Shown here piece after piece: positions 1 to 64,000 of a stretch of 64,000 bases of DNA (the first letter of the stretch is position 1; each line of letters starts with the position of its first letter). This stretch comes from a bacterium (lineage in GTDB: Bacteria; JAMCPX01): NCBI GenBank assembly GCA_021787665.1, contig JAJYLN010000006.1, forward strand, positions 1-64,000, in the 5' to 3' direction. The notes below the pieces were generated by a model, which saw only the letters and a program-made list of their open reading frames with translations, did not search any database and had not been told where the DNA came from. A program made the position numbers and the translations under genes.

Positions 1-370
1 CACTGCTGCCTCCCGTAGGAGTCTGGACCGTGTTTAAGTTCCAGTGTGGCTGGTCGTCCTTCCAGACCAGCTACCGGTCATAGCCTTGGTGGGCCGTTAC
101 CTCACCAACAAGCTGATCGGACACAGGCCCATCTTTAGACGAAAGCTTGTAAACAGAGGCCTCTTTGCTGATCAACATCCCAGTTGATCAGATTATCCGG
201 TATTAGTCCGCCTTTCGGCGGGTTATCCCGGTTCTAAAGGTAGATTACCCATGCGTTACTCACCCGCTCGCCGCTTTACTCCTCCGATTGCTCGGAGTTT
301 CTCGCACGACTTGCATGTGTTATGCGTACCACCAGCGTTAGTCCTGAGCCAGGATCAAACTCTTAACAAG
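1..370 (-). rRNA. 16S ribosomal RNA, 5' part (truncated by window edge)
   Basis: The first 370 bases are the reverse complement of the 5' third of a bacterial 16S rRNA. The EUB338 target lies at 5-22 (complement of positions about 338-355 in E. coli numbering) and matches without mismatch. The conserved 27F site near the 5' end is at 344-363. By comparison with E. coli the mature 5' end should be close to 370. The gene reads leftward out of the window, so 23S, 5S and spacer tRNAs would lie outside it. The perfect EUB338 match argues against Planctomycetes and Verrucomicrobia. Confidence 0.98.
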
Positions 371-448
371 AAACTAGCTCAAAGAAATATAACTATCCAC
401 TATTCACTTATCAAAGAACTATCCCCTTTCCTTGCGGGGAGACTCATA

Positions 449-511
449 GTTACAACACAGCAAAAGGCACTTGTCAAGCATAATTTTAATCATGCCTTTT
501 TTGACTGGCAA
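449..511 (-). promoter_or_regulatory. tandem promoters of the rRNA operon
   Basis: Two sigma70-like promoters read toward the 16S gene. The distal one has -35 TTGCCA (511-506) and -10 TAAAAT (488-483) with a 17-base spacer. The proximal one has a perfect -35 TTGACA (477-472) and -10 TGTAAC (454-449), also with a 17-base spacer. Tandem promoters are usual for rRNA operons. A short G/C-rich hairpin at about 424-440 lies in the leader. Assignment rests on spacing and consensus only. Confidence 0.6.
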
Positions 512-530
512 GTGCGCCCGATTATGCATC

Positions 531-559
531 TTGCCGTACCCTACATACGTCATTATTAT
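531..559 (+). promoter_or_regulatory. promoter placing transcription start at the ATG of the CoA-binding protein gene
   Basis: -35 TTGCCG (531-536), 17-base spacer, -10 TATTAT (554-559), then 8 bases to the ATG at 568. No Shine-Dalgarno sequence lies between, so the transcript would be leaderless. It diverges from the rRNA promoters. Confidence 0.6.
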
Positions 560-567
560 AACGTCGT

Positions 568-966
568 ATGGATGAGATAAAAAAGATTTTGAAAGAGAGT
601 AAGACCGTAGCGGTCGTGGGGCTATCCCCAAAGGAAGACAGGCCGAGCTACCGGGTAGCGAGCTACCTGAAGTCCGTTGGATACAGGATCATACCGGTAA
701 ACCCGAATGTGAGTGAAGTGCTCGGCGAGAGGTCTTATGCAGACCTGGGATCTGTGCGTGAAAGGATCGACGTCGTAGACATCTTCAGAAAATCTGAAGA
801 TGTGCCGTCCATCGTCGACGAGGCGATAAAGCTCCGCGCACACGTCTGGATGCAGGAAGGCATAGTCAACGATCAGGCAGCTATGAAGGCGCGCGCGGCA
901 GGACTCCTTGTAGTCATGGACCGCTGTATGCTTAAAGAGCACAAAAAGCTCTCCGCAGTCCCGTAG
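568..966 (+). CDS. CoA-binding domain protein (YccU family)
   Basis: A 132-residue protein consisting of one Rossmann-type CoA-binding domain (CoA_binding_2). The N-terminal VAVVGLSPKEDRPSY segment and the following IIPVNPN strand are hallmarks of the YccU-like family, and the length is typical. Such proteins resemble the CoA-binding part of succinyl-CoA synthetase but have no ligase domain; their cellular role is not firmly known. It is monocistronic, divergent from the rRNA genes. The ATG at 568 is chosen because the family's N-terminus begins there and the promoter -10 lies only 8 bases upstream. Confidence 0.85.
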   Translation: MDEIKKILKESKTVAVVGLSPKEDRPSYRVASYLKSVGYRIIPVNPNVSEVLGERSYADLGSVRERIDVVDIFRKSEDVPSIVDEAIKLRAHVWMQEGIVNDQAAMKARAAGLLVVMDRCMLKEHKKLSAVP

Positions 967-1080
967 CCGGAAAGTACGCAGTCGTTACTCGTACCATGAA
1001 AGGCTGCCAAACCCTTGGTCAGGCAGCGGAAAATAGTAAGTCTCCAAAGATGAAGATTGCATGGAGACGGGTCCTGCCTC

Positions 1081-2052
1081 TCACGGCCATTGTGGCCCTT
1101 TGTATGGAAAGTATTGGGGACCTTTAGCAGCGCCGGACAGCTCGGTAACACTATTGCTACCCGCATTAGCTATCCATACATCCCCTGACCCGTCTATAGC
1201 TATGCCGCCGGGGTAACTCCCTGTATCATAGGTCGCCATCGTTGTACCGGTAGGACTTAATTCCATTACCCGGTTGCTGCCGCTGTTCACGACCCAGATG
1301 TTGTTCGCACTGTCAATGGCAATACTACCCGGGGTAAAGTCAACGCCGTACGTCCCTATGGTCGCACAGGCAGAACTCAATTCAGTTACCTCGTTGCCAT
1401 AAGCATCTGTTACCCATATATGCCCGGAGCCGTCTATAGCAACTGCATAGGGCCCGTTGCCCGCACTGCAGGTCGTGACGGTCGTGCCGGTGGGTGTTAA
1501 CTCTGTCACGGAATTGTTGCCATTATCAGCTATCCAGATATTCTCCTGGGCGTCTATGGCTATACCGTAAGGTGTTTTGCCAACCGGATAGCTCACGGGA
1601 TTCAAGCCGGTATAGCTCAACCTGGTCACCGTATCGTCGCCACTGTTTACGACCCAGATAGTACCATGGGCATCAATGGCCGTACCATAAGGGGATTTAC
1701 CTACCGTATACGTCCCTTGCACCATCCCTGTCGAATTCAGTTTCATGACATTATCGCTACCGTAATCGGAGACCCAGACATTACCGGAACTGTCTATGGC
1801 TAATGCATACGGGTTATTCCCAACGGTGTATGTCCCCTGAGTTACCCCGGTTGAATCCAGCTCCATAACATCGTTGCTGCCATAATCCGAGACCCAGATA
1901 TTACCTGAGCTGTCTATGGCTATACCATACGGGTTGCTGCCCACGCTGTAGGTATTCGTACTCGTATTGCTCTCGCAACCCGGTAGCATTGCCATACCTA
2001 TCATCGCAAACATGCCCAACATCATGATTGGATAGACGATTTTTCCCCGCAT
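1081..2052 (-). CDS. seven-repeat beta-propeller lipoprotein (NHL/streptogramin-lyase-like)
   Basis: A 323-residue secreted protein with a lipoprotein signal: MRGK start, hydrophobic stretch and lipobox LPGC near residue 26. The rest is seven consecutive repeats of about 40 residues, each of the form PYGIAIDSSGNIWVSDYGS followed by VxELxxTG. Seven such units would close one seven-bladed propeller. The repeats resemble NHL and Vgb (virginiamycin B lyase) repeats, but no lyase catalytic residues could be identified, so binding or scaffolding is as likely as enzymatic activity. The DNA repeats with a period of 120 bases. A strong Shine-Dalgarno sequence (AAGGAG) precedes the ATG. Location should be the outer or inner membrane facing the periplasm, or the cell surface. 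Confidence 0.8.
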   Translation of the reverse strand: MRGKIVYPIMMLGMFAMIGMAMLPGCESNTSTNTYSVGSNPYGIAIDSSGNIWVSDYGSNDVMELDSTGVTQGTYTVGNNPYALAIDSSGNVWVSDYGSDNVMKLNSTGMVQGTYTVGKSPYGTAIDAHGTIWVVNSGDDTVTRLSYTGLNPVSYPVGKTPYGIAIDAQENIWIADNGNNSVTELTPTGTTVTTCSAGNGPYAVAIDGSGHIWVTDAYGNEVTELSSACATIGTYGVDFTPGSIAIDSANNIWVVNSGSNRVMELSPTGTTMATYDTGSYPGGIAIDGSGDVWIANAGSNSVTELSGAAKGPQYFPYKGPQWP

Positions 2053-2181
2053 CGTAATCTCCTTCCCGTGTTTTCATCACGCATAACACGCAGCAGCATG
2101 ACGGTCATCTACCCCTGTATCGTATTGATGATACCGTTCAGATAAACAGTAAGCTCTTTGAGATACCTGCCGCCCATCCCT

Positions 2182-2502
2182 CTACTTTTCCTTCAGGATA
2201 CCGAGCAGATCTTTTGTCTCGACCATCAGATATTTTGTTCCTTCATGATCTATCTCCGTGGCGCCGTATTTTGCATAGATGACCTTGTCGCCCACCGTAT
2301 AACCCTTATCGTGAGACGGCTTTTTTTTCGGCACTTTCTTGCCGTCCTCTATGCAGCACGTCGACTCTGGCCCGATGGCCTCGATAACCCCCACCTGGGG
2401 TCTTTCTTTGGCCGTTTCAGGAATAATGATAGAGCCCTTTTTCTGCTCTTTATCTTCCATGGGTCTTATTAAAACCCTGTCTATCATAGGCTGTATTTTC
2501 AT
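2182..2502 (-). CDS. groES: co-chaperonin GroES (10 kDa chaperonin)
   Basis: A 106-residue protein matching the GroES fold throughout: IQPMIDRVLIRPMEDKEQ at the N-terminus, a mobile-loop region ending in SIIIPETAKERPQ, then GDKVIYAKYGATEI and a C-terminal strand YLMVETKDLLGI. It caps the GroEL folding chamber. The loop between residues 45 and 70 is somewhat longer and more basic than usual and carries an unusual CC pair. AAGGAG lies 7 bases before the ATG. No groEL follows: downstream on the same strand comes the propeller lipoprotein. Either groEL lies elsewhere or this is a second, orphan GroES. Confidence 0.93.
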   Translation of the reverse strand: MKIQPMIDRVLIRPMEDKEQKKGSIIIPETAKERPQVGVIEAIGPESTCCIEDGKKVPKKKPSHDKGYTVGDKVIYAKYGATEIDHEGTKYLMVETKDLLGILKEK

Positions 2503-2514
2503 TGGGGTCTCCTT

Positions 2515-2580
2515 TTAATGTTTCCTTTTTACCTCGGATCTTACGGGCTTTCGTTTGTTGTGGTTGAGCATGGTATTCAT
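2515..2580 (-). CDS. possible 21-residue leader peptide upstream of groES
   Basis: A short reading frame (MNTMLNHNKRKPVRSEVKRK, then H and stop) sits between the groES promoter and the groES Shine-Dalgarno site. It has an AGGAG three bases before its ATG, is rich in Lys and Arg, and its TAA ends 12 bases before the groES ATG. It could be a regulatory leader or coupling ORF, or chance. No homologue is known to me. Confidence 0.35.
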   Translation of the reverse strand: MNTMLNHNKRKPVRSEVKRKH

Positions 2581-2594
2581 GTTCTCCTGCACAA

Positions 2595-2623
2595 GACATA
2601 CTATATGATTATTTTGTGGTCAA
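2595..2623 (-). promoter_or_regulatory. putative groES promoter
   Basis: -35 TTGACC (2623-2618), 17-base spacer, -10 TATGTC (2600-2595). The predicted start near 2588 gives an 8-base leader before the 21-codon ORF. No CIRCE inverted repeat (HrcA operator) is visible between here and groES. Confidence 0.45.
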
Positions 2624-2655
2624 TGGTATTGGTTCTGACCTATCTCCTTTGCTTG

Positions 2656-2680
2656 CCGCGGAGCGCCACCGCGGAGCGCC
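2656..2680 (+). repeat. short direct repeat in a 250-base gene-free stretch
   Basis: The 12-base unit CCGCGGAGCGCC occurs twice, separated by one A. A degenerate relative (CCGCGGAGCGG) recurs near 2858 just before the next start codon. The surrounding stretch 2624-2870 is open on both strands but shows no protein I recognise and no ribosome-binding site. Confidence 0.5.
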
Positions 2681-2870
2681 CCCATTGACAAACGCACCAC
2701 AACGAAGTAGAAGAACGTACGAAAGATTGTTATGGCATGACCTTATTTTTGAGAATTTCAAGCGAGGATTCCAAGACATTCTCATGGACAAACAACTTCC
2801 TCAATCAGCACTAATCCGTTTAGGGGATGGCGGAAAGAGAGAGAGCCGAGCTAAGGTCCGCGGAGCGGCC

Positions 2871-3923
2871 ATGCGGGCGTTCATCATCCTTGGTGCCCTT
2901 GTGCTCATTGGATGCGCGAAAAAGGCGGCCTCACCGAATATCGGGTGTACCGATCCATCTAATACATCGAGCGGTATCACGTGTGAGTACCTCGCCCAGC
3001 AAGACGCCACATGGCGTCCTGCAACCGATTCCCCTGTCGGTTTCTCGGTAGTCCTCACCGACGCGGGCTACGACAACATCCAGACGGGCGGGTTCGCGGC
3101 CGCCCAGGCACAGCTCGCGATGCTACTCAAGACGGGCGCGTCATGCGTCAGAATCGACATCGGTTACGACGCGTGGCTCAGCAACCAGCAGAACATACAG
3201 GCTGACATCACCAGTTTAATCGATCAGATACGCCGTGCAGGAAAGTGTCTCATCATAGCCGACGCGGCTGCCGAGCGCTATCGCACGTACCCGCTTCCGT
3301 GGACACAGTTCCAACAGGCGTGGATCCAGCGCGTCAAGACGCTGTATGCGTTGTATAAACCCGATTTCTATATTCTCGTGAAGGAGCCGGGCTGGTACGT
3401 TCCTATGGTCTCGGACTCCCTGACGAACCCGGATTTTCAGAATCTATCGACGTGGGTAACGCTGGTGCAAAACCTCGAAGCCGCGGCGCCGAACAGCAAG
3501 GACGGGGTAGCGATCGAGGGGGGGTATTCCCGCAACGCGTCAGCCCCTGTTCGTGAGCTTCTTGCGGTCCGTCGCGGCGCTTCCGGGTACCGACTTCATC
3601 GGCTTCGATCAGTACGGGTCCAACGACCAGATGCTCGACATCTCGCTCATCGGTCAAGTTCAGACCACGAAGAACGTCTGGATCGCCGAAGCGTGGAGCA
3701 CCGATCACCCGAGTATCGTGTTCGACCCATCGCGTGCGTCGCTCGATGCGACCTGGATGCGGGTGGAATATGATTACGCGCAGTATGTCCATGCCGACAA
3801 TGTGATTCCATTCTACGACGGGGCTTTGCCTCGTACTCGCAGCCTCCCGACTACACGAAGCGTACACCCGTTTTCTATACGTTCCAGCAGCTCGCGACAA
3901 CGTACGGGACCGCCGTGCGGTGA
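2871..3923 (+). pseudogene. lipoprotein with glycoside-hydrolase-like TIM-barrel sequence, interrupted by two frameshifts
   Basis: Starts MRAFIILGALVLIGC, a lipoprotein signal with lipobox. Three frames must be joined to read through. Frame 1 runs to about 3520-3550, where a run of seven G (3518-3524) is a likely slip point. Frame 2 continues through LPGTDFIGFDQYGSND and WIAEAWS. A second shift near 3820 leads to the C-terminus YTFQQLATTYGTAVR and a stop at 3921-3923. The pattern ILVKEPGWY followed later by WIAEAW resembles the acid/base and nucleophile Glu positions of clan GH-A barrels, but this is inference from short motifs. It may be a genuine pseudogene or a sequencing/assembly error; GC content is high here and the intact frames show no other decay. 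Confidence 0.6.
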
Positions 3924-4001
3924 TTCATGCCCTGCTCATCTTCATGCCAAACCGATGAGCCGAGTCTTCTTTAATTTCATTATTCACCATTATATTTTTT
4001 C

Positions 4002-4478
4002 TTATGAATCTTGCTTACGCAATGCTCCCTTAATTACAAAAAAAGAACCCCGAATCGTTCCGGCAAGTTTAGACTTCTGCCTTGCAAACTTAAACTTGCC
4101 CAACTCCTTCGGTACCTCCATCCCCTCGGAAAGCTTGAAACCAACAGCTCTCTTCTTTGGGTCATCAACCGTATACATGACATTGACCTCAAGACCATCC
4201 TCAAAAAAGACGAAGGCCCACTTTATATTTTTTACTTGAAAGCGGGAGGTTTCTAACGATTTTGCAGCAAACTCAATACCTCGCTCTTCTTTTAAAATTC
4301 GGTTCACGTAGTCGAGTGTTTCACGGCTTTCGCTTGCTGGTACAACCGTAAATTCATGCTGGTATTTGTTCATGAAGTAGCGGGCTTCATTGGCACGTAA
4401 GCCAGCAAGAGCTTCTGCTACCGGTGAAGACTCCAAACCGACCGTAGACACCTGTATAAAATCAACGACAAAGGACAT
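4002..4478 (-). CDS. hypothetical protein, 158 residues
   Basis: I do not recognise the family. The protein is soluble, with no signal peptide or membrane segment. It begins MSFVVDFIQVSTVGLESSPV, has a Glu-rich helical middle (RETLDYVNRILKEERGIEFAAKSL) and a basic C-terminal half. A GAGGTG Shine-Dalgarno element lies about 9 bases before the ATG, supporting real translation. It is monocistronic; upstream on the same strand is tRNA-Met. The gene is AT-richer than the interrupted lipoprotein next to it, so it may have been acquired separately. Confidence 0.7.
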   Translation of the reverse strand: MSFVVDFIQVSTVGLESSPVAEALAGLRANEARYFMNKYQHEFTVVPASESRETLDYVNRILKEERGIEFAAKSLETSRFQVKNIKWAFVFFEDGLEVNVMYTVDDPKKRAVGFKLSEGMEVPKELGKFKFARQKSKLAGTIRGSFFVIKGALRKQDS

Positions 4479-4632
4479 ATCTTTTTCACCTCACTTCCTT
4501 TACTTGAGAATACCTGGTTCCTGGCATAAATGAACTTCTTTTTTTTAAGGTAGTCAAATTTCAGTTTTGAGTAAGGATCATCAGAAGATCCTCTCTATCT
4601 CCTGCCCGTCTGCCTCAGAGCCATAAAAAGAA

Positions 4633-4705
4633 TGGCGGTGCAGGGAATCGAACCCCGGACATAGGGCTTATGAGACCCCCGCTCTACCAACTGAGCTACA
4701 CCGCC
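4633..4705 (-). tRNA. tRNA-Met (CAT anticodon, elongator type)
   Basis: A complete cloverleaf on the minus strand: acceptor stem GGCGGTG/CACCGCC, D arm GCTCAGTTGGTAGAGC, anticodon loop CTCATAA, and T arm with GGTTCGATTCC. The discriminator base is A at 4633 and CCA is not encoded. The fully paired first acceptor base pair (G-C) argues against initiator tRNA. A CAT anticodon could in principle be a lysidine-modified tRNA-Ile, but the overall sequence is closest to elongator Met. Confidence 0.95.
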
Positions 4706-4811
4706 GTTACGGATCATGATCTTATGTATTGATCACGTGAGCACGTGTCAAGGAAAGAAGCAACATTGACAATCGTATACACAAATTATACTCCATAGGG
4801 GAGGAGTTTTT

Positions 4812-5984
4812 ATGTTTTATATCGCTAACGAAGATGACATAAGGAACGGCAGGGTCACGGACGTCTACTTCGAAAGGGCATCGCAGATACTCACAGCAAG
4901 GGGCCTCACAAAACACGTGGCCATGGAGATCAGGACAAAGGTCCTCCCGGCAAACTGGGAATGGGCGGTTTTCTCCGGCCTCGAAGAGATCATGGAACTC
5001 TTGAAGGGCAGGCCTGTCGACGTACGCGCAGTACCCGAGGGAACCATCTTCTCGCCCTATGATCCGGTGATGGAGATCCAGGGCAACTACGCGGACTTCG
5101 GAGCCTACGAGACCGAGATCCTCGGCCTCATGTGTCAGGCGAGCGGCATCGCCACGCGCTCGGCACGGGTCAAACTCGCGGCCGGGTTCAAGCCCGTTTT
5201 CAGCTTCGGCGCGCGGCGCATGCACCCTGCAATAGCCCCGATGATCGAGCGCAGCGCATACATCGGCGGGTGTGATGGGGTGTCCGTGGGCCTAGATGCT
5301 GAAAAGATCGGGATAAAGCCATCCGGCACCATGCCCCACGCGCTCATCCTGCTCGTGGGCGATACGGTACGCGCGGCCGTCTATTTCGACGAAGTCATAG
5401 ACAGATCGGTACCGAGGCTGATACTCATAGACACGTTCAACGATGAGAAGTTCGAGGCGATCTGCGTGGCAGAGGCGCTCAGGGACAGGCTGTACGGCGT
5501 ACGACTCGACACCCCGGGCTCACGCAGGGGCAATATGGTGCAGATCGTCAAAGAAACGAAATGGGAACTCGGCCTGCGGGGCCATGGCGACGTAAAGGTC
5601 ATGGTCAGCGGAGGGCTCGACGAAGACAAGGTCGGGGAGCTGCAGAAATTCGTTGATCTTTTCGGCATCGGCACCTATATTTCTAATTCGCCGGTCGTGG
5701 ATTTCGCCATGGATATAGTCGAGATAGAGCACAAGCCCTCTGCGAAGCGCGGCAAAGAGTCCGGGAGAAAGACCTTGCTGAGATGTAAAGGATGCGGCGG
5801 ACGTACGGTATTGGCCTATCCCGGCGACATCACGGTATGTGCAGCATGTGGGGGAACGCTCGAGGATATCATGAGGCCGGTCATGACACAGGGGCAGGTC
5901 ATTGCGGATCTGCCGTCAGCAAGCAGGATACGGGATACGGTACTGAACGAAATAAAGGAATACAGTGTAAAGGAGAAAAGATGA
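4812..5984 (+). CDS. pncB: nicotinate phosphoribosyltransferase with C-terminal zinc ribbon
   Basis: 390 residues. Converts nicotinate and PRPP to nicotinate mononucleotide in NAD salvage (Preiss-Handler route). The NAPRTase/quinolinate-PRTase barrel is evident from FSFGARRMHPAIAPMIERSA, the SVGLDAEKIGIKPSGTMPHAL segment, DTFNDEK, GVRLDTPGSRRGN and VMVSGGLDEDKV. The last 70 residues hold a four-Cys zinc ribbon (CKGCGG, then CAACGG), as in archaeal and Thermoplasma-type short NAPRTs. A strong GGGGAGGAG precedes the ATG. The stop overlaps the next ATG (ATGA), so it is co-translated with the sugar phosphatase gene. Confidence 0.92.
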   Translation: MFYIANEDDIRNGRVTDVYFERASQILTARGLTKHVAMEIRTKVLPANWEWAVFSGLEEIMELLKGRPVDVRAVPEGTIFSPYDPVMEIQGNYADFGAYETEILGLMCQASGIATRSARVKLAAGFKPVFSFGARRMHPAIAPMIERSAYIGGCDGVSVGLDAEKIGIKPSGTMPHALILLVGDTVRAAVYFDEVIDRSVPRLILIDTFNDEKFEAICVAEALRDRLYGVRLDTPGSRRGNMVQIVKETKWELGLRGHGDVKVMVSGGLDEDKVGELQKFVDLFGIGTYISNSPVVDFAMDIVEIEHKPSAKRGKESGRKTLLRCKGCGGRTVLAYPGDITVCAACGGTLEDIMRPVMTQGQVIADLPSASRIRDTVLNEIKEYSVKEKR

Positions 5985-7084
5985 AAATAACAATAACGGC
6001 CATTAAGGCGGACATCGGCAGCATCGGAGGGCACATAAAGCCGAGCAAGCGGGTCATCGAGCGGGTGAAGGAGTATGTTTCTACCGAGGGCGGAGGCATG
6101 CTCATAGACTCCTACATATCTTCCACAGGCGACGACATCGCCATACTGATGACGCACGAAAGGGGCACTGGCAACGAGAAGATCCATCAGCTCGCATGGA
6201 ACGCCTTTAAAGAAGGTACCGAGGTCGCGAAAGAACAGGGGCTCTACGGTGCTGGACAGGACCTTCTCAAGTCCGCCTTCTCGGGGAACGTGAAGGGACT
6301 CGGCCCGGCCGTGGCAGAGATGGAAATAGAGGAGAGAAAGAGCGAGCCGTTCCTTTTCTTTGCCGCAGACAAGACAGACCCCGGGGCGTACAACCTCCCG
6401 CTGTACCTGTCGTTCACGGACCCGATGTACTGTGCAGGGCTCCTTCTGAACCAGCAGTTGAGCAAGGGGTTCAAGTTCGTGATCATGGACGTGGAGCACG
6501 TAGAGGCGGACAGGGTCATAGAGCTCGATACGCCGGAAGAGATCTACAGCCTCGCCTCGCTGCTCAGGGATAACCAGAGGTTCGTCGTCGAGGCGATTTA
6601 CTCGAGACACGATCAGTCCCAGGCCGTTGCGGTGAGCACCTCGAGGCTCCACAACATCGCGGGCACCTACACGGGCAAGGACGACCCGATCATGCTCGTC
6701 AGGGTCCAGGGTAACTTCGCCGCAACCGGCGAGGTCCTTTCTACCTTCAGTATAGGACATTATGTTGCAGGCTTCATGCGGGGCAGCCATAACGGCCCTT
6801 TGATGCCGGTCAAAATTAACTCCACCATATCGTACTTCGACGGCCCGCCCATCGTGTCGTGTCACGCATTCTCGGTGCACAATGGCAAGCTGACCGAACC
6901 GGTCGACGCATTCGACCACCCATTCTGGGACCACGTCAGAGGCAAGGTCTCCGAGAAGGCGATGGAGATCAGGAGACAGGGCTTCTCCGGCCCGGCAATG
7001 CTCCCGTACGGAGAGCTCGAGTATGGCGGCATTGTCGAGATCATGAAGAAGCTCGAGAAGAGGTTCCAGGTAAGGAACAAATGA
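5981..7084 (+). CDS. fructose 1,6-bisphosphate aldolase/phosphatase (class V FBPase, archaeal type)
   Basis: 367 residues starting MKITITAIKADIGSIGGH, the diagnostic N-terminus of the bifunctional FBP aldolase/phosphatase in which Asp and His near residues 11 and 18 bind catalytic metals. Further family signatures are LLIDSYISSTGDD-like metal-site text, FFAADKTDPGAYNLPLY, FCxSPMYCAG-like DPMYCAGLLLNQQLSKGF, and DGPPIVSCHAFSVHNGKLT near the C-terminus. The enzyme makes fructose 6-phosphate directly from triose phosphates and so works only in gluconeogenesis. It is known from archaea and deep-branching or anaerobic bacteria. The true start is 5981 (AAAGGAG just upstream); a longer upstream frame is spurious. 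Confidence 0.95.
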   Translation: MKITITAIKADIGSIGGHIKPSKRVIERVKEYVSTEGGGMLIDSYISSTGDDIAILMTHERGTGNEKIHQLAWNAFKEGTEVAKEQGLYGAGQDLLKSAFSGNVKGLGPAVAEMEIEERKSEPFLFFAADKTDPGAYNLPLYLSFTDPMYCAGLLLNQQLSKGFKFVIMDVEHVEADRVIELDTPEEIYSLASLLRDNQRFVVEAIYSRHDQSQAVAVSTSRLHNIAGTYTGKDDPIMLVRVQGNFAATGEVLSTFSIGHYVAGFMRGSHNGPLMPVKINSTISYFDGPPIVSCHAFSVHNGKLTEPVDAFDHPFWDHVRGKVSEKAMEIRRQGFSGPAMLPYGELEYGGIVEIMKKLEKRFQVRNK

Positions 7085-7152
7085 AACAAGAAAAAATCGT
7101 AACTCCCGATCCAGCTCGACCCAAGCCCCGCTTGCGTACCCCGTGTGTCCGT

Positions 7153-7225
7153 CCTCTTAATCTAAGAGGGGTAACGCTGAAGCATACCAAGAGAACTCTT
7201 AAGTTTCCCTCTTAAGATAAGAGGG
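7153..7225 (+). repeat. two copies of a short hairpin before the aldehyde dehydrogenase gene
   Basis: CCTCTTA-ATC-TAAGAGG at 7153-7169 and CCCTCTTA-AGA-TAAGAGGG at 7207-7225 are perfect small hairpins with the same arms. A further CTCTTAAG half-arm lies near 7196-7203. They fill the 154-base gap between two genes of one apparent operon and end 13 bases before the next ATG, so they may affect mRNA processing or translation of the downstream gene. Confidence 0.6.
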
Positions 7226-7238
7226 ACGGAAGGGCGTT

Positions 7239-8648
7239 ATGATTCTCGCCGGCAAAAAGGTCGCGTCGAAAGAGCGGGTCGTCGTCAGGAGCCCCTACGA
7301 TACCAGCATAGTCGGAGAGGTCTCCAGGGCACTGGAGGTCGATGTCCAAAGGGCCGTGGAGACCGCGAGAAGAGGTTTTACCATACTCTCCGGACAGACC
7401 TCGTACGACAGATACAGGACCCTGACGAGGCTCGCCGGGATACTCTCGGAGCGCGCGGAGAGTATCGCAAGGACCATCTCGTCGGAGATGGGCAAGAGCA
7501 TCAGGGAAGCAAGGGCAGAGGTCGCCAGAGGCGTGGAAACGGTAACATGGTCTGCCGAAGAGGCCAAGAGGCTCTACGGCTCCACGGTGCCCATGGATGC
7601 CGCACCCACCGGCAGGGGCAAGGTAGGCCTTTACCTGCGGGTGCCCGTAGGTGTTATCGCGGCGATATCGCCGTTCAACTTTCCGCTGAACCTGTCCCTC
7701 CACAAGATCGCGCCGGCCTATGCGGCGGGTAACGCCTTCATACTGAAGCCCGCAGAGTCGACCTCCCTGACCGGCGAGATGATAGGCGAGGCGTTCGTGG
7801 ATGCAGGCGCGGTACCGGAGGCCGTGAACGTCCTTACGGGATCCGGCTCGCAGATCGGCCGCGCGCTCGTATCACACCCCGGCATACGGCTCATCACCTT
7901 CACCGGCAGCAGGGACGTCGGCGAGTGGATCACGAGGAACGCGGGGCTGAAGCGGGTGGTCATGGAGCTCGGCTCGAACTCCGCGGTAGTGGTGTGCGGA
8001 GACGCGGTGCCGACGGGCATCGTAAAAAGGGTCGCCATGGGTGGCTACTCCCAGGCAGGGCAGGTCTGCATATCCGTGCAGAGGGTCTATGTGCACGAGA
8101 GCATATTCGACACATTCGTCGACCTGCTGGGACAGCAGGTCAGGTCCCTCAAAACGGGCGATCCGCTCGACGAGTCCACGGACGTGGGCCCGCTCATAGC
8201 CGGCAAGGAAGTGGAGCGGGTGAGGTCATGGATAGACGAGGCGGTCAGCAACGGCGCAGAGCTGGTCTGCGGCGGCACCGTCAGGGGCAACGTGATGGCC
8301 CCGGCCGTGCTCGCCGACGCACGGGAGACGGACAGGGTCGTAAGGGACGAGCTGTTCGGCCCGGTCATCGTCGTGAACAGGTTCAGGGACGATGCCCAGG
8401 CGATAAAGATGGTAAACGACTCGAGGTACGGCCTGCAGGCGGGTGTCTATACCAACGATGTCGGCCGCGCCTTTAAGTACGCGAGGGAGCTCGACGTGGG
8501 CGGGGTACTGATCAACGAGATCCCGAACTTCCGGGTAGACCACATGCCGTACGGCGGCGTCAAAGAGTCAGGCATCGGCAGGGAGGGCCCGCGCTTCGCC
8601 GTGGAAGAGATGACCGAGATCAAGCTCGTCGTGTTCCACCTGGATTGA
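7239..8648 (+). CDS. NAD(P)-dependent aldehyde dehydrogenase (GapN / lactaldehyde-dehydrogenase-like)
   Basis: 469 residues, full-length ALDH superfamily. Visible are the NAD-binding SPFNFPLN and LKPAESTSLTG segments, the general-base Glu in VMELGSNS (about residue 243), the catalytic Cys in GQVCISVQR (about residue 277), DPLDESTDVGPL, and the C-terminal MPYGGVKESGIGREG. Among subgroups it looks most like non-phosphorylating glyceraldehyde-3-phosphate dehydrogenases and archaeal lactaldehyde dehydrogenases. The preceding gluconeogenic FBP enzyme fits a triose substrate, but substrate choice cannot be read from the sequence. ATG at 7239 follows GGACGGAAGGG. Confidence 0.88.
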   Translation: MILAGKKVASKERVVVRSPYDTSIVGEVSRALEVDVQRAVETARRGFTILSGQTSYDRYRTLTRLAGILSERAESIARTISSEMGKSIREARAEVARGVETVTWSAEEAKRLYGSTVPMDAAPTGRGKVGLYLRVPVGVIAAISPFNFPLNLSLHKIAPAYAAGNAFILKPAESTSLTGEMIGEAFVDAGAVPEAVNVLTGSGSQIGRALVSHPGIRLITFTGSRDVGEWITRNAGLKRVVMELGSNSAVVVCGDAVPTGIVKRVAMGGYSQAGQVCISVQRVYVHESIFDTFVDLLGQQVRSLKTGDPLDESTDVGPLIAGKEVERVRSWIDEAVSNGAELVCGGTVRGNVMAPAVLADARETDRVVRDELFGPVIVVNRFRDDAQAIKMVNDSRYGLQAGVYTNDVGRAFKYARELDVGGVLINEIPNFRVDHMPYGGVKESGIGREGPRFAVEEMTEIKLVVFHLD

Positions 8649-8790
8649 CCCCTGAGTTTCCCCTTAGTACGTTTTTCTTGGGGGAATTGTTCGGGGCTCA
8701 TGGCTACCCCCATGTACCTGACGCCGACGATGTTCTTTTCGTTGAAGCAGCCCTATCCAGAAATGGGCTGCAGGAGAGAGGGAGTTGAAA

Positions 8791-9243
8791 GAGATGTCAA
8801 ATGTCAAAGGGTACGCCAGAAACGGTATCACCCCGTCCCAGTTCCGCCGCCACAGATCCCCGATCGTCGGCTACTTGCTGTCCCAGACTGCACAAAATGC
8901 CTTCAGGCTTTCTTGTGCTGCTTCCGCAGTCGGCGGCACTATAGATTGGCTTGAGGGCTTCTACGACCGCTTTGCGGTCCTTCCAGGACACATATTTCAG
9001 CGAATTCCGGCTCCTATGCACGATACACAACTGTACCTGCGTTGGGGGATAAACACCCGCTATTGTCTCGCTGAATCCCTTTAAACCATCCACGCAGATG
9101 ATAAAGATATCTTCCACCCCGCGGTTCTTCAGTTCCGTCAATATCATGGCCCAGAATTTGGCCCCCTCCGTCTGGGCTATCCACATCCCCAGGACGTCCT
9201 TCTGCCCATCCAGTCCGACGCCCCGTTCCTCCGGGGATACCAT
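8791..9243 (-). pseudogene. IS256-family transposase remnant
   Basis: The intact part reads LDGQKDVLGMWIAQTEGAKF and continues with a CVDGLKGF motif (second catalytic Asp of the DDE triad), VQLCIVHRSRNSLKYVSWKD and LKPIYSA. After that the frame shifts by one and the expected text EAAQESLKAFCAVW, then (past an in-frame TAG) PTIGDLWRRNWDGVIPFLAYP, continues to about 8791. The N-terminal third with the first Asp and the C-terminal third are missing, and no terminal inverted repeats or target duplication were found. It is therefore a fragment with a frameshift and a nonsense codon, immobile by itself. Confidence 0.88.
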
Positions 9244-9599
9244 GCTGGAGTGACAGCAATATGTCAGTGATCAAATTACACTCTATTTTGGTTTGTCTCA
9301 TCGTACCCTGTTGTACAGGACGGATTATTTTAATAGCGGTTTAACGCAGTACAACCTTCAATGCATAGGTGAACTTAACCCACGGTATCCTCTATGTAAT
9401 GGCTCATGCCGCGCATTCTTCACCCTTCGTTCGGCCTTCTGATAGGCAAGATCGCGGACTCCAAGAAAAATGATAAAGGCAGTAGGCTGGTGTACCTCGA
9501 TAAGATGGCACCGTCTATAGGCAATAGTACGACGATTGAGGTCATAAGCATAGACAACCTTGTGCATTACAGATGCCGTTTGAGGAGTGAGGGGAAAGG
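9244..9599 (+). other. gene-free stretch
   Basis: Short open frames exist on both strands but none has a ribosome-binding site, a recognisable domain or a plausible promoter. The left end probably holds unrecognisable remains of the transposase; the right end leads into the kdsB promoter. Confidence 0.5.
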
Positions 9600-9628
9600 T
9601 TGACTTGCCGTGAATGCGCATCTACCAT
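9600..9628 (+). promoter_or_regulatory. kdsB promoter giving a leaderless start
   Basis: -35 TTGACT (9600-9605), 17-base spacer, -10 TACCAT (9623-9628), then 7 bases to the ATG at 9636. A GAGGT lies only 3 bases before that ATG, too close for normal Shine-Dalgarno pairing. Confidence 0.6.
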
Positions 9629-9635
9629 GAGGTCC

Positions 9636-10385
9636 ATGGATGATGTGACTGTTATTATACCTGCGCGGTACAACTCAAAGCGGCTGCCAGGAAAGCCCCT
9701 CTTAAAGCTCGGAGACAGGACGATCATCCAACACGTCTATGAGAACGCCGCAGCATCAAGGCTCGTCAGCAGAGTCGTCGTCGCGACCGATGACAGACGC
9801 ATCTACGACACAGTCAGAGACTTCGGCGGTGATTGTATCATGACGCCGAAAGGCATAAGCAGCGGAACCGACAGGGTGGCCTATGCCGCAAAAGATATAC
9901 GCACAAAGCTGATAATGAACCTTCAGGGAGACGAGCCCTTCCTCACCCCCGCTATCTTCGATACAGGTCTGCGTACTGCCCTGGCAGACCGACGTGGGAG
10001 CGATGTGGTAACACTCGCCTCGAAGATAAGGACGGCCAGGGAGCTCGAGAACCCAAACCATGTTAAAGTCGTCATGGACAGGCAGGGACACGCCCTCTAC
10101 TTTTCGCGCTTCCCCATACCGTTTGTAAGGGACAATAAGGGAAAACTTGTCAAAACAGTAAAAAACCACTACAGACATATCGGTATATACATTTTCCGAC
10201 GTAAGGTACTGCTCGGATTCATAAAGCTGGCGCCGTCACTGCTCGAGAGGATGGAGCGCCTCGAACAGTTGCGAATGTTGGAAAACGGCTACAGGATAAC
10301 GGTCGTCGTTACCGGAAACCCGCCCGCCGGGATCGACACCCCGAATGATATGGAAAGGGCGAGGGGAATCGTAGCGGGTAGATAA
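9636..10385 (+). CDS. kdsB: 3-deoxy-manno-octulosonate cytidylyltransferase (CMP-KDO synthetase)
   Basis: 249 residues. Activates KDO with CTP for inner-core lipopolysaccharide. The nucleotidyltransferase signature [17 protein letters not shown] is at the N-terminus, followed by [41 protein letters not shown] and [12 protein letters not shown], all diagnostic for KdsB. The start at 9636 puts the conserved strand at residue 5 as usual and coincides with the predicted transcription start; an ATG at 9627 is inside the promoter. It is followed 10 bases later by pyrG, a pairing common in Gram-negative bacteria. kdsA, often next in this order, is absent here. Confidence 0.95.
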
Positions 10386-10395
10386 GGAAGGAATC

Positions 10396-12000
10396 ATGAA
10401 ATCGAAATTCATATTCGTGACAGGTGGGGTTGTTTCCTCGCTCGGTAAGGGCATAGCGTCGTCTTCCATAGCGGCACTGCTGCAGGCCAGAGGCCTTAAC
10501 GTAACGATCCAGAAACTCGACCCGTACATCAACGTCGATCCCGGGACTATGAACCCCTACCAGCACGGCGAGGTGTTCGTAACCGACGACGGCGCAGAGA
10601 CGGACCTCGACCTCGGCCATTACGAGCGGTTCACGAACATCAACATAACGCACTCGAACAATGTGACCGCAGGCCAGGTATACGACACCGTCATAAACAA
10701 GGAGCGGAAAGGGGAATATCTGGGCGGTACCGTGCAGGTCATCCCTCATATAACTGATGAGATTAAGCACCGGATAAGAGAGAATGCCAAGGGCAGGGAC
10801 ATCGCCATCATAGAGATCGGAGGGACCGTGGGGGATATCGAGAGTCTTCCGTTCCTCGAGGCCATCAGGCAGATCAAAAAAGACGTCGGTCCGGAGAACG
10901 TCCTCTACGTGCACCTCACACTCGTTCCGTACATAAAAGGATCGGGCGAACTAAAGACAAAGCCGACCCAGCACTCCGTAAAAGAGCTCAGGGCCATCGG
11001 CATCCAGCCCGATATTCTGCTGTGCAGAACGGACAGACAGATAGACAAAGACCTTAAGGCGAAGATTGCATTGTTCAGCGATGTGGATCAGGCCGCCGTG
11101 ATAGCAGCCATCGACGTCGAGTCTATATACGATGTGCCCATGGTATTCCACGCCGAGGGACTCGACGAGAAGATCATCGAGAAGCTGCACATCTGGACCG
11201 GTGCTCCTGATCTTTCGAAATGGGAGTCCCTCTCGAAGAAGTCCGCCGGAATAAAGGACCATGTGACGATAGGGGTCGTCGGCAAGTATGTACATCTGAA
11301 GGACTCCTACAAGAGCCTCCATGAAGCGCTGACGCACGGCGGTATTGCAAACAACGTCAGGGTCGACCATAAGTACATAGACTCCGAGGAGATGGAGAAG
11401 GAGGGTGCTGCAAAGTTCCTGAGCGACGTGGACGGCATCCTCGTACCCGGCGGGTTCGGCAACAGAGGTATCGAAGGCAAGGTCCTTGCCGCAAGGTACG
11501 CGAGGGAAAGGAAGATACCGTACTTCGGTATATGTCTCGGCATGCAGATCGCTGTTATCGAGTTCGCTCGCCACGTCCTCAACATAAGAGACGCGAACAG
11601 CAGCGAGTTCGACCCGGCGACCAAAAACCCCGTAATTGATCTGATGCCGGAACAACAGAGCACTATGCAACTCGGGGCAACGATGAGGCTCGGTGCCTAC
11701 GAGTGCAGGATCAAGCCTGGCACACACGCAGCCAGGGCATACGGCAAAGACACGGTACAGGAGAGGCACCGGCACAGGTACGAGTTTAACAATACCTACC
11801 GAAATGATTTTATAGCCAAAGGCATGGTCATAAGCGGAGAGTATCCGGCCAAGGAGCTCGTCGAGATCATCGAGCTAAAAAACCACCCGTGGTTCCTTGG
11901 CTGCCAGTTCCACCCGGAATTCAAGTCAAGGCCTATTGCCCCACACCCGCTGTTCGCACAATTCATAAAGGCTTCTATAAAGAAGAATGCCCGTCACTAA
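10396..12000 (+). CDS. pyrG: CTP synthase
   Basis: 534 residues, normal length. Aminates UTP to CTP using glutamine. The N-terminal amidoligase domain begins [17 protein letters not shown] with the P-loop and contains [14 protein letters not shown]. The C-terminal class I glutaminase domain has [10 protein letters not shown], nucleophile Cys near residue 380 in GICLGMQ, and the His/Glu pair near 506-508 in [16 protein letters not shown] lies 7-8 bases before the ATG. Together with kdsB it supplies CTP and uses it for CMP-KDO. Confidence 0.98.
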
Positions 12001-12021
12001 AGGCCCCGCGCTCCTTACCCG

Positions 12022-12049
12022 TTCACTTTTGATAACTATGCGTTATGTT
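12022..12049 (+). promoter_or_regulatory. promoter of the DUF2156 gene
   Basis: -35 TTCACT (12022-12027), 16-base spacer, -10 TATGTT (12044-12049), then 7 bases to the ATG at 12057. No Shine-Dalgarno sequence. Confidence 0.45.
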
Positions 12050-12056
12050 ATACAGT

Positions 12057-12980
12057 ATGGATCCTAGTATCTTACTCAAAAACGGGATAGCTGTCTTTCC
12101 CGATTTCATCGATATTGATCTGGGGATGAAACCGTACTTCGATGGGCTCTTGACACTCCAGGCTCCCCTGGCATCCGAGTACACCTTTACCAATATCTTT
12201 ATATGGAGACACCTGTACAGATTCAGGGCATGTTCCCTGGATGGGGCACTCTGCATCAAGGGCGTCGATCGCAGCGGCGTTGAGTTCCTCATGATCGTGG
12301 CGAAGGACACCGGCGCGTATGTCGATACGGTCCAACGGATCTCAGATAGGTACAGAAGGGAAAGCGGCACGGTGAGGCTTTTCAGGGTCGAAGAACGGTT
12401 CGTAGAGCCATTGAAACGCACCTTCCCCGCCATGACCACTGAGGATGATAGGGACAACTCTGACTATGTCTACCTGTCATCAGACCTCATAGACCTTAAA
12501 GGGAGAAAGTACGACGGCAAGCGTAACCACATCAAGCGTTTCAGGGAACGATACACCTACGACTATGCGCCTATCACGGACGCCTTGAGAGACGAGTGCG
12601 TGGAGCTCACGGAGGTATGGCATAAAACAAAGGGCAGCGATGGGATCGAAGCGGACATCACGGCGACCAGAGAGGCCATTACAAACTTTGGCCCCTTGGG
12701 ACTGACCGGCGGCGTGATACGCATAGACGGGAAGGTGCGTGCGTTTTCGATAGCCGAGCGTTTGAACGCAGAAACAGCAGTGATACATATAGAAAAATAC
12801 GACCCTTCATACGAGGGCCTTGCGCAGGTGATGAACCAGCAGTTGTGTTCACAAGCATGCAGCGCATTCAAGTATATCAACCGTGAACAGGACATGGGCA
12901 TCCAGGGCCTGCGAAGATCCAAGCTGTCGTACAATCCCGCATTTCTGCTCAACAAGTACAAAATAATAATCGGCCCATAA
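12057..12980 (+). CDS. DUF2156 (phosphatidylglycerol lysyltransferase-like) protein
   Basis: About 307 residues, soluble. The C-terminal motif YINREQDMGIQGLRRSKLSY followed by NPAFLLNKY is the hallmark of DUF2156, a double-GNAT-fold family related to the catalytic domain of MprF and to peptidoglycan aminoacyl transferases. The middle holds KGRKYDGKRNHIKRF, also typical. Unlike MprF there are no membrane helices. The acceptor and donor are unknown. The start at 12057 (MDPSILLKNG) fits the promoter position; an ATG at 12045 lies within it. Monocistronic. Confidence 0.85.
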   Translation: MDPSILLKNGIAVFPDFIDIDLGMKPYFDGLLTLQAPLASEYTFTNIFIWRHLYRFRACSLDGALCIKGVDRSGVEFLMIVAKDTGAYVDTVQRISDRYRRESGTVRLFRVEERFVEPLKRTFPAMTTEDDRDNSDYVYLSSDLIDLKGRKYDGKRNHIKRFRERYTYDYAPITDALRDECVELTEVWHKTKGSDGIEADITATREAITNFGPLGLTGGVIRIDGKVRAFSIAERLNAETAVIHIEKYDPSYEGLAQVMNQQLCSQACSAFKYINREQDMGIQGLRRSKLSYNPAFLLNKYKIIIGP

Positions 12981-13065
12981 TGGGATTCTTCTCACTTTGA
13001 TTTGACAACACGGCGGGTGAGGATACATAGTACGGACATGACACTACGAAAGGAGAGTCGACACC

Positions 13066-14910
13066 ATGAACTCAGTGTACCTCCTGCTCGCCGGACTCGG
13101 GGTGTTCGCGCTCGGCTACAGGTACTACTCCGCATTCATTGCCGCCAAGGTACTGAGCCTCGATGAGGCAAGAAAAACACCTGCCCATACGAGAAGTGAC
13201 GGCAGGGACTATGTACCGACAAACAGATTTGTCCTGTTCGGTCATCACTTCGCAGCGATTGCCGGCGCCGGACCGCTCATAGGTCCGGTACTCGCCGCAC
13301 AGTTCGGTTTCCTGCCAGGAGCAATCTGGATCATCTTCGGTGCCGTGTTCGCGGGCGCTGTCCACGATATGGTCATCCTCTTCGCATCGGTGCGCAACGG
13401 CGGAGAAGCGCTGCACAACATAGCGCGGAGGTATATGGGCAGGCTCAGCGGCATAACGACCGCACTTGCTACACTCTTTATCATCGTCACCGCCCTTGCA
13501 GGTCTTGCCATAGCCGTCGTGAACTCCATGAACGAGAGTTCGTGGGGCACCTTCACGATCGGCTTCACTATACCGGTCGCGCTGTTTGTGGGATGGTACC
13601 TGAAGGGACCGAGGTCTGAGAAGATCATCGGGGCCAGCGTCATCGGCGTCGTGCTCGTCCTTCTCGGCGTGGTCTTCGGCAGGGTCATCCAGCAATCGGC
13701 CCTTTCGCCGTGGCTCATGTTCTCAAAACACCAGCTCTCGATCATGCTCGCCGTATACGGGTTCGCGGCGTCCGTGTTACCGGTATGGCTCTTGCTTGCG
13801 CCGAGGGACTACCTGAGCACGTACATGAAGCTCGGGACAATCTTCCTGCTCGCCATAGGCATATTCATTGCACACCCCTACCTCCAGATGCCCGCGGTGA
13901 CCCAATTCGTACACGGCGGCGGGCCTATAATACCCGGCAAGGTATGGCCGTACGTGTTCATTACTATCGCGTGTGGCGCTATCTCGGGTTTTCATTCTCT
14001 TATAAGCTCCGGCACGACACCGAAGATGCTCTCGAACGAGAGGGACATCCGGTTTATAGGCTACGGTGCCATGGTCACGGAAGGGTTCGTTGCCCTGATG
14101 GCGCTGATAGCCGCGAGTGTCCTGCCCCCGGGCGACTACTTCGCGATCAATACCGCGCACGCAGTGTTCGCAAAGCTGGGGATGTCCACGGTGCATATGG
14201 ATGCGCTCTCGAAGCTGGTAGGCGAACACATCGCCGGCAGGCCTGGTGGCGCTGTCTCGCTGGCGGTCGGCATGGCTTACATCTTCGGCAATATACCGGG
14301 GCTCAAGACGCTCATGTCATACTGGTATCACTTTGCTATCATGTTTGAGGCCCTGTTCATACTCACGACTATCGATGCGGGCACAAGGGTCGGCAGGTAT
14401 ATACTACAGGAATCCGTCGGTACCTTTATACCGAAGCTCAAGGATCTCTCGTGGTGGCCGGGCGTAATCCTGACGAGTGCGATGATATCCATCGCCTGGG
14501 GATACCTGCTGTACTTCGGCAGTATTGGCACGATCTGGCCCATGTTCGGTGTTGCGAACCAGCTCCTCGCTGTCATTGCCCTGACCATTGGTACGACCTT
14601 CCTGTTGAGCCATTCTCCCAAGAGGGCGTACGGCCTGATAACCTTCATTCCGTTCGTCTTCATGCTCGTCGTCACGTTCACGGCCGGGGTTGAGAACATA
14701 GGAAACATCTACCTGCCGCAGGCCACGACAACGGCGTACGTGAATATGGTTCTCACAACGGCCATGCTCGTCCTCGTGTTTCTTATCGCGGCCGATGGCA
14801 TAAGAAAGTGGATCGCCATACTTTCGGGCAGAGGCACACCCATTACCCCGGGTGCGACGACTGACAGGGTGCCCGATGACGTCAGACGCTCGGTAGATAA
14901 CCTGGATTAG
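13066..14910 (+). CDS. cstA: CstA family carbon-starvation / pyruvate transporter
   Basis: 614 residues with about 16 hydrophobic segments. The N-terminal half carries the CstA signature YVPTNRFVLFGHHFAAIAGA, then GPLIGPVLAAQFGFLPG, GAVHDMVILFAS and HSLISSGTTPKML. Family members import pyruvate or peptides when preferred carbon is scarce. AAAGGAGAG precedes the ATG by 9 bases. It stands alone, without the btsSR/yehTS-type sensor genes that control E. coli homologues. The C-terminal segment after residue 560 is short and ends hydrophilic in the cytoplasm. Confidence 0.95.
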   Translation: MNSVYLLLAGLGVFALGYRYYSAFIAAKVLSLDEARKTPAHTRSDGRDYVPTNRFVLFGHHFAAIAGAGPLIGPVLAAQFGFLPGAIWIIFGAVFAGAVHDMVILFASVRNGGEALHNIARRYMGRLSGITTALATLFIIVTALAGLAIAVVNSMNESSWGTFTIGFTIPVALFVGWYLKGPRSEKIIGASVIGVVLVLLGVVFGRVIQQSALSPWLMFSKHQLSIMLAVYGFAASVLPVWLLLAPRDYLSTYMKLGTIFLLAIGIFIAHPYLQMPAVTQFVHGGGPIIPGKVWPYVFITIACGAISGFHSLISSGTTPKMLSNERDIRFIGYGAMVTEGFVALMALIAASVLPPGDYFAINTAHAVFAKLGMSTVHMDALSKLVGEHIAGRPGGAVSLAVGMAYIFGNIPGLKTLMSYWYHFAIMFEALFILTTIDAGTRVGRYILQESVGTFIPKLKDLSWWPGVILTSAMISIAWGYLLYFGSIGTIWPMFGVANQLLAVIALTIGTTFLLSHSPKRAYGLITFIPFVFMLVVTFTAGVENIGNIYLPQATTTAYVNMVLTTAMLVLVFLIAADGIRKWIAILSGRGTPITPGATTDRVPDDVRRSVDNLD

Positions 14911-15042
14911 GCACTCCTGTCTCAGCATATGGACCTGTCAAAGGTACCCTTGATAGCCCAACTTCCCCTTTCCCCAAAAGGGACAACCATCGATTCATAG
15001 TGCAGACATAGTAGAATCGGGGATCGCTCACAGCCGTGTCAC

Positions 15043-15078
15043 TTATTTGTTGACAAATAAATCAAAATACCTTAAACA
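15043..15078 (+). promoter_or_regulatory. palindromic operator overlapping the tetR-family promoter
   Basis: A perfect inverted repeat TTATTTGT-TG-ACAAATAA spans 15043-15060. It overlaps the -35 TTGACA (15050-15055); a 17-base spacer leads to -10 TAAACA (15073-15078), and the ATG follows 9 bases later. The placement suggests autorepression by the TetR-type protein it precedes. Confidence 0.65.
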
Positions 15079-15087
15079 GACTCCATC

Positions 15088-15714
15088 ATGAGCAGGAATC
15101 ATAGAAAAAAAGAGAAAGTGGACAGGATGAAAGAGCAGATCATCATGGCCGCGATAAAGGTCTATGCCGCAAAGGGCATGCAGGGCATACGCATAGCGGA
15201 CATCGCAAAGGAGGCGAAGGTCTCATACGGACTCGTGTATCACTACTTCAAAAACAAGGAGGATGTCCTAAATGCTATATTTTCCAAGAGCATCAACATC
15301 TTCCTGAAAGCGATAGAGAATACGTCCGTGCAGGAGAAGAGCCTGAGGGAGAAACTGACCTCGATAACAACGTTCTTGTTCAACGCGTGCCGCGAGCTGC
15401 CCGAGTTCATGTACGTCATTATGTTCGAGGTCATCTGGACGCCCAAGTTCCTCGAGACAAGGAACTTTATTACCTTTACCAAGGCGTTCACCACGTTCGA
15501 GAAGATCCTGATCGAGTTCAAGCAAAAGGGAGAACTCAGGAGCGATATCAATACGACGATAAGCACGTACATGTTTTTCGGGGGACTCGAAATGATCCTT
15601 ACCGGCATCGTCCTCAAGGCGATACCCGTGGAAAAGCAGGAGGTGTTCCAGAAGCTTTCGAGCACTTTCATCAGTCAGTACATTTACGGGTTGACCGTAA
15701 TGCAAGAGGCATAA
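15088..15714 (+). CDS. TetR/AcrR family transcriptional regulator
   Basis: 208 residues. The N-terminal helix-turn-helix is clear at about residues 30-62 (IRIADIAKEAKVSYGLVYHY then FKNKEDVLNAIF). The C-terminal ligand domain resembles TetR_C of fatty-acid regulators (FadR/PsrA/YsiA-like) only in general. It is followed 22 bases later by two acyl-CoA dehydrogenase genes on the same strand, so an acyl-CoA ligand and control of that operon are plausible. The start at 15088 follows the promoter without a Shine-Dalgarno site. Confidence 0.88.
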   Translation: MSRNHRKKEKVDRMKEQIIMAAIKVYAAKGMQGIRIADIAKEAKVSYGLVYHYFKNKEDVLNAIFSKSINIFLKAIENTSVQEKSLREKLTSITTFLFNACRELPEFMYVIMFEVIWTPKFLETRNFITFTKAFTTFEKILIEFKQKGELRSDINTTISTYMFFGGLEMILTGIVLKAIPVEKQEVFQKLSSTFISQYIYGLTVMQEA

Positions 15715-15736
15715 AAATCGAATAGGGAGGTTTGCG

Positions 15737-16894
15737 ATGGAGTTTAGTATTCCCAAGGAGAGTCTTGACTTTAAGGAAAGCGTTTACCGGTTCGCCTTGC
15801 GCGATATAGCGCCGGAGGTCCAGAAACCTGAGTACGACGAGAGGGAGGAGTTTGTCGTGGCGAGCTGGAGGAAGATGGCAGACTTCGGTCTCCTCGGCCT
15901 CCCGTACCCTGAGGAGTACGGCGGATCAGGAGCGAGCGTCCTGACCACTACACTGGCAGGAGAGGCACTCGGACACGCTGGTGTCGATGCCGGCCTCATG
16001 CTTTCATGGGGGGCACACATGATCCTGTGCGGCGTGCCGATCTGGCAGATGGGGACGGAGTCACAGAAGAAGAAGTACCTCCCGAAGCTTGCATCCGGGG
16101 AGTGGATAGGAGGCCTTGGGCTCACCGAGCCGAACGCCGGCTCTGACGCGGCCGGTATACAGACGACGGCGGTAAAAAAAGGCGATCGGTATATCCTGAA
16201 CGGAGCCAAGATGTTTATAACCAACGGACCGATCGGCAATGTGTTCGTCGTCGCCGCTGTTACCGATAAATCGAAGAAGGCCTTCGGGATAAGCGCCTTC
16301 ATCGTGGAAAAGGGGATGAAGGGTTTCTCGCCGGGCAAGAAGCTCTCCAAGCTCGGCGTCAGGACATCGCCGACTTCTGAGCTTATATTCGAGGACTGCG
16401 AGGTACCTGAAGAGAACCTGCTCGGCGAGCCCGACCTTGGCTTTGTGAACGTTATCAAGCTCACCCTGGAATGGGAGAGGAGCTGTCTGGTTGCCCCGGC
16501 CATAGGCGGTCTCGAACTGGGTCTGCAGAAGGCCATCGAATACGCAAAGCAGAGGAAGCAGTTCGGAAAGCCCATTATAAAGTTCCAGGCGGTCAGGCAC
16601 AAGATAGCGAACCTCAAGATGAACCTCGAGGCGGTCAGGCAGATCGTCTATAAGGTCGCATGGCTGAAGGACAAGGACATACCCGCGATGATGGAAGCAT
16701 CCGCGGCAAAGCTGTTCGTATCTGAGATGGCGGAGAAGATGTCGTCCGAGGTACTGCAAATATTCGGTGGGTACGGGTTCATAAAAGAGTATCTTGTGGA
16801 GAGAGGATACAGGGATTCCCGGCTTGCCTCGATAGGCGGTGGAACGTCGGAGATACAGCGCGGCATCATTGCACGCTCCATCATAAATTTTTAG
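15737..16894 (+). CDS. acyl-CoA dehydrogenase (isovaleryl/long-chain type catalytic base)
   Basis: 385 residues, complete FAD acyl-CoA dehydrogenase fold: GLPYPEEYGGSG, GGLGLTEPNAGSDAAG, LSKLGVRTSPTSEL, IFGGYGFIKEYLVER. At the usual catalytic position of short/medium-chain enzymes (Glu in EGTSEIQR) it has GGGTSEIQR, lacking the Glu. Instead LTLEWERSCLVAP supplies a Glu in helix G where isovaleryl- and long-chain acyl-CoA dehydrogenases carry theirs. The substrate may therefore be branched or long. GGGAGG lies 8 bases before the ATG. Probably transfers electrons to ETF. Confidence 0.9.
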   Translation: MEFSIPKESLDFKESVYRFALRDIAPEVQKPEYDEREEFVVASWRKMADFGLLGLPYPEEYGGSGASVLTTTLAGEALGHAGVDAGLMLSWGAHMILCGVPIWQMGTESQKKKYLPKLASGEWIGGLGLTEPNAGSDAAGIQTTAVKKGDRYILNGAKMFITNGPIGNVFVVAAVTDKSKKAFGISAFIVEKGMKGFSPGKKLSKLGVRTSPTSELIFEDCEVPEENLLGEPDLGFVNVIKLTLEWERSCLVAPAIGGLELGLQKAIEYAKQRKQFGKPIIKFQAVRHKIANLKMNLEAVRQIVYKVAWLKDKDIPAMMEASAAKLFVSEMAEKMSSEVLQIFGGYGFIKEYLVERGYRDSRLASIGGGTSEIQRGIIARSIINF

Positions 16895-16904
16895 GAGGAG
16901 AGAC

Positions 16905-18053
16905 ATGGATTTCGAACTCACGGAAGATCAAAAAAAGCAGAAAGAATCGTTTGCCGAGCTCTGTTTAAAAGAGATCGCACCCAAAGCGGAGTTTACCGAC
17001 AGAGAAGCCGTATTCCCGAAAGAAAGCATCCGTCTTCTCGGTAAGGTCGGGTTCCTCGGGATGGGCTTCCCTGAGGAATACGGAGGCTCAAAGGGCGACC
17101 CCATCATCAAATCAGTGCTCGGCGAGGAACTCGCAAAGGCATGCGCATCGACCTACCTGTCTGCGGGCGCCTCGTCAGGACTGTTCGGCATACCCCTCTT
17201 GAGGTTCGGTACGGAGGAACAGAAGAAAAGATACCTGCCGGGCGTTCTGTCCGGCGAGAAAATAGGGGCTTTCGCCATAACTGAGCCACAGGGCGGGTCG
17301 GACGTGCTCGGCATGAAGACGAACGCCCAGAAACGCGGCAGCACCTGGGTCATCAATGGCTCGAAGACACTCATAACCAATGGGCCCGTGGCGGATTATT
17401 ATGTCGTTGCCGCTTACACAGACAAGGGGAAAAAGAGTGACGGTATCAGTCTGTTCATCGTCGAAAAGGGCACAAAAGGATTTTCTCAGGGAAAGTCCTT
17501 CGACAAGCTCGGTGTAAGGGGCTCACCGACTTCCGATCTATCCTTCGAAGACTGCGAAGTCCCGGAGAAAAATCTGATCGGAGAAATCAATAAGGGCTTC
17601 GTTCAGCTCGCGCAGATACTCTCGCATGGCAGGATTGGTATGGCGGTCTACAGCCTCGGCATCGCCCAGGCATGCCTCGAGGAGTCTATATCCTACGTTC
17701 AGGAAAGGACAGCGTTCGGAAAAAAGCTCGCTTATTTTCAGGACGTACACTTCAAGATCGCAGATATGAAGATGTACATAGACGTGGGCAGGGAGCTCAT
17801 CTACAAGGCAGCGTGGATGCTCGATCAGAACGACACGCAGTCTATCCTGTTTGCGTCCATTGCCAAGCTGTTTATGTCGGAACATGCGACCAAGATAGCG
17901 AGCGACGCGGTTCAGATATTTGGGGGATACGGGTTTATTAAGGGCTACAAGGTCGAGAGACTTTACAGAGATTCCAAGCTCGGTGAGATAGGTGAAGGTA
18001 CCTCGGAGATCCAGAGAACGATAATAACGAAGCTTATAGAAGACCAGTACTGA
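16905..18053 (+). CDS. acyl-CoA dehydrogenase (short/medium-chain type)
   Basis: 382 residues, paralogous to the preceding gene and 10 bases after it with an AGGAGGAGA ribosome-binding site. Motifs are GMGFPEEYGGSK, GAFAITEPQGGSDVLG, FDKLGVRGSPTSD, ILSHGRIGMAVYSLGIAQA and IFGGYGFIKGYKVER. The C-terminal GEGTSEIQR retains the classical catalytic Glu. The two dehydrogenases thus use different catalytic-base positions and may act on different acyl-CoAs of one pathway or as partners. It converges with lpxC, whose stop is 13 bases away. Confidence 0.92.
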   Translation: MDFELTEDQKKQKESFAELCLKEIAPKAEFTDREAVFPKESIRLLGKVGFLGMGFPEEYGGSKGDPIIKSVLGEELAKACASTYLSAGASSGLFGIPLLRFGTEEQKKRYLPGVLSGEKIGAFAITEPQGGSDVLGMKTNAQKRGSTWVINGSKTLITNGPVADYYVVAAYTDKGKKSDGISLFIVEKGTKGFSQGKSFDKLGVRGSPTSDLSFEDCEVPEKNLIGEINKGFVQLAQILSHGRIGMAVYSLGIAQACLEESISYVQERTAFGKKLAYFQDVHFKIADMKMYIDVGRELIYKAAWMLDQNDTQSILFASIAKLFMSEHATKIASDAVQIFGGYGFIKGYKVERLYRDSKLGEIGEGTSEIQRTIITKLIEDQY

Positions 18054-18065
18054 GCTGTTTGTACA

Positions 18066-18950
18066 TTATACCGTAAATACGAGAGCGGGCTGCAACGTCT
18101 GCGGAGCAACGATCGCCTTTTTCTCCATGAAGGAGGCGATCTTATTTACAAACATATGGTTGAGCGAATGACCACTCTTGTAGCTTGTTATATGACCTTT
18201 CAACGAGCCGCCGAGCGTATACAGGTCTCCCAGCATATCGAGGATCTTATGTCGAACAAACTCATCCCTGAACCGCAAGCCGTCGGTATTCATAACGTCC
18301 TTCTCGTCGAGTACCACGGTATTTTCCATGGATGAGCCTCGTGCAAGCCCGAGGGCCTGCATCGTGGTATAGTCCTTCAGAAAACCGAACGTCCTCGCCT
18401 TTGCAAGTTCGGAATAAAAATGTTCCGGAGAGTTGTGGTACGTATACTGCTGTCTGCGTATCCTGGGGTGATTAAAGTCTATGACGCCGTCTATGATAAG
18501 GGTACTCGCCGGCGTGTATTCTATGTACCCCGTATTGTGCTCGACTCTTACGGTATTATCTAGAAGGATATTTTCTTTTTGGGCGGTGAGCGTGAATATA
18601 CCCGCGTCGAGTATTGCGTCCGCAAACAGAGACGCACTGCCATCCCCGCCAGGGACCTCGTCTCCTTCGACCTCGATTATCGCGCTGTCCACACCAAAGC
18701 CATGCAAGGTACTGAGGAGGTGTTCTACCGTAAAGACTACGAAGTCGTCGTTCCCAATCGTCGTAGCGAACATCGTGCTTTTGACCTTGCTGGAACTCAG
18801 CGGAAGGTACCTCAGGACGTTCCCGACTTTCTTGACGAATAATATACCATCCTTCTCCGAGGCTGGATGTATTATTATTCTCGAAAATTCGCCGGTATGC
18901 AGCCCATACCCCGCACACACAATCCTTTTTTTCAATGTCCTCTTAAACAT
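18066..18950 (-). CDS. lpxC: UDP-3-O-acyl-N-acetylglucosamine deacetylase
   Basis: 294 residues, normal length. Zn-dependent committed step of lipid A synthesis in the cytoplasm. Characteristic text: RTLKKRIVCAGYGLHTGE at the N-terminus, the zinc-site HLLSTLHGFGVDSAIIEVEG followed by DEVPGGDGSA, RARTFGFLKDY-like segment, RFRDEFVRHKILDMLGDLYTLG with the second metal site, and a final GHSLNH. The ATG at 18950 gives the conserved start MFKRTL; a TTG 18 bases upstream is less likely. A TATTTT -10-like element ends 6 bases before the ATG, hinting at another leaderless start. Confidence 0.96.
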   Translation of the reverse strand: MFKRTLKKRIVCAGYGLHTGEFSRIIIHPASEKDGILFVKKVGNVLRYLPLSSSKVKSTMFATTIGNDDFVVFTVEHLLSTLHGFGVDSAIIEVEGDEVPGGDGSASLFADAILDAGIFTLTAQKENILLDNTVRVEHNTGYIEYTPASTLIIDGVIDFNHPRIRRQQYTYHNSPEHFYSELAKARTFGFLKDYTTMQALGLARGSSMENTVVLDEKDVMNTDGLRFRDEFVRHKILDMLGDLYTLGGSLKGHITSYKSGHSLNHMFVNKIASFMEKKAIVAPQTLQPALVFTV

Positions 18951-19115
18951 CGGACAAAAATAAAGCAATCATCATGCCAATTAAAGTGTTACTATATATC
19001 AATCAGTTAACTCGATAGGCCGATTCAGATTGTGATGCTAAAATCACACCTTTTACCGATATATTTGATACGGGGGGGGCAGTTCGTAAACCGCTCCTGC
19101 TTTTCGATCGTGGTA

Positions 19116-19463
19116 TTATGCCACATGAATATGCAACGGAGCTCCGCCCACAACATGGAGGTGGATGTGGTATATGCTCTGGCCTCCCCATTGCTTAACA
19201 TTAAACACGGCCTTAAAGCCTTTTTCTGAGATGCCCGTCTTGTCTGCCATCTCTTTAGCCACCAGCATAATTTTCCCCAGTAGTACCTGATCCTGCGGTG
19301 TTATGTCGGTAAGCGTGGGAATGTGCTTCTTGGGGATTATCAAAAGGTGCACCGGAGCGACCGGGTGAAGGTCCTCTATCACGACGACATCGCTGTCTTC
19401 GTATACTTTCTTGGAGGGTATTTTCCCTCCTATGACCTGGCAGAATATGCACGTGTCCATCAT
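19116..19463 (-). CDS. HIT family protein (histidine triad nucleotide hydrolase)
   Basis: 115 residues, the size of HinT/PKCI-type proteins. CIFCQVIGGKIPSKKVYED at the N-terminus with a Cys pair, PVAPVHLLIIPKKHIPT in the middle, and the catalytic triad HIHLHVVGG near residue 100. Such enzymes hydrolyse adenosine phosphoramidates. AAAGGAGA lies before two adjacent ATG codons (19463 and 19460). The C-terminus ends APLHIHVA, slightly longer than the usual LPWPPG. No operon partner: flanked by gaps of 60 and 150 bases. Confidence 0.94.
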   Translation of the reverse strand: MMDTCIFCQVIGGKIPSKKVYEDSDVVVIEDLHPVAPVHLLIIPKKHIPTLTDITPQDQVLLGKIMLVAKEMADKTGISEKGFKAVFNVKQWGGQSIYHIHLHVVGGAPLHIHVA

Positions 19464-19525
19464 TATTCTCCTTTCAAGGTTTGGTATCAGGACATGGGTC
19501 TGTAACCGAGAGGCTTATGGTACCG

Positions 19526-20188
19526 TTACAAGGACTGGAACGGGAACGCCTGAATATCTTTTTTTGCCGCGACCCCCATGGTAAGGATAAGTTTGAATGC
19601 CTCCTCAATGGATATATTGAGCTCGAACAGGTTTTGCTTTTGTACAAAAAGGAAGAAGCCCGAGGTAGGGTTCGGTACTGTCGGGACAAACACGGTAATG
19701 CTCTCTCGATCCTGGGCCGGGCCATTGATCTCGGCCTTACCTACGACGAAACCTACGGCATAGCTGCCCGCCCTCGGGAACTCCACGAGCACCACATGGT
19801 TGAATTGCCTCCTGTTCTCGGTGAAGGCGTCCGTGATCTGCTTTGCTCCATGATAGATGCCTTTAATGAAGGGAATATTCGAAAATACATCCCCCATCAA
19901 GTTCAATAGCTTCTGCCCCATATAGTTATAGGTCATCAGCCCCATGATGAAGATCAGAACAATGGCAATGACAACGCTTATGCCCTTTATCGGTATGTAT
20001 GTCTGGGGGTTTATGACACTCGGCAGTATGTTCAGCAGGCTGTCAGACCACGAAACCACGATCTTGAGGATAAAAATCGTGATGATTATGGGGATATAGA
20101 CAGCTATGCCGGCTATAAAGATGTTCCGTATCCTGACACTGAGCTTTTTTTTGATCCGGCTTATCTGTGGGATTGAACTATTCAGCAA
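19526..20188 (-). CDS. DUF502 membrane protein
   Basis: 220 residues with two transmembrane segments (about residues 25-47 and 70-90), followed by a soluble domain containing IPFIKGIYHGAKQITDAF and VVLVEFPRAGSYAVGFV, and later VFVPTVPNPTSGF. These are the markers of DUF502, a conserved family of unknown function in bacteria and plant chloroplasts (LCV-like). The start overlaps the end of the PilZ gene by 11 bases, suggesting translational coupling. It is the last gene of the yjbQ-pilZ-DUF502 unit. Confidence 0.9.
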   Translation of the reverse strand: MLNSSIPQISRIKKKLSVRIRNIFIAGIAVYIPIIITIFILKIVVSWSDSLLNILPSVINPQTYIPIKGISVVIAIVLIFIMGLMTYNYMGQKLLNLMGDVFSNIPFIKGIYHGAKQITDAFTENRRQFNHVVLVEFPRAGSYAVGFVVGKAEINGPAQDRESITVFVPTVPNPTSGFFLFVQKQNLFELNISIEEAFKLILTMGVAAKKDIQAFPFQSL

Positions 20189-20576
20189 AGATGTCCTCTT
20201 CTATGGAGCCTTTCTCGTTTTCTATATATGATACCAGATAAGTTCTGCTTTGCTCGTCGAGTTTCAGGAACTTTATACCCATTCCCGGGAGGGCATTGCT
20301 GGTTGGCTCTGTACCGGGCACATACCGGTGCGACCATATGACCTCTCCCTTTGTCTCGATAAGCTTTATCGCCCCCGGTAACCTGAACCGTATGTCGAGC
20401 AGCAGGCCTTTTTCGAGAGGTGCTTCCGTTTGAATGAGAAAACCGCCTACACTTATATCGGTAGTATAATCTATCTTAAAATTATTGCCTCCTTCTATCG
20501 ATAGGAGCACCGGTATGCATATCAGTTTTCTTTGACGCTTCCTTGCCCGATGTAACAGATTCAACTCATCGTTCAT
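20178..20576 (-). CDS. PilZ domain protein (c-di-GMP binding)
   Basis: 132 residues, a single PilZ domain. The N-terminal RARKRQRK provides the Arg-rich RxxxR element and DISVGGFLI the (D/N)xSxxG motif that together bind cyclic di-GMP. It is placed between YjbQ and DUF502 with overlaps on both sides (11 bases each), so it is translated as part of that unit. What it controls is unknown; a link to the DUF502 membrane protein is suggested only by the overlap. Confidence 0.88.
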   Translation of the reverse strand: MNDELNLLHRARKRQRKLICIPVLLSIEGGNNFKIDYTTDISVGGFLIQTEAPLEKGLLLDIRFRLPGAIKLIETKGEVIWSHRYVPGTEPTSNALPGMGIKFLKLDEQSRTYLVSYIENEKGSIEEDIFAE

Positions 20577-20967
20577 ACGGTGTGACTTCTAAGAGCAGGC
20601 TCCTTGTTCGTGGACCGTCGAACTCGCAGAAGAAGACGGACTGCCACGTACCGAGCACAAGCCTGCTGTTTTCAACAAACAACGACAGGGTTACGCCTAT
20701 CATACTCGACTTGATATGGGCGTCAGCGTTGCCTTCCTTGTGATTGTAAGCTCTATTGACTGGCGCTATTCTTTCGAGTGTATCCAGTATGTCCTGCTTT
20801 ACGGCAGGGTCTGCGTTCTCGTTAATCGTAATACCGCTGGTCGTATGCGGTACAAACAGATAACAAATGCCTCTCACAATACCCAGCTTTCTGAGCATAC
20901 CGTTGATCTCCGGCGTAACGTCGATCAACTCTATCCTTTTTTTTGTAGCAACGGATATATGTTTCAT
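20566..20967 (-). CDS. YjbQ/UPF0047 family protein
   Basis: 133 residues. The whole family pattern is present: KHISVATKKRIELIDVT at the N-terminus, CYLFVPHTTSGITINENAD, HKEGNADAHIKSSMIG with conserved His residues, and WQSVFFCEFDGPR near the end. Members show weak thiamine-phosphate-synthase activity in vitro, but the physiological role is unsettled. The ATG at 20967 matches the family start; ATGs 12 and 24 bases upstream are possible but lie just after the U-run of the previous terminator. Confidence 0.9.
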   Translation of the reverse strand: MKHISVATKKRIELIDVTPEINGMLRKLGIVRGICYLFVPHTTSGITINENADPAVKQDILDTLERIAPVNRAYNHKEGNADAHIKSSMIGVTLSLFVENSRLVLGTWQSVFFCEFDGPRTRSLLLEVTPYER

Positions 20968-20982
20968 GGGTAAAACCATCTT

Positions 20983-21013
20983 AAAAAACAAGCCCCTGTG
21001 TCACAGGGGCTTG
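20983..21013 (-). terminator. intrinsic terminator of the upstream lipoprotein gene
   Basis: A perfect 12-bp stem CAAGCCCCTGTG/CACAGGGGCTTG with a single-base nominal loop (20989-21013), followed on the minus strand by six T (20988-20983). It lies 45 bases after the stop of the lipoprotein gene and only 16 bases before the yjbQ start, so yjbQ must have its own promoter here or depend on read-through. Confidence 0.9.
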
Positions 21014-21057
21014 CCAACGAAGACACATACATGGGGCAACCTCTTCCATCGGGTGTG

Positions 21058-22020
21058 TTAGGGTGCCGTGGGCGGTTGAATATTGGATATGCTTACAGAA
21101 TTTGTGATTGATTCCGCATAGCTCTGTCCAAGCACGGTCGTAGTGGTATCACCAGCAGACAGCACGCCCGTAGCAACCAGGTAATAATCCCCCGGGGGTG
21201 TATTCAGTGAAACGAATATCCCATCGTTCGATGTCATCGTGAGCGTGGGATCCGGGATGTCTCCCAGCCCCGCCGCAGTCTTGAAGTAAATCATATTGGT
21301 GGCAACAGTCTTGCCCGTATTTTTATCGACGACCGAGACGGTAGCATTCTCTATGGGGTTGCCGTTGCAGTCCCACACGGTGCCGGCTATGGCGCCGTTC
21401 GACCAGTTCTGCGTAGCATGTGCCAGCGCGCTGACGAGGCTTACCGTGCCGGACGATATGATCAGAACTTGAAAGAGTGAACCCGCATCGGCCGCAGAGA
21501 GGATATCGCCAAACTGGTATGTGTCCTGATAGTTCGTCATGGACGCCTTTGCCACAAACGGGATCCCCGTCGGAAGTGTGACGGTAACCGTTCCATCCGC
21601 GCCGGTCGTATCTACTATAGTGGGCGTAGCGCTACCGACCGTATTCGACGTCATCGTAAAGAACGATACCTCCGCCCCTCCGACTGCAGCTTTGGTCTGG
21701 AAGTCCGTTGCGGTCACATCAACGCTGATCGGGCCCGTAGCAGCGATGGTGGAACAGGAGTAGTACGAGCCACCGTTCGCTATTACGATAGGTGGTGGTA
21801 GAGGCTGTTGTTTCGGCGATGGTGTCTGTGACGACGTTGGACCGGAGGGACAGCCGAGCAGCTTCTTCATATCGGAAGACAGACTCTGTGAACAGGTAGC
21901 ACTGTTTACCCCGGCGGGCACATAGCCCGGTCCTCCGCTGCAACCACTAAAGACCATTGTCAAATAAATAAGCGCTGATAGTGCAAAAAGTCTCGTCAAC
22001 TTTCTGGTTACAAGCTTCAT
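21058..22020 (-). CDS. lipoprotein with carboxypeptidase-regulatory/Ig-like domains
   Basis: 320 residues. Lipoprotein signal: MKLVTRKLTR then a hydrophobic stretch and lipobox FSGC near residue 27. A Pro/Gln/Ser-rich linker (about 60-80) leads to two beta-sandwich-like domains. The first has VTATDFQTKAAVGGAEVSFF and DGTVTVTLPTGIPF; the second GTVWDCNGNPIENATVSVVD, the pattern of CarboxypepD_reg domains. No catalytic residues were seen, so a structural or adhesive role at the cell envelope is likely. A clear AAAAGGAGG precedes the ATG and a strong terminator follows. Confidence 0.75.
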   Translation of the reverse strand: MKLVTRKLTRLFALSALIYLTMVFSGCSGGPGYVPAGVNSATCSQSLSSDMKKLLGCPSGPTSSQTPSPKQQPLPPPIVIANGGSYYSCSTIAATGPISVDVTATDFQTKAAVGGAEVSFFTMTSNTVGSATPTIVDTTGADGTVTVTLPTGIPFVAKASMTNYQDTYQFGDILSAADAGSLFQVLIISSGTVSLVSALAHATQNWSNGAIAGTVWDCNGNPIENATVSVVDKNTGKTVATNMIYFKTAAGLGDIPDPTLTMTSNDGIFVSLNTPPGDYYLVATGVLSAGDTTTTVLGQSYAESITNSVSISNIQPPTAP

Positions 22021-22102
22021 AGAGAGCCTCCTTTTATTTTTTTAAATATACAGAAGCATTTATGGTATGTCAAGAACATGTAAAGACTGATCCCGCGGGT
22101 AA

Positions 22103-22378
22103 CTATTCTTTTATTACCTCGAGCACTATCTTCGATGCCACCCCCTTCCCTATTGCTGCCTTCGTCCCTTCTGCCGCTACAATTAAGGGACCGGCCGACG
22201 TATTTAAGACCCTGACCGTACTCCCCGTGCGGATACCGATATTGAGAAGCTTCTTGAGGACCCCCATACCGCCTGAGATATGTCTGACAACTCCTTTCTC
22301 TCCCGCTTTAAGGTCAGAGAGCGGCAGCAGAACACCGGACTGCGCCTTATCGTCTTCCCTGCTGTATGTCGCTTCCAT
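22103..22378 (-). CDS. FeoA-domain protein
   Basis: 91 residues ending in a complete FeoA (SH3-like) domain: LSDLKAGEKGVVRHISGG, LKKLLNIGIRTGSTVRVLN and GPLIVAAEGTKAAIGKGVASKI. FeoA proteins assist the FeoB ferrous-iron transporter. No feoB is adjacent, so it is a stand-alone FeoA. The ATG at 22378 (MEATYSRED) coincides with the predicted transcription start and sits behind a Fur box, which supports both iron regulation and this start; an upstream in-frame start would lie inside the promoter. Confidence 0.85.
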   Translation of the reverse strand: MEATYSREDDKAQSGVLLPLSDLKAGEKGVVRHISGGMGVLKKLLNIGIRTGSTVRVLNTSAGPLIVAAEGTKAAIGKGVASKIVLEVIKE

Positions 22379-22385
22379 GCTTTTA

Positions 22386-22414
22386 TTGATAATGATTTTC
22401 AACAGCGTTGTCAA
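22386..22414 (-). promoter_or_regulatory. promoter with Fur box for the FeoA gene
   Basis: Perfect -35 TTGACA (22414-22409), 17-base spacer, -10 TATCAA (22391-22386), then 7 bases to the ATG at 22378, without a Shine-Dalgarno site. The sequence TGATAATGATTTTCA at 22387-22401 matches the Fur core inverted repeat TGATAATnATTATCA at 14 of 15 positions and covers the -10. Repression by Fe-Fur is the natural reading. Confidence 0.75.
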
Positions 22415-22444
22415 CAATTGTTTGATGTGGCCGGCATTGAACAA

Positions 22445-22790
22445 AAGCGATGCTTCATCGTTATGAAGAGTAAAAAGGACTATCTCTCATAAGGGCTTAT
22501 AAAAAAGCATGGCCCCTACGGAATGCCGATGCGGTCGAGGTAGGTTATCAGGATAGTTGTACTATCGGGGGAAACCCCATCAGGGAAATATCGCTGCGAC
22601 AGACTCAGCTCACAACAGAGAGAAGGGGACCGTCCACTTTAGCATTGCTCCCTTCCTAAAGAACAGGAAAATCGGTGCACAGGTCGGTAAGGTAAATGTA
22701 TTACGTAGGCACGGCTCACCCCGATGTTCCCTTTGCCTTTGCCACGCTTAAAAGCAAATCGTGGATGACAAGATAAGGATACAAACCTAT
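22445..22790 (+). other. gene-free stretch
   Basis: No supported gene in about 350 bases. Short frames occur but are broken and lack ribosome-binding sites. The fragment GGGGACCGTCCACTTT near 22625 resembles text often found beside REP-associated transposases, so this may be mobile-element debris; that is weak. No tRNA, riboswitch or CRISPR structure was recognised. Confidence 0.4.
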
Positions 22791-22928
22791 CTATGCTTGC
22801 CCTTTATTCGGCTTATAGAGATACGCGGATACTTTTCTGCTCACACCATTATACATGGTTGTCACGGCGTAGTGCAATAACTCGTACATCACACCTAACG
22901 CTATAAAAGTAAACTTTAAGAACCACAT
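22791..22928 (-). CDS. small membrane protein, 45 residues
   Basis: A short frame with a good GGGAGG ribosome-binding site 8 bases before its ATG. It reads MWFLKFTFIALGVMYELLHY then a polar, Lys/Tyr-rich tail ending YLYKPNKGQA. The first half would make one transmembrane helix; the tail is positively charged and so probably cytoplasmic. I know no family. Codon use looks normal. It stands alone, divergent from the cation exchanger operon at 23147. The Shine-Dalgarno site is the main argument that it is real. Confidence 0.6.
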   Translation of the reverse strand: MWFLKFTFIALGVMYELLHYAVTTMYNGVSRKVSAYLYKPNKGQA

Positions 22929-23111
22929 AGCCTTTGCCTCCCTTATATTCACAATCGTCAGTAGGATGCATTTTATGTGCCAGCAACCATTCGTTATATT
23001 TCAGATAGTTATCATGTTCGATCGTGATTTATTTGTAGAGCGATCGTTAGAATAATATCACAATAGTCACGCAAGGAGACCTGTCCGTCTACGGGTATGT
23101 TCTGTTTCTGC

Positions 23112-23140
23112 TTGACTTAAAAAGCTTTTGAAGCTACCAG
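23112..23140 (+). promoter_or_regulatory. promoter of the exchanger-pyrophosphatase operon
   Basis: -35 TTGACT (23112-23117), 17-base spacer, -10 TACCAG (23135-23140), then 6 bases to the ATG at 23147. No Shine-Dalgarno site. Confidence 0.55.
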
Positions 23141-23146
23141 ATTTCT

Positions 23147-24322
23147 ATGCATTGGCTTTTCGGCCTTATCCCGAATCTTATAAACACTATATACCCTAGC
23201 AGTTCAGGTGCGATACATGCACTGTGGACGTTCCCTGCAATCGTGCTGCTCGCCCTCGTGATCTCCTTGGGGGCAGACTCTGCACAATATTATATATCCC
23301 AGGGACTCGCGCTTGCCATACTTGCATGGATGCAAACGGCGCCGGAATTCATGGTCGAAGCAGACCTTGCATGGCACAAAGAGGTACACCTGCTGCTCGC
23401 CAACCTCACGGGATCGTTACGGCTCCTTACCGGCCTCGGGCTTCCCCTCGTATTCTTCGTATCCTACCTCTACCATGGTAGGGGCGGAAAGAATACAACC
23501 ATCCATATAGACTCGGCACATTCCATAGAGGTGGTCTCCTTTACGGCAGGGGTTTTGTATCTTGTTGTCGTTTATGTGAAGGGCAGCTTGACCATGCTCG
23601 ACGGCATACTATTGCTGTTGCTCTACCTTATCTATCTGTTCTTCCTAACCAGGTTGCCTTCACGGGAGAAAGGGGAGCCGGCGAAGATGGAATATGTTCC
23701 GGGCAAGATTATGCATATGAGCAGATGGTACAGATCAGCATCGATCCTCGCCTTATTCGTCATAGGAGGGGTCGGGCTCATTCTCGTGGTCGGTCCCTTT
23801 ATAAACAGCATGAAAGGCGTTGCCGTGGCCGTGGGCGTCTCGGATTTTGTTTTTATCCAATGGTTATCACCGTTCCTTTCGGAGTTCCCGGAGAAGTTGA
23901 GCGCGTTCATGTGGACAAAAAAGGAAGAGGGCACGACGATGGGTCTTATGAATATTGTGTCTTCGACCGTGAACCAGCTCACTCTATTGCCGGCGCTCCT
24001 CCCCTTCATCTATGCTTACGCTGTCGGAAGCGTGACTCCGATCCAGTTCGGTGCCCATCAAAGATCGGAGATACTCCTCACGATTGCCCAATGCAGCACC
24101 ACCATAGTACTTTTGGTTGACATGAAATTCAGTTCGTATGAAGCAGGCGGTTTGTTTATTATATGGTGTATACAATTCTTTGTACCCGCAGCGAGGACTA
24201 TCGTAACGATGATCTTTTTTCTATGGACGTTGACGGAAATAGGTTTGATAGTGTTAAAGGTTAAGGGAGTGGATTCGGTAGAGAATTTTATCGGCACCTA
24301 TAAAAGGTATATTAAAACTTAA
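23147..24322 (+). CDS. sodium/calcium exchanger family membrane protein (CaCA superfamily-like)
   Basis: 391 residues with about ten hydrophobic segments. Two inverted alpha-repeat-like motifs are visible: QTAPEFMVEAD followed by LLLANLTGSLRLL in the first half, and LSPFLSEFPEKLSAF followed by GLMNIVSSTVNQLTLLP in the second. Acidic residues in both repeats fit cation coordination in CaCA exchangers, though the canonical GTS-PE/N-GSN text is modified, so the ion is uncertain. It is immediately followed, after 14 bases, by the membrane pyrophosphatase gene, which would energise the membrane the exchanger uses. Confidence 0.75.
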   Translation: MHWLFGLIPNLINTIYPSSSGAIHALWTFPAIVLLALVISLGADSAQYYISQGLALAILAWMQTAPEFMVEADLAWHKEVHLLLANLTGSLRLLTGLGLPLVFFVSYLYHGRGGKNTTIHIDSAHSIEVVSFTAGVLYLVVVYVKGSLTMLDGILLLLLYLIYLFFLTRLPSREKGEPAKMEYVPGKIMHMSRWYRSASILALFVIGGVGLILVVGPFINSMKGVAVAVGVSDFVFIQWLSPFLSEFPEKLSAFMWTKKEEGTTMGLMNIVSSTVNQLTLLPALLPFIYAYAVGSVTPIQFGAHQRSEILLTIAQCSTTIVLLVDMKFSSYEAGGLFIIWCIQFFVPAARTIVTMIFFLWTLTEIGLIVLKVKGVDSVENFIGTYKRYIKT

Positions 24323-24336
24323 AGAAGGAGGAACAT

Positions 24337-26490
24337 ATGGCAGGTCAAACGTTGAGTCCGGAGTTAATCCTGACTTTCATTATCGTGGTCAGTCTCGTAT
24401 CATTGGGATACGCGGGCTGGCTGGCTAGGTGGGTCCTGAAAAAAGACATGGGAACACCAAAGATGCAGGAGATCAGCAATGCGATCAAGGAAGGAGCCGT
24501 GGCATTTTTGAACAGACAGTACAAAACGATCATCGGCCTCGCCGTCCTTACCGCGATTATCATCTTCGCCATTTATCTTGGTGTACAGCACAATACGGGA
24601 CTTGCGGTAAAAACAGGTATTGCCTTCATATTCGGTTCTTTTTCATCTGCGATTGCGGGATATGTCGGCATGCACATCTCTATCAGATCGAATATCAGAA
24701 CGGCAGCGGCATCAACGAGGAGCCTGGATGAGGCACTGAAGGTATCGCTCCGCGGCGGGGCTGTCTCAGGTATGACGATAGTTGCAATGAGCTTGCTCGG
24801 TATCGCGTTACTGTTTCTGATATACGGAGGTCTTAGTAATCCGCAGCACGTTCCCTACATGATCGTCGGATACGGGTTCGGCGCAAGCTTCGTGGCATTG
24901 TTTGCTCAGCTCGGCGGCGGTATCTATACCAAGGCCGCCGATGTCGGCGCGGATCTCGTCGGTAAGGTGGAGGCAGGCATCCCTGAAGATGACCCGCGCA
25001 ACCCTGCCGTTATAGCTGACCTCGTCGGAGACAATGTCGGTGACTGTGCAGGAAGGGGAGCTGACCTCTTTGAATCAACGGCTGCTGAGAACATCGGTGC
25101 AATGATCCTCGGTATAGCCCTGTACCCGTACTTCCACATATACGGCATCCTGTTTCCTCTCCTGGCGAGGGCCTTCGGCCTTATCGCCGCTGCGTTCGGG
25201 ATCCTCGTCGTGAGGACAAAGGAAGACGGAGATCCGATGCAGGCATTAAACAGAGGTTATTACCTGACCAGTTTCCTGGCCGCAATCGGTTTTTTAATTG
25301 CAACAGAGACTATGCTTCAGGGAAATATGTGGTATTTCGGTGCAGGACTGGTGGGCATTCTGACCAGTGTTGCGTTTGTATATATCACGCAGTACTACAC
25401 GGAATATAAATACAGACCCGTAAAAGAGATCGCCGAGGCTGCAAAAACGGGCCCTGCCACGGTCATTATCACCGGTATTGCCGTTGCATTCGAGAATACC
25501 GTGCTGCCCGCAATCGTCATTGGCATCGCCCTGCTAATCTCCTACTACTTCGGGGTAAAGGGCAGTGCTGATCTGCACGGTGTGACCGGGGGCGGATTCT
25601 TCGGTACGGCTATAGCGACTATGGGTATGCTTTCTACATCTGCTTACATTCTTGCTATGGATACCTTCGGACCGATAACCGACAATGCAGGAGGTATTAT
25701 CGAGATGTCGCAGGCGCCTGAAGAGATCAGAAAGAAGACGGACAGACTCGATGCCGTAGGCAATACGACCAAGGCATTGACCAAAGGCTATGCGATCGGT
25801 AGCGCTGCACTCGCAGCCTTTCTGCTGTTCAATGCGTATCTTGATACGGTCGGTCAGTTAATGGCGAAATCTGGTCAATACTTATCGCAGACAGCGCAGC
25901 AGATCTATAACCGTGCACATACCATTAATCTCGCGGATGTCCATGTATTCGTTGCCGCTTTACTCGGAGCTATGCTGGTGTTCATATTTGCGGCGCTGGC
26001 GATATCGGCCGTCGGTAAGGCTGCCTACTCCGTCATAGGCGATGTCAGGGACCAGTTTAAAGAAAACCCGGGCATCATGAAGGGGACTGCAAAGCCCGAC
26101 TACGGACGTACCGTCGACATCGTAACGAGGACGGCATTGAAGAAGATGGTACTCCCGGGGATTCTGCCGATACTGGCACCTATTGCGATAGGCTTGCTAT
26201 TCAAACAGTTCGGCTTCGGAGCACAGGCGGTTGCCGGTTTCCTGATGGTTGCAACGATTACAGGCGTACTCCTTGCGATTGTTCTGAATAACGGCGGTGG
26301 TGCATGGGACAATGCGAAGAAGTACATCGAGACCGGCGCATTCGGTGGCAAGAAATCAGATGCACACAAGGCAGCAGTCGTGGGAGACACGGTAGGAGAC
26401 CCGTTCAAAGACACAGCAGGACCATCTATCCACGTTCTCATCAAGCTGCTCGCAACGGTGACCCTTGTCATGGCCCCGCTGTTCCTGTAA
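24337..26490 (+). CDS. hppA: membrane-bound proton-translocating pyrophosphatase, K+-independent type
   Basis: 717 residues, about 16 membrane helices. Hydrolyses PPi and pumps ions across the inner membrane. The catalytic loop [20 protein letters not shown] followed by [20 protein letters not shown] is complete, and the C-terminal [22 protein letters not shown] is present. The motif [10 protein letters not shown] has Lys where K+-dependent enzymes have Ala (GNTTAA), which marks the K+-independent, H+-pumping class. GAAGGAGGA precedes the ATG. A strong terminator follows. Typical of anaerobes that conserve energy from biosynthetic PPi. Confidence 0.97.
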
Positions 26491-26518
26491 GCTGTAAAGA
26501 GTTTACATCGATACGCTC

Positions 26519-26548
26519 AAGTCCCGCTGAAAACAGCGGGACTTTTTT
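26519..26548 (+). terminator. intrinsic terminator after hppA
   Basis: Stem AAGTCCCGCTG/CAGCGGGACTT (11 bp, 26519-26529 with 26534-26544), AAAA loop, followed by a T run to 26548. The fmt promoter starts a few bases further on. Confidence 0.95.
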
Positions 26549-26550
26549 AT

Positions 26551-26579
26551 TTGCATTTATTTTATTTACACCCTACATA
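26551..26579 (+). promoter_or_regulatory. putative fmt promoter
   Basis: -35 TTGCAT (26551-26556), 17-base spacer, -10 TACATA (26574-26579), then 7 bases to the ATG at 26587. The hexamers are weak but the spacing matches the other leaderless promoters, and a promoter is required because a terminator lies directly upstream. Confidence 0.4.
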
Positions 26580-26586
26580 CTATTTC

Positions 26587-27519
26587 ATGAAGATTGTATT
26601 CATGGGTAGTGCCCGGTTCAGTGTACCGGCGCTTGAGGCCATTCTACGATCGGCCCACCTCCTCACGGGCGTGATAACAAACCCGGAAGAGCCCGCAGGC
26701 CGGGGGCTCAACGTCAGGCAAACACCCGTTGCGGAGATAGCCAAAACACAGGGAATCGATCTGCTGACGCCTGGTACCCTGAAAAATAACAGGGATGTGA
26801 TTGATTGGATAAAGGCGTACAAGCCGGACGCAATTGCGGTTGTCGCCTACGGCAAGTTTATACCCTCCGCTATCCTGAACATACCGGTGCACGGCTGTTT
26901 GAACCTGCACCCTTCTCTGCTGCCAAAATACCGGGGGGCAGCACCCATTCAGAGGGCCATCATGAACAACGAGAAAGAAACAGGCGTAACAGTCATGCGT
27001 TTGGACGAAGGTATGGACAGCGGACCCGTTTTTATCCAGGAAAAGGTTGGAATCGATACGACTGATAATGCGGCGACGCTCGGGGAAAAGCTATCGAAGC
27101 TCGGCGCCGATTTGCTTATAAGAACGCTCGATCTCATCGAACAAAAACACATCTCGCCCCTCGCCCAAAAGCACGGACTTGCTACCCTTGCTCCCAAAAT
27201 AAGCAAGGAAGAGGGCAGACTCGATTTTCTCAAGCCCGCGCTGTTACTCAATAACATCGTCAGGGCACTAATCGAGTGGCCAACAGCGTGGACCACCTGG
27301 AAAAACAACCCTGTTCAGGTGCTGAGCACGGGATACACTGCCGGGGCGAACACCGATCCTCCGGGGACAATCGTTGCGATAGACAGGGTCGGTGTCCACG
27401 TCGCGACCGGCGACGGCACGCTTATTATAACAGCGGTAAGGCCTGCCGGCGGCAGATCTATGGACGCATTGAGCTATGCAAACGGAAGAAGGATCATGAT
27501 CGGGGATACACTTGGATAA
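26587..27519 (+). CDS. fmt: methionyl-tRNA formyltransferase
   Basis: 310 residues. Formylates initiator Met-tRNA using 10-formyl-THF. MKIVFMGSARFSVPALEAIL at the N-terminus, VVAYGKFIPSAILNIP, then the catalytic region GCLNLHPSLLPKYRGAAPIQ with Asn-His, followed by GVTVMRLDEGMDSGPV with the catalytic Asp. The C-terminal tRNA-binding domain contains RALIEWPTAWT and GRRIMIGDTLG. The start at 26587 gives the conserved N-terminus; the upstream frame extension lies in the promoter. The usual partner def (peptide deformylase) is not adjacent. Confidence 0.96.
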   Translation: MKIVFMGSARFSVPALEAILRSAHLLTGVITNPEEPAGRGLNVRQTPVAEIAKTQGIDLLTPGTLKNNRDVIDWIKAYKPDAIAVVAYGKFIPSAILNIPVHGCLNLHPSLLPKYRGAAPIQRAIMNNEKETGVTVMRLDEGMDSGPVFIQEKVGIDTTDNAATLGEKLSKLGADLLIRTLDLIEQKHISPLAQKHGLATLAPKISKEEGRLDFLKPALLLNNIVRALIEWPTAWTTWKNNPVQVLSTGYTAGANTDPPGTIVAIDRVGVHVATGDGTLIITAVRPAGGRSMDALSYANGRRIMIGDTLG

Positions 27520-27631
27520 ACTACAAACGGAGGGTGCGGTCCGCAGACCGGACGTTCGTCCGCCTGGCCGGACGGACGATTTCTCCCCTCAATAAATCCC
27601 GGCCCCCTCGATCGACTGGTCATCCAATCAT

Positions 27632-29131
27632 TTATCTCGTCTTCTCGAGCTCTTTGACCTGTGCCGGCGAATATCCCAGTGCCTTAAAGTCCATGACACC
27701 CCGTGGTGAATGACACTGGTTGCAGGAAAGGCCTATTTTCTTTATGGCGTGGTTTACGGATATATACGATGTACCCGGGATCTGCATGGCCATCCATGCA
27801 CCGCTCCAGGTAAAGCCACTGGACTCCAGTGGCCTCATACCAGCATCTATGGCTTCCTGGATATCGCCCGTTTTATTGTAAACCTCCCTGTTCGGAGCGA
27901 GCAAGGCCGGGAAGTTTGCCATGTGAGGGTTATCTTTCAAAAAGCCCATGCCCGGTTCCTGCCACATCTTCAGCTTTTTATCGAACAGTAGTATCTGTGT
28001 TAACCCTCTCACCGGGTATATCTTTGCCCCCGGCGTTTTGATGCCTGATATCTGGAACGCCATCCAGCTCTGCACGTTCATACGTGTCTTCTTGTTCGCA
28101 ACCCGCCAGATATAGTCTGGGTGGCCCATCGTTATTTTTACCGTCGGCACATAGAGACCCTTGATAGAAGGGATCTTATCGTATTTTGAGAGCTCGCTGT
28201 ATCTGCCGTGGCTATCATCCTTAACAGGCTCCCCCCAGTTTTCATACGAAATGCCGGCTACGACCGGTATATGGCAGGTCTGACAGGCGATCATGGCAAT
28301 GTGTTTGTTTATAACTTTGCCTATGTTCCCCCGGTGGGGCTCATCGCCATGACAATTCGAGCAGGTAACTGTGACGTCCGGCAGATCGTTTGCGGCCATG
28401 TCCGATTCGTATTGTCCCTTGGGCATCTTATGATGTTCTGTGACATGACAGGTTATGCATTGTATCCCTGCCTGTGCATGGACATCGGTATGCGGCGTAT
28501 AGGGAGTACCCCTCTTGTAATCATAGGAAAAAGCATGCTCATGGCACCTCAGGCATGCCTCATTTGTCGGGACCTTCGTTATGCTGAGTGCCGCTTTCAA
28601 GGACGTGTCCACCCCCCAGTGCATACCGGTAGCATCTATAACGAGGGTTTTCCGGTCATGCATGGCATAATCCTTTGCGTGACATACCAGACAGTCTACA
28701 GTATTTGCCTGTGCTTCCGTAGCCGATGCCCCCGAAGGAAAGGGCGGCCTGGGCAGACTGCCTATGTGACATGCGCCGCACCCTGCCGCCTGGACCGTAG
28801 CATGACCGTCTGTAGAAGCTGTCCAGTTGGAAATAGTCAGGGAACCCGCGAGGGCACATTCCCTGTTGAGCATACCCCACCACGAGCCGTCCGGCAGTCC
28901 CTGAACATTCCTGATAGGGGTGGCCATATACCAATGCACCGTCTGTGTAATTTCCTGGAGTGCATCCGGGTGACACATGGCGCACGTCTGCGCACCCTGG
29001 TAGCCATTCTCCTTGAGGAACTCATAGCCGGGATGAACCCATCCTCTCAGTGCTCCAAAGTCGTCTTTTGCGAAGGCCGTACCAGTCAGGGGAAGCAGGG
29101 CAAAAACCGCCATAATCACTTTTCTTCTCAT
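27632..29131 (-). CDS. octahaem c-type cytochrome, tetrathionate-reductase (OTR)-like
   Basis: 499 residues with a Sec signal peptide ending GTAFA. Eight CxxCH haem motifs are present: CAMCH, CGACH, CLVCH, CLRCH, CITCH, CSNCH, CQTCH and CNQCH. The order and surroundings (QTVHWYM after haem 1, a conserved lone Cys before haem 2, VDCLVCHAKD for haem 3) resemble the octahaem tetrathionate reductase family of Shewanella, which can also reduce nitrite and hydroxylamine in vitro. The substrate here is not known. The protein should be periplasmic. No quinol dehydrogenase or maturation gene is adjacent. A good promoter and an AGGA element precede the ATG. Confidence 0.85.
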   Translation of the reverse strand: MRRKVIMAVFALLPLTGTAFAKDDFGALRGWVHPGYEFLKENGYQGAQTCAMCHPDALQEITQTVHWYMATPIRNVQGLPDGSWWGMLNRECALAGSLTISNWTASTDGHATVQAAGCGACHIGSLPRPPFPSGASATEAQANTVDCLVCHAKDYAMHDRKTLVIDATGMHWGVDTSLKAALSITKVPTNEACLRCHEHAFSYDYKRGTPYTPHTDVHAQAGIQCITCHVTEHHKMPKGQYESDMAANDLPDVTVTCSNCHGDEPHRGNIGKVINKHIAMIACQTCHIPVVAGISYENWGEPVKDDSHGRYSELSKYDKIPSIKGLYVPTVKITMGHPDYIWRVANKKTRMNVQSWMAFQISGIKTPGAKIYPVRGLTQILLFDKKLKMWQEPGMGFLKDNPHMANFPALLAPNREVYNKTGDIQEAIDAGMRPLESSGFTWSGAWMAMQIPGTSYISVNHAIKKIGLSCNQCHSPRGVMDFKALGYSPAQVKELEKTR

Positions 29132-29165
29132 ACTTCCTATCCCCCTATATTTTTAAATATAAGAT

Positions 29166-29194
29166 ATATTTTACTTGTTTTAAAATTCTGTCAA
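29166..29194 (-). promoter_or_regulatory. promoter of the octahaem cytochrome gene
   Basis: Perfect -35 TTGACA (29194-29189). The -10 is either TAAAAT (29173-29168, 15-base spacer) or AAATAT (29171-29166, 17-base spacer), in a strongly AT-rich tract. A leader of about 30 bases with AGGA before the ATG follows, in contrast to the leaderless genes. Confidence 0.5.
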
Positions 29195-29334
29195 GCTAAT
29201 AGTTTCGTAATGTATTTTTAACCAAACCCGCCATCTTTTCTGCTGGATCGCCCCGATGCGCGCCGTTGTGCTTGCATTATTCGTCATGAAGTATTAAGAC
29301 AGGGATTATGGTATCTGTAAAAAAGGAGAGCACT

Positions 29335-29538
29335 ATGGAGATAGATAAGGTCAACGAACTGGAAAACAAGATCGGCGCGCTCATAGACAAGTGTGTCTCA
29401 TTGAAGGAGGAGAACAACGCCTTGAGAATAAAAGTGGACGAGATGAGGAAAGAAAGAGATGAGCTGGTACAGTTCAAGCAGGAGGCGATTGCGAAGGTAG
29501 ACAGGCTTATCAATACGCTTGACGAAGTGAGCCTGTAA
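29335..29538 (+). CDS. ZapB-like coiled-coil cell-division protein
   Basis: 67 residues that form one continuous coiled coil with heptads rich in Leu and Glu (VNELENKIGALIDKCVSLKE through VDRLINTLDEV). Directly upstream of a ZapA gene, in the arrangement common in Deltaproteobacteria. ZapB-like proteins stabilise the FtsZ ring through ZapA. AAAAGGAGAG lies 5 bases before the ATG at 29335, which decides the start over a GTG/ATG further upstream. Confidence 0.75.
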   Translation: MEIDKVNELENKIGALIDKCVSLKEENNALRIKVDEMRKERDELVQFKQEAIAKVDRLINTLDEVSL

Positions 29539-29550
29539 AGGCCGGCATTA

Positions 29551-29835
29551 TTGAAGAAGCCTTACTCAATAAACATCCTCGGCATCGAGCTCACCGTGAT
29601 GAGCGATGACGAGCAGGAGTATGTAGACAGGGTCGCCTCATTCGTGGAGAACAAACTCAAAGCAACGATGGGGGATGCCCATATCTCAGACACCTCGATA
29701 CTTTCTATACTGACATCGATGAATATAGCAGACGAACTCTTCAAGGCTGAAATCAAGTATAAAGAAAGAATACAATATCTCGAGACCAAGATCGAAGAGT
29801 TGATCAAGATGATTGAAACCAAGGTCTCGTTATGA
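29551..29835 (+). CDS. zapA: cell division protein ZapA
   Basis: 94 residues. KKPYSINILGIELTVMSDDE followed by EYVDRVASFVENKL and a C-terminal coiled coil YKERIQYLETKIEELIKMIE is the ZapA pattern. It cross-links FtsZ protofilaments. The conserved N-terminal strand requires the TTG at 29551 as start; the first ATG would remove it. The Shine-Dalgarno is weak (AAAGG), so coupling to the preceding zapB-like gene, which ends 12 bases earlier, is likely. Confidence 0.88.
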   Translation: MKKPYSINILGIELTVMSDDEQEYVDRVASFVENKLKATMGDAHISDTSILSILTSMNIADELFKAEIKYKERIQYLETKIEELIKMIETKVSL

Positions 29836-29876
29836 TACGACGTTTATTGTAGGGCGTTTATTTCAATAACGGTACC

Positions 29877-30455
29877 ATGCCAGAGCCGAACAACAAGTCC
29901 ATCATCAGGAGCAGCATGCTGGAGTGCAGGAAAACAATGGACGCTGATGATTACAGGAAACTGAGCAAAAGGGTGCAGTCGTTATTCCTCCAGTCTGCTG
30001 TTTACAAGGAATCGCGAACGATTATGTGTTACCTGCCCGTGAGCAACGAACCTGACACGACTCTGGTGATAGCGGACGCATTCGATAGTGAAAGGACCGT
30101 ACTGCTTCCGCACATGCAAGGGGACCATATCTACCCGGTGCTGTATGCAAAGGGCATGCCTCTGAAACGCGGGAGATACGGCGTACAGGAGCCGTCAGGA
30201 CCTGAATTCCTTCCAGACCATCGGATAGATGTCGTGATCGTACCCGGTATCGCATTCGATCTCCACGGGAACAGAATAGGATACGGGAAAGGATACTATG
30301 ACAGGTTCCTGTGCACGCTCGACAAAAAAACGGTAAAGGCAGGTTTTTCTTTTAAAAGGTGTATCGTGGATACCATAAATAATAATGATTGGGATATCTC
30401 TGTCGATATGATCGTTACAGAGACGGATATCCTCACCAAGGAGCAAAGAGTATGA
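29877..30455 (+). CDS. 5-formyltetrahydrofolate cyclo-ligase
   Basis: 192 residues. Converts 5-formyl-THF to 5,10-methenyl-THF with ATP. Visible: the N-terminal RSSMLECRKTMDADDYRKLS helix, the central TIMCYLPVSNEPDT, YGVQEPSGPEFLP, and the hallmark DVVIVPGIAFDLHGNRIGYG followed by KGYYDRFL. The order zapA then cyclo-ligase (zapA-ygfA) is widespread in proteobacteria, but the 6S RNA that separates them in E. coli cannot fit in the 41-base gap here. The stop overlaps the rny ATG (ATGA). Confidence 0.93.
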   Translation: MPEPNNKSIIRSSMLECRKTMDADDYRKLSKRVQSLFLQSAVYKESRTIMCYLPVSNEPDTTLVIADAFDSERTVLLPHMQGDHIYPVLYAKGMPLKRGRYGVQEPSGPEFLPDHRIDVVIVPGIAFDLHGNRIGYGKGYYDRFLCTLDKKTVKAGFSFKRCIVDTINNNDWDISVDMIVTETDILTKEQRV

Positions 30456-32014
30456 TAAACATAATGGAAGCCATCGGCATCGGGCTCACCGGCACCGTGA
30501 CAGGCTATGTTATAGCGAAGTATCTTGATCGCGTTATCAGCATATCAAAGATAAAGCAGTCAGAACAGAAGGCCGGGGAGATCCTCGATTCCGCAAATAA
30601 ACAGGCAGAGTACATAAAGAAAGAGGCAGCGCTCCATGCGCGAAACAACCTCCTCGAACTGAAGGCTGAGTTTGAAAAAGAAACCAAAGACAGGAGACAG
30701 GCGCTCGTCATACTTGAAAAGAGACTGCTGCAAAAAGAGGAGTACCTTGAGAAGAAGGAAGACATCATAAGCAAAAAAGAGGCCGACCTCCTGAGGAGGG
30801 AAAAGAACGCCAACGCGGCAGAGCACAGCCTCTCCGCAAAAGAAGAAGAATACAAAAAGAAATTCAACGAGATCAATAGCGAGCTCCAGCGTGTATCCGG
30901 ACTCACGACGGATCAGGCAAAGCAGCTCCTCATGGACAGCGTGCGGGACCAGGCGAAACTCGACATAGGAAGGATGCTGAAGCAGATCGAAGAAGAGGCG
31001 CAGCAGACCGCAGAGGCCAAAGCAAAAGATATCATCTCGGTCGCCATTCAAAGATATTCCGGCGAATATGCGCAGGAACATACGGTCACGACCGTCGGTC
31101 TTCCGAACGACGATCTCAAGGGCAGGATCATCGGCAGGGAAGGCAGGAACATACGGGCGATAGAAGCAGCAACCGGCGTCGATATAATCGTCGACGATAC
31201 ACCGCAGGCGATCGTGATCTCCGGGCACGACCCGGTGAAAAGGGAGATAGCGAGACAGTCGATAGAGAAGCTCATCGCAGACGGCAGGATCCATCCCGGC
31301 AGGATAGAGGACATCGTGAACAAGACGTCCCAGGAAATAGAGAAAAGCATGAAGGAAGCCGGCGAACGTGCGCTGTTCGATCTCGGGCTGCACGGCATAC
31401 ACAACGAGCTCGTGAAGCTCATCGGGAGATTGAAGTACAGGACGAGCTATGCCCAGAATGTATACCAGCACTCGATGGAGGTCGCATTCATACTCAGCAT
31501 CATGTCGGCGGAGCTCGGACTGAACGTCAAGCACGCCAAGAGGGCGGGCATACTGCACGACATCGGTAAGGCCGTGGACCACGAAGTGGAGGGCTCACAC
31601 GCGGTGATCGGCGCCAACCTTGCCAAGAAGTACGGCGAGCCCCCCAGGGTCATCGAGGCAATCGAGCAACACCATAACGATACGCCGACGGGCCTCCTCG
31701 GTATACTCCTTCAATCGGCGGACGCCCTGTCCGCGGCGCGGCCCGGGGCACGAAGAGAGATGTACGAGGCCTATGTCAAAAGACTGCAGGACCTTGAGAG
31801 GCTATCGACCTCGTTCGACGGGATTGACAAGGCCTATGCCATCCAGGCGGGCAGGGAGATACGGATCATAGTCGCGCCCGACAAGGTAAGCGACGACGAG
31901 ATACCACTGCTGAGCAAACAGATAGCCGACAGGATCGAAAAGGAAATGAGCTATCCGGGCACGATCAAGGTGACCGTCCTACGGGAGACCCGGGCATCCG
32001 TATACGCGAAATAA
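30452..32014 (+). CDS. rny: ribonuclease Y
   Basis: 520 residues. Membrane-anchored endoribonuclease initiating mRNA decay. An N-terminal transmembrane helix (about residues 4-24) is followed by a long charged coiled coil (about 40-200), a KH domain with VGLPNDDLKGRIIGREGRNI (about 215-235), and an HD phosphohydrolase domain with GILHDIGKAVDHEVEGSH and IEQHHND. Length equals the family norm. The start at 30452 overlaps the previous stop; a longer upstream frame is not real. Together with RNase R at 42-44 kb it indicates a Gram-positive-like RNase Y decay route in a Gram-negative cell, as in many Deltaproteobacteria. Confidence 0.97.
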   Translation: MINIMEAIGIGLTGTVTGYVIAKYLDRVISISKIKQSEQKAGEILDSANKQAEYIKKEAALHARNNLLELKAEFEKETKDRRQALVILEKRLLQKEEYLEKKEDIISKKEADLLRREKNANAAEHSLSAKEEEYKKKFNEINSELQRVSGLTTDQAKQLLMDSVRDQAKLDIGRMLKQIEEEAQQTAEAKAKDIISVAIQRYSGEYAQEHTVTTVGLPNDDLKGRIIGREGRNIRAIEAATGVDIIVDDTPQAIVISGHDPVKREIARQSIEKLIADGRIHPGRIEDIVNKTSQEIEKSMKEAGERALFDLGLHGIHNELVKLIGRLKYRTSYAQNVYQHSMEVAFILSIMSAELGLNVKHAKRAGILHDIGKAVDHEVEGSHAVIGANLAKKYGEPPRVIEAIEQHHNDTPTGLLGILLQSADALSAARPGARREMYEAYVKRLQDLERLSTSFDGIDKAYAIQAGREIRIIVAPDKVSDDEIPLLSKQIADRIEKEMSYPGTIKVTVLRETRASVYAK

Positions 32015-32084
32015 GAAGACTTTATGCCGCGCATGGACCAACAGTTTCACCATGGCATCCGGATATGGTTTGATTTTAGAAATG

Positions 32085-32112
32085 TTGACACCGGGAAGGC
32101 GTATGGTAAAGA
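32085..32112 (+). promoter_or_regulatory. promoter of the NUDIX-AMMECR1 unit
   Basis: Perfect -35 TTGACA (32085-32090), 16-base spacer, -10 TAAAGA (32107-32112), then 6 bases to the ATG at 32119. No Shine-Dalgarno site, so the message should be leaderless. Confidence 0.6.
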
Positions 32113-32118
32113 CGCACT

Positions 32119-32556
32119 ATGACTGCTTACAGGAACCCTATTCCGACGGTGGACATCATCGTTGAGATCGGCGATACGATCGTCCTCATAGAGAGGAAAA
32201 ATCCTCCTCACGGATGGGCCATACCGGGGGGATTTGTCGACTACGGTGAATCGCTCGAAGACGCCGCTGTCCGTGAGGCACGCGAGGAGACATCGCTCGA
32301 CGTGGAGCTCTGCGAGCAGTTGCACACCTACTCGAGACCGCAGCGCGATCCGCGCCACCACACCATAACAACCGTCTATATTGCCCGTATACAGCGAGGC
32401 AGGCCGGCAGCAGGGGATGACGCAAAGTCGCTTGACCTGTTTACGTTCAATTCGTTACCCGATAGAATCGCATTCGATCACAGGGATATCCTGATGGACT
32501 ATTTCGCCTACAGGAAAACGGGCAGGAGACCGCCACCGGTACCATGTCGAAGCTGA
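32119..32556 (+). CDS. NUDIX hydrolase
   Basis: 145 residues. The Nudix box is complete: [20 protein letters not shown] followed by ETSLDVEL, matching GX5EX7REUXEEXGU. Preceded by [19 protein letters not shown], it resembles ADP-ribose pyrophosphatase and house-cleaning (MutT-like) members; the substrate is unclear. The 3' end overlaps the AMMECR1 gene by 13 bases, so the two are co-translated. Confidence 0.92.
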
Positions 32557-33116
32557 GTCTTCAGGAACAAAAAGAGCTCCTGGCCCTTGCACGCACAACG
32601 ATCGAGTCATATCTGAGAGACGGCTCCATGCCTGAATTTAAAACGGAATCTCCCAACCTCCTGAAGAAGTTAGGGGTATTCGTGACCCTGAACAAGCACA
32701 ACATGCTCCGGGGCTGCATAGGGAACTTCTCTGCACGGGGGCCGCTGTACCATAATGTCCAGATGATGGCAATCGCCGCGGCCGTCGAGGATCCACGGTT
32801 CAGGCAGGTGACGCTCGGCGAGCTCAAGGATATAGGAATCGAGATTTCCGTACTGTCGGATCTGGTACCGGTGGATTCCATCGATGGCATATGCGTGGGC
32901 GAGCACGGCCTGTACGTCACGAAAGGCCTCTCCCGGGGCGTCCTTCTGCCCCAGGTCGCCACCGAGTACGGCTGGGACACGGACACCTTTCTGTGCGAGA
33001 CCTGCGAGAAGGCCGGCATGGACCCCGACGAGTGGAGGGACGGAAGCGTGAAGATTGAAAAGTTCAGTGCCCAGATCTTCAGCGAGGCAGGGACATTTAA
33101 AACGGGTACACCGTGA
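32544..33116 (+). CDS. AMMECR1 domain protein
   Basis: 190 residues covering the whole AMMECR1 domain. The hallmark LRGCIGNF is at about residue 55, with [14 protein letters not shown] and IEISVLSDL downstream and [20 protein letters not shown] near the end. The family is universal but its biochemistry is unknown; in other bacteria it is often fused or adjacent to MEMO and radical SAM proteins, neither of which is here. It overlaps the NUDIX gene, and its end overlaps the convergent outer-membrane protein gene by 20 bases. Confidence 0.93.
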
Positions 33117-33975
33117 AAGAGATGAGCTGGGTGTTGCCATACGGGCCGTTCCCGCTGCCGCCGATGAAGGCGTACGAGAGCGAAAAGCGCTGCACCTTCC
33201 ATGCGATGCCTGCTGAAACGTCATTTATTTTCGTTGCCACATGCCATACATATCCAGCGCGCAGGGCTATCTGGTTGATGATCATAACCTCCCCGCCCAG
33301 GTGGTAATCGATGTTCTTGTTCGTCGTTATATCGAGGTCCTTAACGGCATCGAAGGCGACGGTAACCGTTCCCTGCAGGAGCAGCGATATGCCCGCATCG
33401 ATGAGCCTGGGCGGGAGTTGCCCCCGGTTGCCCTTCACCCTCGTCAGATTGAGGGCCGCCAGCGAGATGTTCAAGAACGGCAGGTCCGGGGAAAATAGGA
33501 TTCCATAACCGAGTGTGCCGGAACTCCCTGAGAGGCCCTGCGAAAACTGATCCAGCCTGCCGGTAACGCCGGCACTGAATAAACCTGGCTCCCCCATCGA
33601 CAGGGCAAGCGCGTACGTGTCCCTGTGTACCGAGAGAGAGGAGAGATGGTACTTATCCCTGTAATAGCCGAAACCGACCCCCAACGAGGACGTAACGCTG
33701 TCGATGACCGAGAGGTCTATCCTGCTCTCGCTATACGGGTTGTTGAACAGATAAGCGGCACCAGCACCGTACCTTCTCGTTGCGCTCATGCCCGCCGGGT
33801 TTAAAAGGATCGCACCGTTGTCGGCCGCGACCGCCCCATAGGCACCGCCCATGGCGGCCGATGCCGGTGTCGTTGCATCGAGGAGAGAGTCCGCCCGGGA
33901 GGGAGACGCTACCGCCGTAACTATCGCTATCAGCGTAGCTATGTACAATGACCTTTTACTAACCATGCGCCTCAC
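33097..33975 (-). CDS. outer-membrane beta-barrel protein (PorV/UPF0164-like)
   Basis: About 292 residues with a signal peptide ending near SRADS. SLLDATTPASAAMGGAYGAV and ILLNPAGMSATRRY at the N-terminus are typical of PorV/PorQ-type or FadL-like barrels, which begin with a repeated 'A-N-PAG' element. The protein ends in an aromatic residue (FTVYPF), the usual barrel-assembly signal. It is the last gene of the redox operon. GTG at 33975 overlaps the OsmC stop; ATG at 33966 is an alternative start. A role in that operon's function is unproven. Confidence 0.75.
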   Translation of the reverse strand: MRRMVSKRSLYIATLIAIVTAVASPSRADSLLDATTPASAAMGGAYGAVAADNGAILLNPAGMSATRRYGAGAAYLFNNPYSESRIDLSVIDSVTSSLGVGFGYYRDKYHLSSLSVHRDTYALALSMGEPGLFSAGVTGRLDQFSQGLSGSSGTLGYGILFSPDLPFLNISLAALNLTRVKGNRGQLPPRLIDAGISLLLQGTVTVAFDAVKDLDITTNKNIDYHLGGEVMIINQIALRAGYVWHVATKINDVSAGIAWKVQRFSLSYAFIGGSGNGPYGNTQLISFTVYPF

Positions 33976-34403
33976 GGTCTCTTGCCTACCGTTTTCAGGA
34001 GCTTAAAGGTGTAGGTGATCTCCGCGGACTTGCCGAGCATCGCCGAGGCAGAACAGAATTTGTCCTGAGAAAGCTCTATGGCCCTCTTGACGTCCCCGTC
34101 TTCCATGTCTCCCTCGATCCGGTACTCCAGGCCTATCTTCGTATATACTTTCGGATGCTCAGAAGACCGTTCCGCACGGACGATCAGCTTGAAGGACACG
34201 ATGTTCTTCCGCATCTTCCTGAGGATGGACACGACATCCATACCCGTGCATCCGCCGAGGCCTATGAGCAGGAGTTCCATCGGCCGTGCGCCGACATCGT
34301 TTCCGTTCTGCTCCCTCCCCGCGTCCATAACGATCACATGTCCTGAGTCCGGCGTCCCTTCGAAACGCATACCCTCCTTCCATACTATCTCCACCCCGGG
34401 CAT
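33972..34403 (-). CDS. OsmC/Ohr-family peroxiredoxin-like protein
   Basis: 143 residues. OsmC fold evident from ARPMELLLIGLGGCTGMDVV with the peroxidatic Cys near residue 52, and the resolving Cys near residue 117 in DKFCSASAML. Such enzymes reduce organic hydroperoxides with thiols. It comes directly after the flavoprotein gene (one base apart) and overlaps the barrel gene by four bases, so peroxide removal driven by the neighbouring thiol reductases is a reasonable inference. This shorter variant is closer to YhfA-like OsmC proteins than to Ohr. Confidence 0.88.
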   Translation of the reverse strand: MPGVEIVWKEGMRFEGTPDSGHVIVMDAGREQNGNDVGARPMELLLIGLGGCTGMDVVSILRKMRKNIVSFKLIVRAERSSEHPKVYTKIGLEYRIEGDMEDGDVKRAIELSQDKFCSASAMLGKSAEITYTFKLLKTVGKRP

Positions 34404-34404
34404 A

Positions 34405-35757
34405 TCAGACCTTCTTCATCGCATCGTTTGCTGCAACAAGCAACGGGTCCCACACCGGGGCAAAGGACGGTGCATAACTCAGATCGAGCCTGGAGAGATC
34501 ATCGATCGTCATACCCTTATAGAGTCCGGCAACAACGATATCGATTCTTTTGGACACCCCTTCACCTCCGACCATCTGCGCCCCCAGTAATCTCCTGCTC
34601 TTCTTCTCGATAACGAGTTTCACCGTTATGGGCCGTGATCCAGGATAATAGTGAGCCCTGGTCCTCGAGGTTATGGTGGTCGTCACAGCGTTGAGCTTGC
34701 TGTCCCTGACCTCCCTCTCCGTCAACCCGGTCCTCGCCACCTCAAGATCAAACACCTTTACGACGGCCGTCCCTGCTGCTCCTTTGAACGTCTCACTCGC
34801 ACCGGCTATATTGGCTCCGGCAATCCTGCCTTGCTTGTTTGCAGTCGTGCCCATCGGGACAAAGAGGTCCTTTTTCAACAGGATGTGCCGTGCTGTCGCA
34901 CAGTCCCCGGCAGCGTAGACGTGGGGTAGATTTGTCTCCATCTTCTCATTCACGAGTATCGCGTCACGCTCTCCGGTTACGACGCCGGCAGCCTTCGCTA
35001 ACTCCGAGTTCGGCCGTACACCGATGCCGAGTATCACCATGTCGACGTCAAAGCTACCCGCCGTCGTCTCGATGCGAATCAGACCGTTGTCCTTCTGGTC
35101 AAACGACTTTACCTCTGAAGACTTCAGCAGCCTGACACCATTGCTCTCGAGCGTCTTCTCGACAACGGACGTGATCTCGGTGTCCATCCCCCCGAGAATA
35201 TTCGGTAATTTCTCGATCACAATGACCTCGAACCCCAGTCCTTTCAGGGCCTCGGCCATCTCCATACCAAGGTACCCTGCCCCGATAATAGCGGTCCTCT
35301 TCACATGGCTGGATTTTATGTATCCTTTGATGGCGAGCCCGTCATCGAGCGTTCTGAGTTGGAATATCGCACGATTATCGATGCCCGGTATGGGCGGCCG
35401 TATCGCTGAAGCACCAGTCGTGATCGCGAGGTAATCGTACGGCAGTACCACGTCCTTCTTCTCGTTCTGGTCTACTGCATGGACCTTCCCCTCTCTCGGA
35501 TCGATGCCGACGACCTCCATCCTCGTCAGGACGTTGATGTCTCTCTCGGACTTGAACCTCTCTTTTGTTATGGCGATGAGGTCCGTATGCTTCTTGACGA
35601 CGTCCATGATGTAGTACGGCAGACCGCACGAGCCGTAGGAGACAAACTCGCTCTTCTCGAGCACAGTGACATTGAGCGATGGCCTTCTCCTCTTTGCCTG
35701 GCTCGCAGCGCTCATGCCCGCGGCCACTCCGCCTACAACAACGAGGTTCTCAGCCAT
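34405..35757 (-). CDS. CoA-disulfide reductase / NADH oxidase family flavoprotein
   Basis: 450 residues. Pyridine-nucleotide disulfide oxidoreductase with FAD site LVVVGGVAAGMSAASQAKRR, NAD site RTAIIGAGYLGMEMAEAL, and second FAD site VYAAGDCATARHILL. The active site has a single redox Cys near residue 44 in SYGSCGLPYYI, the mark of the CoADR/Nox/Npx group rather than of enzymes with a Cys pair. The C-terminal dimerisation domain has the Tyr-rich RTRAHYYPGSRPITVKLV. No rhodanese domain is fused. Possible roles are reduction of CoA disulfide or polysulfide, or NADH oxidation. Confidence 0.9.
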   Translation of the reverse strand: MAENLVVVGGVAAGMSAASQAKRRRPSLNVTVLEKSEFVSYGSCGLPYYIMDVVKKHTDLIAITKERFKSERDINVLTRMEVVGIDPREGKVHAVDQNEKKDVVLPYDYLAITTGASAIRPPIPGIDNRAIFQLRTLDDGLAIKGYIKSSHVKRTAIIGAGYLGMEMAEALKGLGFEVIVIEKLPNILGGMDTEITSVVEKTLESNGVRLLKSSEVKSFDQKDNGLIRIETTAGSFDVDMVILGIGVRPNSELAKAAGVVTGERDAILVNEKMETNLPHVYAAGDCATARHILLKKDLFVPMGTTANKQGRIAGANIAGASETFKGAAGTAVVKVFDLEVARTGLTEREVRDSKLNAVTTTITSRTRAHYYPGSRPITVKLVIEKKSRRLLGAQMVGGEGVSKRIDIVVAGLYKGMTIDDLSRLDLSYAPSFAPVWDPLLVAANDAMKKV

Positions 35758-35780
35758 ATAGCAATGCTCCTCGATCGCGC

Positions 35781-36428
35781 TCAGCGCTGTTCAAGGGCTG
35801 AAAGGACACCGTCGACGAACTGGTCCTCCGGGAGCGCCCCGACGAACTCGACGTTATCGTTTACGACGATCTTCGGGACCGACTGCACGCTGTACTTGTT
35901 GCTCACGACCGGGAACTCCGTTGCCTCCACCATGTCGGCGGTGACAAACTCGTTTTCTATGGCTATCTTGTGAGCCGTCCTGACAGCCTTGGGGCAATAC
36001 GGGCAACTCGGCGTCACGAAAACCTGTATCTTCACGGGTCTGTCTATCGTCTTTAGCCGCGTTTTCGAGCTGTCCGACAGGTTCGTGGCACCCTGGGACA
36101 CGTCCATGATGTCCTCTATGACCGAGGCAAACTCATAGCCCGCCGGGATGCCGTAATATCTGATGCCGTAGTCCCTGGCTCCTTCGATGATGAGGGCCGG
36201 GAACTTGTCTATCTTGTATTGTTCCTTCTTGTCGGCCTGTCCCGCATAGTCATAGAACTCCACCTTTATCTTCGGTGAGAGCGAGCCGATCTCGTCCATG
36301 AGCATCTTCTCGTCGTTGCAGTATGTGCACCCCTCTTCCTGCGTGAAGAGGATCAGCTTGACGTCGTTCTTTAATTTCGAGAACTCGTTCTTCAAATACT
36401 CTTTATCTTTCTCCTGCAGTAAACCCAT
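35781..36428 (-). CDS. protein disulfide oxidoreductase-like protein with two thioredoxin folds
   Basis: 215 residues made of two thioredoxin/glutaredoxin folds in tandem. Each carries a CxxC: CTYC at about 34-37 and CPYC at about 140-143, both in a normal active-site position (FTQEEGCTYC and VTPSCPYCPK). This architecture and length match the PDO family best known from hyperthermophiles. It lacks a signal peptide, so it works in the cytoplasm, most likely with the thioredoxin reductase encoded 12 bases upstream. CcTAC-type annotations as glutaredoxin are possible but the tandem fold favours PDO. Confidence 0.88.
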   Translation of the reverse strand: MGLLQEKDKEYLKNEFSKLKNDVKLILFTQEEGCTYCNDEKMLMDEIGSLSPKIKVEFYDYAGQADKKEQYKIDKFPALIIEGARDYGIRYYGIPAGYEFASVIEDIMDVSQGATNLSDSSKTRLKTIDRPVKIQVFVTPSCPYCPKAVRTAHKIAIENEFVTADMVEATEFPVVSNKYSVQSVPKIVVNDNVEFVGALPEDQFVDGVLSALEQR

Positions 36429-36440
36429 GGCTTCTCTCCT

Positions 36441-37424
36441 TTATTTCCTGACCGTTTCCCGTTGTTCGATATACCTCTGTACTGCTGCACCTGCAGTGGC
36501 GCCATCGCCGACCGCTGTGGAGACCTGTCGTACCGTCTTCGCCCGCACATCGCCCGCTGCGAACACCCCGGGCACATTGGTCTCCATCTCGGGCGTCGTG
36601 ACGATATAGCCGTTCCCGTCCAACGTTACGAGGCCTTTTACAAACGGCGTATTCGGCCTTGTCCCGATAAAGATAAACACGCCATCTATCGCCTTGGCCG
36701 AAGTAGCGCCGCTCTTCAGGTCCTTTATGTCGACGGACTCGACGGTCTTTGTCCCCCTGATCTCCGTTACAACGGAGTCCCACAGAAATTCTATGATAGG
36801 GATACCGAAGGCCTTCTCCTGCAGTATCTTCTCGGCCCTCAGCTTGTTCCTGCGGTGCACCACGTAAAGCTTCTTTACAAACCGGGTCAGAAAGATAGCG
36901 TCGCCTATCGCGGTGTCGCCTCCTCCGATCACGATCACTTCTTTATCCCTGAAGAACGCTCCGTCGCACTGGGCGCAGTACGAGACACCTCGTCCGGTAA
37001 ATTGTTTCTCGCCTTTCACGTTCAGTTTGATGCTCTCCGTACCCGCAGCTATGATAACAGCCTTAGCGACGATCCGCCGGTCGTCCGTCGTATTGACGAC
37101 CCTGTCGTCTCCTTCGACAACGATACGGTGCGCACCCACCTCGCATATCTCCACACCAAACGACCTGGCCTGCTCTTCTATGGCTGACGTGAGGTCGGAG
37201 CCTGAGATCCCTTTCGGAAAGCCCGGGTAATTCTCCACGATATCGGCGACCACGATCTCCCCGCCGACTGCCTTCTCTTCCAGAAGCAGGGTCTTCAGCC
37301 TCGCCCGTGCCGTATATATCCCTGCTGTAAGCCCCGCTGGGCCGCCCCCTATGATGACACAATCGTAGCTATCGCAGGACGGCTTCTCTTCGGTCTTCTC
37401 AATTGTTAAGTCTGATAATAGCAT
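36441..37424 (-). CDS. trxB: thioredoxin reductase
   Basis: 327 residues. FAD site DCVIIGGGPAGLTAGIYTAR, active-site CAQCDG near residue 150, NADPH site VIVIGGGDTAIGDAIFL, and C-terminal FAAGDVRAKTVRQVSTAVGD. The N-terminus carries an extra 20 residues (MLLSDLTIEKTEEKPSCDSY) before the FAD strand and overlaps the end of the upstream thioredoxin gene by 26 bases. Two thioredoxins precede it and the PDO-like protein follows, so it is probably the hub that reduces all three with NADPH or NADH. Confidence 0.95.
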   Translation of the reverse strand: MLLSDLTIEKTEEKPSCDSYDCVIIGGGPAGLTAGIYTARARLKTLLLEEKAVGGEIVVADIVENYPGFPKGISGSDLTSAIEEQARSFGVEICEVGAHRIVVEGDDRVVNTTDDRRIVAKAVIIAAGTESIKLNVKGEKQFTGRGVSYCAQCDGAFFRDKEVIVIGGGDTAIGDAIFLTRFVKKLYVVHRRNKLRAEKILQEKAFGIPIIEFLWDSVVTEIRGTKTVESVDIKDLKSGATSAKAIDGVFIFIGTRPNTPFVKGLVTLDGNGYIVTTPEMETNVPGVFAAGDVRAKTVRQVSTAVGDGATAGAAVQRYIEQRETVRK

Positions 37425-37782
37425 TGTCGATAAAGTTTTCGTAGTCCGCCATCTTACTCTCCCCGACGAGCCTCTCCACGGAGTTGCCCTGATAGTATAT
37501 GATGAGCGTCGGCAGACTGGTCACCTGGTACGTCGATGCTATGTTCTGGCACGCATCGGCGTTGACGTTGTAGAAGGTTATGTGCTCCCGGTACTTCGAT
37601 GCAAGCTTTTTCAATAGGGGCTTTACGGTATGACATGCCGCACACCAGTCTGCCCAGAAAGTGACGATGACGGGCCTCCTGGACTTCAGGACGAGGCTAT
37701 AAAACTCTTCACAATTGATATCGGCGACAGGCGTAGGGCCTGCTCTCAGCTTCTTACCCTTTATCGTCTCAGGTTTTATCAT
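37399..37782 (-). CDS. thioredoxin-like protein with CAAC active site
   Basis: 127 residues, a single thioredoxin fold with an N-terminal extension of about 35 residues. The active site is WCAACHTVKP rather than the standard WCGPC, followed by NVNADACQNIASTYQVTSLP with the conserved cis-Pro. Replacement of the Gly-Pro pair should shift its redox potential. A further Cys in VNADAC and one at NCEEF could be extra redox sites. It overlaps trxB and lies 18 bases after the other thioredoxin, so the three are co-expressed. Confidence 0.85.
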   Translation of the reverse strand: MIKPETIKGKKLRAGPTPVADINCEEFYSLVLKSRRPVIVTFWADWCAACHTVKPLLKKLASKYREHITFYNVNADACQNIASTYQVTSLPTLIIYYQGNSVERLVGESKMADYENFIDNAIIRLNN

Positions 37783-37800
37783 AGGCCGGCCGATGTACTC

Positions 37801-38127
37801 CTATAATACTTTATTGACCATCTTCTCGATGTTCGATTTCGGGACCGCCCCCACGATCTGATCCACGATCTTGCCGTCCTTAAAGAGGATTATCGTCGGT
37901 ATCCCCATGATGTTGTACTGCGTAGGCGTGCGGGGGTTATCGTCCGTGTTGAGCCTGGCAAACTTCACCTTGCTTTCGTACAGCTCGGACAATGCTCTGA
38001 AAGACGGCTCTATCATCTTGCACGGCATACACCAATCGGCCCAGAAGTCCAGTAAGACCGGCTTGTCCGCCTTCAGCACCTCTGTTTCAAAGTTATCATC
38101 GGTTACGGTGAGCATCGTATCACCCAT
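37801..38127 (-). CDS. thioredoxin (CMPC active site)
   Basis: 108 residues, normal thioredoxin length. VLLDFWADWCMPCKMIEPSF holds the active site, here CMPC instead of CGPC. The rest follows the family: KFARLNTDDNPRTPTQYNI, MGIPTIILFKDGKIVDQIVG. GGGAGG precedes the first ATG at 38127; a second in-frame ATG at 38115 (MLTVTD) would give the classic N-terminus. It is the first gene of the redox operon. Confidence 0.95.
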   Translation of the reverse strand: MGDTMLTVTDDNFETEVLKADKPVLLDFWADWCMPCKMIEPSFRALSELYESKVKFARLNTDDNPRTPTQYNIMGIPTIILFKDGKIVDQIVGAVPKSNIEKMVNKVL

Positions 38128-38194
38128 GTCTATCCTCCCTTTTTATAGTGCAGCCTATGCCGCCTTCACCCACAACATCTCCTCGCAACAAGAG

Positions 38195-39094
38195 CTACAA
38201 GGAGCCATCGAAGAACCACTGGTACGTCATCGCTACCCCATCCTCTATGCCGACAACAGGTTTCCAGCCGAGTGCTGCTGCTTTTGTATTTGATAATATA
38301 TCAATTTGATCATCTCGTTTCAATATTTCAAGAGGGATGTCCTGCCTGCCGGCGATGCGTTTGAATATATCGAACAGCTCCGATACGCTCGTCCCGACCC
38401 CGGAGCTTATATTCACGATCTCGTTGTCCCATCTCCGGTCCAGCGATGCGATGAGGGCGCGCACGGCATCGTCTACATGGAGAAAATCGTACAGGGAGCC
38501 CGGGCTGTCATAGAGCGTTACCCTGCCCTTCTTCAGTATACCGTTTGCCATGTCGAACACCGGGTTGCGCTCCATAAAGGGACCGTACAGCCGGGAGAAC
38601 CTCAGTATCGTATACGGCACCGAGAACGTATCGCGATAAAGCCGAATCATGTTTTCCGCCTGCCATTTCGTGGTCCCATAGTAGGTGTTCTTGGGTACCG
38701 GATCCTCCTCCGTGGCGTGGTCAGTTGTCTTGTAAACCGCTGCGGACGACGAGAAAACGACTTTACCGAGCCGGGCCCTCCTTGCCATCTCGAGCACATT
38801 GACCGTTCCGAGTACATTGACCTTGAAGCAGCCTAAAGGCTCCTCTGTGGCCTTGCGCTCGGATGAGACGCCCGCAAGGTGCAAGACGCAGTCCACGTCC
38901 CGGAACGGGTGCTCCAGATCTTCGAATTTCGTGACGTCACCCGGAAAAAATCTGAATTGCTTCCTGCGCATCAGATTATCGAGCGAGGGCCTCTTCGCCC
39001 GCGCCAAGCCGTGGACCTCATGACCGAGGTCAACCATGGCCGCAGCGACACGACACCCCAGCAAGCTCGTCACTCCGGTTATACCTATCTTCAT
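38195..39094 (-). CDS. NAD-dependent epimerase/dehydratase (extended SDR)
   Basis: 299 residues. Rossmann motif ITGVTSLLG near the N-terminus, CVLHLAGVSSE, SSSAAVYK for the catalytic Ser, and YYGTTKWQAE for the Tyr-x-x-x-Lys pair. The C-terminal substrate domain has LRFSRLYGPF and YDFLHVDDAV. It belongs with UDP-glucose 4-epimerase-like enzymes but the sugar cannot be told. It starts 10 bases after the stop of the deoxyhypusine-synthase-like gene, whose product is unrelated in fold, so the pair may share an operon only. Confidence 0.9.
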   Translation of the reverse strand: MKIGITGVTSLLGCRVAAAMVDLGHEVHGLARAKRPSLDNLMRRKQFRFFPGDVTKFEDLEHPFRDVDCVLHLAGVSSERKATEEPLGCFKVNVLGTVNVLEMARRARLGKVVFSSSAAVYKTTDHATEEDPVPKNTYYGTTKWQAENMIRLYRDTFSVPYTILRFSRLYGPFMERNPVFDMANGILKKGRVTLYDSPGSLYDFLHVDDAVRALIASLDRRWDNEIVNISSGVGTSVSELFDIFKRIAGRQDIPLEILKRDDQIDILSNTKAAALGWKPVVGIEDGVAMTYQWFFDGSL

Positions 39095-39104
39095 CCCGAT
39101 CTTC

Positions 39105-40043
39105 TCACAGCAATTCCAGGGCCCACGCCGCGAGGATCGGGAACATGATCTCGTGGTGTCCGGTTATGGCGAACCCCTGTCCGCCTGTCTTCGTTGGTCT
39201 CTCGACCACGTTCTTCAAAGGCCTGTAGTGCTGTATCATGTCCATGTTTATCGCCGTAAAGTTCTTCACGTCGCAGCCGATGTTCCGCGCAACCGAGAGC
39301 GCCTTCAGAAACACCTCCGGCAGGATTACGGCAGAGCCGATGTTCAGGACAACGCCGTTCTCGAGCATGGAAATTATCGTCACGAACTTCCTGAAGTCTA
39401 TCTCCGTGCCCTTTCCTATCGCTGCACCGTCTGCCCGGGGGTGCATGTGGATGATGTCTGTCCCATACGCGACATGCACGGTCAGGGGCACACCAAGCCT
39501 GTAGGCGTTGTAGGTCACGCTCATATCCTTGAACGGCGCATCGATGGTCGACAGGACCTGCCCGGCGGCCTCGCCGATGCCCACCCCCTTGTCGGCCCCT
39601 GACTTGATGGCGTCGTTCAGCAGGGAGCCGGTCTCTTCTGCCATACCGAAGCTGCCGTCCTTGATGGTGACTGCCACGTCCTCGGAGGTCTCGCCGATGA
39701 GCGCTATTTCCGTGTCGTGTATCACGCCGGCGCCCTGCATGGCGATCGCCGTTATTAGTCCGCTCTCCATCAACTGGATGACGAGCGGCGATAGGCCGAC
39801 CTTTATGACACTGTCTCCCATTGCGAGGACGATCTGCTTTTTGCCCTTCTTCGCCGCGACGATCGCCTCTGCAGAAGCTCTCAGCTCCTCGGTCTTCAGT
39901 ATCCTGGGGAGACCGTCCAGAAACTGCCTGACCGTCCACCCCTTCTTATACGGCTGCGAGAAGTCAGCGATTTTGACTTTGTTCTTCCGCGTTTTTATCG
40001 AGCTTGTCTTTACCCTCTTCAGGTCTATCGGCTCTATATTCAT
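39105..40043 (-). CDS. deoxyhypusine-synthase-like protein
   Basis: About 312 residues. The N-terminus IEPIDLKRVKTSSIKTRKNK and the segment LAMGDSVIKVGLSPLVIQLM followed by AIAMQGAGVIHDTEIALIGE and TSEDVA resemble bacterial relatives of deoxyhypusine synthase that bind NAD. The catalytic Lys region of true DHS was not recognised, and bacteria lack eIF5A, so the substrate must differ; homospermidine-synthase-like or unknown chemistry is possible. The C-terminal part carries GHHEIMFPILAAWALE. The ATG at 40043 follows GGGGAGGGG, which is preferred over an earlier start at 40073. Confidence 0.6.
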   Translation of the reverse strand: MNIEPIDLKRVKTSSIKTRKNKVKIADFSQPYKKGWTVRQFLDGLPRILKTEELRASAEAIVAAKKGKKQIVLAMGDSVIKVGLSPLVIQLMESGLITAIAMQGAGVIHDTEIALIGETSEDVAVTIKDGSFGMAEETGSLLNDAIKSGADKGVGIGEAAGQVLSTIDAPFKDMSVTYNAYRLGVPLTVHVAYGTDIIHMHPRADGAAIGKGTEIDFRKFVTIISMLENGVVLNIGSAVILPEVFLKALSVARNIGCDVKNFTAINMDMIQHYRPLKNVVERPTKTGGQGFAITGHHEIMFPILAAWALELL

Positions 40044-40096
40044 CGCCCCCTCCCCGTCGCTGTCGGACAACAACCTGTCCTTGCAAAAAGTCCCAT

Positions 40097-40666
40097 CTAT
40101 CCTCCTTCTTCTGATTTGAATGTAAACCGAATCTCGGTACAGGGATCACCATAGCACGGGCACTTTTCGATCCCGGACTTTACGTTCTGGAACTTGCACA
40201 TAACGAGAAATTGTTCAAGCCATCCCTGCGCATTCTTGACATGCGCTATGTCTATGTCCGGGAACTCCTTTATCGTTACCACTATCCCATGGTCCGGAAG
40301 CATGCTTGCCTCAACCTTGCCGACATCGTAGCAGCTGTACCCTATGCTCATCGCCTTGTTGATGATCATGTTCGGACTGATGAAATTCAAAAAAATCCTG
40401 TATACGGTCGAGAGGTCGTGCTGGGCAGAGAGCTTTCCCTGCTCGATGCAGTATGAGAGGTCCCCTCTGCCCACGACCCTGTCCATCATCTTGAGCAGGT
40501 CGGTGTAGAGCGTGTAGGGGTACCACTCAGTAAGCAGGATGTGCTCGCCCACATACTTCCTCGTCTCTGGCGGCAGGGAAGCGATAATCTTCGGGAGATC
40601 GTCTTTCATGTTCTTTTTGATAAACTTTATCAGGCCAAGGATCGCTATGCCCTTTACCTGTGCCAT
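40097..40666 (-). CDS. hypothetical protein, DUF2378/TIGR02265-like
   Basis: About 189 residues. The first 140 residues are helical, with LPPETRKYVGEHILLTEWYP and IFLNFISPNMIINKA. This broadly resembles the TIGR02265 (DUF2378) proteins of myxobacteria, whose role is unknown. The last third has four Cys in CKFQNVKSGIEKCPCYGDPC and a final beta strand, which may form a metal site. AAAGGAGAG lies before the ATG at 40666; an ATG at 40687 would place that site inside the coding region, so 40666 is chosen. It precedes the DHS-like gene by 53 bases. Confidence 0.5.
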   Translation of the reverse strand: MAQVKGIAILGLIKFIKKNMKDDLPKIIASLPPETRKYVGEHILLTEWYPYTLYTDLLKMMDRVVGRGDLSYCIEQGKLSAQHDLSTVYRIFLNFISPNMIINKAMSIGYSCYDVGKVEASMLPDHGIVVTIKEFPDIDIAHVKNAQGWLEQFLVMCKFQNVKSGIEKCPCYGDPCTEIRFTFKSEEGG

Positions 40667-40739
40667 GCCTTTCTCTCCTTTCTTCATTGTTACTGTATAA
40701 GTTTCTCATAAGTCAACAATTGCAACGACACATTCTTTA

Positions 40740-40768
40740 TTGACAGCACCGATTCCCGTGAATATAGT
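40740..40768 (+). promoter_or_regulatory. near-consensus leaderless promoter of the DUF268 gene
   Basis: Perfect -35 TTGACA (40740-40745), 17-base spacer, -10 TATAGT (40763-40768), then only 6 bases (TTTACC) to the ATG at 40775. The best-formed promoter of the window; transcription should begin at the start codon itself. Confidence 0.75.
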
Positions 40769-40774
40769 TTTACC

Positions 40775-41620
40775 ATGAAGAGGGAGGATCGGCATCCTTT
40801 GCGTTTTGAAGGAACGGAGCGCTATGGTAAAAAGATCTTAAAAAGCATACTCAATGTACTGATTTCCTGCGGCATTAATCCGATACTATTGCTTCAAAGT
40901 TTTAGAGGAATCCCTATTTTCCTGAGAGATCTGATCAGTTTTGAAAAAAAAGTATGCCGTGTTGCCAAACCAAGTTTTACCATTACTACGTTATACCCGA
41001 TATTTAACGATCGATTCGTAGAAAGCGGTATCGCATCAGGCCATTACTTTCATCAGGATCTGCTCATTGCCAGAAGAATTTTCTTCAATACCCCAACCAA
41101 ACATGTGGATATAGGCTCGAGGATAGATGGTTTTGTAGCCCATGTTGCAGCTTTCAGAGAGATAGAAGTTTTTGATATCAGGCCCTTACCCAGAAGAATT
41201 GAAAATGTTACATTTACAAGAATAGATATCATGAGGGACGATCTGGATATGCTTGATTACACAGATTCACTTTCTTCTTTACATGCCGTTGAGCATTTTG
41301 GATTAGGAAGATACGGAGATCCAATCGATCCGGACGGTCACATAAAAGGACTGAACAATATGTATAAATTTCTTAAAGCAGGAGGTAAATTCTATCTATC
41401 CTTACCTATAGGAAAACAACGAATCGAATTCAACGCACACCGCATTTTCTCCCTTGAATATATCCTATTCCTGATCGGCGGTAAATACAGAATTGATAGA
41501 TTTTCCTATGTTGATGATAACGGTGACTTGTTTGACCATGTACCGCTCGCTGAGAAGGACATTAAGCAGAATTATGGCTGTCATTATGGATGCGGTATCT
41601 TTGAATTGACCAAAGAATAA
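40775..41620 (+). CDS. DUF268 family protein (methyltransferase-like)
   Basis: 281 residues, soluble after a short hydrophobic stretch near residue 30-55. HVDIGSRIDGFVAHVAAFRE holds a SAM-binding-like glycine motif, followed by SSLHAVEHFGLGRYGDPIDP and LKAGGKFYLSLPIGKQRIEF NAHR-type text, the pattern of DUF268, a family linked to surface polysaccharide clusters. The gene is clearly AT-richer than its neighbours and its upstream promoter is near perfect, which suggests recent acquisition. It precedes the YwiC-like gene by 6 bases. Confidence 0.8.
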   Translation: MKREDRHPLRFEGTERYGKKILKSILNVLISCGINPILLLQSFRGIPIFLRDLISFEKKVCRVAKPSFTITTLYPIFNDRFVESGIASGHYFHQDLLIARRIFFNTPTKHVDIGSRIDGFVAHVAAFREIEVFDIRPLPRRIENVTFTRIDIMRDDLDMLDYTDSLSSLHAVEHFGLGRYGDPIDPDGHIKGLNNMYKFLKAGGKFYLSLPIGKQRIEFNAHRIFSLEYILFLIGGKYRIDRFSYVDDNGDLFDHVPLAEKDIKQNYGCHYGCGIFELTKE

Positions 41621-41626
41621 AGTTCC

Positions 41627-42391
41627 ATGGAACTTAGAGATATCCCATTTCCGAGGGAGTACGGCTCGTGGGCGATAGTGCTGACATCGTGCGCCATCGG
41701 TGTGTCCCTGCACGTCGCCGGCATCAGGTGGTGGACGCCTGCCGCGCTCGTCGGCATTGCCCTCCTTTTCATGACCAAGGCATCCATCAGCACGTTTATC
41801 AGGAGGCGGAATACTGCCCTCCTGCTGTTCACGGCGCTGTATGCGGCTGCCGGCACCGCGCTGCTCATACCTGCGCTCCTCCGCATCGGCGTCCGGTACA
41901 CTCTTGCACTGTCGGTCATCCCCCTGTGCACGATCGCCGTGTACAGCATGTCGGTATACGTCCACAGGGAGCGGGCATCGGTAACGGAGTTTTTCGCCAT
42001 GGGAACGTTGACGATGCCGGTGGTATTTTTCTCCCTGGCGGAACAGGGTGGCCCGGCTGTCCGCGTCCTCGTCATCTGGGTCTTTACGTTCCTCTATTTC
42101 TCGTCGAGTATTTTCAGGGTAAAGATGCTGCTATTCGGGAAGCAGGTGTACCGGTCTGCGAACATCGTGTATCTTTCGGTGCTGACCGCATTCGTCTCTG
42201 CCATGATCCATCTCGGGATAACCAGCCCACTTTCCGCTGCCGCATTCCTGCCGTTGCTCGAGAATCTTGTCGACACGTTCAGGAGTCCGCAGCGGCCAAA
42301 CCTCAGAGCAACCGGCATCAAGGAGCTCATCAAGGGCACGGCGTTCGCCTTCATCATCGTCCTGTCCGCCCTGTCTTCCGGGCGAGGGTGA
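41627..42391 (+). CDS. YwiC-like membrane protein
   Basis: 254 residues with about seven transmembrane helices. The N-terminal IPFPREYGSWAIVLTSCAIG, with Pro-Arg-Glu-Tyr-Gly-Ser-Trp in place of the P-EHGAW motif, is the YwiC signature. Function is unknown; some homologues lie near nitrate respiration genes. The C-terminus ends LSALSSGRG. Its 3' end overlaps the convergent RNase R gene by 38 bases. It sits directly after the AT-rich DUF268 gene but has ordinary composition. Confidence 0.82.
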   Translation: MELRDIPFPREYGSWAIVLTSCAIGVSLHVAGIRWWTPAALVGIALLFMTKASISTFIRRRNTALLLFTALYAAAGTALLIPALLRIGVRYTLALSVIPLCTIAVYSMSVYVHRERASVTEFFAMGTLTMPVVFFSLAEQGGPAVRVLVIWVFTFLYFSSSIFRVKMLLFGKQVYRSANIVYLSVLTAFVSAMIHLGITSPLSAAAFLPLLENLVDTFRSPQRPNLRATGIKELIKGTAFAFIIVLSALSSGRG

Positions 42392-44306
42392 GCTTTATGT
42401 CGCCGGTGAAGCGCTCGATGCTCGCGATTTCCACGCTGACCTTCTGTCCGATCTTGAACGTACGGTGGGTCCTTCTCCCCGTGGCGATGTGCCGGGCCGT
42501 GTCCGTGTAGTAATAATCGCCCGGCATGTTCTCGAAGGCAAGGAAGCCGTCGATAAAGAAATCCTCTATTTCGACGAACAGCCCGGAGCCCGTTATACCG
42601 CTTATATACCCGGCTATGGGGCTGTCCTGTCTGTCTGCAAGGAGCCTGGCGATGAGCAGTTTATTGAGGTCTCTCTCCGCATCCATGGCCCTCCGCTCGG
42701 TTTCCGAAGAGTGATCCGCGATGTCACGAAGCCTGGCAGCCCACAGTTCGGCGCGTCCCTTCGACATAGAGCCGGCAAGCAGGTCTTTCAGTATCCTGTG
42801 CACGGTGAGGTCCGGGTACCGCCTGATCGGTGAGGTGAAATGCGTGTATAGGTCGAAGGCGAGCCCGTAATGGCCGATATTCTCGATCGAATACTTCGCC
42901 TGCTTCATGGATCTGAGCAGTGTGTAATTGACGACTTTCTCGAGGCCACTGTCCTTGACCCGGTCGAGTATGCGCTGGATGGATGCCGAATCCATGCTGT
43001 CGAAATGCGGGGGCTTCAGCCCGAGGTTATGCATGAACAGGTAGAACTCGTAAAGCTTGTCCTTGTCCGGCGGCTCATGGACCCTGTAGATGAACGGGTG
43101 CGCATTGGACGTGCAATGCGCCGCAACGCACCTGTTGGCCTCGAGCATAAACTCCTCCACCATCAGGTGCGCGACGTTCCTCTCGATCCGTGTAACGGAC
43201 TGCAGGTCACCGTACTCATCCATGTTCAGCTCGATATCCGGTAAATCGAAGTCCAGACTGCCGCTCTGCATCCTGCGCTCCCGGAGGATCAAGGCGAGAT
43301 CCCGCATGGTCTGCAGGTTTGAAAGCAAGTCCGGCGATGCGTGCTCCGTAGCGGACTGCTGCCCCTGCTTGAGCATATCGCTGACGATGGTATAGGTGAG
43401 GCGTGCGGAGCTCTTGATGATGCTCGGGTAGATACTGTAGCCGATCCTCCCGCCAGCCCTGTCGAACCGCATCTCGGCCGTCATGGTCAGCCTGTCCTCG
43501 TCCGGCCTCAGGCTGCACAGGTCGTTCGACAGCACCTCCGGAAGCATCGGTATGGCCTTGTCCGGAAAATACACGCTCGTGCCCCGCGTGTACGCGTCCG
43601 CATCGACCGGGTCGTCCATACTCACGTAATGGCCGACGTCAGCGATCGAGACATACAGGGTGTAGCCGTGCCCTGCTCTCCTCACGAACACGGCATCGTC
43701 GAAGTCTCTGGCCGTCTCTCCGTCGATCGTCACGATAGGCATGTCGGTGAGATCGCGCCTCTTCGAACGCTCCACCTGGGGTATCGCATGATGTATCGAC
43801 GAGGCATGCTCTGTCGTCTTCCGGCTGAAGACCGCGGGTAGTTCGTACTTGGCTATGACAATCTTCTGGTCGATGTCCGGCGTACCGCCATCGCCGATCC
43901 TCTGGTGCAGCCTCGCCCTGCTCTTGTTTCCGGCATCGGTCGTTATCTCGCACTTGACCACGTCGCCGGGCTTCAGTCCCTTCGTACCCTTCTCGAACGA
44001 CAGGTCGAAGTTCATATGTTTGTCGAGCGGTGAGCAGACGAGCTGACCGCTCTGCCTGGTGACCGTTCCGGTGATATACCGCATGGTCCTTTGCACTATC
44101 TTGAGTACCTTTCCCTCATACAGCTTCCCGTCACGCGCGCTCGCATCGACCATGACGACATCGCCGTGTATGGCGCCGTTCATGTACTTGGGGGGCACGA
44201 ATATGTCTTTCGGCAGGTCCGTGCTGACAAAGCCGTAGCCGTCCGGGTGGACGAACATCGTGCCCTGCTTCTTAAAGCTCTTGGTTCTTTTTGTTATCAT
44301 CTTCAT
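42354..44306 (-). CDS. rnr: ribonuclease R
   Basis: 650 residues. 3'-5' exoribonuclease of the RNB family. N-terminal cold-shock domains (FVHPDGYGFVSTDLPKDIFV), the catalytic RNB domain with DGETARDFDDAVFV and VSIADVGHYV, EFMLEANRCVAAH, SIENIGHYGLAFDLYTHFTS PIRRYPDL-type end, and a C-terminal S1 domain (YISGITGSGLFVEIEDFFID). Its predicted promoter (-10 TAGCAT, -35 TTGCAC) ends six bases before the ATG, so it is probably leaderless. It is somewhat shorter than E. coli RNase R at the C-terminus, where the basic tail is reduced to RKTGRTGR. Confidence 0.96.
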   Translation of the reverse strand: MKMITKRTKSFKKQGTMFVHPDGYGFVSTDLPKDIFVPPKYMNGAIHGDVVMVDASARDGKLYEGKVLKIVQRTMRYITGTVTRQSGQLVCSPLDKHMNFDLSFEKGTKGLKPGDVVKCEITTDAGNKSRARLHQRIGDGGTPDIDQKIVIAKYELPAVFSRKTTEHASSIHHAIPQVERSKRRDLTDMPIVTIDGETARDFDDAVFVRRAGHGYTLYVSIADVGHYVSMDDPVDADAYTRGTSVYFPDKAIPMLPEVLSNDLCSLRPDEDRLTMTAEMRFDRAGGRIGYSIYPSIIKSSARLTYTIVSDMLKQGQQSATEHASPDLLSNLQTMRDLALILRERRMQSGSLDFDLPDIELNMDEYGDLQSVTRIERNVAHLMVEEFMLEANRCVAAHCTSNAHPFIYRVHEPPDKDKLYEFYLFMHNLGLKPPHFDSMDSASIQRILDRVKDSGLEKVVNYTLLRSMKQAKYSIENIGHYGLAFDLYTHFTSPIRRYPDLTVHRILKDLLAGSMSKGRAELWAARLRDIADHSSETERRAMDAERDLNKLLIARLLADRQDSPIAGYISGITGSGLFVEIEDFFIDGFLAFENMPGDYYYTDTARHIATGRRTHRTFKIGQKVSVEIASIERFTGDIKLTLARKTGRTGR

Positions 44307-44307
44307 C

Positions 44308-44341
44308 GTTCAATGCTATAGTATGTTGAACAAATGTGCAA
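44308..44341 (+). promoter_or_regulatory. divergent rnr-maf promoter region with shared palindrome
   Basis: For rnr (minus): -35 TTGCAC (44341-44336), 17-base spacer, -10 TAGCAT (44318-44313), 6 bases to ATG. For maf (plus): -10 TATAGT at 44317-44322, with a start near 44330 and about 12 bases of leader. The arms GTTCAA (44308-44313) and TTGAAC (44326-44331) form an inverted repeat around both -10 elements, so one regulator could control both genes. The maf start region overlaps the rnr -35. Confidence 0.5.
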
Positions 44342-44953
44342 ATGATACACTCCAGTACGACAATCATACTCGCCTCGACTTCGCCGAGAAGGAGGGCCCT
44401 GCTGAGGAGCACCGGTATGCGGTTCACGGTATCGGAGCCACAACTCGAGGAGGGCAAGTTTGCGTCGGGACGCGGGCAGAAAAGGCCTTCGGAGCTCGCG
44501 GTCTCGCTTGCATGCGCCAAGGCCAGGGACGTTGGCTTGCGGACACGGGGCGACCGTATCATCATTGCAGCGGACACGATCGTTGTCATGGGAAGCACGG
44601 TCATCGGCAAGCCGGGGAACAAACAGGACGCAGGACGCATCCTGAAGCTCTTGAGCGGGAAGACCCATAAGGTCATAACCGGCGTGTGCATGCTGGAGCT
44701 GCCCGGGGGCGCCTCGCGCAGCTTCCCGGTCACCACGATGGTCTCCATGATCAACATGACGAACGCAGATATACGATGGTACATCGGCACCGGAGAGCCT
44801 ATGGACAAGGCGGGCGCTTATGGCATCCAGGGACTTGGCGGACAATTCGTCAGAAAGATAAGCGGCTCGTACACGAACGTGGTAGGGCTGCCGATCGCAG
44901 AGGTTATCGAGGGGCTGAGAAAGCTCGGCTTACCCTTTCCCTGCTGCACATAG
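44342..44953 (+). CDS. maf: Maf-like nucleoside triphosphate pyrophosphatase
   Basis: 203 residues. The Maf signature ILASTSPRRRALLRSTG is at the N-terminus, then VSLACAKARDV, ADTIVVMGSTVIGKPGN and GKTHKVITGVCM, and near the end DKAGAYGIQGLGGQFVRKIS. It hydrolyses dTTP, UTP or modified nucleotides as house cleaning, and affects septum formation. Start ATG at 44342; a GTG six bases upstream is also in frame. It diverges from rnr. Confidence 0.95.
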   Translation: MIHSSTTIILASTSPRRRALLRSTGMRFTVSEPQLEEGKFASGRGQKRPSELAVSLACAKARDVGLRTRGDRIIIAADTIVVMGSTVIGKPGNKQDAGRILKLLSGKTHKVITGVCMLELPGGASRSFPVTTMVSMINMTNADIRWYIGTGEPMDKAGAYGIQGLGGQFVRKISGSYTNVVGLPIAEVIEGLRKLGLPFPCCT

Positions 44954-45050
44954 CCACGGGTGCCCGTGACTGGATCGCACGAGTCGATTTTTGCAGTATT
45001 TTTTATACGCTTTTTAACTAATTCTCGTAATACTCCCTTGCTAATCGCAT

Positions 45051-45080
45051 AAAAAGGGGGCGCCCGTACGGGTGCCCCCC
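45051..45080 (-). terminator. intrinsic terminator of the 483-residue lipoprotein gene
   Basis: GGGGGCGCCCG/CGGGTGCCCCC stem with one G-U pair (45056-45080), followed on the minus strand by five T (45055-45051). It ends 29 bases after the lipoprotein stop and also separates it from the convergent maf gene. Confidence 0.85.
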
Positions 45081-45108
45081 TCAGACACAATACCTCTCCC
45101 TGTCCGCC

Positions 45109-46560
45109 CTACTGCTTCGTCATCCTGAACATCATGTGCATGGGATGGCTCAGGTCCTGGTACACATAGTTGTTCGGTATGGTGTTGTCCGTACACTCTG
45201 TCGGGCTACCTCCGCTTAATGTCCTGTACTGGTCAACGGTACCCGTAAGTGTGTTCGCGTCAAGCTGGGACACCGCAAGCTTCGTCACCTCATTGATGTA
45301 GCAGTCATACGAAGTCTTCGATGCCTGGTCCCACACGGTCTCCAGCCTGTAATCCGTATAAACCTCCGACGCCGCTGTATCGGAAGAATATATGAGCTCT
45401 CCGAACATAAGTCGTGCAGCAGGATTGTGGTTCCCGAAGTCTATGAACGATGTGCTCGTATTGCTATCGTTATTCAGAGGGCCATTCGGTACATTTTGCA
45501 TACCGGTCATGTCCCATCTGTAGTTCCTGTCTTCCATGCAATACGATGTTGTGTCCTTGATGTTGACGTTGTAAAAAGCGTCCGCGTAGCACATCTGCTG
45601 GCATTGTGGATCTGTCCACGGAGACGACATAGTCCCCGGGGGGCCCCAGCCGTTGACGTTTGTTACCTGTCCGCAGGTCGCTGCCGACGATCCGCAGGTA
45701 CTGAACGTGTTCAAAGCAAGACTATTGAGCGCGGGCTGCCATACGCTGTCATACGCAAACGTGAACGGCCCATCGGCCCGGTCAAGTATGACCGTCTGCC
45801 CTCCGGGCCCCTGTCCCGTTGTCGAACCCGGTGTGGGGCTTATGCCCTCAACCCTCCCGCATACGGTGTAGTTGGTCTGGGATATCCATACCCCCATGCC
45901 GTAGTGTTCTTTACCGTCGGAGGAAAATATGCCGCTGATCCGGTCGAGGTACAGGGAAGGCGGAATATCCGTCGGACACGAATAGACCGGGTCTCCTACT
46001 GGCGATGTACAGGAAAAGCTCCACGCGCCGGTCGGGTCAAACGGCGTACCCGTGATGTTGTTGCCTGCCACACCGCCCACGCCCGCCACATTCACGACCG
46101 CCTCGCCGGTGCTCGGGTCGACCGTGATTGTCCCGAGGTTGGCATTGCCCGTGAGCATGATGCTGCCGGAGTACGTGCCGGACGTCGTGCCGAGCCCTGC
46201 GAAGAGCAGGTCTGCCACGTGGTTGTCGTTCGAGTCGAGCACAAAGCACCCGAAGGGTGTGTACGACTTTATGCTCAGCGAGAACTTGCCGGAGCTGTCT
46301 GCGGTACCTTTGGCGCCGACAGGCGAGTCCTCGAAGGTGACGCAGTACATCTTGTAGTTTGCAAGGGCCGTGCCTGACAGATTGAGGCTGTTCCCGTAGG
46401 ATACAACGCTCATACCCGACAGTGTGCCCTGCTGCATCAGCCCGGTCAGCGTTACCTGCTGCCCCGGCTGTATGGTCTGCTTCTGGGACGAGCCCGTGCA
46501 CCCTGCGAGCCCGATAAGCCCGATTGCCGCTAAAACGATAATGACCTTCTTTGTGTTCAT
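45109..46560 (-). CDS. large lipoprotein of unknown function
   Basis: 483 residues. Lipoprotein signal MNTKKVIIVLAAIGLIG then lipobox LAGC near residue 21. A first beta-rich region (about 35-150) with KMYCVTFEDSPVGAKGTADS and GCFVLDSNDNHVADL resembles a carboxypeptidase-regulatory-like domain; the rest has many Gly, Thr and Asn and several Cys pairs (for example SCTSPVGDPVYSCPT, TCGSSAATCGQ). It is not related to any family I recognise. AAGGAGG precedes the ATG and a terminator follows, so it is a monocistronic, well-expressed envelope protein. Confidence 0.75.
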   Translation of the reverse strand: MNTKKVIIVLAAIGLIGLAGCTGSSQKQTIQPGQQVTLTGLMQQGTLSGMSVVSYGNSLNLSGTALANYKMYCVTFEDSPVGAKGTADSSGKFSLSIKSYTPFGCFVLDSNDNHVADLLFAGLGTTSGTYSGSIMLTGNANLGTITVDPSTGEAVVNVAGVGGVAGNNITGTPFDPTGAWSFSCTSPVGDPVYSCPTDIPPSLYLDRISGIFSSDGKEHYGMGVWISQTNYTVCGRVEGISPTPGSTTGQGPGGQTVILDRADGPFTFAYDSVWQPALNSLALNTFSTCGSSAATCGQVTNVNGWGPPGTMSSPWTDPQCQQMCYADAFYNVNIKDTTSYCMEDRNYRWDMTGMQNVPNGPLNNDSNTSTSFIDFGNHNPAARLMFGELIYSSDTAASEVYTDYRLETVWDQASKTSYDCYINEVTKLAVSQLDANTLTGTVDQYRTLSGGSPTECTDNTIPNNYVYQDLSHPMHMMFRMTKQ

Positions 46561-46642
46561 ACGAACCTCCTTGTTTTATAGGAAGGCTAATAGAGAGATC
46601 TCAAGATGTCAATGACGGAGATCACATACACAGGGGAACGGC

Positions 46643-47986
46643 TCAGACGATCTCGCCGGCGAGGTCCGGGCCGATAGCGTCGGTTATCTTCACTGTTGCG
46701 AACCGCCCTTTCTTCGGGACGGTCCGGTCGTGTAGCAGGACGTACCCGTCGATTTCCGGGGCAAAGAACCATGGCCTCGCAAAGGTGGTCCCGGGGTCAG
46801 CCGGGTCCTGGCCCTCGATCAGCATCTCGTAGGTCTTATCGATGAACCCGTCGGCCATAGCGTGCATGATCCTACCGGCAAGCTCGCTGATCCGGCTGAC
46901 CCGCTCGGTCAGGCTGCGCTGCGGTACCTGGTTCCTGAGCCTCGATGCAGGCGCAGGCTCCTCCCGGGAGTAGGGAAATACACCGATACGGTGGAACGGG
47001 TACGCGCCAAAGAAGTCGAGGAGCTCCCCGAAGTTTTCCTCCGTTTCCCCGGGAAAGCCCACGATAACGGTGGTCCTGAGAAACGGGTCCTTTATCCTTT
47101 CCCGTATCCTATCGATGACGCCCTTGATGTCGGAAGAGGTCGTCGTCCTGTTCATGAGCTTCAGGACATGGTCGGAGATGTGCTGAATCGGCACATCGAA
47201 ATAGGGGACGATTTTCTCGCTGCCGGCGATGAAATCGAGGAGACGGCCCGTGATATGCGACGGATAGAGATAATTCAGCCGTATCCATTTCAGGTCCCGG
47301 ATCTTTTCGAGCGCTGACAGGAGCTGGACGATCTCGCTGCCGCCCCGGTCGGTCCCGTAATTCAGGGTGTCCTGCGCGACGATACAGAGCTCCACCGCAC
47401 CCCGGTCAACGAGCAGCTTCGCCTCGCTGACGATGTCCCCGGTCCGCCTGCTCTTCAGCCTGCCTTTGATAAACGGTATCACGCAGTATGAGCAATTGTT
47501 GCTGCAACCCTCAGCTATCTTCAGGTAGGCCGAATGGGCGTTTCCGTACCGGTACCTCTCTACCGCCTCCGGGTACGCTACAGGGGACCTTCCAGAAGGA
47601 ACTGCCGATGTCCTGGACGCGAGCGGTATGCCGGCGCCGGTCTGCCGGACAAGTTCGGGGATGCCCCCGATACCATCGACGCCGGCGAAAATGTCGACCT
47701 CGTCGAGCTGGCCGGCGAGCCTGTCTCCGAACCGCTGTGACAGACATCCCGCCACCACGATCCTCTTCACCCTGCCCTCCTGCTTCGCCTTTATCGCTTG
47801 CATGATCGCATCCAGGGACTCGTCGATAGCGTCCTTGATAAAGCCACAGGTGTTTATCACGACAGTATCGCAGCTCATCGTGTCCCACTCGACACGGTAC
47901 CCTTCCTTCCTGAACGAGCCTGCGATGAGCTCGCTGTCAACGTCGTTTTTGGGGCAGCCGAGTGGAATTATGGAGACACTCTTCAT
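46643..47986 (-). CDS. rimO: ribosomal protein uS12 methylthiotransferase RimO
   Basis: 447 residues. Radical SAM enzyme that methylthiolates an Asp of ribosomal protein S12. The UPF0004 domain binds one Fe-S cluster through Cys in LGCPKNDVDSE, NTCGFIKDA and VAGCLSQR; the radical SAM motif is CSNNCSYCVIP; the TRAM domain closes the protein. PLGCPKNDVDSE in place of MiaB text separates it from MiaB. ATG at 47986 overlaps the lolA stop by one base (TGATG). Last gene of the lpt-to-rimO run. Confidence 0.96.
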   Translation of the reverse strand: MKSVSIIPLGCPKNDVDSELIAGSFRKEGYRVEWDTMSCDTVVINTCGFIKDAIDESLDAIMQAIKAKQEGRVKRIVVAGCLSQRFGDRLAGQLDEVDIFAGVDGIGGIPELVRQTGAGIPLASRTSAVPSGRSPVAYPEAVERYRYGNAHSAYLKIAEGCSNNCSYCVIPFIKGRLKSRRTGDIVSEAKLLVDRGAVELCIVAQDTLNYGTDRGGSEIVQLLSALEKIRDLKWIRLNYLYPSHITGRLLDFIAGSEKIVPYFDVPIQHISDHVLKLMNRTTTSSDIKGVIDRIRERIKDPFLRTTVIVGFPGETEENFGELLDFFGAYPFHRIGVFPYSREEPAPASRLRNQVPQRSLTERVSRISELAGRIMHAMADGFIDKTYEMLIEGQDPADPGTTFARPWFFAPEIDGYVLLHDRTVPKKGRFATVKITDAIGPDLAGEIV

Positions 47987-48657
47987 CACGGTACCGGGCT
48001 GTGGATGACCTCTGCATCCTTGGGCGGCACGAAGGTAAAGAGGCCGTCCGGCATCGCGGTATTCAGCTTTATGTCGCTGAAATCTATCTCGGTCCGGTTG
48101 CCGAGTTTATCGATCACCACGCTCCTCGTGATCAGAAAGCCCTTCTTATCGACTGCGATCAGTATCTTCGCAGGCGCACCCTCCTCCTGCTTCTTCGGGA
48201 TGAGCTGCAGAATATAGGCGTTTCTCGCGCCCTTGATCGCACTGCCGCTGTCGAATTTCACGTTGAACTCGGCGAGGATCCTGCCCATGCCGGTAAGGAA
48301 GGTCTGCATGGGCTTGTATTTGAAGGATTGGTCGAAGCTGCCGATGATTACCTGTTTGTCGGACGGCATGTAAAACCATATCTTCCTGCCGTTGCTTACG
48401 ATGAGCTGCTCCTTGGGCTTCCGGTACTCCCACCGGATCCTGCCGTCCTTCTTCATGTACACCATGCCCTTGTCCTGCTCCGCTATGTCCAGTGCCTTCA
48501 TCTTCGCCGTCTGAACGAAGTCGGCCTTCAACGAGGAGGTTCTGTCGTAGAGCGACTGCACCTTCCTTGCCACGTCGTTCGCCCGCATGCCTGCCATTGC
48601 CCCCGTGCACAGCAACAAAACAATGCCCGTTACGGTTAGCGTCCTGATACCCTTCAT
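47986..48657 (-). CDS. lolA: outer-membrane lipoprotein carrier protein LolA
   Basis: 223 residues with a signal peptide ending TGAMA. The LolA fold is evident from ASSLKADFVQTAKMKALDIA-like SLKADFVQT, GMVYMKKDGRIRWEYRKPKE and VSNGRKIWFYMPSDKQVI. It carries lipoproteins across the periplasm, which suits the many lipoproteins of this window. ORF follows ftsK by 25 bases with an AGGAGG-like site. No lolB was seen. Confidence 0.93.
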   Translation of the reverse strand: MKGIRTLTVTGIVLLLCTGAMAGMRANDVARKVQSLYDRTSSLKADFVQTAKMKALDIAEQDKGMVYMKKDGRIRWEYRKPKEQLIVSNGRKIWFYMPSDKQVIIGSFDQSFKYKPMQTFLTGMGRILAEFNVKFDSGSAIKGARNAYILQLIPKKQEEGAPAKILIAVDKKGFLITRSVVIDKLGNRTEIDFSDIKLNTAMPDGLFTFVPPKDAEVIHSPVP

Positions 48658-48682
48658 ATATACCTCCTTCGATCGGCTATTT

Positions 48683-50869
48683 TCACTTCGAAACTATGGT
48701 GTTCTTGTTTGCACTGTCCGGCCTCGAGATGATCCCGTCCTTCTCCATCTTCTCGACCATACGCGCGGCCCTGTTATACCCCACCCTAAGCCTCCTCTGG
48801 ATCAGGGATATCGACGCAGAGCCGCTCTCCTTTATTATTTCAAGCGCCTTGCCGTACAGCTCGTCCGCGAGGCCGTCGTCTGCTGCATTGTCCTGCTCCT
48901 GCTGCTCCTCTATCCGTATCTCGTACGCCGGCTTGCGCGTCTTCTTGAGGTACTCCGTCACACGGACCACCTCCGCGTCCGACACATAGACGCCGTGTAC
49001 CCGCACGGGCTGCGAGCCTCCCGGCGGTATGAACAGCATGTCCCCGGCGCCGAGCAATTCCTCCGCGCCGGATTGGTCCAGGATTATCCTCGAGTCCGTC
49101 TTCTGGGGCACCTTCAGCGCTATCCTCGACGAGAAGTTGGACTTGATCGTCCCGGTGATCACGTCCACGGACGGCCTCTGGGTCGCAAAGATGATGTGTA
49201 TGCCGGCAGCACGCGCCTTCTGGGAGAGCCGGATGATGTATTCCTCGACTTCCTTCGGCGCGGTGAACATAAGGTCGGACAGCTCGTCTATGATAAGCAC
49301 GATCTTCGGCAGCTCAATCGCCTCGGCGTCGTCCAGCTTTTGTGACCTTACCATCTGGTTGTACACTGAAATGTTGCGGGCCCCTGCCCTGTTGATAGTG
49401 CTGTACCGTCTGTCCATCTCCTCCGTGACCCACCGGAGAACGGAGGTTGCCTTCTTCGGCTCTGTTATCACCTCGTGCAACAGGTGCGGTATATCATTGT
49501 ACGGCGAGAACTCCAGCATCTTCGGATCCACCAGTATGAACTTCAGTTCGTCCGGGGTTGCCTTGAACAGCAGGCTCATAATGATGGCGTTCATCGTGAC
49601 ACTCTTGCCGGAGTTCGTGGAGCCGCCTATCAGGAGGTGCGGCATCTTCGCGAGGTCCGCAACCACCGGCTCGCCGGTCGTGTCCACCCCAAGGCAAACC
49701 GTGAGCATCGAGGAGCTCTCGCGGAACCGCTTCGACTGGAAGACCTCCTTGAGGTACACGATCCTCCTCGAGGCGTTCGGCACCTCGATGCCGACGGCCG
49801 ACTTGTCCACCACGTGCGCCTGGATGCGTACGCTGGGGACCTTCATGGCAAGGGCGAGATCGTCCGAGAGGTTCATGATCTGGCTCACCTTGACACCGGG
49901 TGCCGGCTCAAACTCGTACATCGTGATGACCGGGCCGGGCCGGATATTCGTCACCTTGCCGTTCACATTGAAGTCTGCCAGCTTCTTCTCGAGAGTACGG
50001 GCATTGAACTGGAGCGTCCCGGTATCGTACTCGATGTCTCTTGCCTCGTAGTCATCGAGCAGGGTCAGGGAGGGCTTCTTAAACTCGCCGGGCACAGCCT
50101 TGAAAAGCTCCTCCTGAACCGGCTCCGGCGCCCGGTGCTCTTCCTTGGGAAGGGGCTCCGGTCCTTTCTTCGGCGGCTGGATCACGATGTCGTGCTCCTT
50201 GTCCTTGATGCCGAGCCGCTCCCGGATCCTCCTCTGCTTCTCCCTCCATACCAGAATACCGGTACCCAGCCTCTTTACAGCGCCGGCCACGAACCCCATG
50301 CTCAAGGCGAACAGGTGCGTGATGGGCCTCCTGATCAGAAGGACGACAGCTATGAGCATGAGTGTTACCGCGACCATGATCGTGCCCGTGTTTCCGATGT
50401 AAGGATGCAGCTTCAGGGTCAGCAAATAGCCGATCACTCCGCCCGGCCCGGGATTACGCAGGCTTGCGGACTGGAACATTGATACCTCCTTGTGAACGGA
50501 GACGGGCGTCCGGCTGACGATCGCTGTGACGGTAAATGAAAGCGATACGATAAGGATCAGCAGCCCGGTAACGTGCGTCCAGCGATGTTCCCATCGGTCC
50601 TTCAGGAGCACGGCGAAAAAAACCATAATGCCGGCAATGCCAACCAGGTAGCCCGACCACCCGAATATCAGGCGCAGCAGGTCGGACAGGTTTGCGCCGA
50701 TGCGGCCAGCCATGTTGTGGTATACCGACATACCGGTCGCATGGAACATGGTGGGGTCCCGTACGTCGTAGGAGAACAGACTCAGCAGGACGAATATCGA
50801 GAAAGCAAGGATCAGTAAGGCAACGATGTCCTTCCCTATCCCGTTGCTTTTGCTGTTGGGCGAGGCCAT
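48683..50869 (-). CDS. ftsK: DNA translocase FtsK/SpoIIIE
   Basis: 728 residues. Four N-terminal transmembrane helices (about residues 15-35, 60-80, 95-115, 150-170), a charged linker, a motor domain with Walker A GGSTNSGKSVTMN and Walker B VLIIDELSDLM, FATQRPSVDVITGTIKSN, and a C-terminal winged-helix gamma domain ASISLIQRRLRVGYNRAARM that reads KOPS-like polarity sites. It moves the terminus DNA at division. ATG at 50869 overlaps the rpoN stop (TAATG); a longer upstream extension lies within rpoN and is not real. Confidence 0.95.
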   Translation of the reverse strand: MASPNSKSNGIGKDIVALLILAFSIFVLLSLFSYDVRDPTMFHATGMSVYHNMAGRIGANLSDLLRLIFGWSGYLVGIAGIMVFFAVLLKDRWEHRWTHVTGLLILIVSLSFTVTAIVSRTPVSVHKEVSMFQSASLRNPGPGGVIGYLLTLKLHPYIGNTGTIMVAVTLMLIAVVLLIRRPITHLFALSMGFVAGAVKRLGTGILVWREKQRRIRERLGIKDKEHDIVIQPPKKGPEPLPKEEHRAPEPVQEELFKAVPGEFKKPSLTLLDDYEARDIEYDTGTLQFNARTLEKKLADFNVNGKVTNIRPGPVITMYEFEPAPGVKVSQIMNLSDDLALAMKVPSVRIQAHVVDKSAVGIEVPNASRRIVYLKEVFQSKRFRESSSMLTVCLGVDTTGEPVVADLAKMPHLLIGGSTNSGKSVTMNAIIMSLLFKATPDELKFILVDPKMLEFSPYNDIPHLLHEVITEPKKATSVLRWVTEEMDRRYSTINRAGARNISVYNQMVRSQKLDDAEAIELPKIVLIIDELSDLMFTAPKEVEEYIIRLSQKARAAGIHIIFATQRPSVDVITGTIKSNFSSRIALKVPQKTDSRIILDQSGAEELLGAGDMLFIPPGGSQPVRVHGVYVSDAEVVRVTEYLKKTRKPAYEIRIEEQQEQDNAADDGLADELYGKALEIIKESGSASISLIQRRLRVGYNRAARMVEKMEKDGIISRPDSANKNTIVSK

Positions 50870-52224
50870 TAGGATGCTTTCACCTTGCGGAGGTGAATGG
50901 GGGCTATGTTCATGATCTCGCGGTATTTCGCCACCGTCCGTCTCGCTATGTTGACGCCGTCCGTCTTCAGTACCCGCACGATGTCCGTGTCCGAAAGAGG
51001 TGAACAAGCGTCCTCCTTCTCGATGAGGTCTTTGATCCTCTGCTTCACGATCTTCGTTGAGAGGAGATCCCCGCTGTCCGTCCTCAGCGAAGGACTGAAG
51101 AAGTATTTCAGCTCATAGATGCCCCACGGGGTCTGGACATACTTGCCGTTCGTCACCCTGCCCACGGTGGTCTCGTGAATACCGATATCGTCGGCAATAT
51201 CCTTCAGGACCATCGGCACGATGTACTGCTCTCCGTACTCGAAGAAGTCCCGCTGCCTGGCCACGATCGCTTCCACCACTTTTCTGATCGTGTTCTTCCT
51301 CTGCTCTACGGCCTTGATGAGCCACTTCGCACCCTGCATCTTCTCCCTGATGAACCTCTTTGCATCGTCGTCGTTGCTGCACTCGGTAAGCAGCTTCCTC
51401 GCGTAATAGTCCGAGGCGGCCAGGCGCGGAATGCCGTCCTCGATCAGGTCAACGATCAGACGATCATCGCGCTTCATCACCATGACGTCCGGAATAATGT
51501 AGTCGTCCTCCACGGAGCTATAGGTATAGCCGGGCTTGGGGTTCAGATGGGAAATGGTGTTCGCAGCCGTGATCACGAGGTCCACGGTAACGGACAGCGC
51601 CCTGGCTATCGTCGGGTAGTCCTTTCTCTGGAGGTCGGCAAGGTGGTCCGAGATAATGCTGCTTATCACCGGTTCGTCTATCCCAAAATAACGTATCTGG
51701 ATCAGGAGGCATTCCTTCAAGTCCCGTGCGCCCACGCCGGACGGGTCGAATTCCTGGACCTTCTTCAGGACGTTCTCCACGCCGTTCGTATCGGCACCGG
51801 TAAACGATGCGATGTCTTCCACGGAAGTCGTGAGGTAGCCCTCGTCATTAATGTTGCCGATTATCGCCTCGCCGATCTGGACCTCCAGGTCCGTGTTCGC
51901 GGAAAGGCTGAGCTGCCACAGCAGGTAATCGTGCAGCCCCATGTCCCGGTGCGTCATGTTTTCGATGGGGTCTTCCTCCCTCCTCGACAGAGACCTGTGC
52001 TCTCCGCCCGCCGGTGTGCCGGCGCCCACGGTCACGTTCACGTCTCCCTCTGCCGTCTCATGTTCAGCCTGCTCTTCCTCAAGAAACGGGTTTGCTTCGA
52101 GCTCGGTCTTGAGCTCCTGCTCGAGCTCGAGCCTCGTCAACTGGAGCAGCCGGAGGGCCTGGATCAACTGAGGCGTCAGCTCGAGCTGCTGCCTCAGGCT
52201 GACCTCATGCTTCAGCTCTATCAT
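50869..52224 (-). CDS. rpoN: RNA polymerase sigma-54 factor
   Basis: 451 residues. Region I at the N-terminus LRQQLELTPQLIQALRLLQL, an acidic Region II, the core-binding domain (QIRYFGIDEP to GYTYSSVEDD), then IHETTVGRVTNGKYVQTPWG for the -12 contact and the RpoN box ARRTVAKYRE near the end. The order lptB-rpoN is standard in proteobacteria. ATG at 52224 overlaps the lptB stop (ATGA). Its presence implies -24/-12 promoters and enhancer-binding activators elsewhere. Confidence 0.97.
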   Translation of the reverse strand: MIELKHEVSLRQQLELTPQLIQALRLLQLTRLELEQELKTELEANPFLEEEQAEHETAEGDVNVTVGAGTPAGGEHRSLSRREEDPIENMTHRDMGLHDYLLWQLSLSANTDLEVQIGEAIIGNINDEGYLTTSVEDIASFTGADTNGVENVLKKVQEFDPSGVGARDLKECLLIQIRYFGIDEPVISSIISDHLADLQRKDYPTIARALSVTVDLVITAANTISHLNPKPGYTYSSVEDDYIIPDVMVMKRDDRLIVDLIEDGIPRLAASDYYARKLLTECSNDDDAKRFIREKMQGAKWLIKAVEQRKNTIRKVVEAIVARQRDFFEYGEQYIVPMVLKDIADDIGIHETTVGRVTNGKYVQTPWGIYELKYFFSPSLRTDSGDLLSTKIVKQRIKDLIEKEDACSPLSDTDIVRVLKTDGVNIARRTVAKYREIMNIAPIHLRKVKAS

Positions 52225-52946
52225 AGCTTAAAGTCCTCTCCCAAATAAATACGTCGTGCATTCTCGCTCATCGCTATTTGTTTCGGCTCTCCCTCCTCTA
52301 TGATCTTGCCGTTATTTATAATATAGGCTTTATCGCAAACATTCAAGGTTTCCCTGACGTTGTGGTCCGATATGATGATCCCGAGCCCGTTCGCCCGCAG
52401 GGATAAAAGAATCTCCCTGAGCTCGTTTACCGCTATGGGGTCGATGCCGGCGAAGGGTTCGTCGAGCAGCATGAAAAAGGGGCTTGCGGCAAGCGCCCTC
52501 GAGATCTCGACCCTCCGCCGCTCTCCCCCTGACAGGGAATAGCCCATGCTCTTCCTCAGGGGCAGTATGTGCATGCTCCTCATGATGTCTTCCGTCTTCT
52601 CATGGGCGACATCGCTCCCCAAGTTCATCGACTCGAACACCATCTTGATGTTGTCTTCGACCGAAAGCTTCCTGAAGATCGACGGCTCCTGCGGGAGATA
52701 CGTTATACCCTTCCTTGCCCTTACGAACATCTGGTCCCCGGTGATGTCTCCGCCGTTCAGTACGATCGTACCCTTATCCGGCCTGTACACGCCGACAATC
52801 ATGTAGAACGTCGTCGATTTTCCGGCCCCGTTCGGTCCGAGAAGCCCGATGATCTCGCCGCTCTTCACCGAGAAACTCACATCGGAAACGACCGTCTTCC
52901 TGCCAAAAGATTTCTTCAGCCCAACCGCTTCAAGCCGGTAATCCAT
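52221..52946 (-). CDS. lptB: LPS export ABC transporter ATPase LptB
   Basis: 241 residues. Walker A GLLGPNGAGKSTTF, Q-loop region TYLPQEPSIFRKLSV, signature LSGGERRRVEISRAL, Walker B FFMLLDEPFAGIDP and switch His in SDHNVRET. Powers LPS transfer with LptF/G (not in the window) and LptC/A. Starts 3 bases after the lptA stop. Confidence 0.97.
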   Translation of the reverse strand: MDYRLEAVGLKKSFGRKTVVSDVSFSVKSGEIIGLLGPNGAGKSTTFYMIVGVYRPDKGTIVLNGGDITGDQMFVRARKGITYLPQEPSIFRKLSVEDNIKMVFESMNLGSDVAHEKTEDIMRSMHILPLRKSMGYSLSGGERRRVEISRALAASPFFMLLDEPFAGIDPIAVNELREILLSLRANGLGIIISDHNVRETLNVCDKAYIINNGKIIEEGEPKQIAMSENARRIYLGEDFKL

Positions 52947-52949
52947 ATG

Positions 52950-53450
52950 TCATTCCTTCCGCCGGGGGGGCTCCGTCGTGCCGGGGGTGTAAAGGGACTT
53001 GGCGCCCTCGACGAATATCCTGTCGGTCCCGAGATAGAACACTATCTTCGTGCCCTCGATGATGTTCTTTGCCTGCCATATCCGCGGGGATCCCGACAAT
53101 GTGAGGAGCTTGCCCACGTTGTCGAAGACCGCCTTGCCGCCCGTTGCGATCATGTCTTTCCGTGTGATCTTGACGTCCCCGGTCGCTACGATCTTCGTTA
53201 TGTCCTTTTCTTTCTCGCCATAGTAGGCCGTAAGCCGGTCGCAATACAGCACCACGTTCCCCTGCTTCGCCACAACATCCCCGCTGAAGATGACGATGTG
53301 CGACTTGAGGTTCGCCTCGAGACGGGACGAGGTTATATCGATCGGCTTCAGCCTGGTGCCCGGCTTCTGCACCTCGTGCAGGAGAGTATCAGCAGAGGAG
53401 GTACAGACGCTCGCCATAAAAAGGACTATCAGGAAGACCGTCCGTTTCAT
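52950..53450 (-). CDS. lptA: LPS transport protein LptA
   Basis: 166 residues with a signal peptide ending SSA. The OstA-like domain is visible in KPIDITSSRLEANLKSHIVI, FSGDVVAKQGNVVLYCDRLT and VATGDVKITRKDMIATGGKA. It forms the periplasmic bridge for LPS. A positively charged tail (EPPRRKE) follows the domain. Overlaps lptC's end by four bases. Confidence 0.92.
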   Translation of the reverse strand: MKRTVFLIVLFMASVCTSSADTLLHEVQKPGTRLKPIDITSSRLEANLKSHIVIFSGDVVAKQGNVVLYCDRLTAYYGEKEKDITKIVATGDVKITRKDMIATGGKAVFDNVGKLLTLSGSPRIWQAKNIIEGTKIVFYLGTDRIFVEGAKSLYTPGTTEPPRRKE

Positions 53451-54079
53451 TTCAGACTCATGTGGTAAATCTTTGCACGGATGTTCCCCTGCATCGTGAG
53501 CTTGTCTTCAGGGAGATCTATCCTTCCCCTATCGGCATAGAGCTGTAGGTCCTTGCCGGTGACGGTCACCGGCGCCCGTGCAATGAGGACCTTGTCAGCG
53601 ATCAGGTAGTCCATCAATTCGCACCGGACATCGTAGTCGTTGTTCAGGTCTGCGGCTATGTTGTCCTTCAGGGTTATCAGCTTCTTGCTGTCGTCGTAGA
53701 ACGCACTGTCTGACGATGCCGTAAAGGACACTCCTTCCCTGAGTTCTCCGTTCAACCTCGGGTCCACAACGATGCCGGTACGTTGATCATCGTAATATGC
53801 TGCGCTGGTCGCAATGCCGGAATATTCGGTCCTGTTTTTTTGGGTCTCCTGGAATGTGACGCCGTCGAGCCTAATCGCGGGAATGGGAGCGGCTTTCGGG
53901 CCGGACACACCGGGCGCGCCCTTGCCTGCGCTAAACGAAGTACCGACCAGTGCAACCAACAGGACAAGGCACACAACGATCCGCTCGGACACAGCCTGCC
54001 AGACTGACGCTCCGCATATTGAAAACGCATTCTTTCTCAGCGATCCCATAGAGAAACAGTGTATCACAATTCTCCGCAT
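53447..54079 (-). CDS. lptC: LPS export protein LptC
   Basis: About 210 residues. One N-terminal transmembrane helix (RIVVCLVLLVALVGTSFSAG), then a beta-jellyroll domain: IRLDGVTFQETQKNRTEYSG, ADLNNDYDVRCELMDYLIAD, DLQLYADRGRIDLPEDKLTM and ending GNIRAKIYHMSLK. Fits LptC, which passes LPS to LptA. Possible start at 54049 (MGSLRKNAF) instead of 54079. Confidence 0.85.
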   Translation of the reverse strand: MRRIVIHCFSMGSLRKNAFSICGASVWQAVSERIVVCLVLLVALVGTSFSAGKGAPGVSGPKAAPIPAIRLDGVTFQETQKNRTEYSGIATSAAYYDDQRTGIVVDPRLNGELREGVSFTASSDSAFYDDSKKLITLKDNIAADLNNDYDVRCELMDYLIADKVLIARAPVTVTGKDLQLYADRGRIDLPEDKLTMQGNIRAKIYHMSLK

Positions 54080-54099
54080 TGAACAAAGAAAGTGATGGA

Positions 54100-55011
54100 T
54101 CAGCCGTTATGGACTTCAGGCGGCCTCTTGGCCCACCTTGCGTGCATCCACACCCAGTCAGACGGATGCTGCCGTATGTGCTGCTCGATGCAATACGTCA
54201 TCGACTGGGTCAGCGAGACGACGTCGTCCTCGTACGAGGACGTCCGCTCGGGCACGATCGGGCCATACAGCTTTATGACGTGACGGTTGGGGCCGGTCCT
54301 CGTGATAAAGCCGGCCACGACACGGGCACCCGCCTTTAGGGCAAGGTCTGCAGCGCCCCTCGGGGTAAAGGCGTTATCGTCGAAGAACCTGACAAACACG
54401 CCCTGGACGTCCGTATCCTGATCTATCAGCATGCCGAGAATAGCGTTCGATCTGAGCGCCCTGAGTATCTTCTTCCCTGATCCAGGGCTGCCCCTCAGTA
54501 TCGGACGCACCCCGTAACTCTCTCGCAGGCCGTTCAGCAGACCGTCCATCCTCGGGTCATACAGTTCCTTTGCGACCACATACGTAAGGTGTCCCTTCCG
54601 CGCGAAGTAGACCGGCATCAGCTCCCAGTTGCCGATGTGCCCGGTGATCCATACGACGCCCTTTCCTTCCTTCTCTGCAGCTTCGTACACCTCGAGGCCC
54701 TCCACCGTAATGTAATCATCGATACACCCGGCTATCGTGTCCAGCTTTATGAGCTCCATGACGCTGATACCGAAGCCCTCGAAGCTTAGCTTCAACTGCC
54801 GTCGGGCCCAGGTCAGATCTTTTTCAGGGAATGCCTTCCTTAAATTATTGATGCCTTTCATCCTCTCGCGCGTAAGCACATGATAGGACAGCACGCCGAG
54901 CATACCGCCAAGCCATGTGTCGAAGCCCAGAGGAAGCAGCTTGAAAAGGCCTATGACCGCCCGCGTTCCGTAATAGATCAACGACCTGATGAACCGCTGC
55001 TTCAATTGCAT
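54100..55011 (-). CDS. lipid A biosynthesis acyltransferase (LpxL/HtrB family)
   Basis: 303 residues. N-terminal membrane anchor, then the acyltransferase motif WITGHIGNWELMPVYFARKG with the His-x4-Glu pair, followed by SNAILGMLIDQDTDVQGVFV and FFDDNAFTPRGAADLALKAG. It adds a secondary acyl chain to lipid A. The ATG at 55011 (MQLKQRFIRS) comes one base after the kdsC stop; the 32 residues further upstream overlap kdsC and are not real. Confidence 0.92.
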   Translation of the reverse strand: MQLKQRFIRSLIYYGTRAVIGLFKLLPLGFDTWLGGMLGVLSYHVLTRERMKGINNLRKAFPEKDLTWARRQLKLSFEGFGISVMELIKLDTIAGCIDDYITVEGLEVYEAAEKEGKGVVWITGHIGNWELMPVYFARKGHLTYVVAKELYDPRMDGLLNGLRESYGVRPILRGSPGSGKKILRALRSNAILGMLIDQDTDVQGVFVRFFDDNAFTPRGAADLALKAGARVVAGFITRTGPNRHVIKLYGPIVPERTSSYEDDVVSLTQSMTYCIEQHIRQHPSDWVWMHARWAKRPPEVHNG

Positions 55012-55012
55012 C

Positions 55013-55534
55013 TTAGAACAGGGAAACGCCCTTTGCCTGCATGATGAGCTCGGCGACCTCTCGCACCGCGCCACTGCCGCCGGGTCTTTTCGTAATATAA
55101 ACTGCACGCTGTCTTACCGCCTCTACCGCATCGCACACGGCGATGGGTACACCGACCTGACCGAGCACGCCGAGATCCGGCACGTCGTCTCCTATATAGG
55201 CTATCTCCCGATCCCGGAGCCCGTTGATCTTCTTTATCTCGCTGTAAGCAGTAAGCTTGTCATCGACCTCCTGGTACAGCGTGTCAATCCCGAGGTCCCG
55301 TGCCCTTCTCCCGACGATGTCCGACGACTTTGCTGTGATGATGCCGACCCTGATACCGGCCTCCCTCAGTCTCACCAGCCCGTACCCGTCCTTGACATCG
55401 AAGGCCTTGAGCTCAATGCCGTCCCCGTTATACAGAAGCTTCCCGTCCGTCAGGACCCCGTCGACGTCGAGCAGGAGCATCCTGACTGCCTTCAGCCTAT
55501 CTCTCAATGCAGCTTTGTTGTCCTTCCCGGCCAT
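55013..55534 (-). CDS. kdsC: 3-deoxy-D-manno-octulosonate 8-phosphate phosphatase
   Basis: About 173 residues. HAD phosphatase with the catalytic MLLLDVDGVLTDG, KDGYGLVRLREAGIRVGIIT, and YIGDDVPDLGVLGQVGVPIA for the metal site. Dephosphorylates KDO-8-P before KdsB. The small C-terminal lid and length are standard. MAGKDNK at 55534 is taken as start, overlapping the upstream glycosyltransferase end by 31 bases; the longer frame is spurious. Confidence 0.93.
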   Translation of the reverse strand: MAGKDNKAALRDRLKAVRMLLLDVDGVLTDGKLLYNGDGIELKAFDVKDGYGLVRLREAGIRVGIITAKSSDIVGRRARDLGIDTLYQEVDDKLTAYSEIKKINGLRDREIAYIGDDVPDLGVLGQVGVPIAVCDAVEAVRQRAVYITKRPGGSGAVREVAELIMQAKGVSLF

Positions 55535-56232
55535 ATTTTGTCTATAACCCCGTACCTGATGATTGTCCACACGGTAGACATACCGTCCCACCAGCTTATC
55601 TTCTTGCCTTCCCTTCGTGTCCTGCCCCGGTACGAGATCCGGACCTCCCGGACACGGCATTTCATCCGTGCAATCCTGGCAGTCACTTCAGGCTCGAACC
55701 CGAACCGGTCAGACTCGATTGGGATCCTGCCGAATACATCGGACCTGAATGCCTTGTAGCATGTCTCCATATCGGTAAGCGCGAGGCCGTTGAAGCGGTT
55801 CGACAGGAACGTGAGGAAGCGATTGGCCATGGTATGCACGGACGTCAGGGGGCAATGCGCAGGATCAGAAAACCGTGATCCGTACACCACGTCCGCGTCG
55901 CCCCTTACGATGGGCGCCACGAGCCCCGGATACTCCGCAGGGTCGTACTCGAGATCGCCGTCCTGGATAATCACGATGTCACCCTCGACGTGCGACTGCG
56001 CGGTCCGTATCGCAGCACCCTTGCCCCGGTTGCGGCCGTGATAGAGGAAAAGAAAGCCGTTCTCATAGCCCTCTTCCCGCTCGAGGGACTTCAACACCTC
56101 TGTGGTACCGTCTGTGGAGCAGTCATCGATAATGATGATCTGCTTCGACAGAGGCACCGCTGCCACCCGCTCGAGCAGCTCACGCACGGTATTCTTTTCG
56201 TTATATAGAGGGATAATCACGGAGAGCTTCAT
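55504..56232 (-). CDS. glycosyltransferase family 2 (dolichol-phosphate-mannose-synthase-like)
   Basis: 242 residues. SVIIPLYNEKNTVRELLERV, IIIIDDCSTDGTTEVL, GRNRGKGAAIRTAQSHVEGD and IVIIQDGDLEYDPAEYP with the DxD-type metal site, ending in DMETCYKAFRSDVF and ARMKCRVREVRISYRGR. No membrane helices, so it is a DPM1-like soluble enzyme making polyprenyl-phosphate sugar. Followed by kdsC in the same direction. Confidence 0.93.
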   Translation of the reverse strand: MKLSVIIPLYNEKNTVRELLERVAAVPLSKQIIIIDDCSTDGTTEVLKSLEREEGYENGFLFLYHGRNRGKGAAIRTAQSHVEGDIVIIQDGDLEYDPAEYPGLVAPIVRGDADVVYGSRFSDPAHCPLTSVHTMANRFLTFLSNRFNGLALTDMETCYKAFRSDVFGRIPIESDRFGFEPEVTARIARMKCRVREVRISYRGRTRREGKKISWWDGMSTVWTIIRYGVIDKIWPGRTTKLH

Positions 56233-56264
56233 GCCTTCATCCTCGAGCGGTCCTTACGTGACGA

Positions 56265-56981
56265 TCACGCGGCCTCGTACACTCCATAGATCGTCGTTCC
56301 CACGGGCAGACGGACCCCGCGGCCTATAAGACGGTTCTCCAGCATCAACAGCCGGTAGAACAGACCATTGAGGGATTTGCCCAATGCCGGGGAATGGATC
56401 GAAGTGTTGTCCTCATGCCGCTTTGCTATCCGTGCAACGGCGACCGGCAAGAAGAGCGAGCAGACCCAATAGCCTGTCTCCACACACCGGAAGTCGCGCA
56501 GAAGATCCTTCAGCATCCTCCTGTTGTATCGTCTCCGGTGCTGGAGCGCCCTGTCGTGGCCGCTGAAGAGGAATTGGAATGCAGGGACGGTAAAAAGGAA
56601 AGTGCCTCCAGGCTTCAGCACCCTGTGGATCTCGCCGACGACAAAACTATCTTTCTCCAGATGTTCCAGGACATCGAAGGTGACCACCATGTCGAACGAC
56701 GCATCCGGATAGGGGACACCGTCGCAGACGTCGCAGAGCCTTTTCTCGGCACACAGATCGTCCCGGACCAATGCAAGCGCCTTCGGCTCGATATCGACCA
56801 CATATACCTCGCCGCGTCGCTTCAATATCTCCAGCTCCTTGCTGACCCCACAGCCTATGCTCAGTATCTTGCCACGCCCCCGGCCCCTGACTTTCTGCAA
56901 AAGGACATCGATGAGCTCCGCCTTTGCCTTGAACCAGAAGAAATCCTCGGTCGCGCCTGTCTCCAGATCTCTGTAATCCAT
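56265..56981 (-). CDS. class I SAM-dependent methyltransferase
   Basis: 238 residues. SAM-binding GKILSIGCGVSKELEILKRR, acidic VVDIEPKALAL, then DMVVTFDVLEHLEKDSFVV and HRVLKPGGTFLFTVPAFQFL. The target is unknown; its place between two glycosyltransferases suggests a lipid- or sugar-linked substrate. It starts 3 bases after the upstream glycosyltransferase stop. Confidence 0.9.
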   Translation of the reverse strand: MDYRDLETGATEDFFWFKAKAELIDVLLQKVRGRGRGKILSIGCGVSKELEILKRRGEVYVVDIEPKALALVRDDLCAEKRLCDVCDGVPYPDASFDMVVTFDVLEHLEKDSFVVGEIHRVLKPGGTFLFTVPAFQFLFSGHDRALQHRRRYNRRMLKDLLRDFRCVETGYWVCSLFLPVAVARIAKRHEDNTSIHSPALGKSLNGLFYRLLMLENRLIGRGVRLPVGTTIYGVYEAA

Positions 56982-56984
56982 ACC

Positions 56985-57980
56985 TCAGAGATCCCGGACC
57001 GTGGGGCTTGTCCCCTGCTCCAGGGGGCCATCGAACCCGACCGCTTCACGGACTATGTAGATAGGCCTCCTTTTCACCTCGCTGTAGATTCTCCCTATAT
57101 ACTCGCCAAGGACCCCTATGGTAAAAAGCTGGACTCCTCCGAGAAACAGCACGACAGAGAGCAGCGAAGGATAGCCCGGGACCGGGTTCCCCCGCACCAA
57201 CGTATCCACGATAATGAAAATGGCATACATGAATGCAAGCAGCGCAATGAAAAGTCCGATATACGTGGCAAACTGAAGGGGAACAGAGCTAAAAGAGGTT
57301 ATCCCATCTATGGCAAAGTTCCAAAGCTTCCAGTAATTCCACGCGGTCTTGCCGGCATTCCGTGACTCTCTGTGGTAAAACACAGCGGTCTGTTTATAGC
57401 CGACCCACTGAAACAGGCCTTTCATGAAGCGATTCCTCTCCTGGAGCCTTTTCAGCGATTCTACCGCGGGCCGGCTGATGAGTCGGAAGTCCCCTGTATC
57501 TTTGGGGATCTCTATATTCGTGACCCTGTTTGCAAGCCGATAGAAGCTATGGGCGGTCCACCGCTTGAACCAGCTCTCCCCTTCCCTCGACCTTCGTGTT
57601 GCATACACGATGTCGTACCCTTCCCTCCACTTCGCGATGAGCGCCGGGATCGTCTCGGGAGGGTCCTGGAGGTCGGCGTCTATGGGTATGACGCACGCCC
57701 CTGATGAAAAATCGATGCCCGCGGTCAGGGCAGCCTCTTTCCCGAAGTTCCGTGCAAAGCTGATGACCTTCACGTTCGGGTCCCTCTTGCGCAGGGCCAG
57801 CAAGAGCTCCAGCGTGTCATCTGTAGAGCCGTCATTCACACAGATGAGCTCATAGCTTACACCGACACCATCGATGACCTTCTTTGCCCTCGAATAGAAA
57901 GCGGTAATATTCCCGGCCTCGTTGTGCATGGGCACGACGAGCGACAAAACTATCTTTTTCTCCCTGTCCGCTTCCAGCAA
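56985..57980 (-). CDS. membrane glycosyltransferase family 2 (ArnC/GtrB-like)
   Basis: 331 residues. The catalytic domain has LSLVVPMHNEAGNITAFYSR, ICVNDGSTDDTLELL, SFARNFGKEAALTAGIDFS and IPIDADLQDPPETIP with the metal-binding DADLQD. Two C-terminal membrane helices (about 230-255 and 270-295) and GVLGEYIGRIYSEVKRRPIY fit enzymes that charge undecaprenyl phosphate with a sugar (ArnC, GtrB). It starts with TTG behind GGAGGCGGAG. The first gene of the glycan run that continues through kdsC and the lpt genes. Confidence 0.93.
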   Translation of the reverse strand: MLEADREKKIVLSLVVPMHNEAGNITAFYSRAKKVIDGVGVSYELICVNDGSTDDTLELLLALRKRDPNVKVISFARNFGKEAALTAGIDFSSGACVIPIDADLQDPPETIPALIAKWREGYDIVYATRRSREGESWFKRWTAHSFYRLANRVTNIEIPKDTGDFRLISRPAVESLKRLQERNRFMKGLFQWVGYKQTAVFYHRESRNAGKTAWNYWKLWNFAIDGITSFSSVPLQFATYIGLFIALLAFMYAIFIIVDTLVRGNPVPGYPSLLSVVLFLGGVQLFTIGVLGEYIGRIYSEVKRRPIYIVREAVGFDGPLEQGTSPTVRDL

Positions 57981-58170
57981 ATCTACTCCGCCTCCTCAAG
58001 ATCGGTGCTATCGCATTAACCCATACTTCCCGGGAAGAGTCAATTCTTAGCTCAGGCGGCCTTACCCTTGCCATTTCTGCTGTTTGAATATACAAAATTC
58101 GAATAACCATGCGGGCCGGCACGGAGATCGACCCATGGTTTACGCTGTAGAGCTACAGTGTTTTTAGCTT

Positions 58171-58350
58171 TCATTCAATCTCTTCTATAAAGGTGTATAA
58201 GTCTTTAGCTCCGGATCGAAGATTTGCAAGAATCAACCCGTCGTCCATTGTCCAATATCCGTGAACAAGTGCATGGCGGAACTTAAAGAAAGGCTGAAGA
58301 TTGGCAAATACCCGGTCGGAAATGTTCCCTTCTTTGATCACTGTCTTTGT
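58171..58350 (-). pseudogene. HepT-like toxin (DUF86) remnant
   Basis: A 59-codon fragment after an in-frame TAG. It reads VIKEGNISDRVFANLQPFFK followed by FRHALVHGYWTMDDGLILAN and ends TFIEEIE. FRHALVH matches the R-x4-H catalytic motif of HepT-type ribonuclease toxins with the usual Tyr-Trp after it. The N-terminal half and any MNT-type antitoxin partner are missing, so it is a dead toxin-antitoxin remnant. It lies where the GC content falls sharply. Confidence 0.65.
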
Positions 58351-58569
58351 CTACAATAAGTCTCCCATTCAACACATGCTGCAAATATAGGCAAAAATAA
58401 CCCTTTCCTCTCTTTCTAAAACATTTTTTTATAGAGCCTACAATATCCATACCTCTTTCCCTTTGTCAATTGTGTAGCCCTGACCCCAGTCTTTTCCCTC
58501 TTTTAATTACACGTGGTTACTTCTACATAAGAGGTCTTTTTTACCCACTCACTTTGGAGAAGAGCCAAT
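58351..58569 (-). other. gene-free stretch with promoter-like and mobile-element-like text
   Basis: A perfect TTGACA at about 58474 on the minus strand, 18 bases before TATTGT, reads toward the toxin remnant. The upstream text GGGGTCAGGGCTACACAA resembles sequence often found beside REP-associated transposases. A 50-codon frame follows but no family was recognised. Confidence 0.35.
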
Positions 58570-60411
58570 TTATTGAGCTGTCCATATTAGTGTACCATTA
58601 ATAACCGTCCTTTTCAAGGAATGAAGTTTGTCAATTATGATAGGTTCTTTAGCATACGGCTCATGCCAAATTCGCATGAATTTTATATATATTTTAGATT
58701 TATTTATATTTGTATCGTCGACTTTTATATAATTTATTTTTCCTAACATAACATATCCCTCCTTATTTTGATTATAACAGTATTCAGGATATGATTCAAT
58801 ATCCAAAAGAAATATATTTTTATTAACCAAATCAATTTTATCTGATTGTTTCTCGGGCTTTATATCAACAAATTGAGAAATGTGCTGAACTATATTTACC
58901 ATCTTCTGAGAATGGAGATAAAACAAAAATTTATTATCCCAATCATATCCCTTTAGCCAGCCTCTCAGCCCATTAAACACAAATGCTGGATAGGGATCAT
59001 ATTTATAGTTATATTTTACTAATATCGTTGAATTTTCCGGAATATTTTTAAGAATGTTATTCTCTAATGCTTTTTCCAAAGTCTCTCTTCCATAGTAAAG
59101 ATCTGTATTGGCTTTATCAACTACGGCTCTATTACAGTTTAAATTTATTAATATTATTAAACTTATACCCGTCGTCAAAATAAGCTGTAGTATTATTTTG
59201 TTATTAGCCTTAATTATTTTGTTTATTAAAACTACTATCCCTGCAAGAATCATTAATGAACCATAATATTGAATATAAACTGGAAGATATCCCACCCCCC
59301 AGCCACCATACCAATTCAATTCTTGTTGATATTTAGCCGATAACGAAATTGGTAAAGCTGGAAGTACTACTAAACTGACCCCTAATAAAAGAATTTTATG
59401 CCAATTTATCATGTTGAAATCAATTTTTTTCATTAAACTCCAATAGATAACGTTGAATATAACTACGCTCATCATATCTGTGCTTTTAATATTTCTAAAT
59501 ACATATAAAATATTATGATTAAATAAATGAGCAGGATTATTTATATAGTAACTTAAAGGTATTGAAGAAAATGATTGCATAAATAAAGTCTTTACAATCA
59601 ACACCAGATTAAAATTAAAAGTTATACCACTATACTCTTTATTGACCGCAAAGCGAACCACTAAATTAATAATTATTGATATAAAAATAGAATATATAAA
59701 AGGTAAGTACCTTCTTAAGGATAATTTTAGATTTTTAAAATGGTCGAATATTAGGATAAAAATCAATAAAGCCAAAGGAACACTTATTTCATACGCATAT
59801 AACGAAACGTTGAATAAAATAAGACTTATCACTAAATATAATCTATCATTATGATCTAAATACTTCTGCAAAAATATTAACGAGCACATTAGATAACAGA
59901 AAAAAAACTGTAAATGACCTGCAAATGATAATATAGGATCGTGGTATAGTCTAAATTGAAAACATATCGGAGCGCATAACATTAAAATATACGCAAAATA
60001 TATTTCTTTAAAAACTATTTTAATGAAGTAACCAAATAAATAAATATTAATAATTATCAGAACAAGGATTAGTGCTTTGTATAAAAATAAATTATAAAAA
60101 TAATATGAAACAGCAACTAGCGTAAATATACTTACTGGAATAAACCTGCCTTGATCTTTAAACATATATATAACGAAATTAATCCAGTAGTGCACAAAAG
60201 ATATGTTCTCTAATAAGATTTGCCCTCTTATGGACGAATTCACCATATCATCAGAATAATAGCCACTATGAAGAAGTGGAAGCATAGACAATATAATATA
60301 TAAACTCATCAAACTATAAATTATGATTGTTGTTATAATATTTATTCGTGAGTAATTTTTTATATTATTAATTCTCATCATTCTATTTTTACATTTCTTT
60401 GAAAGAATCAA
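58570..60411 (-). CDS. AT-rich polytopic membrane protein (glycosyltransferase-C / polysaccharide assembly-like)
   Basis: 613 residues, about 11 transmembrane helices in the first 430, then a soluble C-terminal domain of 180 residues. GYYSDDMVNSSIRGQIL in the first periplasmic loop, with an Asp-Asp pair, is reminiscent of GT-C enzymes, and the layout suits an O-unit-modifying or polymerising protein. No close family is recognised. The gene is extremely AT-rich with many AAA, ATT and AAT codons, unlike the core, so it was probably acquired. Start is ATG 60411 (overlapping the upstream gene) or ATG 60381. Confidence 0.7.
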   Translation of the reverse strand: MILSKKCKNRMMRINNIKNYSRINIITTIIIYSLMSLYIILSMLPLLHSGYYSDDMVNSSIRGQILLENISFVHYWINFVIYMFKDQGRFIPVSIFTLVAVSYYFYNLFLYKALILVLIIINIYLFGYFIKIVFKEIYFAYILMLCAPICFQFRLYHDPILSFAGHLQFFFCYLMCSLIFLQKYLDHNDRLYLVISLILFNVSLYAYEISVPLALLIFILIFDHFKNLKLSLRRYLPFIYSIFISIIINLVVRFAVNKEYSGITFNFNLVLIVKTLFMQSFSSIPLSYYINNPAHLFNHNILYVFRNIKSTDMMSVVIFNVIYWSLMKKIDFNMINWHKILLLGVSLVVLPALPISLSAKYQQELNWYGGWGVGYLPVYIQYYGSLMILAGIVVLINKIIKANNKIILQLILTTGISLIILINLNCNRAVVDKANTDLYYGRETLEKALENNILKNIPENSTILVKYNYKYDPYPAFVFNGLRGWLKGYDWDNKFLFYLHSQKMVNIVQHISQFVDIKPEKQSDKIDLVNKNIFLLDIESYPEYCYNQNKEGYVMLGKINYIKVDDTNINKSKIYIKFMRIWHEPYAKEPIIIDKLHSLKRTVINGTLIWTAQ

Positions 60412-61582
60412 TTAATCCATTCCCTATATGTTCCCATGAGTAATTCAATGTTACCGTTCTTCTTGCTTCTTCGCCAATCGTTTTTCTCCTGGAATTATTT
60501 TTCAGGAGATCTATAACTGCTCTCGCAAAAGCTTTTGGATGGTCTTCAATACAAATGTCTTTGCCGTTTGTGACCTTCAGCCCATCTGCTCCACGGGAGG
60601 TTGCAACCACCGGTTTTTTTAGCGCCATGGCTTCGAGGATCTTTGTCCGTGTTCCGCTACCCTGCAAAAACGGTGCAACCATCAGAGCATGTCTTGTCAT
60701 AAATTGAACAGCATCGGGGACATACCCGGTTATAATTATGTTTTTACCGTCCGAAAATCGCCGGAGATCTCCGGCAGGGTCTTTCCCGGCAATATAAAAC
60801 TTCACGCCCGGGACAGCCTGCTTTACCGAAGGGAATATCTTTTCAAGAAAATAAGAAACAGCCTGCACATTGGGAGGATACCGCATAAGCCCGATAAAAT
60901 AAACAGAGTTTTGTTCCTCAGGTTCATTGGAAACAAATCTGTCTAGATCTACCCCATTGGGAATGACTGCTCTCTGCACATTCGGCGCTATCTCTTTTAT
61001 TTTTGTATCTTCTGACTCGGATGTGGAGACTATAAGGTCAAAATACGGCATGAACCTCTTCTCATTGATAACCATCGATTTCCAGAACACATAATAAGGA
61101 GATCGCTTCAACAGGTTGCTGTCATTGTAAAACTGTTTCCAGAGGTCTGCCTCGATATTGTGCGCATCAAGGACGGTTTTTATACCCGAAGTGTTGAACA
61201 TGGGAACGTACGGAGCAAGCCATGAATGTTCAATGATGGCAAAATCCGGTCTCACTGCTTTTATGTAATCTGCAAGAATGTTTCTCGCCGCTGCGTAAAG
61301 GAAGGTGTCAACCGACGGATTTTTCAAAAACAGCATCCTCCTGCCATTTCTCAGCAGTTTACTGACAATATCTTTCCTGTGCTTCGGGACGTTTATGGTG
61401 ATGCAATTCTTGCAGTATTTCATGAGTTCTGATGTTTCTAGGGCTCGCTGTTCAACGAGAAAAGAAAAAAGATAGATCTCAAACTTTTTACTGAGCGCTT
61501 TTATTATATTGAATGTCCGTATGTGACCACCTTCATCAAGCGGCCAGGGGAAATAGGGAGAAAGGACAAGGAGTTTCTTCAT
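60389..61582 (-). CDS. glycosyltransferase family 4
   Basis: 397 residues. GT-B fold: VLSPYFPWPLDEGGHIRTFN at the N-terminus, VLDAHNIEADLWKQF in the middle, then VIPNGVDLDRFVSNEPEEQN, YFIGLMRYPPNVQAVSYF and the donor-binding VAPFLQGSGTRTKILEAMAL followed by KKPVVATSRGADGL. The typical E-x7-E motif is recognisable (GTRTKILEAM). It probably adds a sugar to a lipid-linked glycan in the cytoplasm. Composition is moderately AT-rich. Confidence 0.93.
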   Translation of the reverse strand: MKKLLVLSPYFPWPLDEGGHIRTFNIIKALSKKFEIYLFSFLVEQRALETSELMKYCKNCITINVPKHRKDIVSKLLRNGRRMLFLKNPSVDTFLYAAARNILADYIKAVRPDFAIIEHSWLAPYVPMFNTSGIKTVLDAHNIEADLWKQFYNDSNLLKRSPYYVFWKSMVINEKRFMPYFDLIVSTSESEDTKIKEIAPNVQRAVIPNGVDLDRFVSNEPEEQNSVYFIGLMRYPPNVQAVSYFLEKIFPSVKQAVPGVKFYIAGKDPAGDLRRFSDGKNIIITGYVPDAVQFMTRHALMVAPFLQGSGTRTKILEAMALKKPVVATSRGADGLKVTNGKDICIEDHPKAFARAVIDLLKNNSRRKTIGEEARRTVTLNYSWEHIGNGLIDSFKEM

Positions 61583-61632
61583 GTCTGTAACAGTTTAATC
61601 CGAAGACTTAAACACTGATGCACGCATGTTCT

Positions 61633-64000
61633 CTAACTTTTTTCTGCCTTGGCAAATATCGTATTCAAGAAAAGTGGTCGGGCTGCTGTGATAGCAGGTA
61701 TTTCTGCCAGGAGCTTAATGGTCAGATCCGCAGTTTTAGTGTTCCAGTTTGAAGGCGTATTGAGATAGCCTATTTTTATGTTCTGAAAACCGGAGCCTTT
61801 CAATAGAGAAAAGACTTCTCCCGGGGTATATTCACGATTATGTCTGTCTGTACTGCCGTAGAATATCGGTGGATCCCAAAAAATATTTTCCCCCCGCATA
61901 AGTGCAAAAACATTGCTGATATTGGATACATTGGGTGTAGACATGATCAGTATCCCGCCTGGTGACAACACCCTGTTTATTTCTTCCAATACCTTTGCAG
62001 GATGTTGGATTGCTATATGCTCGAGGACTTCGGTGAAAACGATACAATCGAAGGTATTATCAGCATAGGGAATCTTTTCATTTTCAAAGTTACATTGTTT
62101 GATATGCAGTCTTTCGACAAATGATTTCGGATATTTATAAAGGTATTCGCTATTTAAATCGATACCATAAACATCCATACCCATCGCATCCAGAGCCATG
62201 CCGAGATGTCCCGGAGAACAACCGAGTTCCAGCACCTTTCGAATCGCTTTTTTCTTGTGTTCAAGGATTACCTGGAGGGTAAAGATATAACGTTGCCTTG
62301 ATGTATCAAAATATGTTTTTACATCATCGGACTGCCCGGATAGCTTGCCCTTTAATGTGTTCAGCAATTTTATTGCTTCTTTTTTTGTGGAAAATGTCAC
62401 CGATAATGTCGGCGGAGGGAAATATTTTGTATCATCCTCGATTAATTCCTCGACCATAGTCATAAGCTGTTTATCTGTCTTATGGTACGCACTATTACTT
62501 TCGAGATGAGTGGTTTTGTTTGCAGGATCCGGCAGCGGAGTACTATGGCCCTCTATTACGGTCGCTTTGCCGTTCATGATAACTTGTTTGTAAAGATCTT
62601 TATAAAACTCCGGGAGCTCAACCCCGTATTTCTGTAAGCCTTTAAGAAAATTCCCCCAGAATCCTTCGGTGTTCTTCCAGTGTCCTTCTTTAAGAAAGAG
62701 TTCTTTATACTTCTCCGGATGTTTTTTTAGTAATAAAGCATCTTTCTCAAAAAATTTGTTTCTCTCACCAACGGATTCTCTTTCTATAGCGCGCTTATGC
62801 GGGGGATGGAAAACCTCCACATCTTTGGCAAAGGGTATTGCCCCGTATGCTAAGGCGCGCCATCCAAAATCAGTATCTTCTCGGAAGTGTGGGTTGTCAA
62901 AGTTTTCATCGAACCCATTGAGTCTGTTAAAAGTATCAACTTTAACAAAAAGGTTTGCAGTCATAAAACCAATGCCTTCAAACCCTTCATTGGTTACTAT
63001 TCTATAATCCGGACTGTCCGTTGCATTGGATTTTATAATGCCCTCTACACCGACAACATCGGTCCTGTTAAAATAAGCGCTTGCTTTCTCCAGCCAGGTA
63101 TCGGAAGGCAGGCAGTCATCATCGACAAAAGCCAGAATAGAACCTTGGGCATAAAATGCTCCCCTATTCCTGGCTTTGGTTGCTCCAATAATATTCGTAT
63201 GGATATAGAATAATTGGAAATCAAAGTCTTGGGCCTTGTATGACCATATATCTTTACTTTGATCAACGACGATAACCTCAAAATTGCGATATGTTTGTCT
63301 TGATAGCTTATCCATTACCTTGAACAGGAGCGCATGTCTTTCATAGGTCGGGATTATGACGGAAAACAAAGGTCTCCCTGCAGGAAGAGCATCGCGGAAC
63401 TTAAGAAACAAGGTACCAAGCATGGGGGAGATGCGTTCCCATGAATATTTCTCTTCTACTGTCTTCCTTGCGCACGCACCCACAAGCAGCCTCTCGGCCT
63501 TGTTTTCTATAATTTCTTTTATCCTCGGAACAAACTCTTCTTTTCCATAAATTTTAAATGCATCAGGGAAAGAAGGTTCGATACCCCGTGCCCCGACAGC
63601 GGTAGTCAGAACGGGCAGTCCCGCCGCCATGAAATCAAACATCTTGATGTTTGTACCAGATCCGCTAAACATGGGGTTTATGGCAAAATCAGCCGCCTGA
63701 AGGTAGCGGAGCTTATCCCGCTCTTCAAGGAAGCCGGTAATCTTTAGATTGTTGGCATGTTCAGAGTTCTCCTTGTCGATGCCCTCACTAACACCGCCTG
63801 CAATTACGAACGTTACGTCAGGCAACTGCGGACACAGGACCTTACGTATATAGTTTGCTGCCTCTGCATTGGGCGGATAGTTGCTACCTATAAAGATAGC
63901 TACCTTTTGTTTTCCCAATCCGATCTCTTGCTTTACCCTTTCCTTCTCATCCTGAGAAACGGGCTTTATTTTCTCAGTGAAAACACCGTTGGGAACAATT
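61633..64000 (-). CDS. fused GT4-GT2-methyltransferase protein, 5' end outside the window
   Basis: At least 788 residues; the frame is open through the window edge, and IVPNGVFTEKIKPVSQDEKE just inside it is the middle of a GT4 domain, so the start lies beyond 64000. Domains in order: the C-terminal half of a GT4 (IFIGSNYPPNAEA, MFSGSGTNIKMFDFMAAGLP), a GT2 (FSVIIPTYERHALLFKVMDK, then FVDDDCLPSDTWLEKA), a linker of about 130 residues, and a class I methyltransferase (VLELGCSPGHLGMALDAMG, then CIVFTEVLEHIAIQHPAKVL). Such three-domain proteins assemble capsule or O-antigen. Reading GT4 and GT2 in one chain suggests two consecutive sugar additions and a capping methylation. Confidence 0.9.
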   Translation of the reverse strand, partial: IVPNGVFTEKIKPVSQDEKERVKQEIGLGKQKVAIFIGSNYPPNAEAANYIRKVLCPQLPDVTFVIAGGVSEGIDKENSEHANNLKITGFLEERDKLRYLQAADFAINPMFSGSGTNIKMFDFMAAGLPVLTTAVGARGIEPSFPDAFKIYGKEEFVPRIKEIIENKAERLLVGACARKTVEEKYSWERISPMLGTLFLKFRDALPAGRPLFSVIIPTYERHALLFKVMDKLSRQTYRNFEVIVVDQSKDIWSYKAQDFDFQLFYIHTNIIGATKARNRGAFYAQGSILAFVDDDCLPSDTWLEKASAYFNRTDVVGVEGIIKSNATDSPDYRIVTNEGFEGIGFMTANLFVKVDTFNRLNGFDENFDNPHFREDTDFGWRALAYGAIPFAKDVEVFHPPHKRAIERESVGERNKFFEKDALLLKKHPEKYKELFLKEGHWKNTEGFWGNFLKGLQKYGVELPEFYKDLYKQVIMNGKATVIEGHSTPLPDPANKTTHLESNSAYHKTDKQLMTMVEELIEDDTKYFPPPTLSVTFSTKKEAIKLLNTLKGKLSGQSDDVKTYFDTSRQRYIFTLQVILEHKKKAIRKVLELGCSPGHLGMALDAMGMDVYGIDLNSEYLYKYPKSFVERLHIKQCNFENEKIPYADNTFDCIVFTEVLEHIAIQHPAKVLEEINRVLSPGGILIMSTPNVSNISNVFALMRGENIFWDPPIFYGSTDRHNREYTPGEVFSLLKGSGFQNIKIGYLNTPSNWNTKTADLTIKLLAEIPAITAARPLFLNTIFAKAEKS

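Follow-up and report, generated by a model that had tools for sequence, protein, structure and literature searches.

The window, bases 1–64000 of one contig in a 2.25-Mb assembly of 35 contigs, includes ten genes whose ATG had been proposed, in a preliminary description of this DNA, to follow a -10 element so closely that their transcripts would be leaderless. All ten open reading frames match protein families, with the domain mostly beginning near the proposed start. The ten upstream regions were scored with a promoter model fitted to a sample of the whole genome. Nine of the proposed promoters were significant (p ≤ 0.007) at a distance (d) of 6–9 bases between the -10 element and the ATG, and the pair preceding the gene at 12057 was weak (Table 1). 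The sequence TTGACA or TTGACT serves as the -35 element in six cases, a small correction to the "five or so" originally counted.

Table 1. Predicted promoters and associated features in the window. Scores are from the genome-sample promoter model, p values from dinucleotide shuffles; d, bases from -10 to ATG.
Feature	Location	Strand	-35 or similar	-10 or similar	Spacer	d	ATG	Score	p	Protein family or remark
Predicted leaderless promoter, CoA-binding protein gene (568-966)	531..570	+	TTGCCG 531-536	TATTAT 554-559	17	8	568	11.9	0.001	PF13380
Predicted leaderless promoter, kdsB (9636-10385)	9600..9638	+	TTGACT 9600-9605	TACCAT 9623-9628	17	7	9636	13.9	<0.0005	PF02348
Doubtful promoter, LPG_synthase_C-family gene (12057-12980)	12022..12059	+	TTCACT 12022-12027	TATGTT 12044-12049	16	7	12057	6.0	0.033	better-scoring pair at d0
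Predicted leaderless promoter, TetR-family gene (15088-15714)	15050..15090	+	TTGACA 15050-15055	TAAACA 15073-15078	17	9	15088	15.1	<0.0005	PF00440
Extra candidate, absent from earlier list; gene 18950-18066	18948..18985	-	TTTAAT 18985-18980	TATTTT 18962-18957		6	18950	10.0	0.004	
Predicted leaderless promoter, feoA (22378-22103)	22376..22414	-	TTGACA 22414-22409	TATCAA 22391-22386	17	7	22378	15.1	<0.0005	PF04023
Predicted leaderless promoter, Na/Ca-exchanger gene (23147-24322)	23112..23149	+	TTGACT 23112-23117	TACCAG 23135-23140	17	6	23147	12.2	0.001	PF01699
Intrinsic terminator of gene upstream of fmt	26519..26544	+								11-pair stem and T tail; ends 42 bases before fmt ATG
Predicted leaderless promoter, fmt (26587-27519)	26551..26589	+	TTGCAT 26551-26556	TACATA 26574-26579	17	7	26587	11.7	0.001	PF00551, PF02911
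Predicted leaderless promoter, NUDIX gene (32119-32556)	32085..32121	+	TTGACA 32085-32090	TAAAGA 32107-32112	16	6	32119	12.6	0.0005	PF00293
Predicted leaderless promoter, DUF268 gene (40775-41620)	40740..40777	+	TTGACA 40740-40745	TATAGT 40763-40768	17	6	40775	16.8 (top of the ten)	<0.0005	PF03269
Predicted leaderless promoter, RNase R-type rnr (44306-42354)	44304..44341	-	TTGCAC 44341-44336	TAGCAT 44318-44313	17	6	44306	8.8	0.007	PF00773
Extra candidate, absent from earlier list; gene 54049-53447	54047..54086	-	TTGTTC 54086-54081	TACACT 54063-54058		8	54049	8.4	0.008	

Upstream of fmt, the promoter fills the gap between the terminator of the preceding gene and the ATG, leaving no space for a leader longer than a few bases. 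The -10 element of feoA is overlapped by a Fur-box-like palindrome, TGAAAATCATTATCA. Judged from their upstream regions, the minus-strand genes at 18950 and 54049 are likely to be two leaderless cases that had been missed. The promoters had also been thought to correct several start codons, which holds only relative to the longest open reading frame, because a coding-score caller blind to promoters chose six of the starts unaided (9636, 12057, 15088, 23147, 26587, and 44306); an ordinary gene caller mostly finds these starts. A plain promoter scan over 11 kb of the window revealed no excess (12 sites versus 12.1 in shuffles), and single-site promoter calls are therefore unsafe without a genome-wide model.

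The genome-wide analysis covered 1.68 Mb, 75% of the genome, taken as stretches. Gene calling in this sample relied on hexamer coding score only, with neither promoters nor Shine-Dalgarno sites as input, and gave 1377 genes; the starts are consequently independent of the feature under study. The promoter model was fitted by expectation-maximisation from initial matrices representing the Escherichia coli consensus, with the distance to the start left free, and converged on a -35 element of TTGACA, a spacer of 17 (59%) and a -10 element of TATAnT. Its distance distribution is bimodal, comprising a peak at 6–10 bases, a trough at 11–16 and a broad leadered hump at 17–40, with weights of 12.9% at 6 and 9.0% at 7, followed by 8–10, and of ∼0.2% each at 0–2 and 4–5. 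The claim that leaderless transcripts are numerous had come with a proposed check, a histogram of -10-to-start distance compared with shuffles, and this comparison, run on the 1.68 Mb, lends the claim support with its peak at 6–10 bases.

The fitted model assigned an expected 110 of the 696 first genes to the leaderless class (105 with a posterior above 0.5), as compared with 9–19 in three dinucleotide-shuffled sets that were each refitted identically. With fixed scores of at least 8 at d 5–9, 103 first genes were found versus 9.0 in shuffles and 6.8 for arbitrary ATGs, and by the comparison with shuffles about one-tenth of the leaderless set is expected by chance. When the same pipeline and promoter matrices were applied to E. 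coli MG1655 (350 kb), none of 200 first genes was leaderless. A histogram of single -10 hexamers showed a weak bump only, and paired and model-based tests were used instead. Strict -35/-10 pairs occurred at d 6–7 in 21 of the 696-odd first genes, against roughly 0–2 at each neighbouring distance. Among the 396 first genes lacking a Shine-Dalgarno core, TAnnnT was found 21 and 14 times at 6 and 7 bases before the start (∼5 elsewhere) and TTGACA-like hexamers 9, 16, 12, and 8 times at 28–31 bases (∼3 elsewhere); no -10 peak at 6–9 bases was present in the 318 genes with a core.

The predicted leaderless starts also differ from the others at the start codon itself. If transcription begins at the A of the ATG, a pyrimidine is expected at -1, and one was found in 97 of 105 leaderless genes (92%) versus 363 of 537 elsewhere (p = 2.6e-8). 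ATG is the start codon in 104 of the 105, versus 492 of the 537 others (p = 0.003), the caller favouring this codon in both sets. A Shine-Dalgarno core precedes 15% of the leaderless set versus 51% of the remainder. Genome-wide, Shine-Dalgarno 4-mers peak 5–8 bases before starts and a core is present in 365 of 602 in-operon genes. A Bacteroidetes-type loss of Shine-Dalgarno initiation was considered and ruled out, as such sites are not scarce genome-wide. The assembly contains no 16S gene, and the anti-Shine-Dalgarno sequence was therefore read in relatives; in G003 and G005 the 16S 3' end, GGATCACCTCC, is intact with its CCTCC. This argues that the two initiation modes coexist, in agreement with the earlier proposal of both in one cell.

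Comparison was made with eight further genomes from the family, which is apparently isolated within its phylum; their isolate names suggest a habitat in mine sediments. The leaderless signal was recovered in G003 (7 of 120) and G004 (17 of 124), with 0–1 in shuffles. In all seven relatives having kdsB, its orthologue retains TTGACT, 17 bases, TA..A(T/A), 6–8 bases and ATG. The promoter-ATG arrangement of fmt is kept in seven of eight relatives and that of rnr in six of eight, and the G004 orthologue of feoA has the same arrangement. Where the sampled parts allowed a test, a leaderless arrangement was present in the orthologue for 6 of 15 leaderless genes and for 9 of 83 other genes, indicating that the leaderless state is heritable yet subject to appreciable turnover. 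The leaderless-promoter signal is statistically solid and conserved in relatives.

Taken jointly, these data make it very probable that two initiation modes coexist, with ∼8% of genes carrying a predicted sigma70-type promoter placed for a start at the A of the ATG. The central claim of the preliminary description, that leaderless mRNAs occur beside Shine-Dalgarno-led ones, is supported at the level of genomic prediction. From a housekeeping promoter so positioned, RNA polymerase would begin at the A of the ATG and give an mRNA with no leader; a ribosome loaded with initiator tRNA would engage its 5'-terminal AUG, as is known for leaderless messages in other systems. By analogy with work in other organisms, we infer a 70S-type route of initiation for these mRNAs. 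Most of the remaining genes would start via a Shine-Dalgarno site.

One alternative is that the -10-like motifs are not promoters and instead act as A/T-rich, unstructured ribosome-binding aids of the protein S1 type on leadered messages. High A/T content and weak folding are common at the initiation regions of genes lacking Shine-Dalgarno sites; the leaderless set does have weaker 5' folding (p = 0.006), and an A/T-rich bias near -20 to -10 has been called ambiguous (PMC5397173). However, the motif and a TTGACA box are positionally linked: a -35 box at spacer 17 was found only where the TA motif sits at d 6–9, with 26 cases at 17 and 0–3 at most spacers outside 15–19. With the TA motif elsewhere, the -35 peak moves so that its position relative to the ATG is held. 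The distance peak is also just 2–4 bases wide beside an empty zone at 0–5, and in the kdsB orthologues the spacer sequence diverges while -35, -10 and ATG distance remain constant. We therefore regard the S1-type explanation as highly improbable.

It is equally hard to credit that the promoters are real and the ATGs mis-chosen, the true starts lying downstream behind leaders and Shine-Dalgarno sites. Such a shift is seen in G004, where the rnr start has moved two codons downstream and is led by an AGGA site, and perhaps also in rnr of G002. Among the leaderless genes as a whole, however, 10% have an in-frame start preceded by a Shine-Dalgarno core in the next 30 codons, as compared with 16% of Shine-Dalgarno genes, and the ATG itself is conserved in the kdsB and fmt orthologues, apart from one GTG in fmt. 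Moreover, the peak at d 6–9 belongs to ATG alone. When the search was begun from 800 intergenic promoters, ATG was found 48, 41, 28, and 32 times at d 6–9 against ∼19 per position elsewhere, seven other triplets including GTG, TTG, CTG, and ACG showed no peak at 6–9 bases, and the same test in E. coli gave no ATG peak. Chance, in the form of A/T-rich intergenic DNA yielding -10 look-alikes at any distance, would fit the lone -10-like hexamers common at all distances and the flat 11-kb scan, but has a negligible probability: cases at d 6–9 were far rarer in shuffles and in E. coli, at arbitrary ATGs and other triplets, and with reversed patterns or shifted distances.

Leaderless transcription from these promoters thus remains the preferred reading, and about 1 gene in 12 appears to give an mRNA that starts at its start codon with no ribosome-binding leader, in an apparently Gram-negative, uncultured host. 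The predicted set of ∼105–110 genes, a count that depends on the purpose-built gene caller and promoter consensus and in which leaders of 1–3 bases are indistinguishable from no leader by promoter-to-ATG geometry, corresponds to ∼8% of the 1377 genes called in the 1.68-Mb sample, ∼15% of genes having their own upstream region and ∼30% of those where the model detects a promoter.

Frequent leaderless use had been considered worth reporting in a Gram-negative of this kind; it is already on record for many Gram-negatives (PMC3160421, PMC4117421). In the survey of Zheng et al. 2011, 207 of 953 bacterial genomes had leaderless (TA-led) genes, with averages of 15.8% in delta-Proteobacteria (8 of 33 genomes), 13.3% in Acidobacteria and 26.5% in Aquificae (PMC3160421). 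The present genes resemble those in having a -10 element ∼10 bases before the start, lacking Shine-Dalgarno sites and being mixed with Shine-Dalgarno-led genes, and differ in that the lineage is known from metagenome assemblies alone, a clear -35 box is present and orthologue conservation was checked. Caulobacter crescentus, also Gram-negative, has 375 leaderless mRNAs (9.6% of CDSs versus ∼8% here), coexisting modes and an unstructured start region; its leaderless mRNAs were located experimentally, through 5' RACE and ribosome profiling, whereas ours are sequence predictions (PMC4117421). As outlined in PMC12340547, the -10 region in Deinococcus-Thermus likewise abuts the open reading frame and leads to leaderless mRNA, there reported as a predominant mode and here as a minority mode beside Shine-Dalgarno initiation. 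Leaderless transcription is predicted in 21.6% of bacterial species according to PMC9581028, whose summary of GeneMarkS-2 (Lomsadze 2018) includes a leaderless class. The lineage is new for leaderless initiation as far as our literature search reached, the phenomenon itself being already known. The analysis adds a well-supported mixed leaderless/Shine-Dalgarno case from an uncultured Gram-negative lineage and shows promoter-to-ATG arrangements retained in orthologues of specific genes, an aid to start annotation in this lineage; the picture of leaderless initiation scattered widely across bacteria is unchanged.

Exact-pattern counts in nine family genomes gave 230 cases at 6–7 bases versus 103 at 13–14. 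In a survey of 41 genomes, some unrelated genomes showed an equal or stronger excess (61 versus 8 in G036, 33 versus 14 in G011), and the trait is therefore not peculiar to the lineage. It is conceivable, though in our estimation rather unlikely, that particular housekeeping and regulatory genes of this family (kdsB, fmt, rnr, feoA, and others) have long been leaderless under selection, which would provide separate, stress-responsive control of initiation. If so, a set of genes would have been kept leaderless while the flanking DNA diverged, allowing a stress response independent of Shine-Dalgarno messages.

Outside the window, the predicted leaderless genes include those for a LexA-type repressor, a Fur-family regulator, dephospho-CoA kinase, TilS, TadA, and YchF, and homologues of undecaprenyl-diphosphatase, LpxH, and IlvD, where the last three and Fur matched below the NCBI whole-protein cut-offs, with several of the sequences truncated at 250 residues. 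The examples checked share no evident single functional theme. Lipoprotein genes had been thought to be Shine-Dalgarno-led, which is no rule: by eye, several leaderless genes across the genome start with lipoprotein-like signal peptides.

The leaderless arrangement predicted for rnr, in which the ATG follows the -10 element by only 6-9 bases, is not constant within the family. The rnr start lies two codons further downstream in G004 (locus L263), and perhaps also in G002 (L257), both genomes of the same family, with an AGGA site preceding the shifted start in G004. Judged from sequence, G004 rnr has apparently switched from leaderless to Shine-Dalgarno initiation. In fmt of a further relative, G001 (L089), GTG replaces ATG and the leaderless arrangement is otherwise retained.

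A palindrome upstream of feoA overlaps the -10 of the predicted leaderless promoter and is retained in the G004 orthologue. It resembles a Fur box; if it acts as one, feoA, with its predicted leaderless transcript, would be repressed by iron.

Region of the window with the palindrome
Feature	Sequence	Coordinates of the region	Strand	Location
Fur-box-like palindrome	TGAAAATCATTATCA	22386-22414	minus	upstream of feoA

The exact promoter-plus-ATG pattern occurs 61 times at 6-7 bases versus 8 times at 13-14 bases in G036, and 33 versus 14 times in G011, making these genomes, both from unrelated families, candidate heavy users of leaderless starts.

No 16S rRNA gene was found in a search of the whole 2.25-Mb assembly containing the window (G000), unlike G003 and G005, where the gene is present. 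The G+C content is 41-44% at 56000-64000, compared with about 52-57% across most of the window, and this region is possibly acquired DNA.
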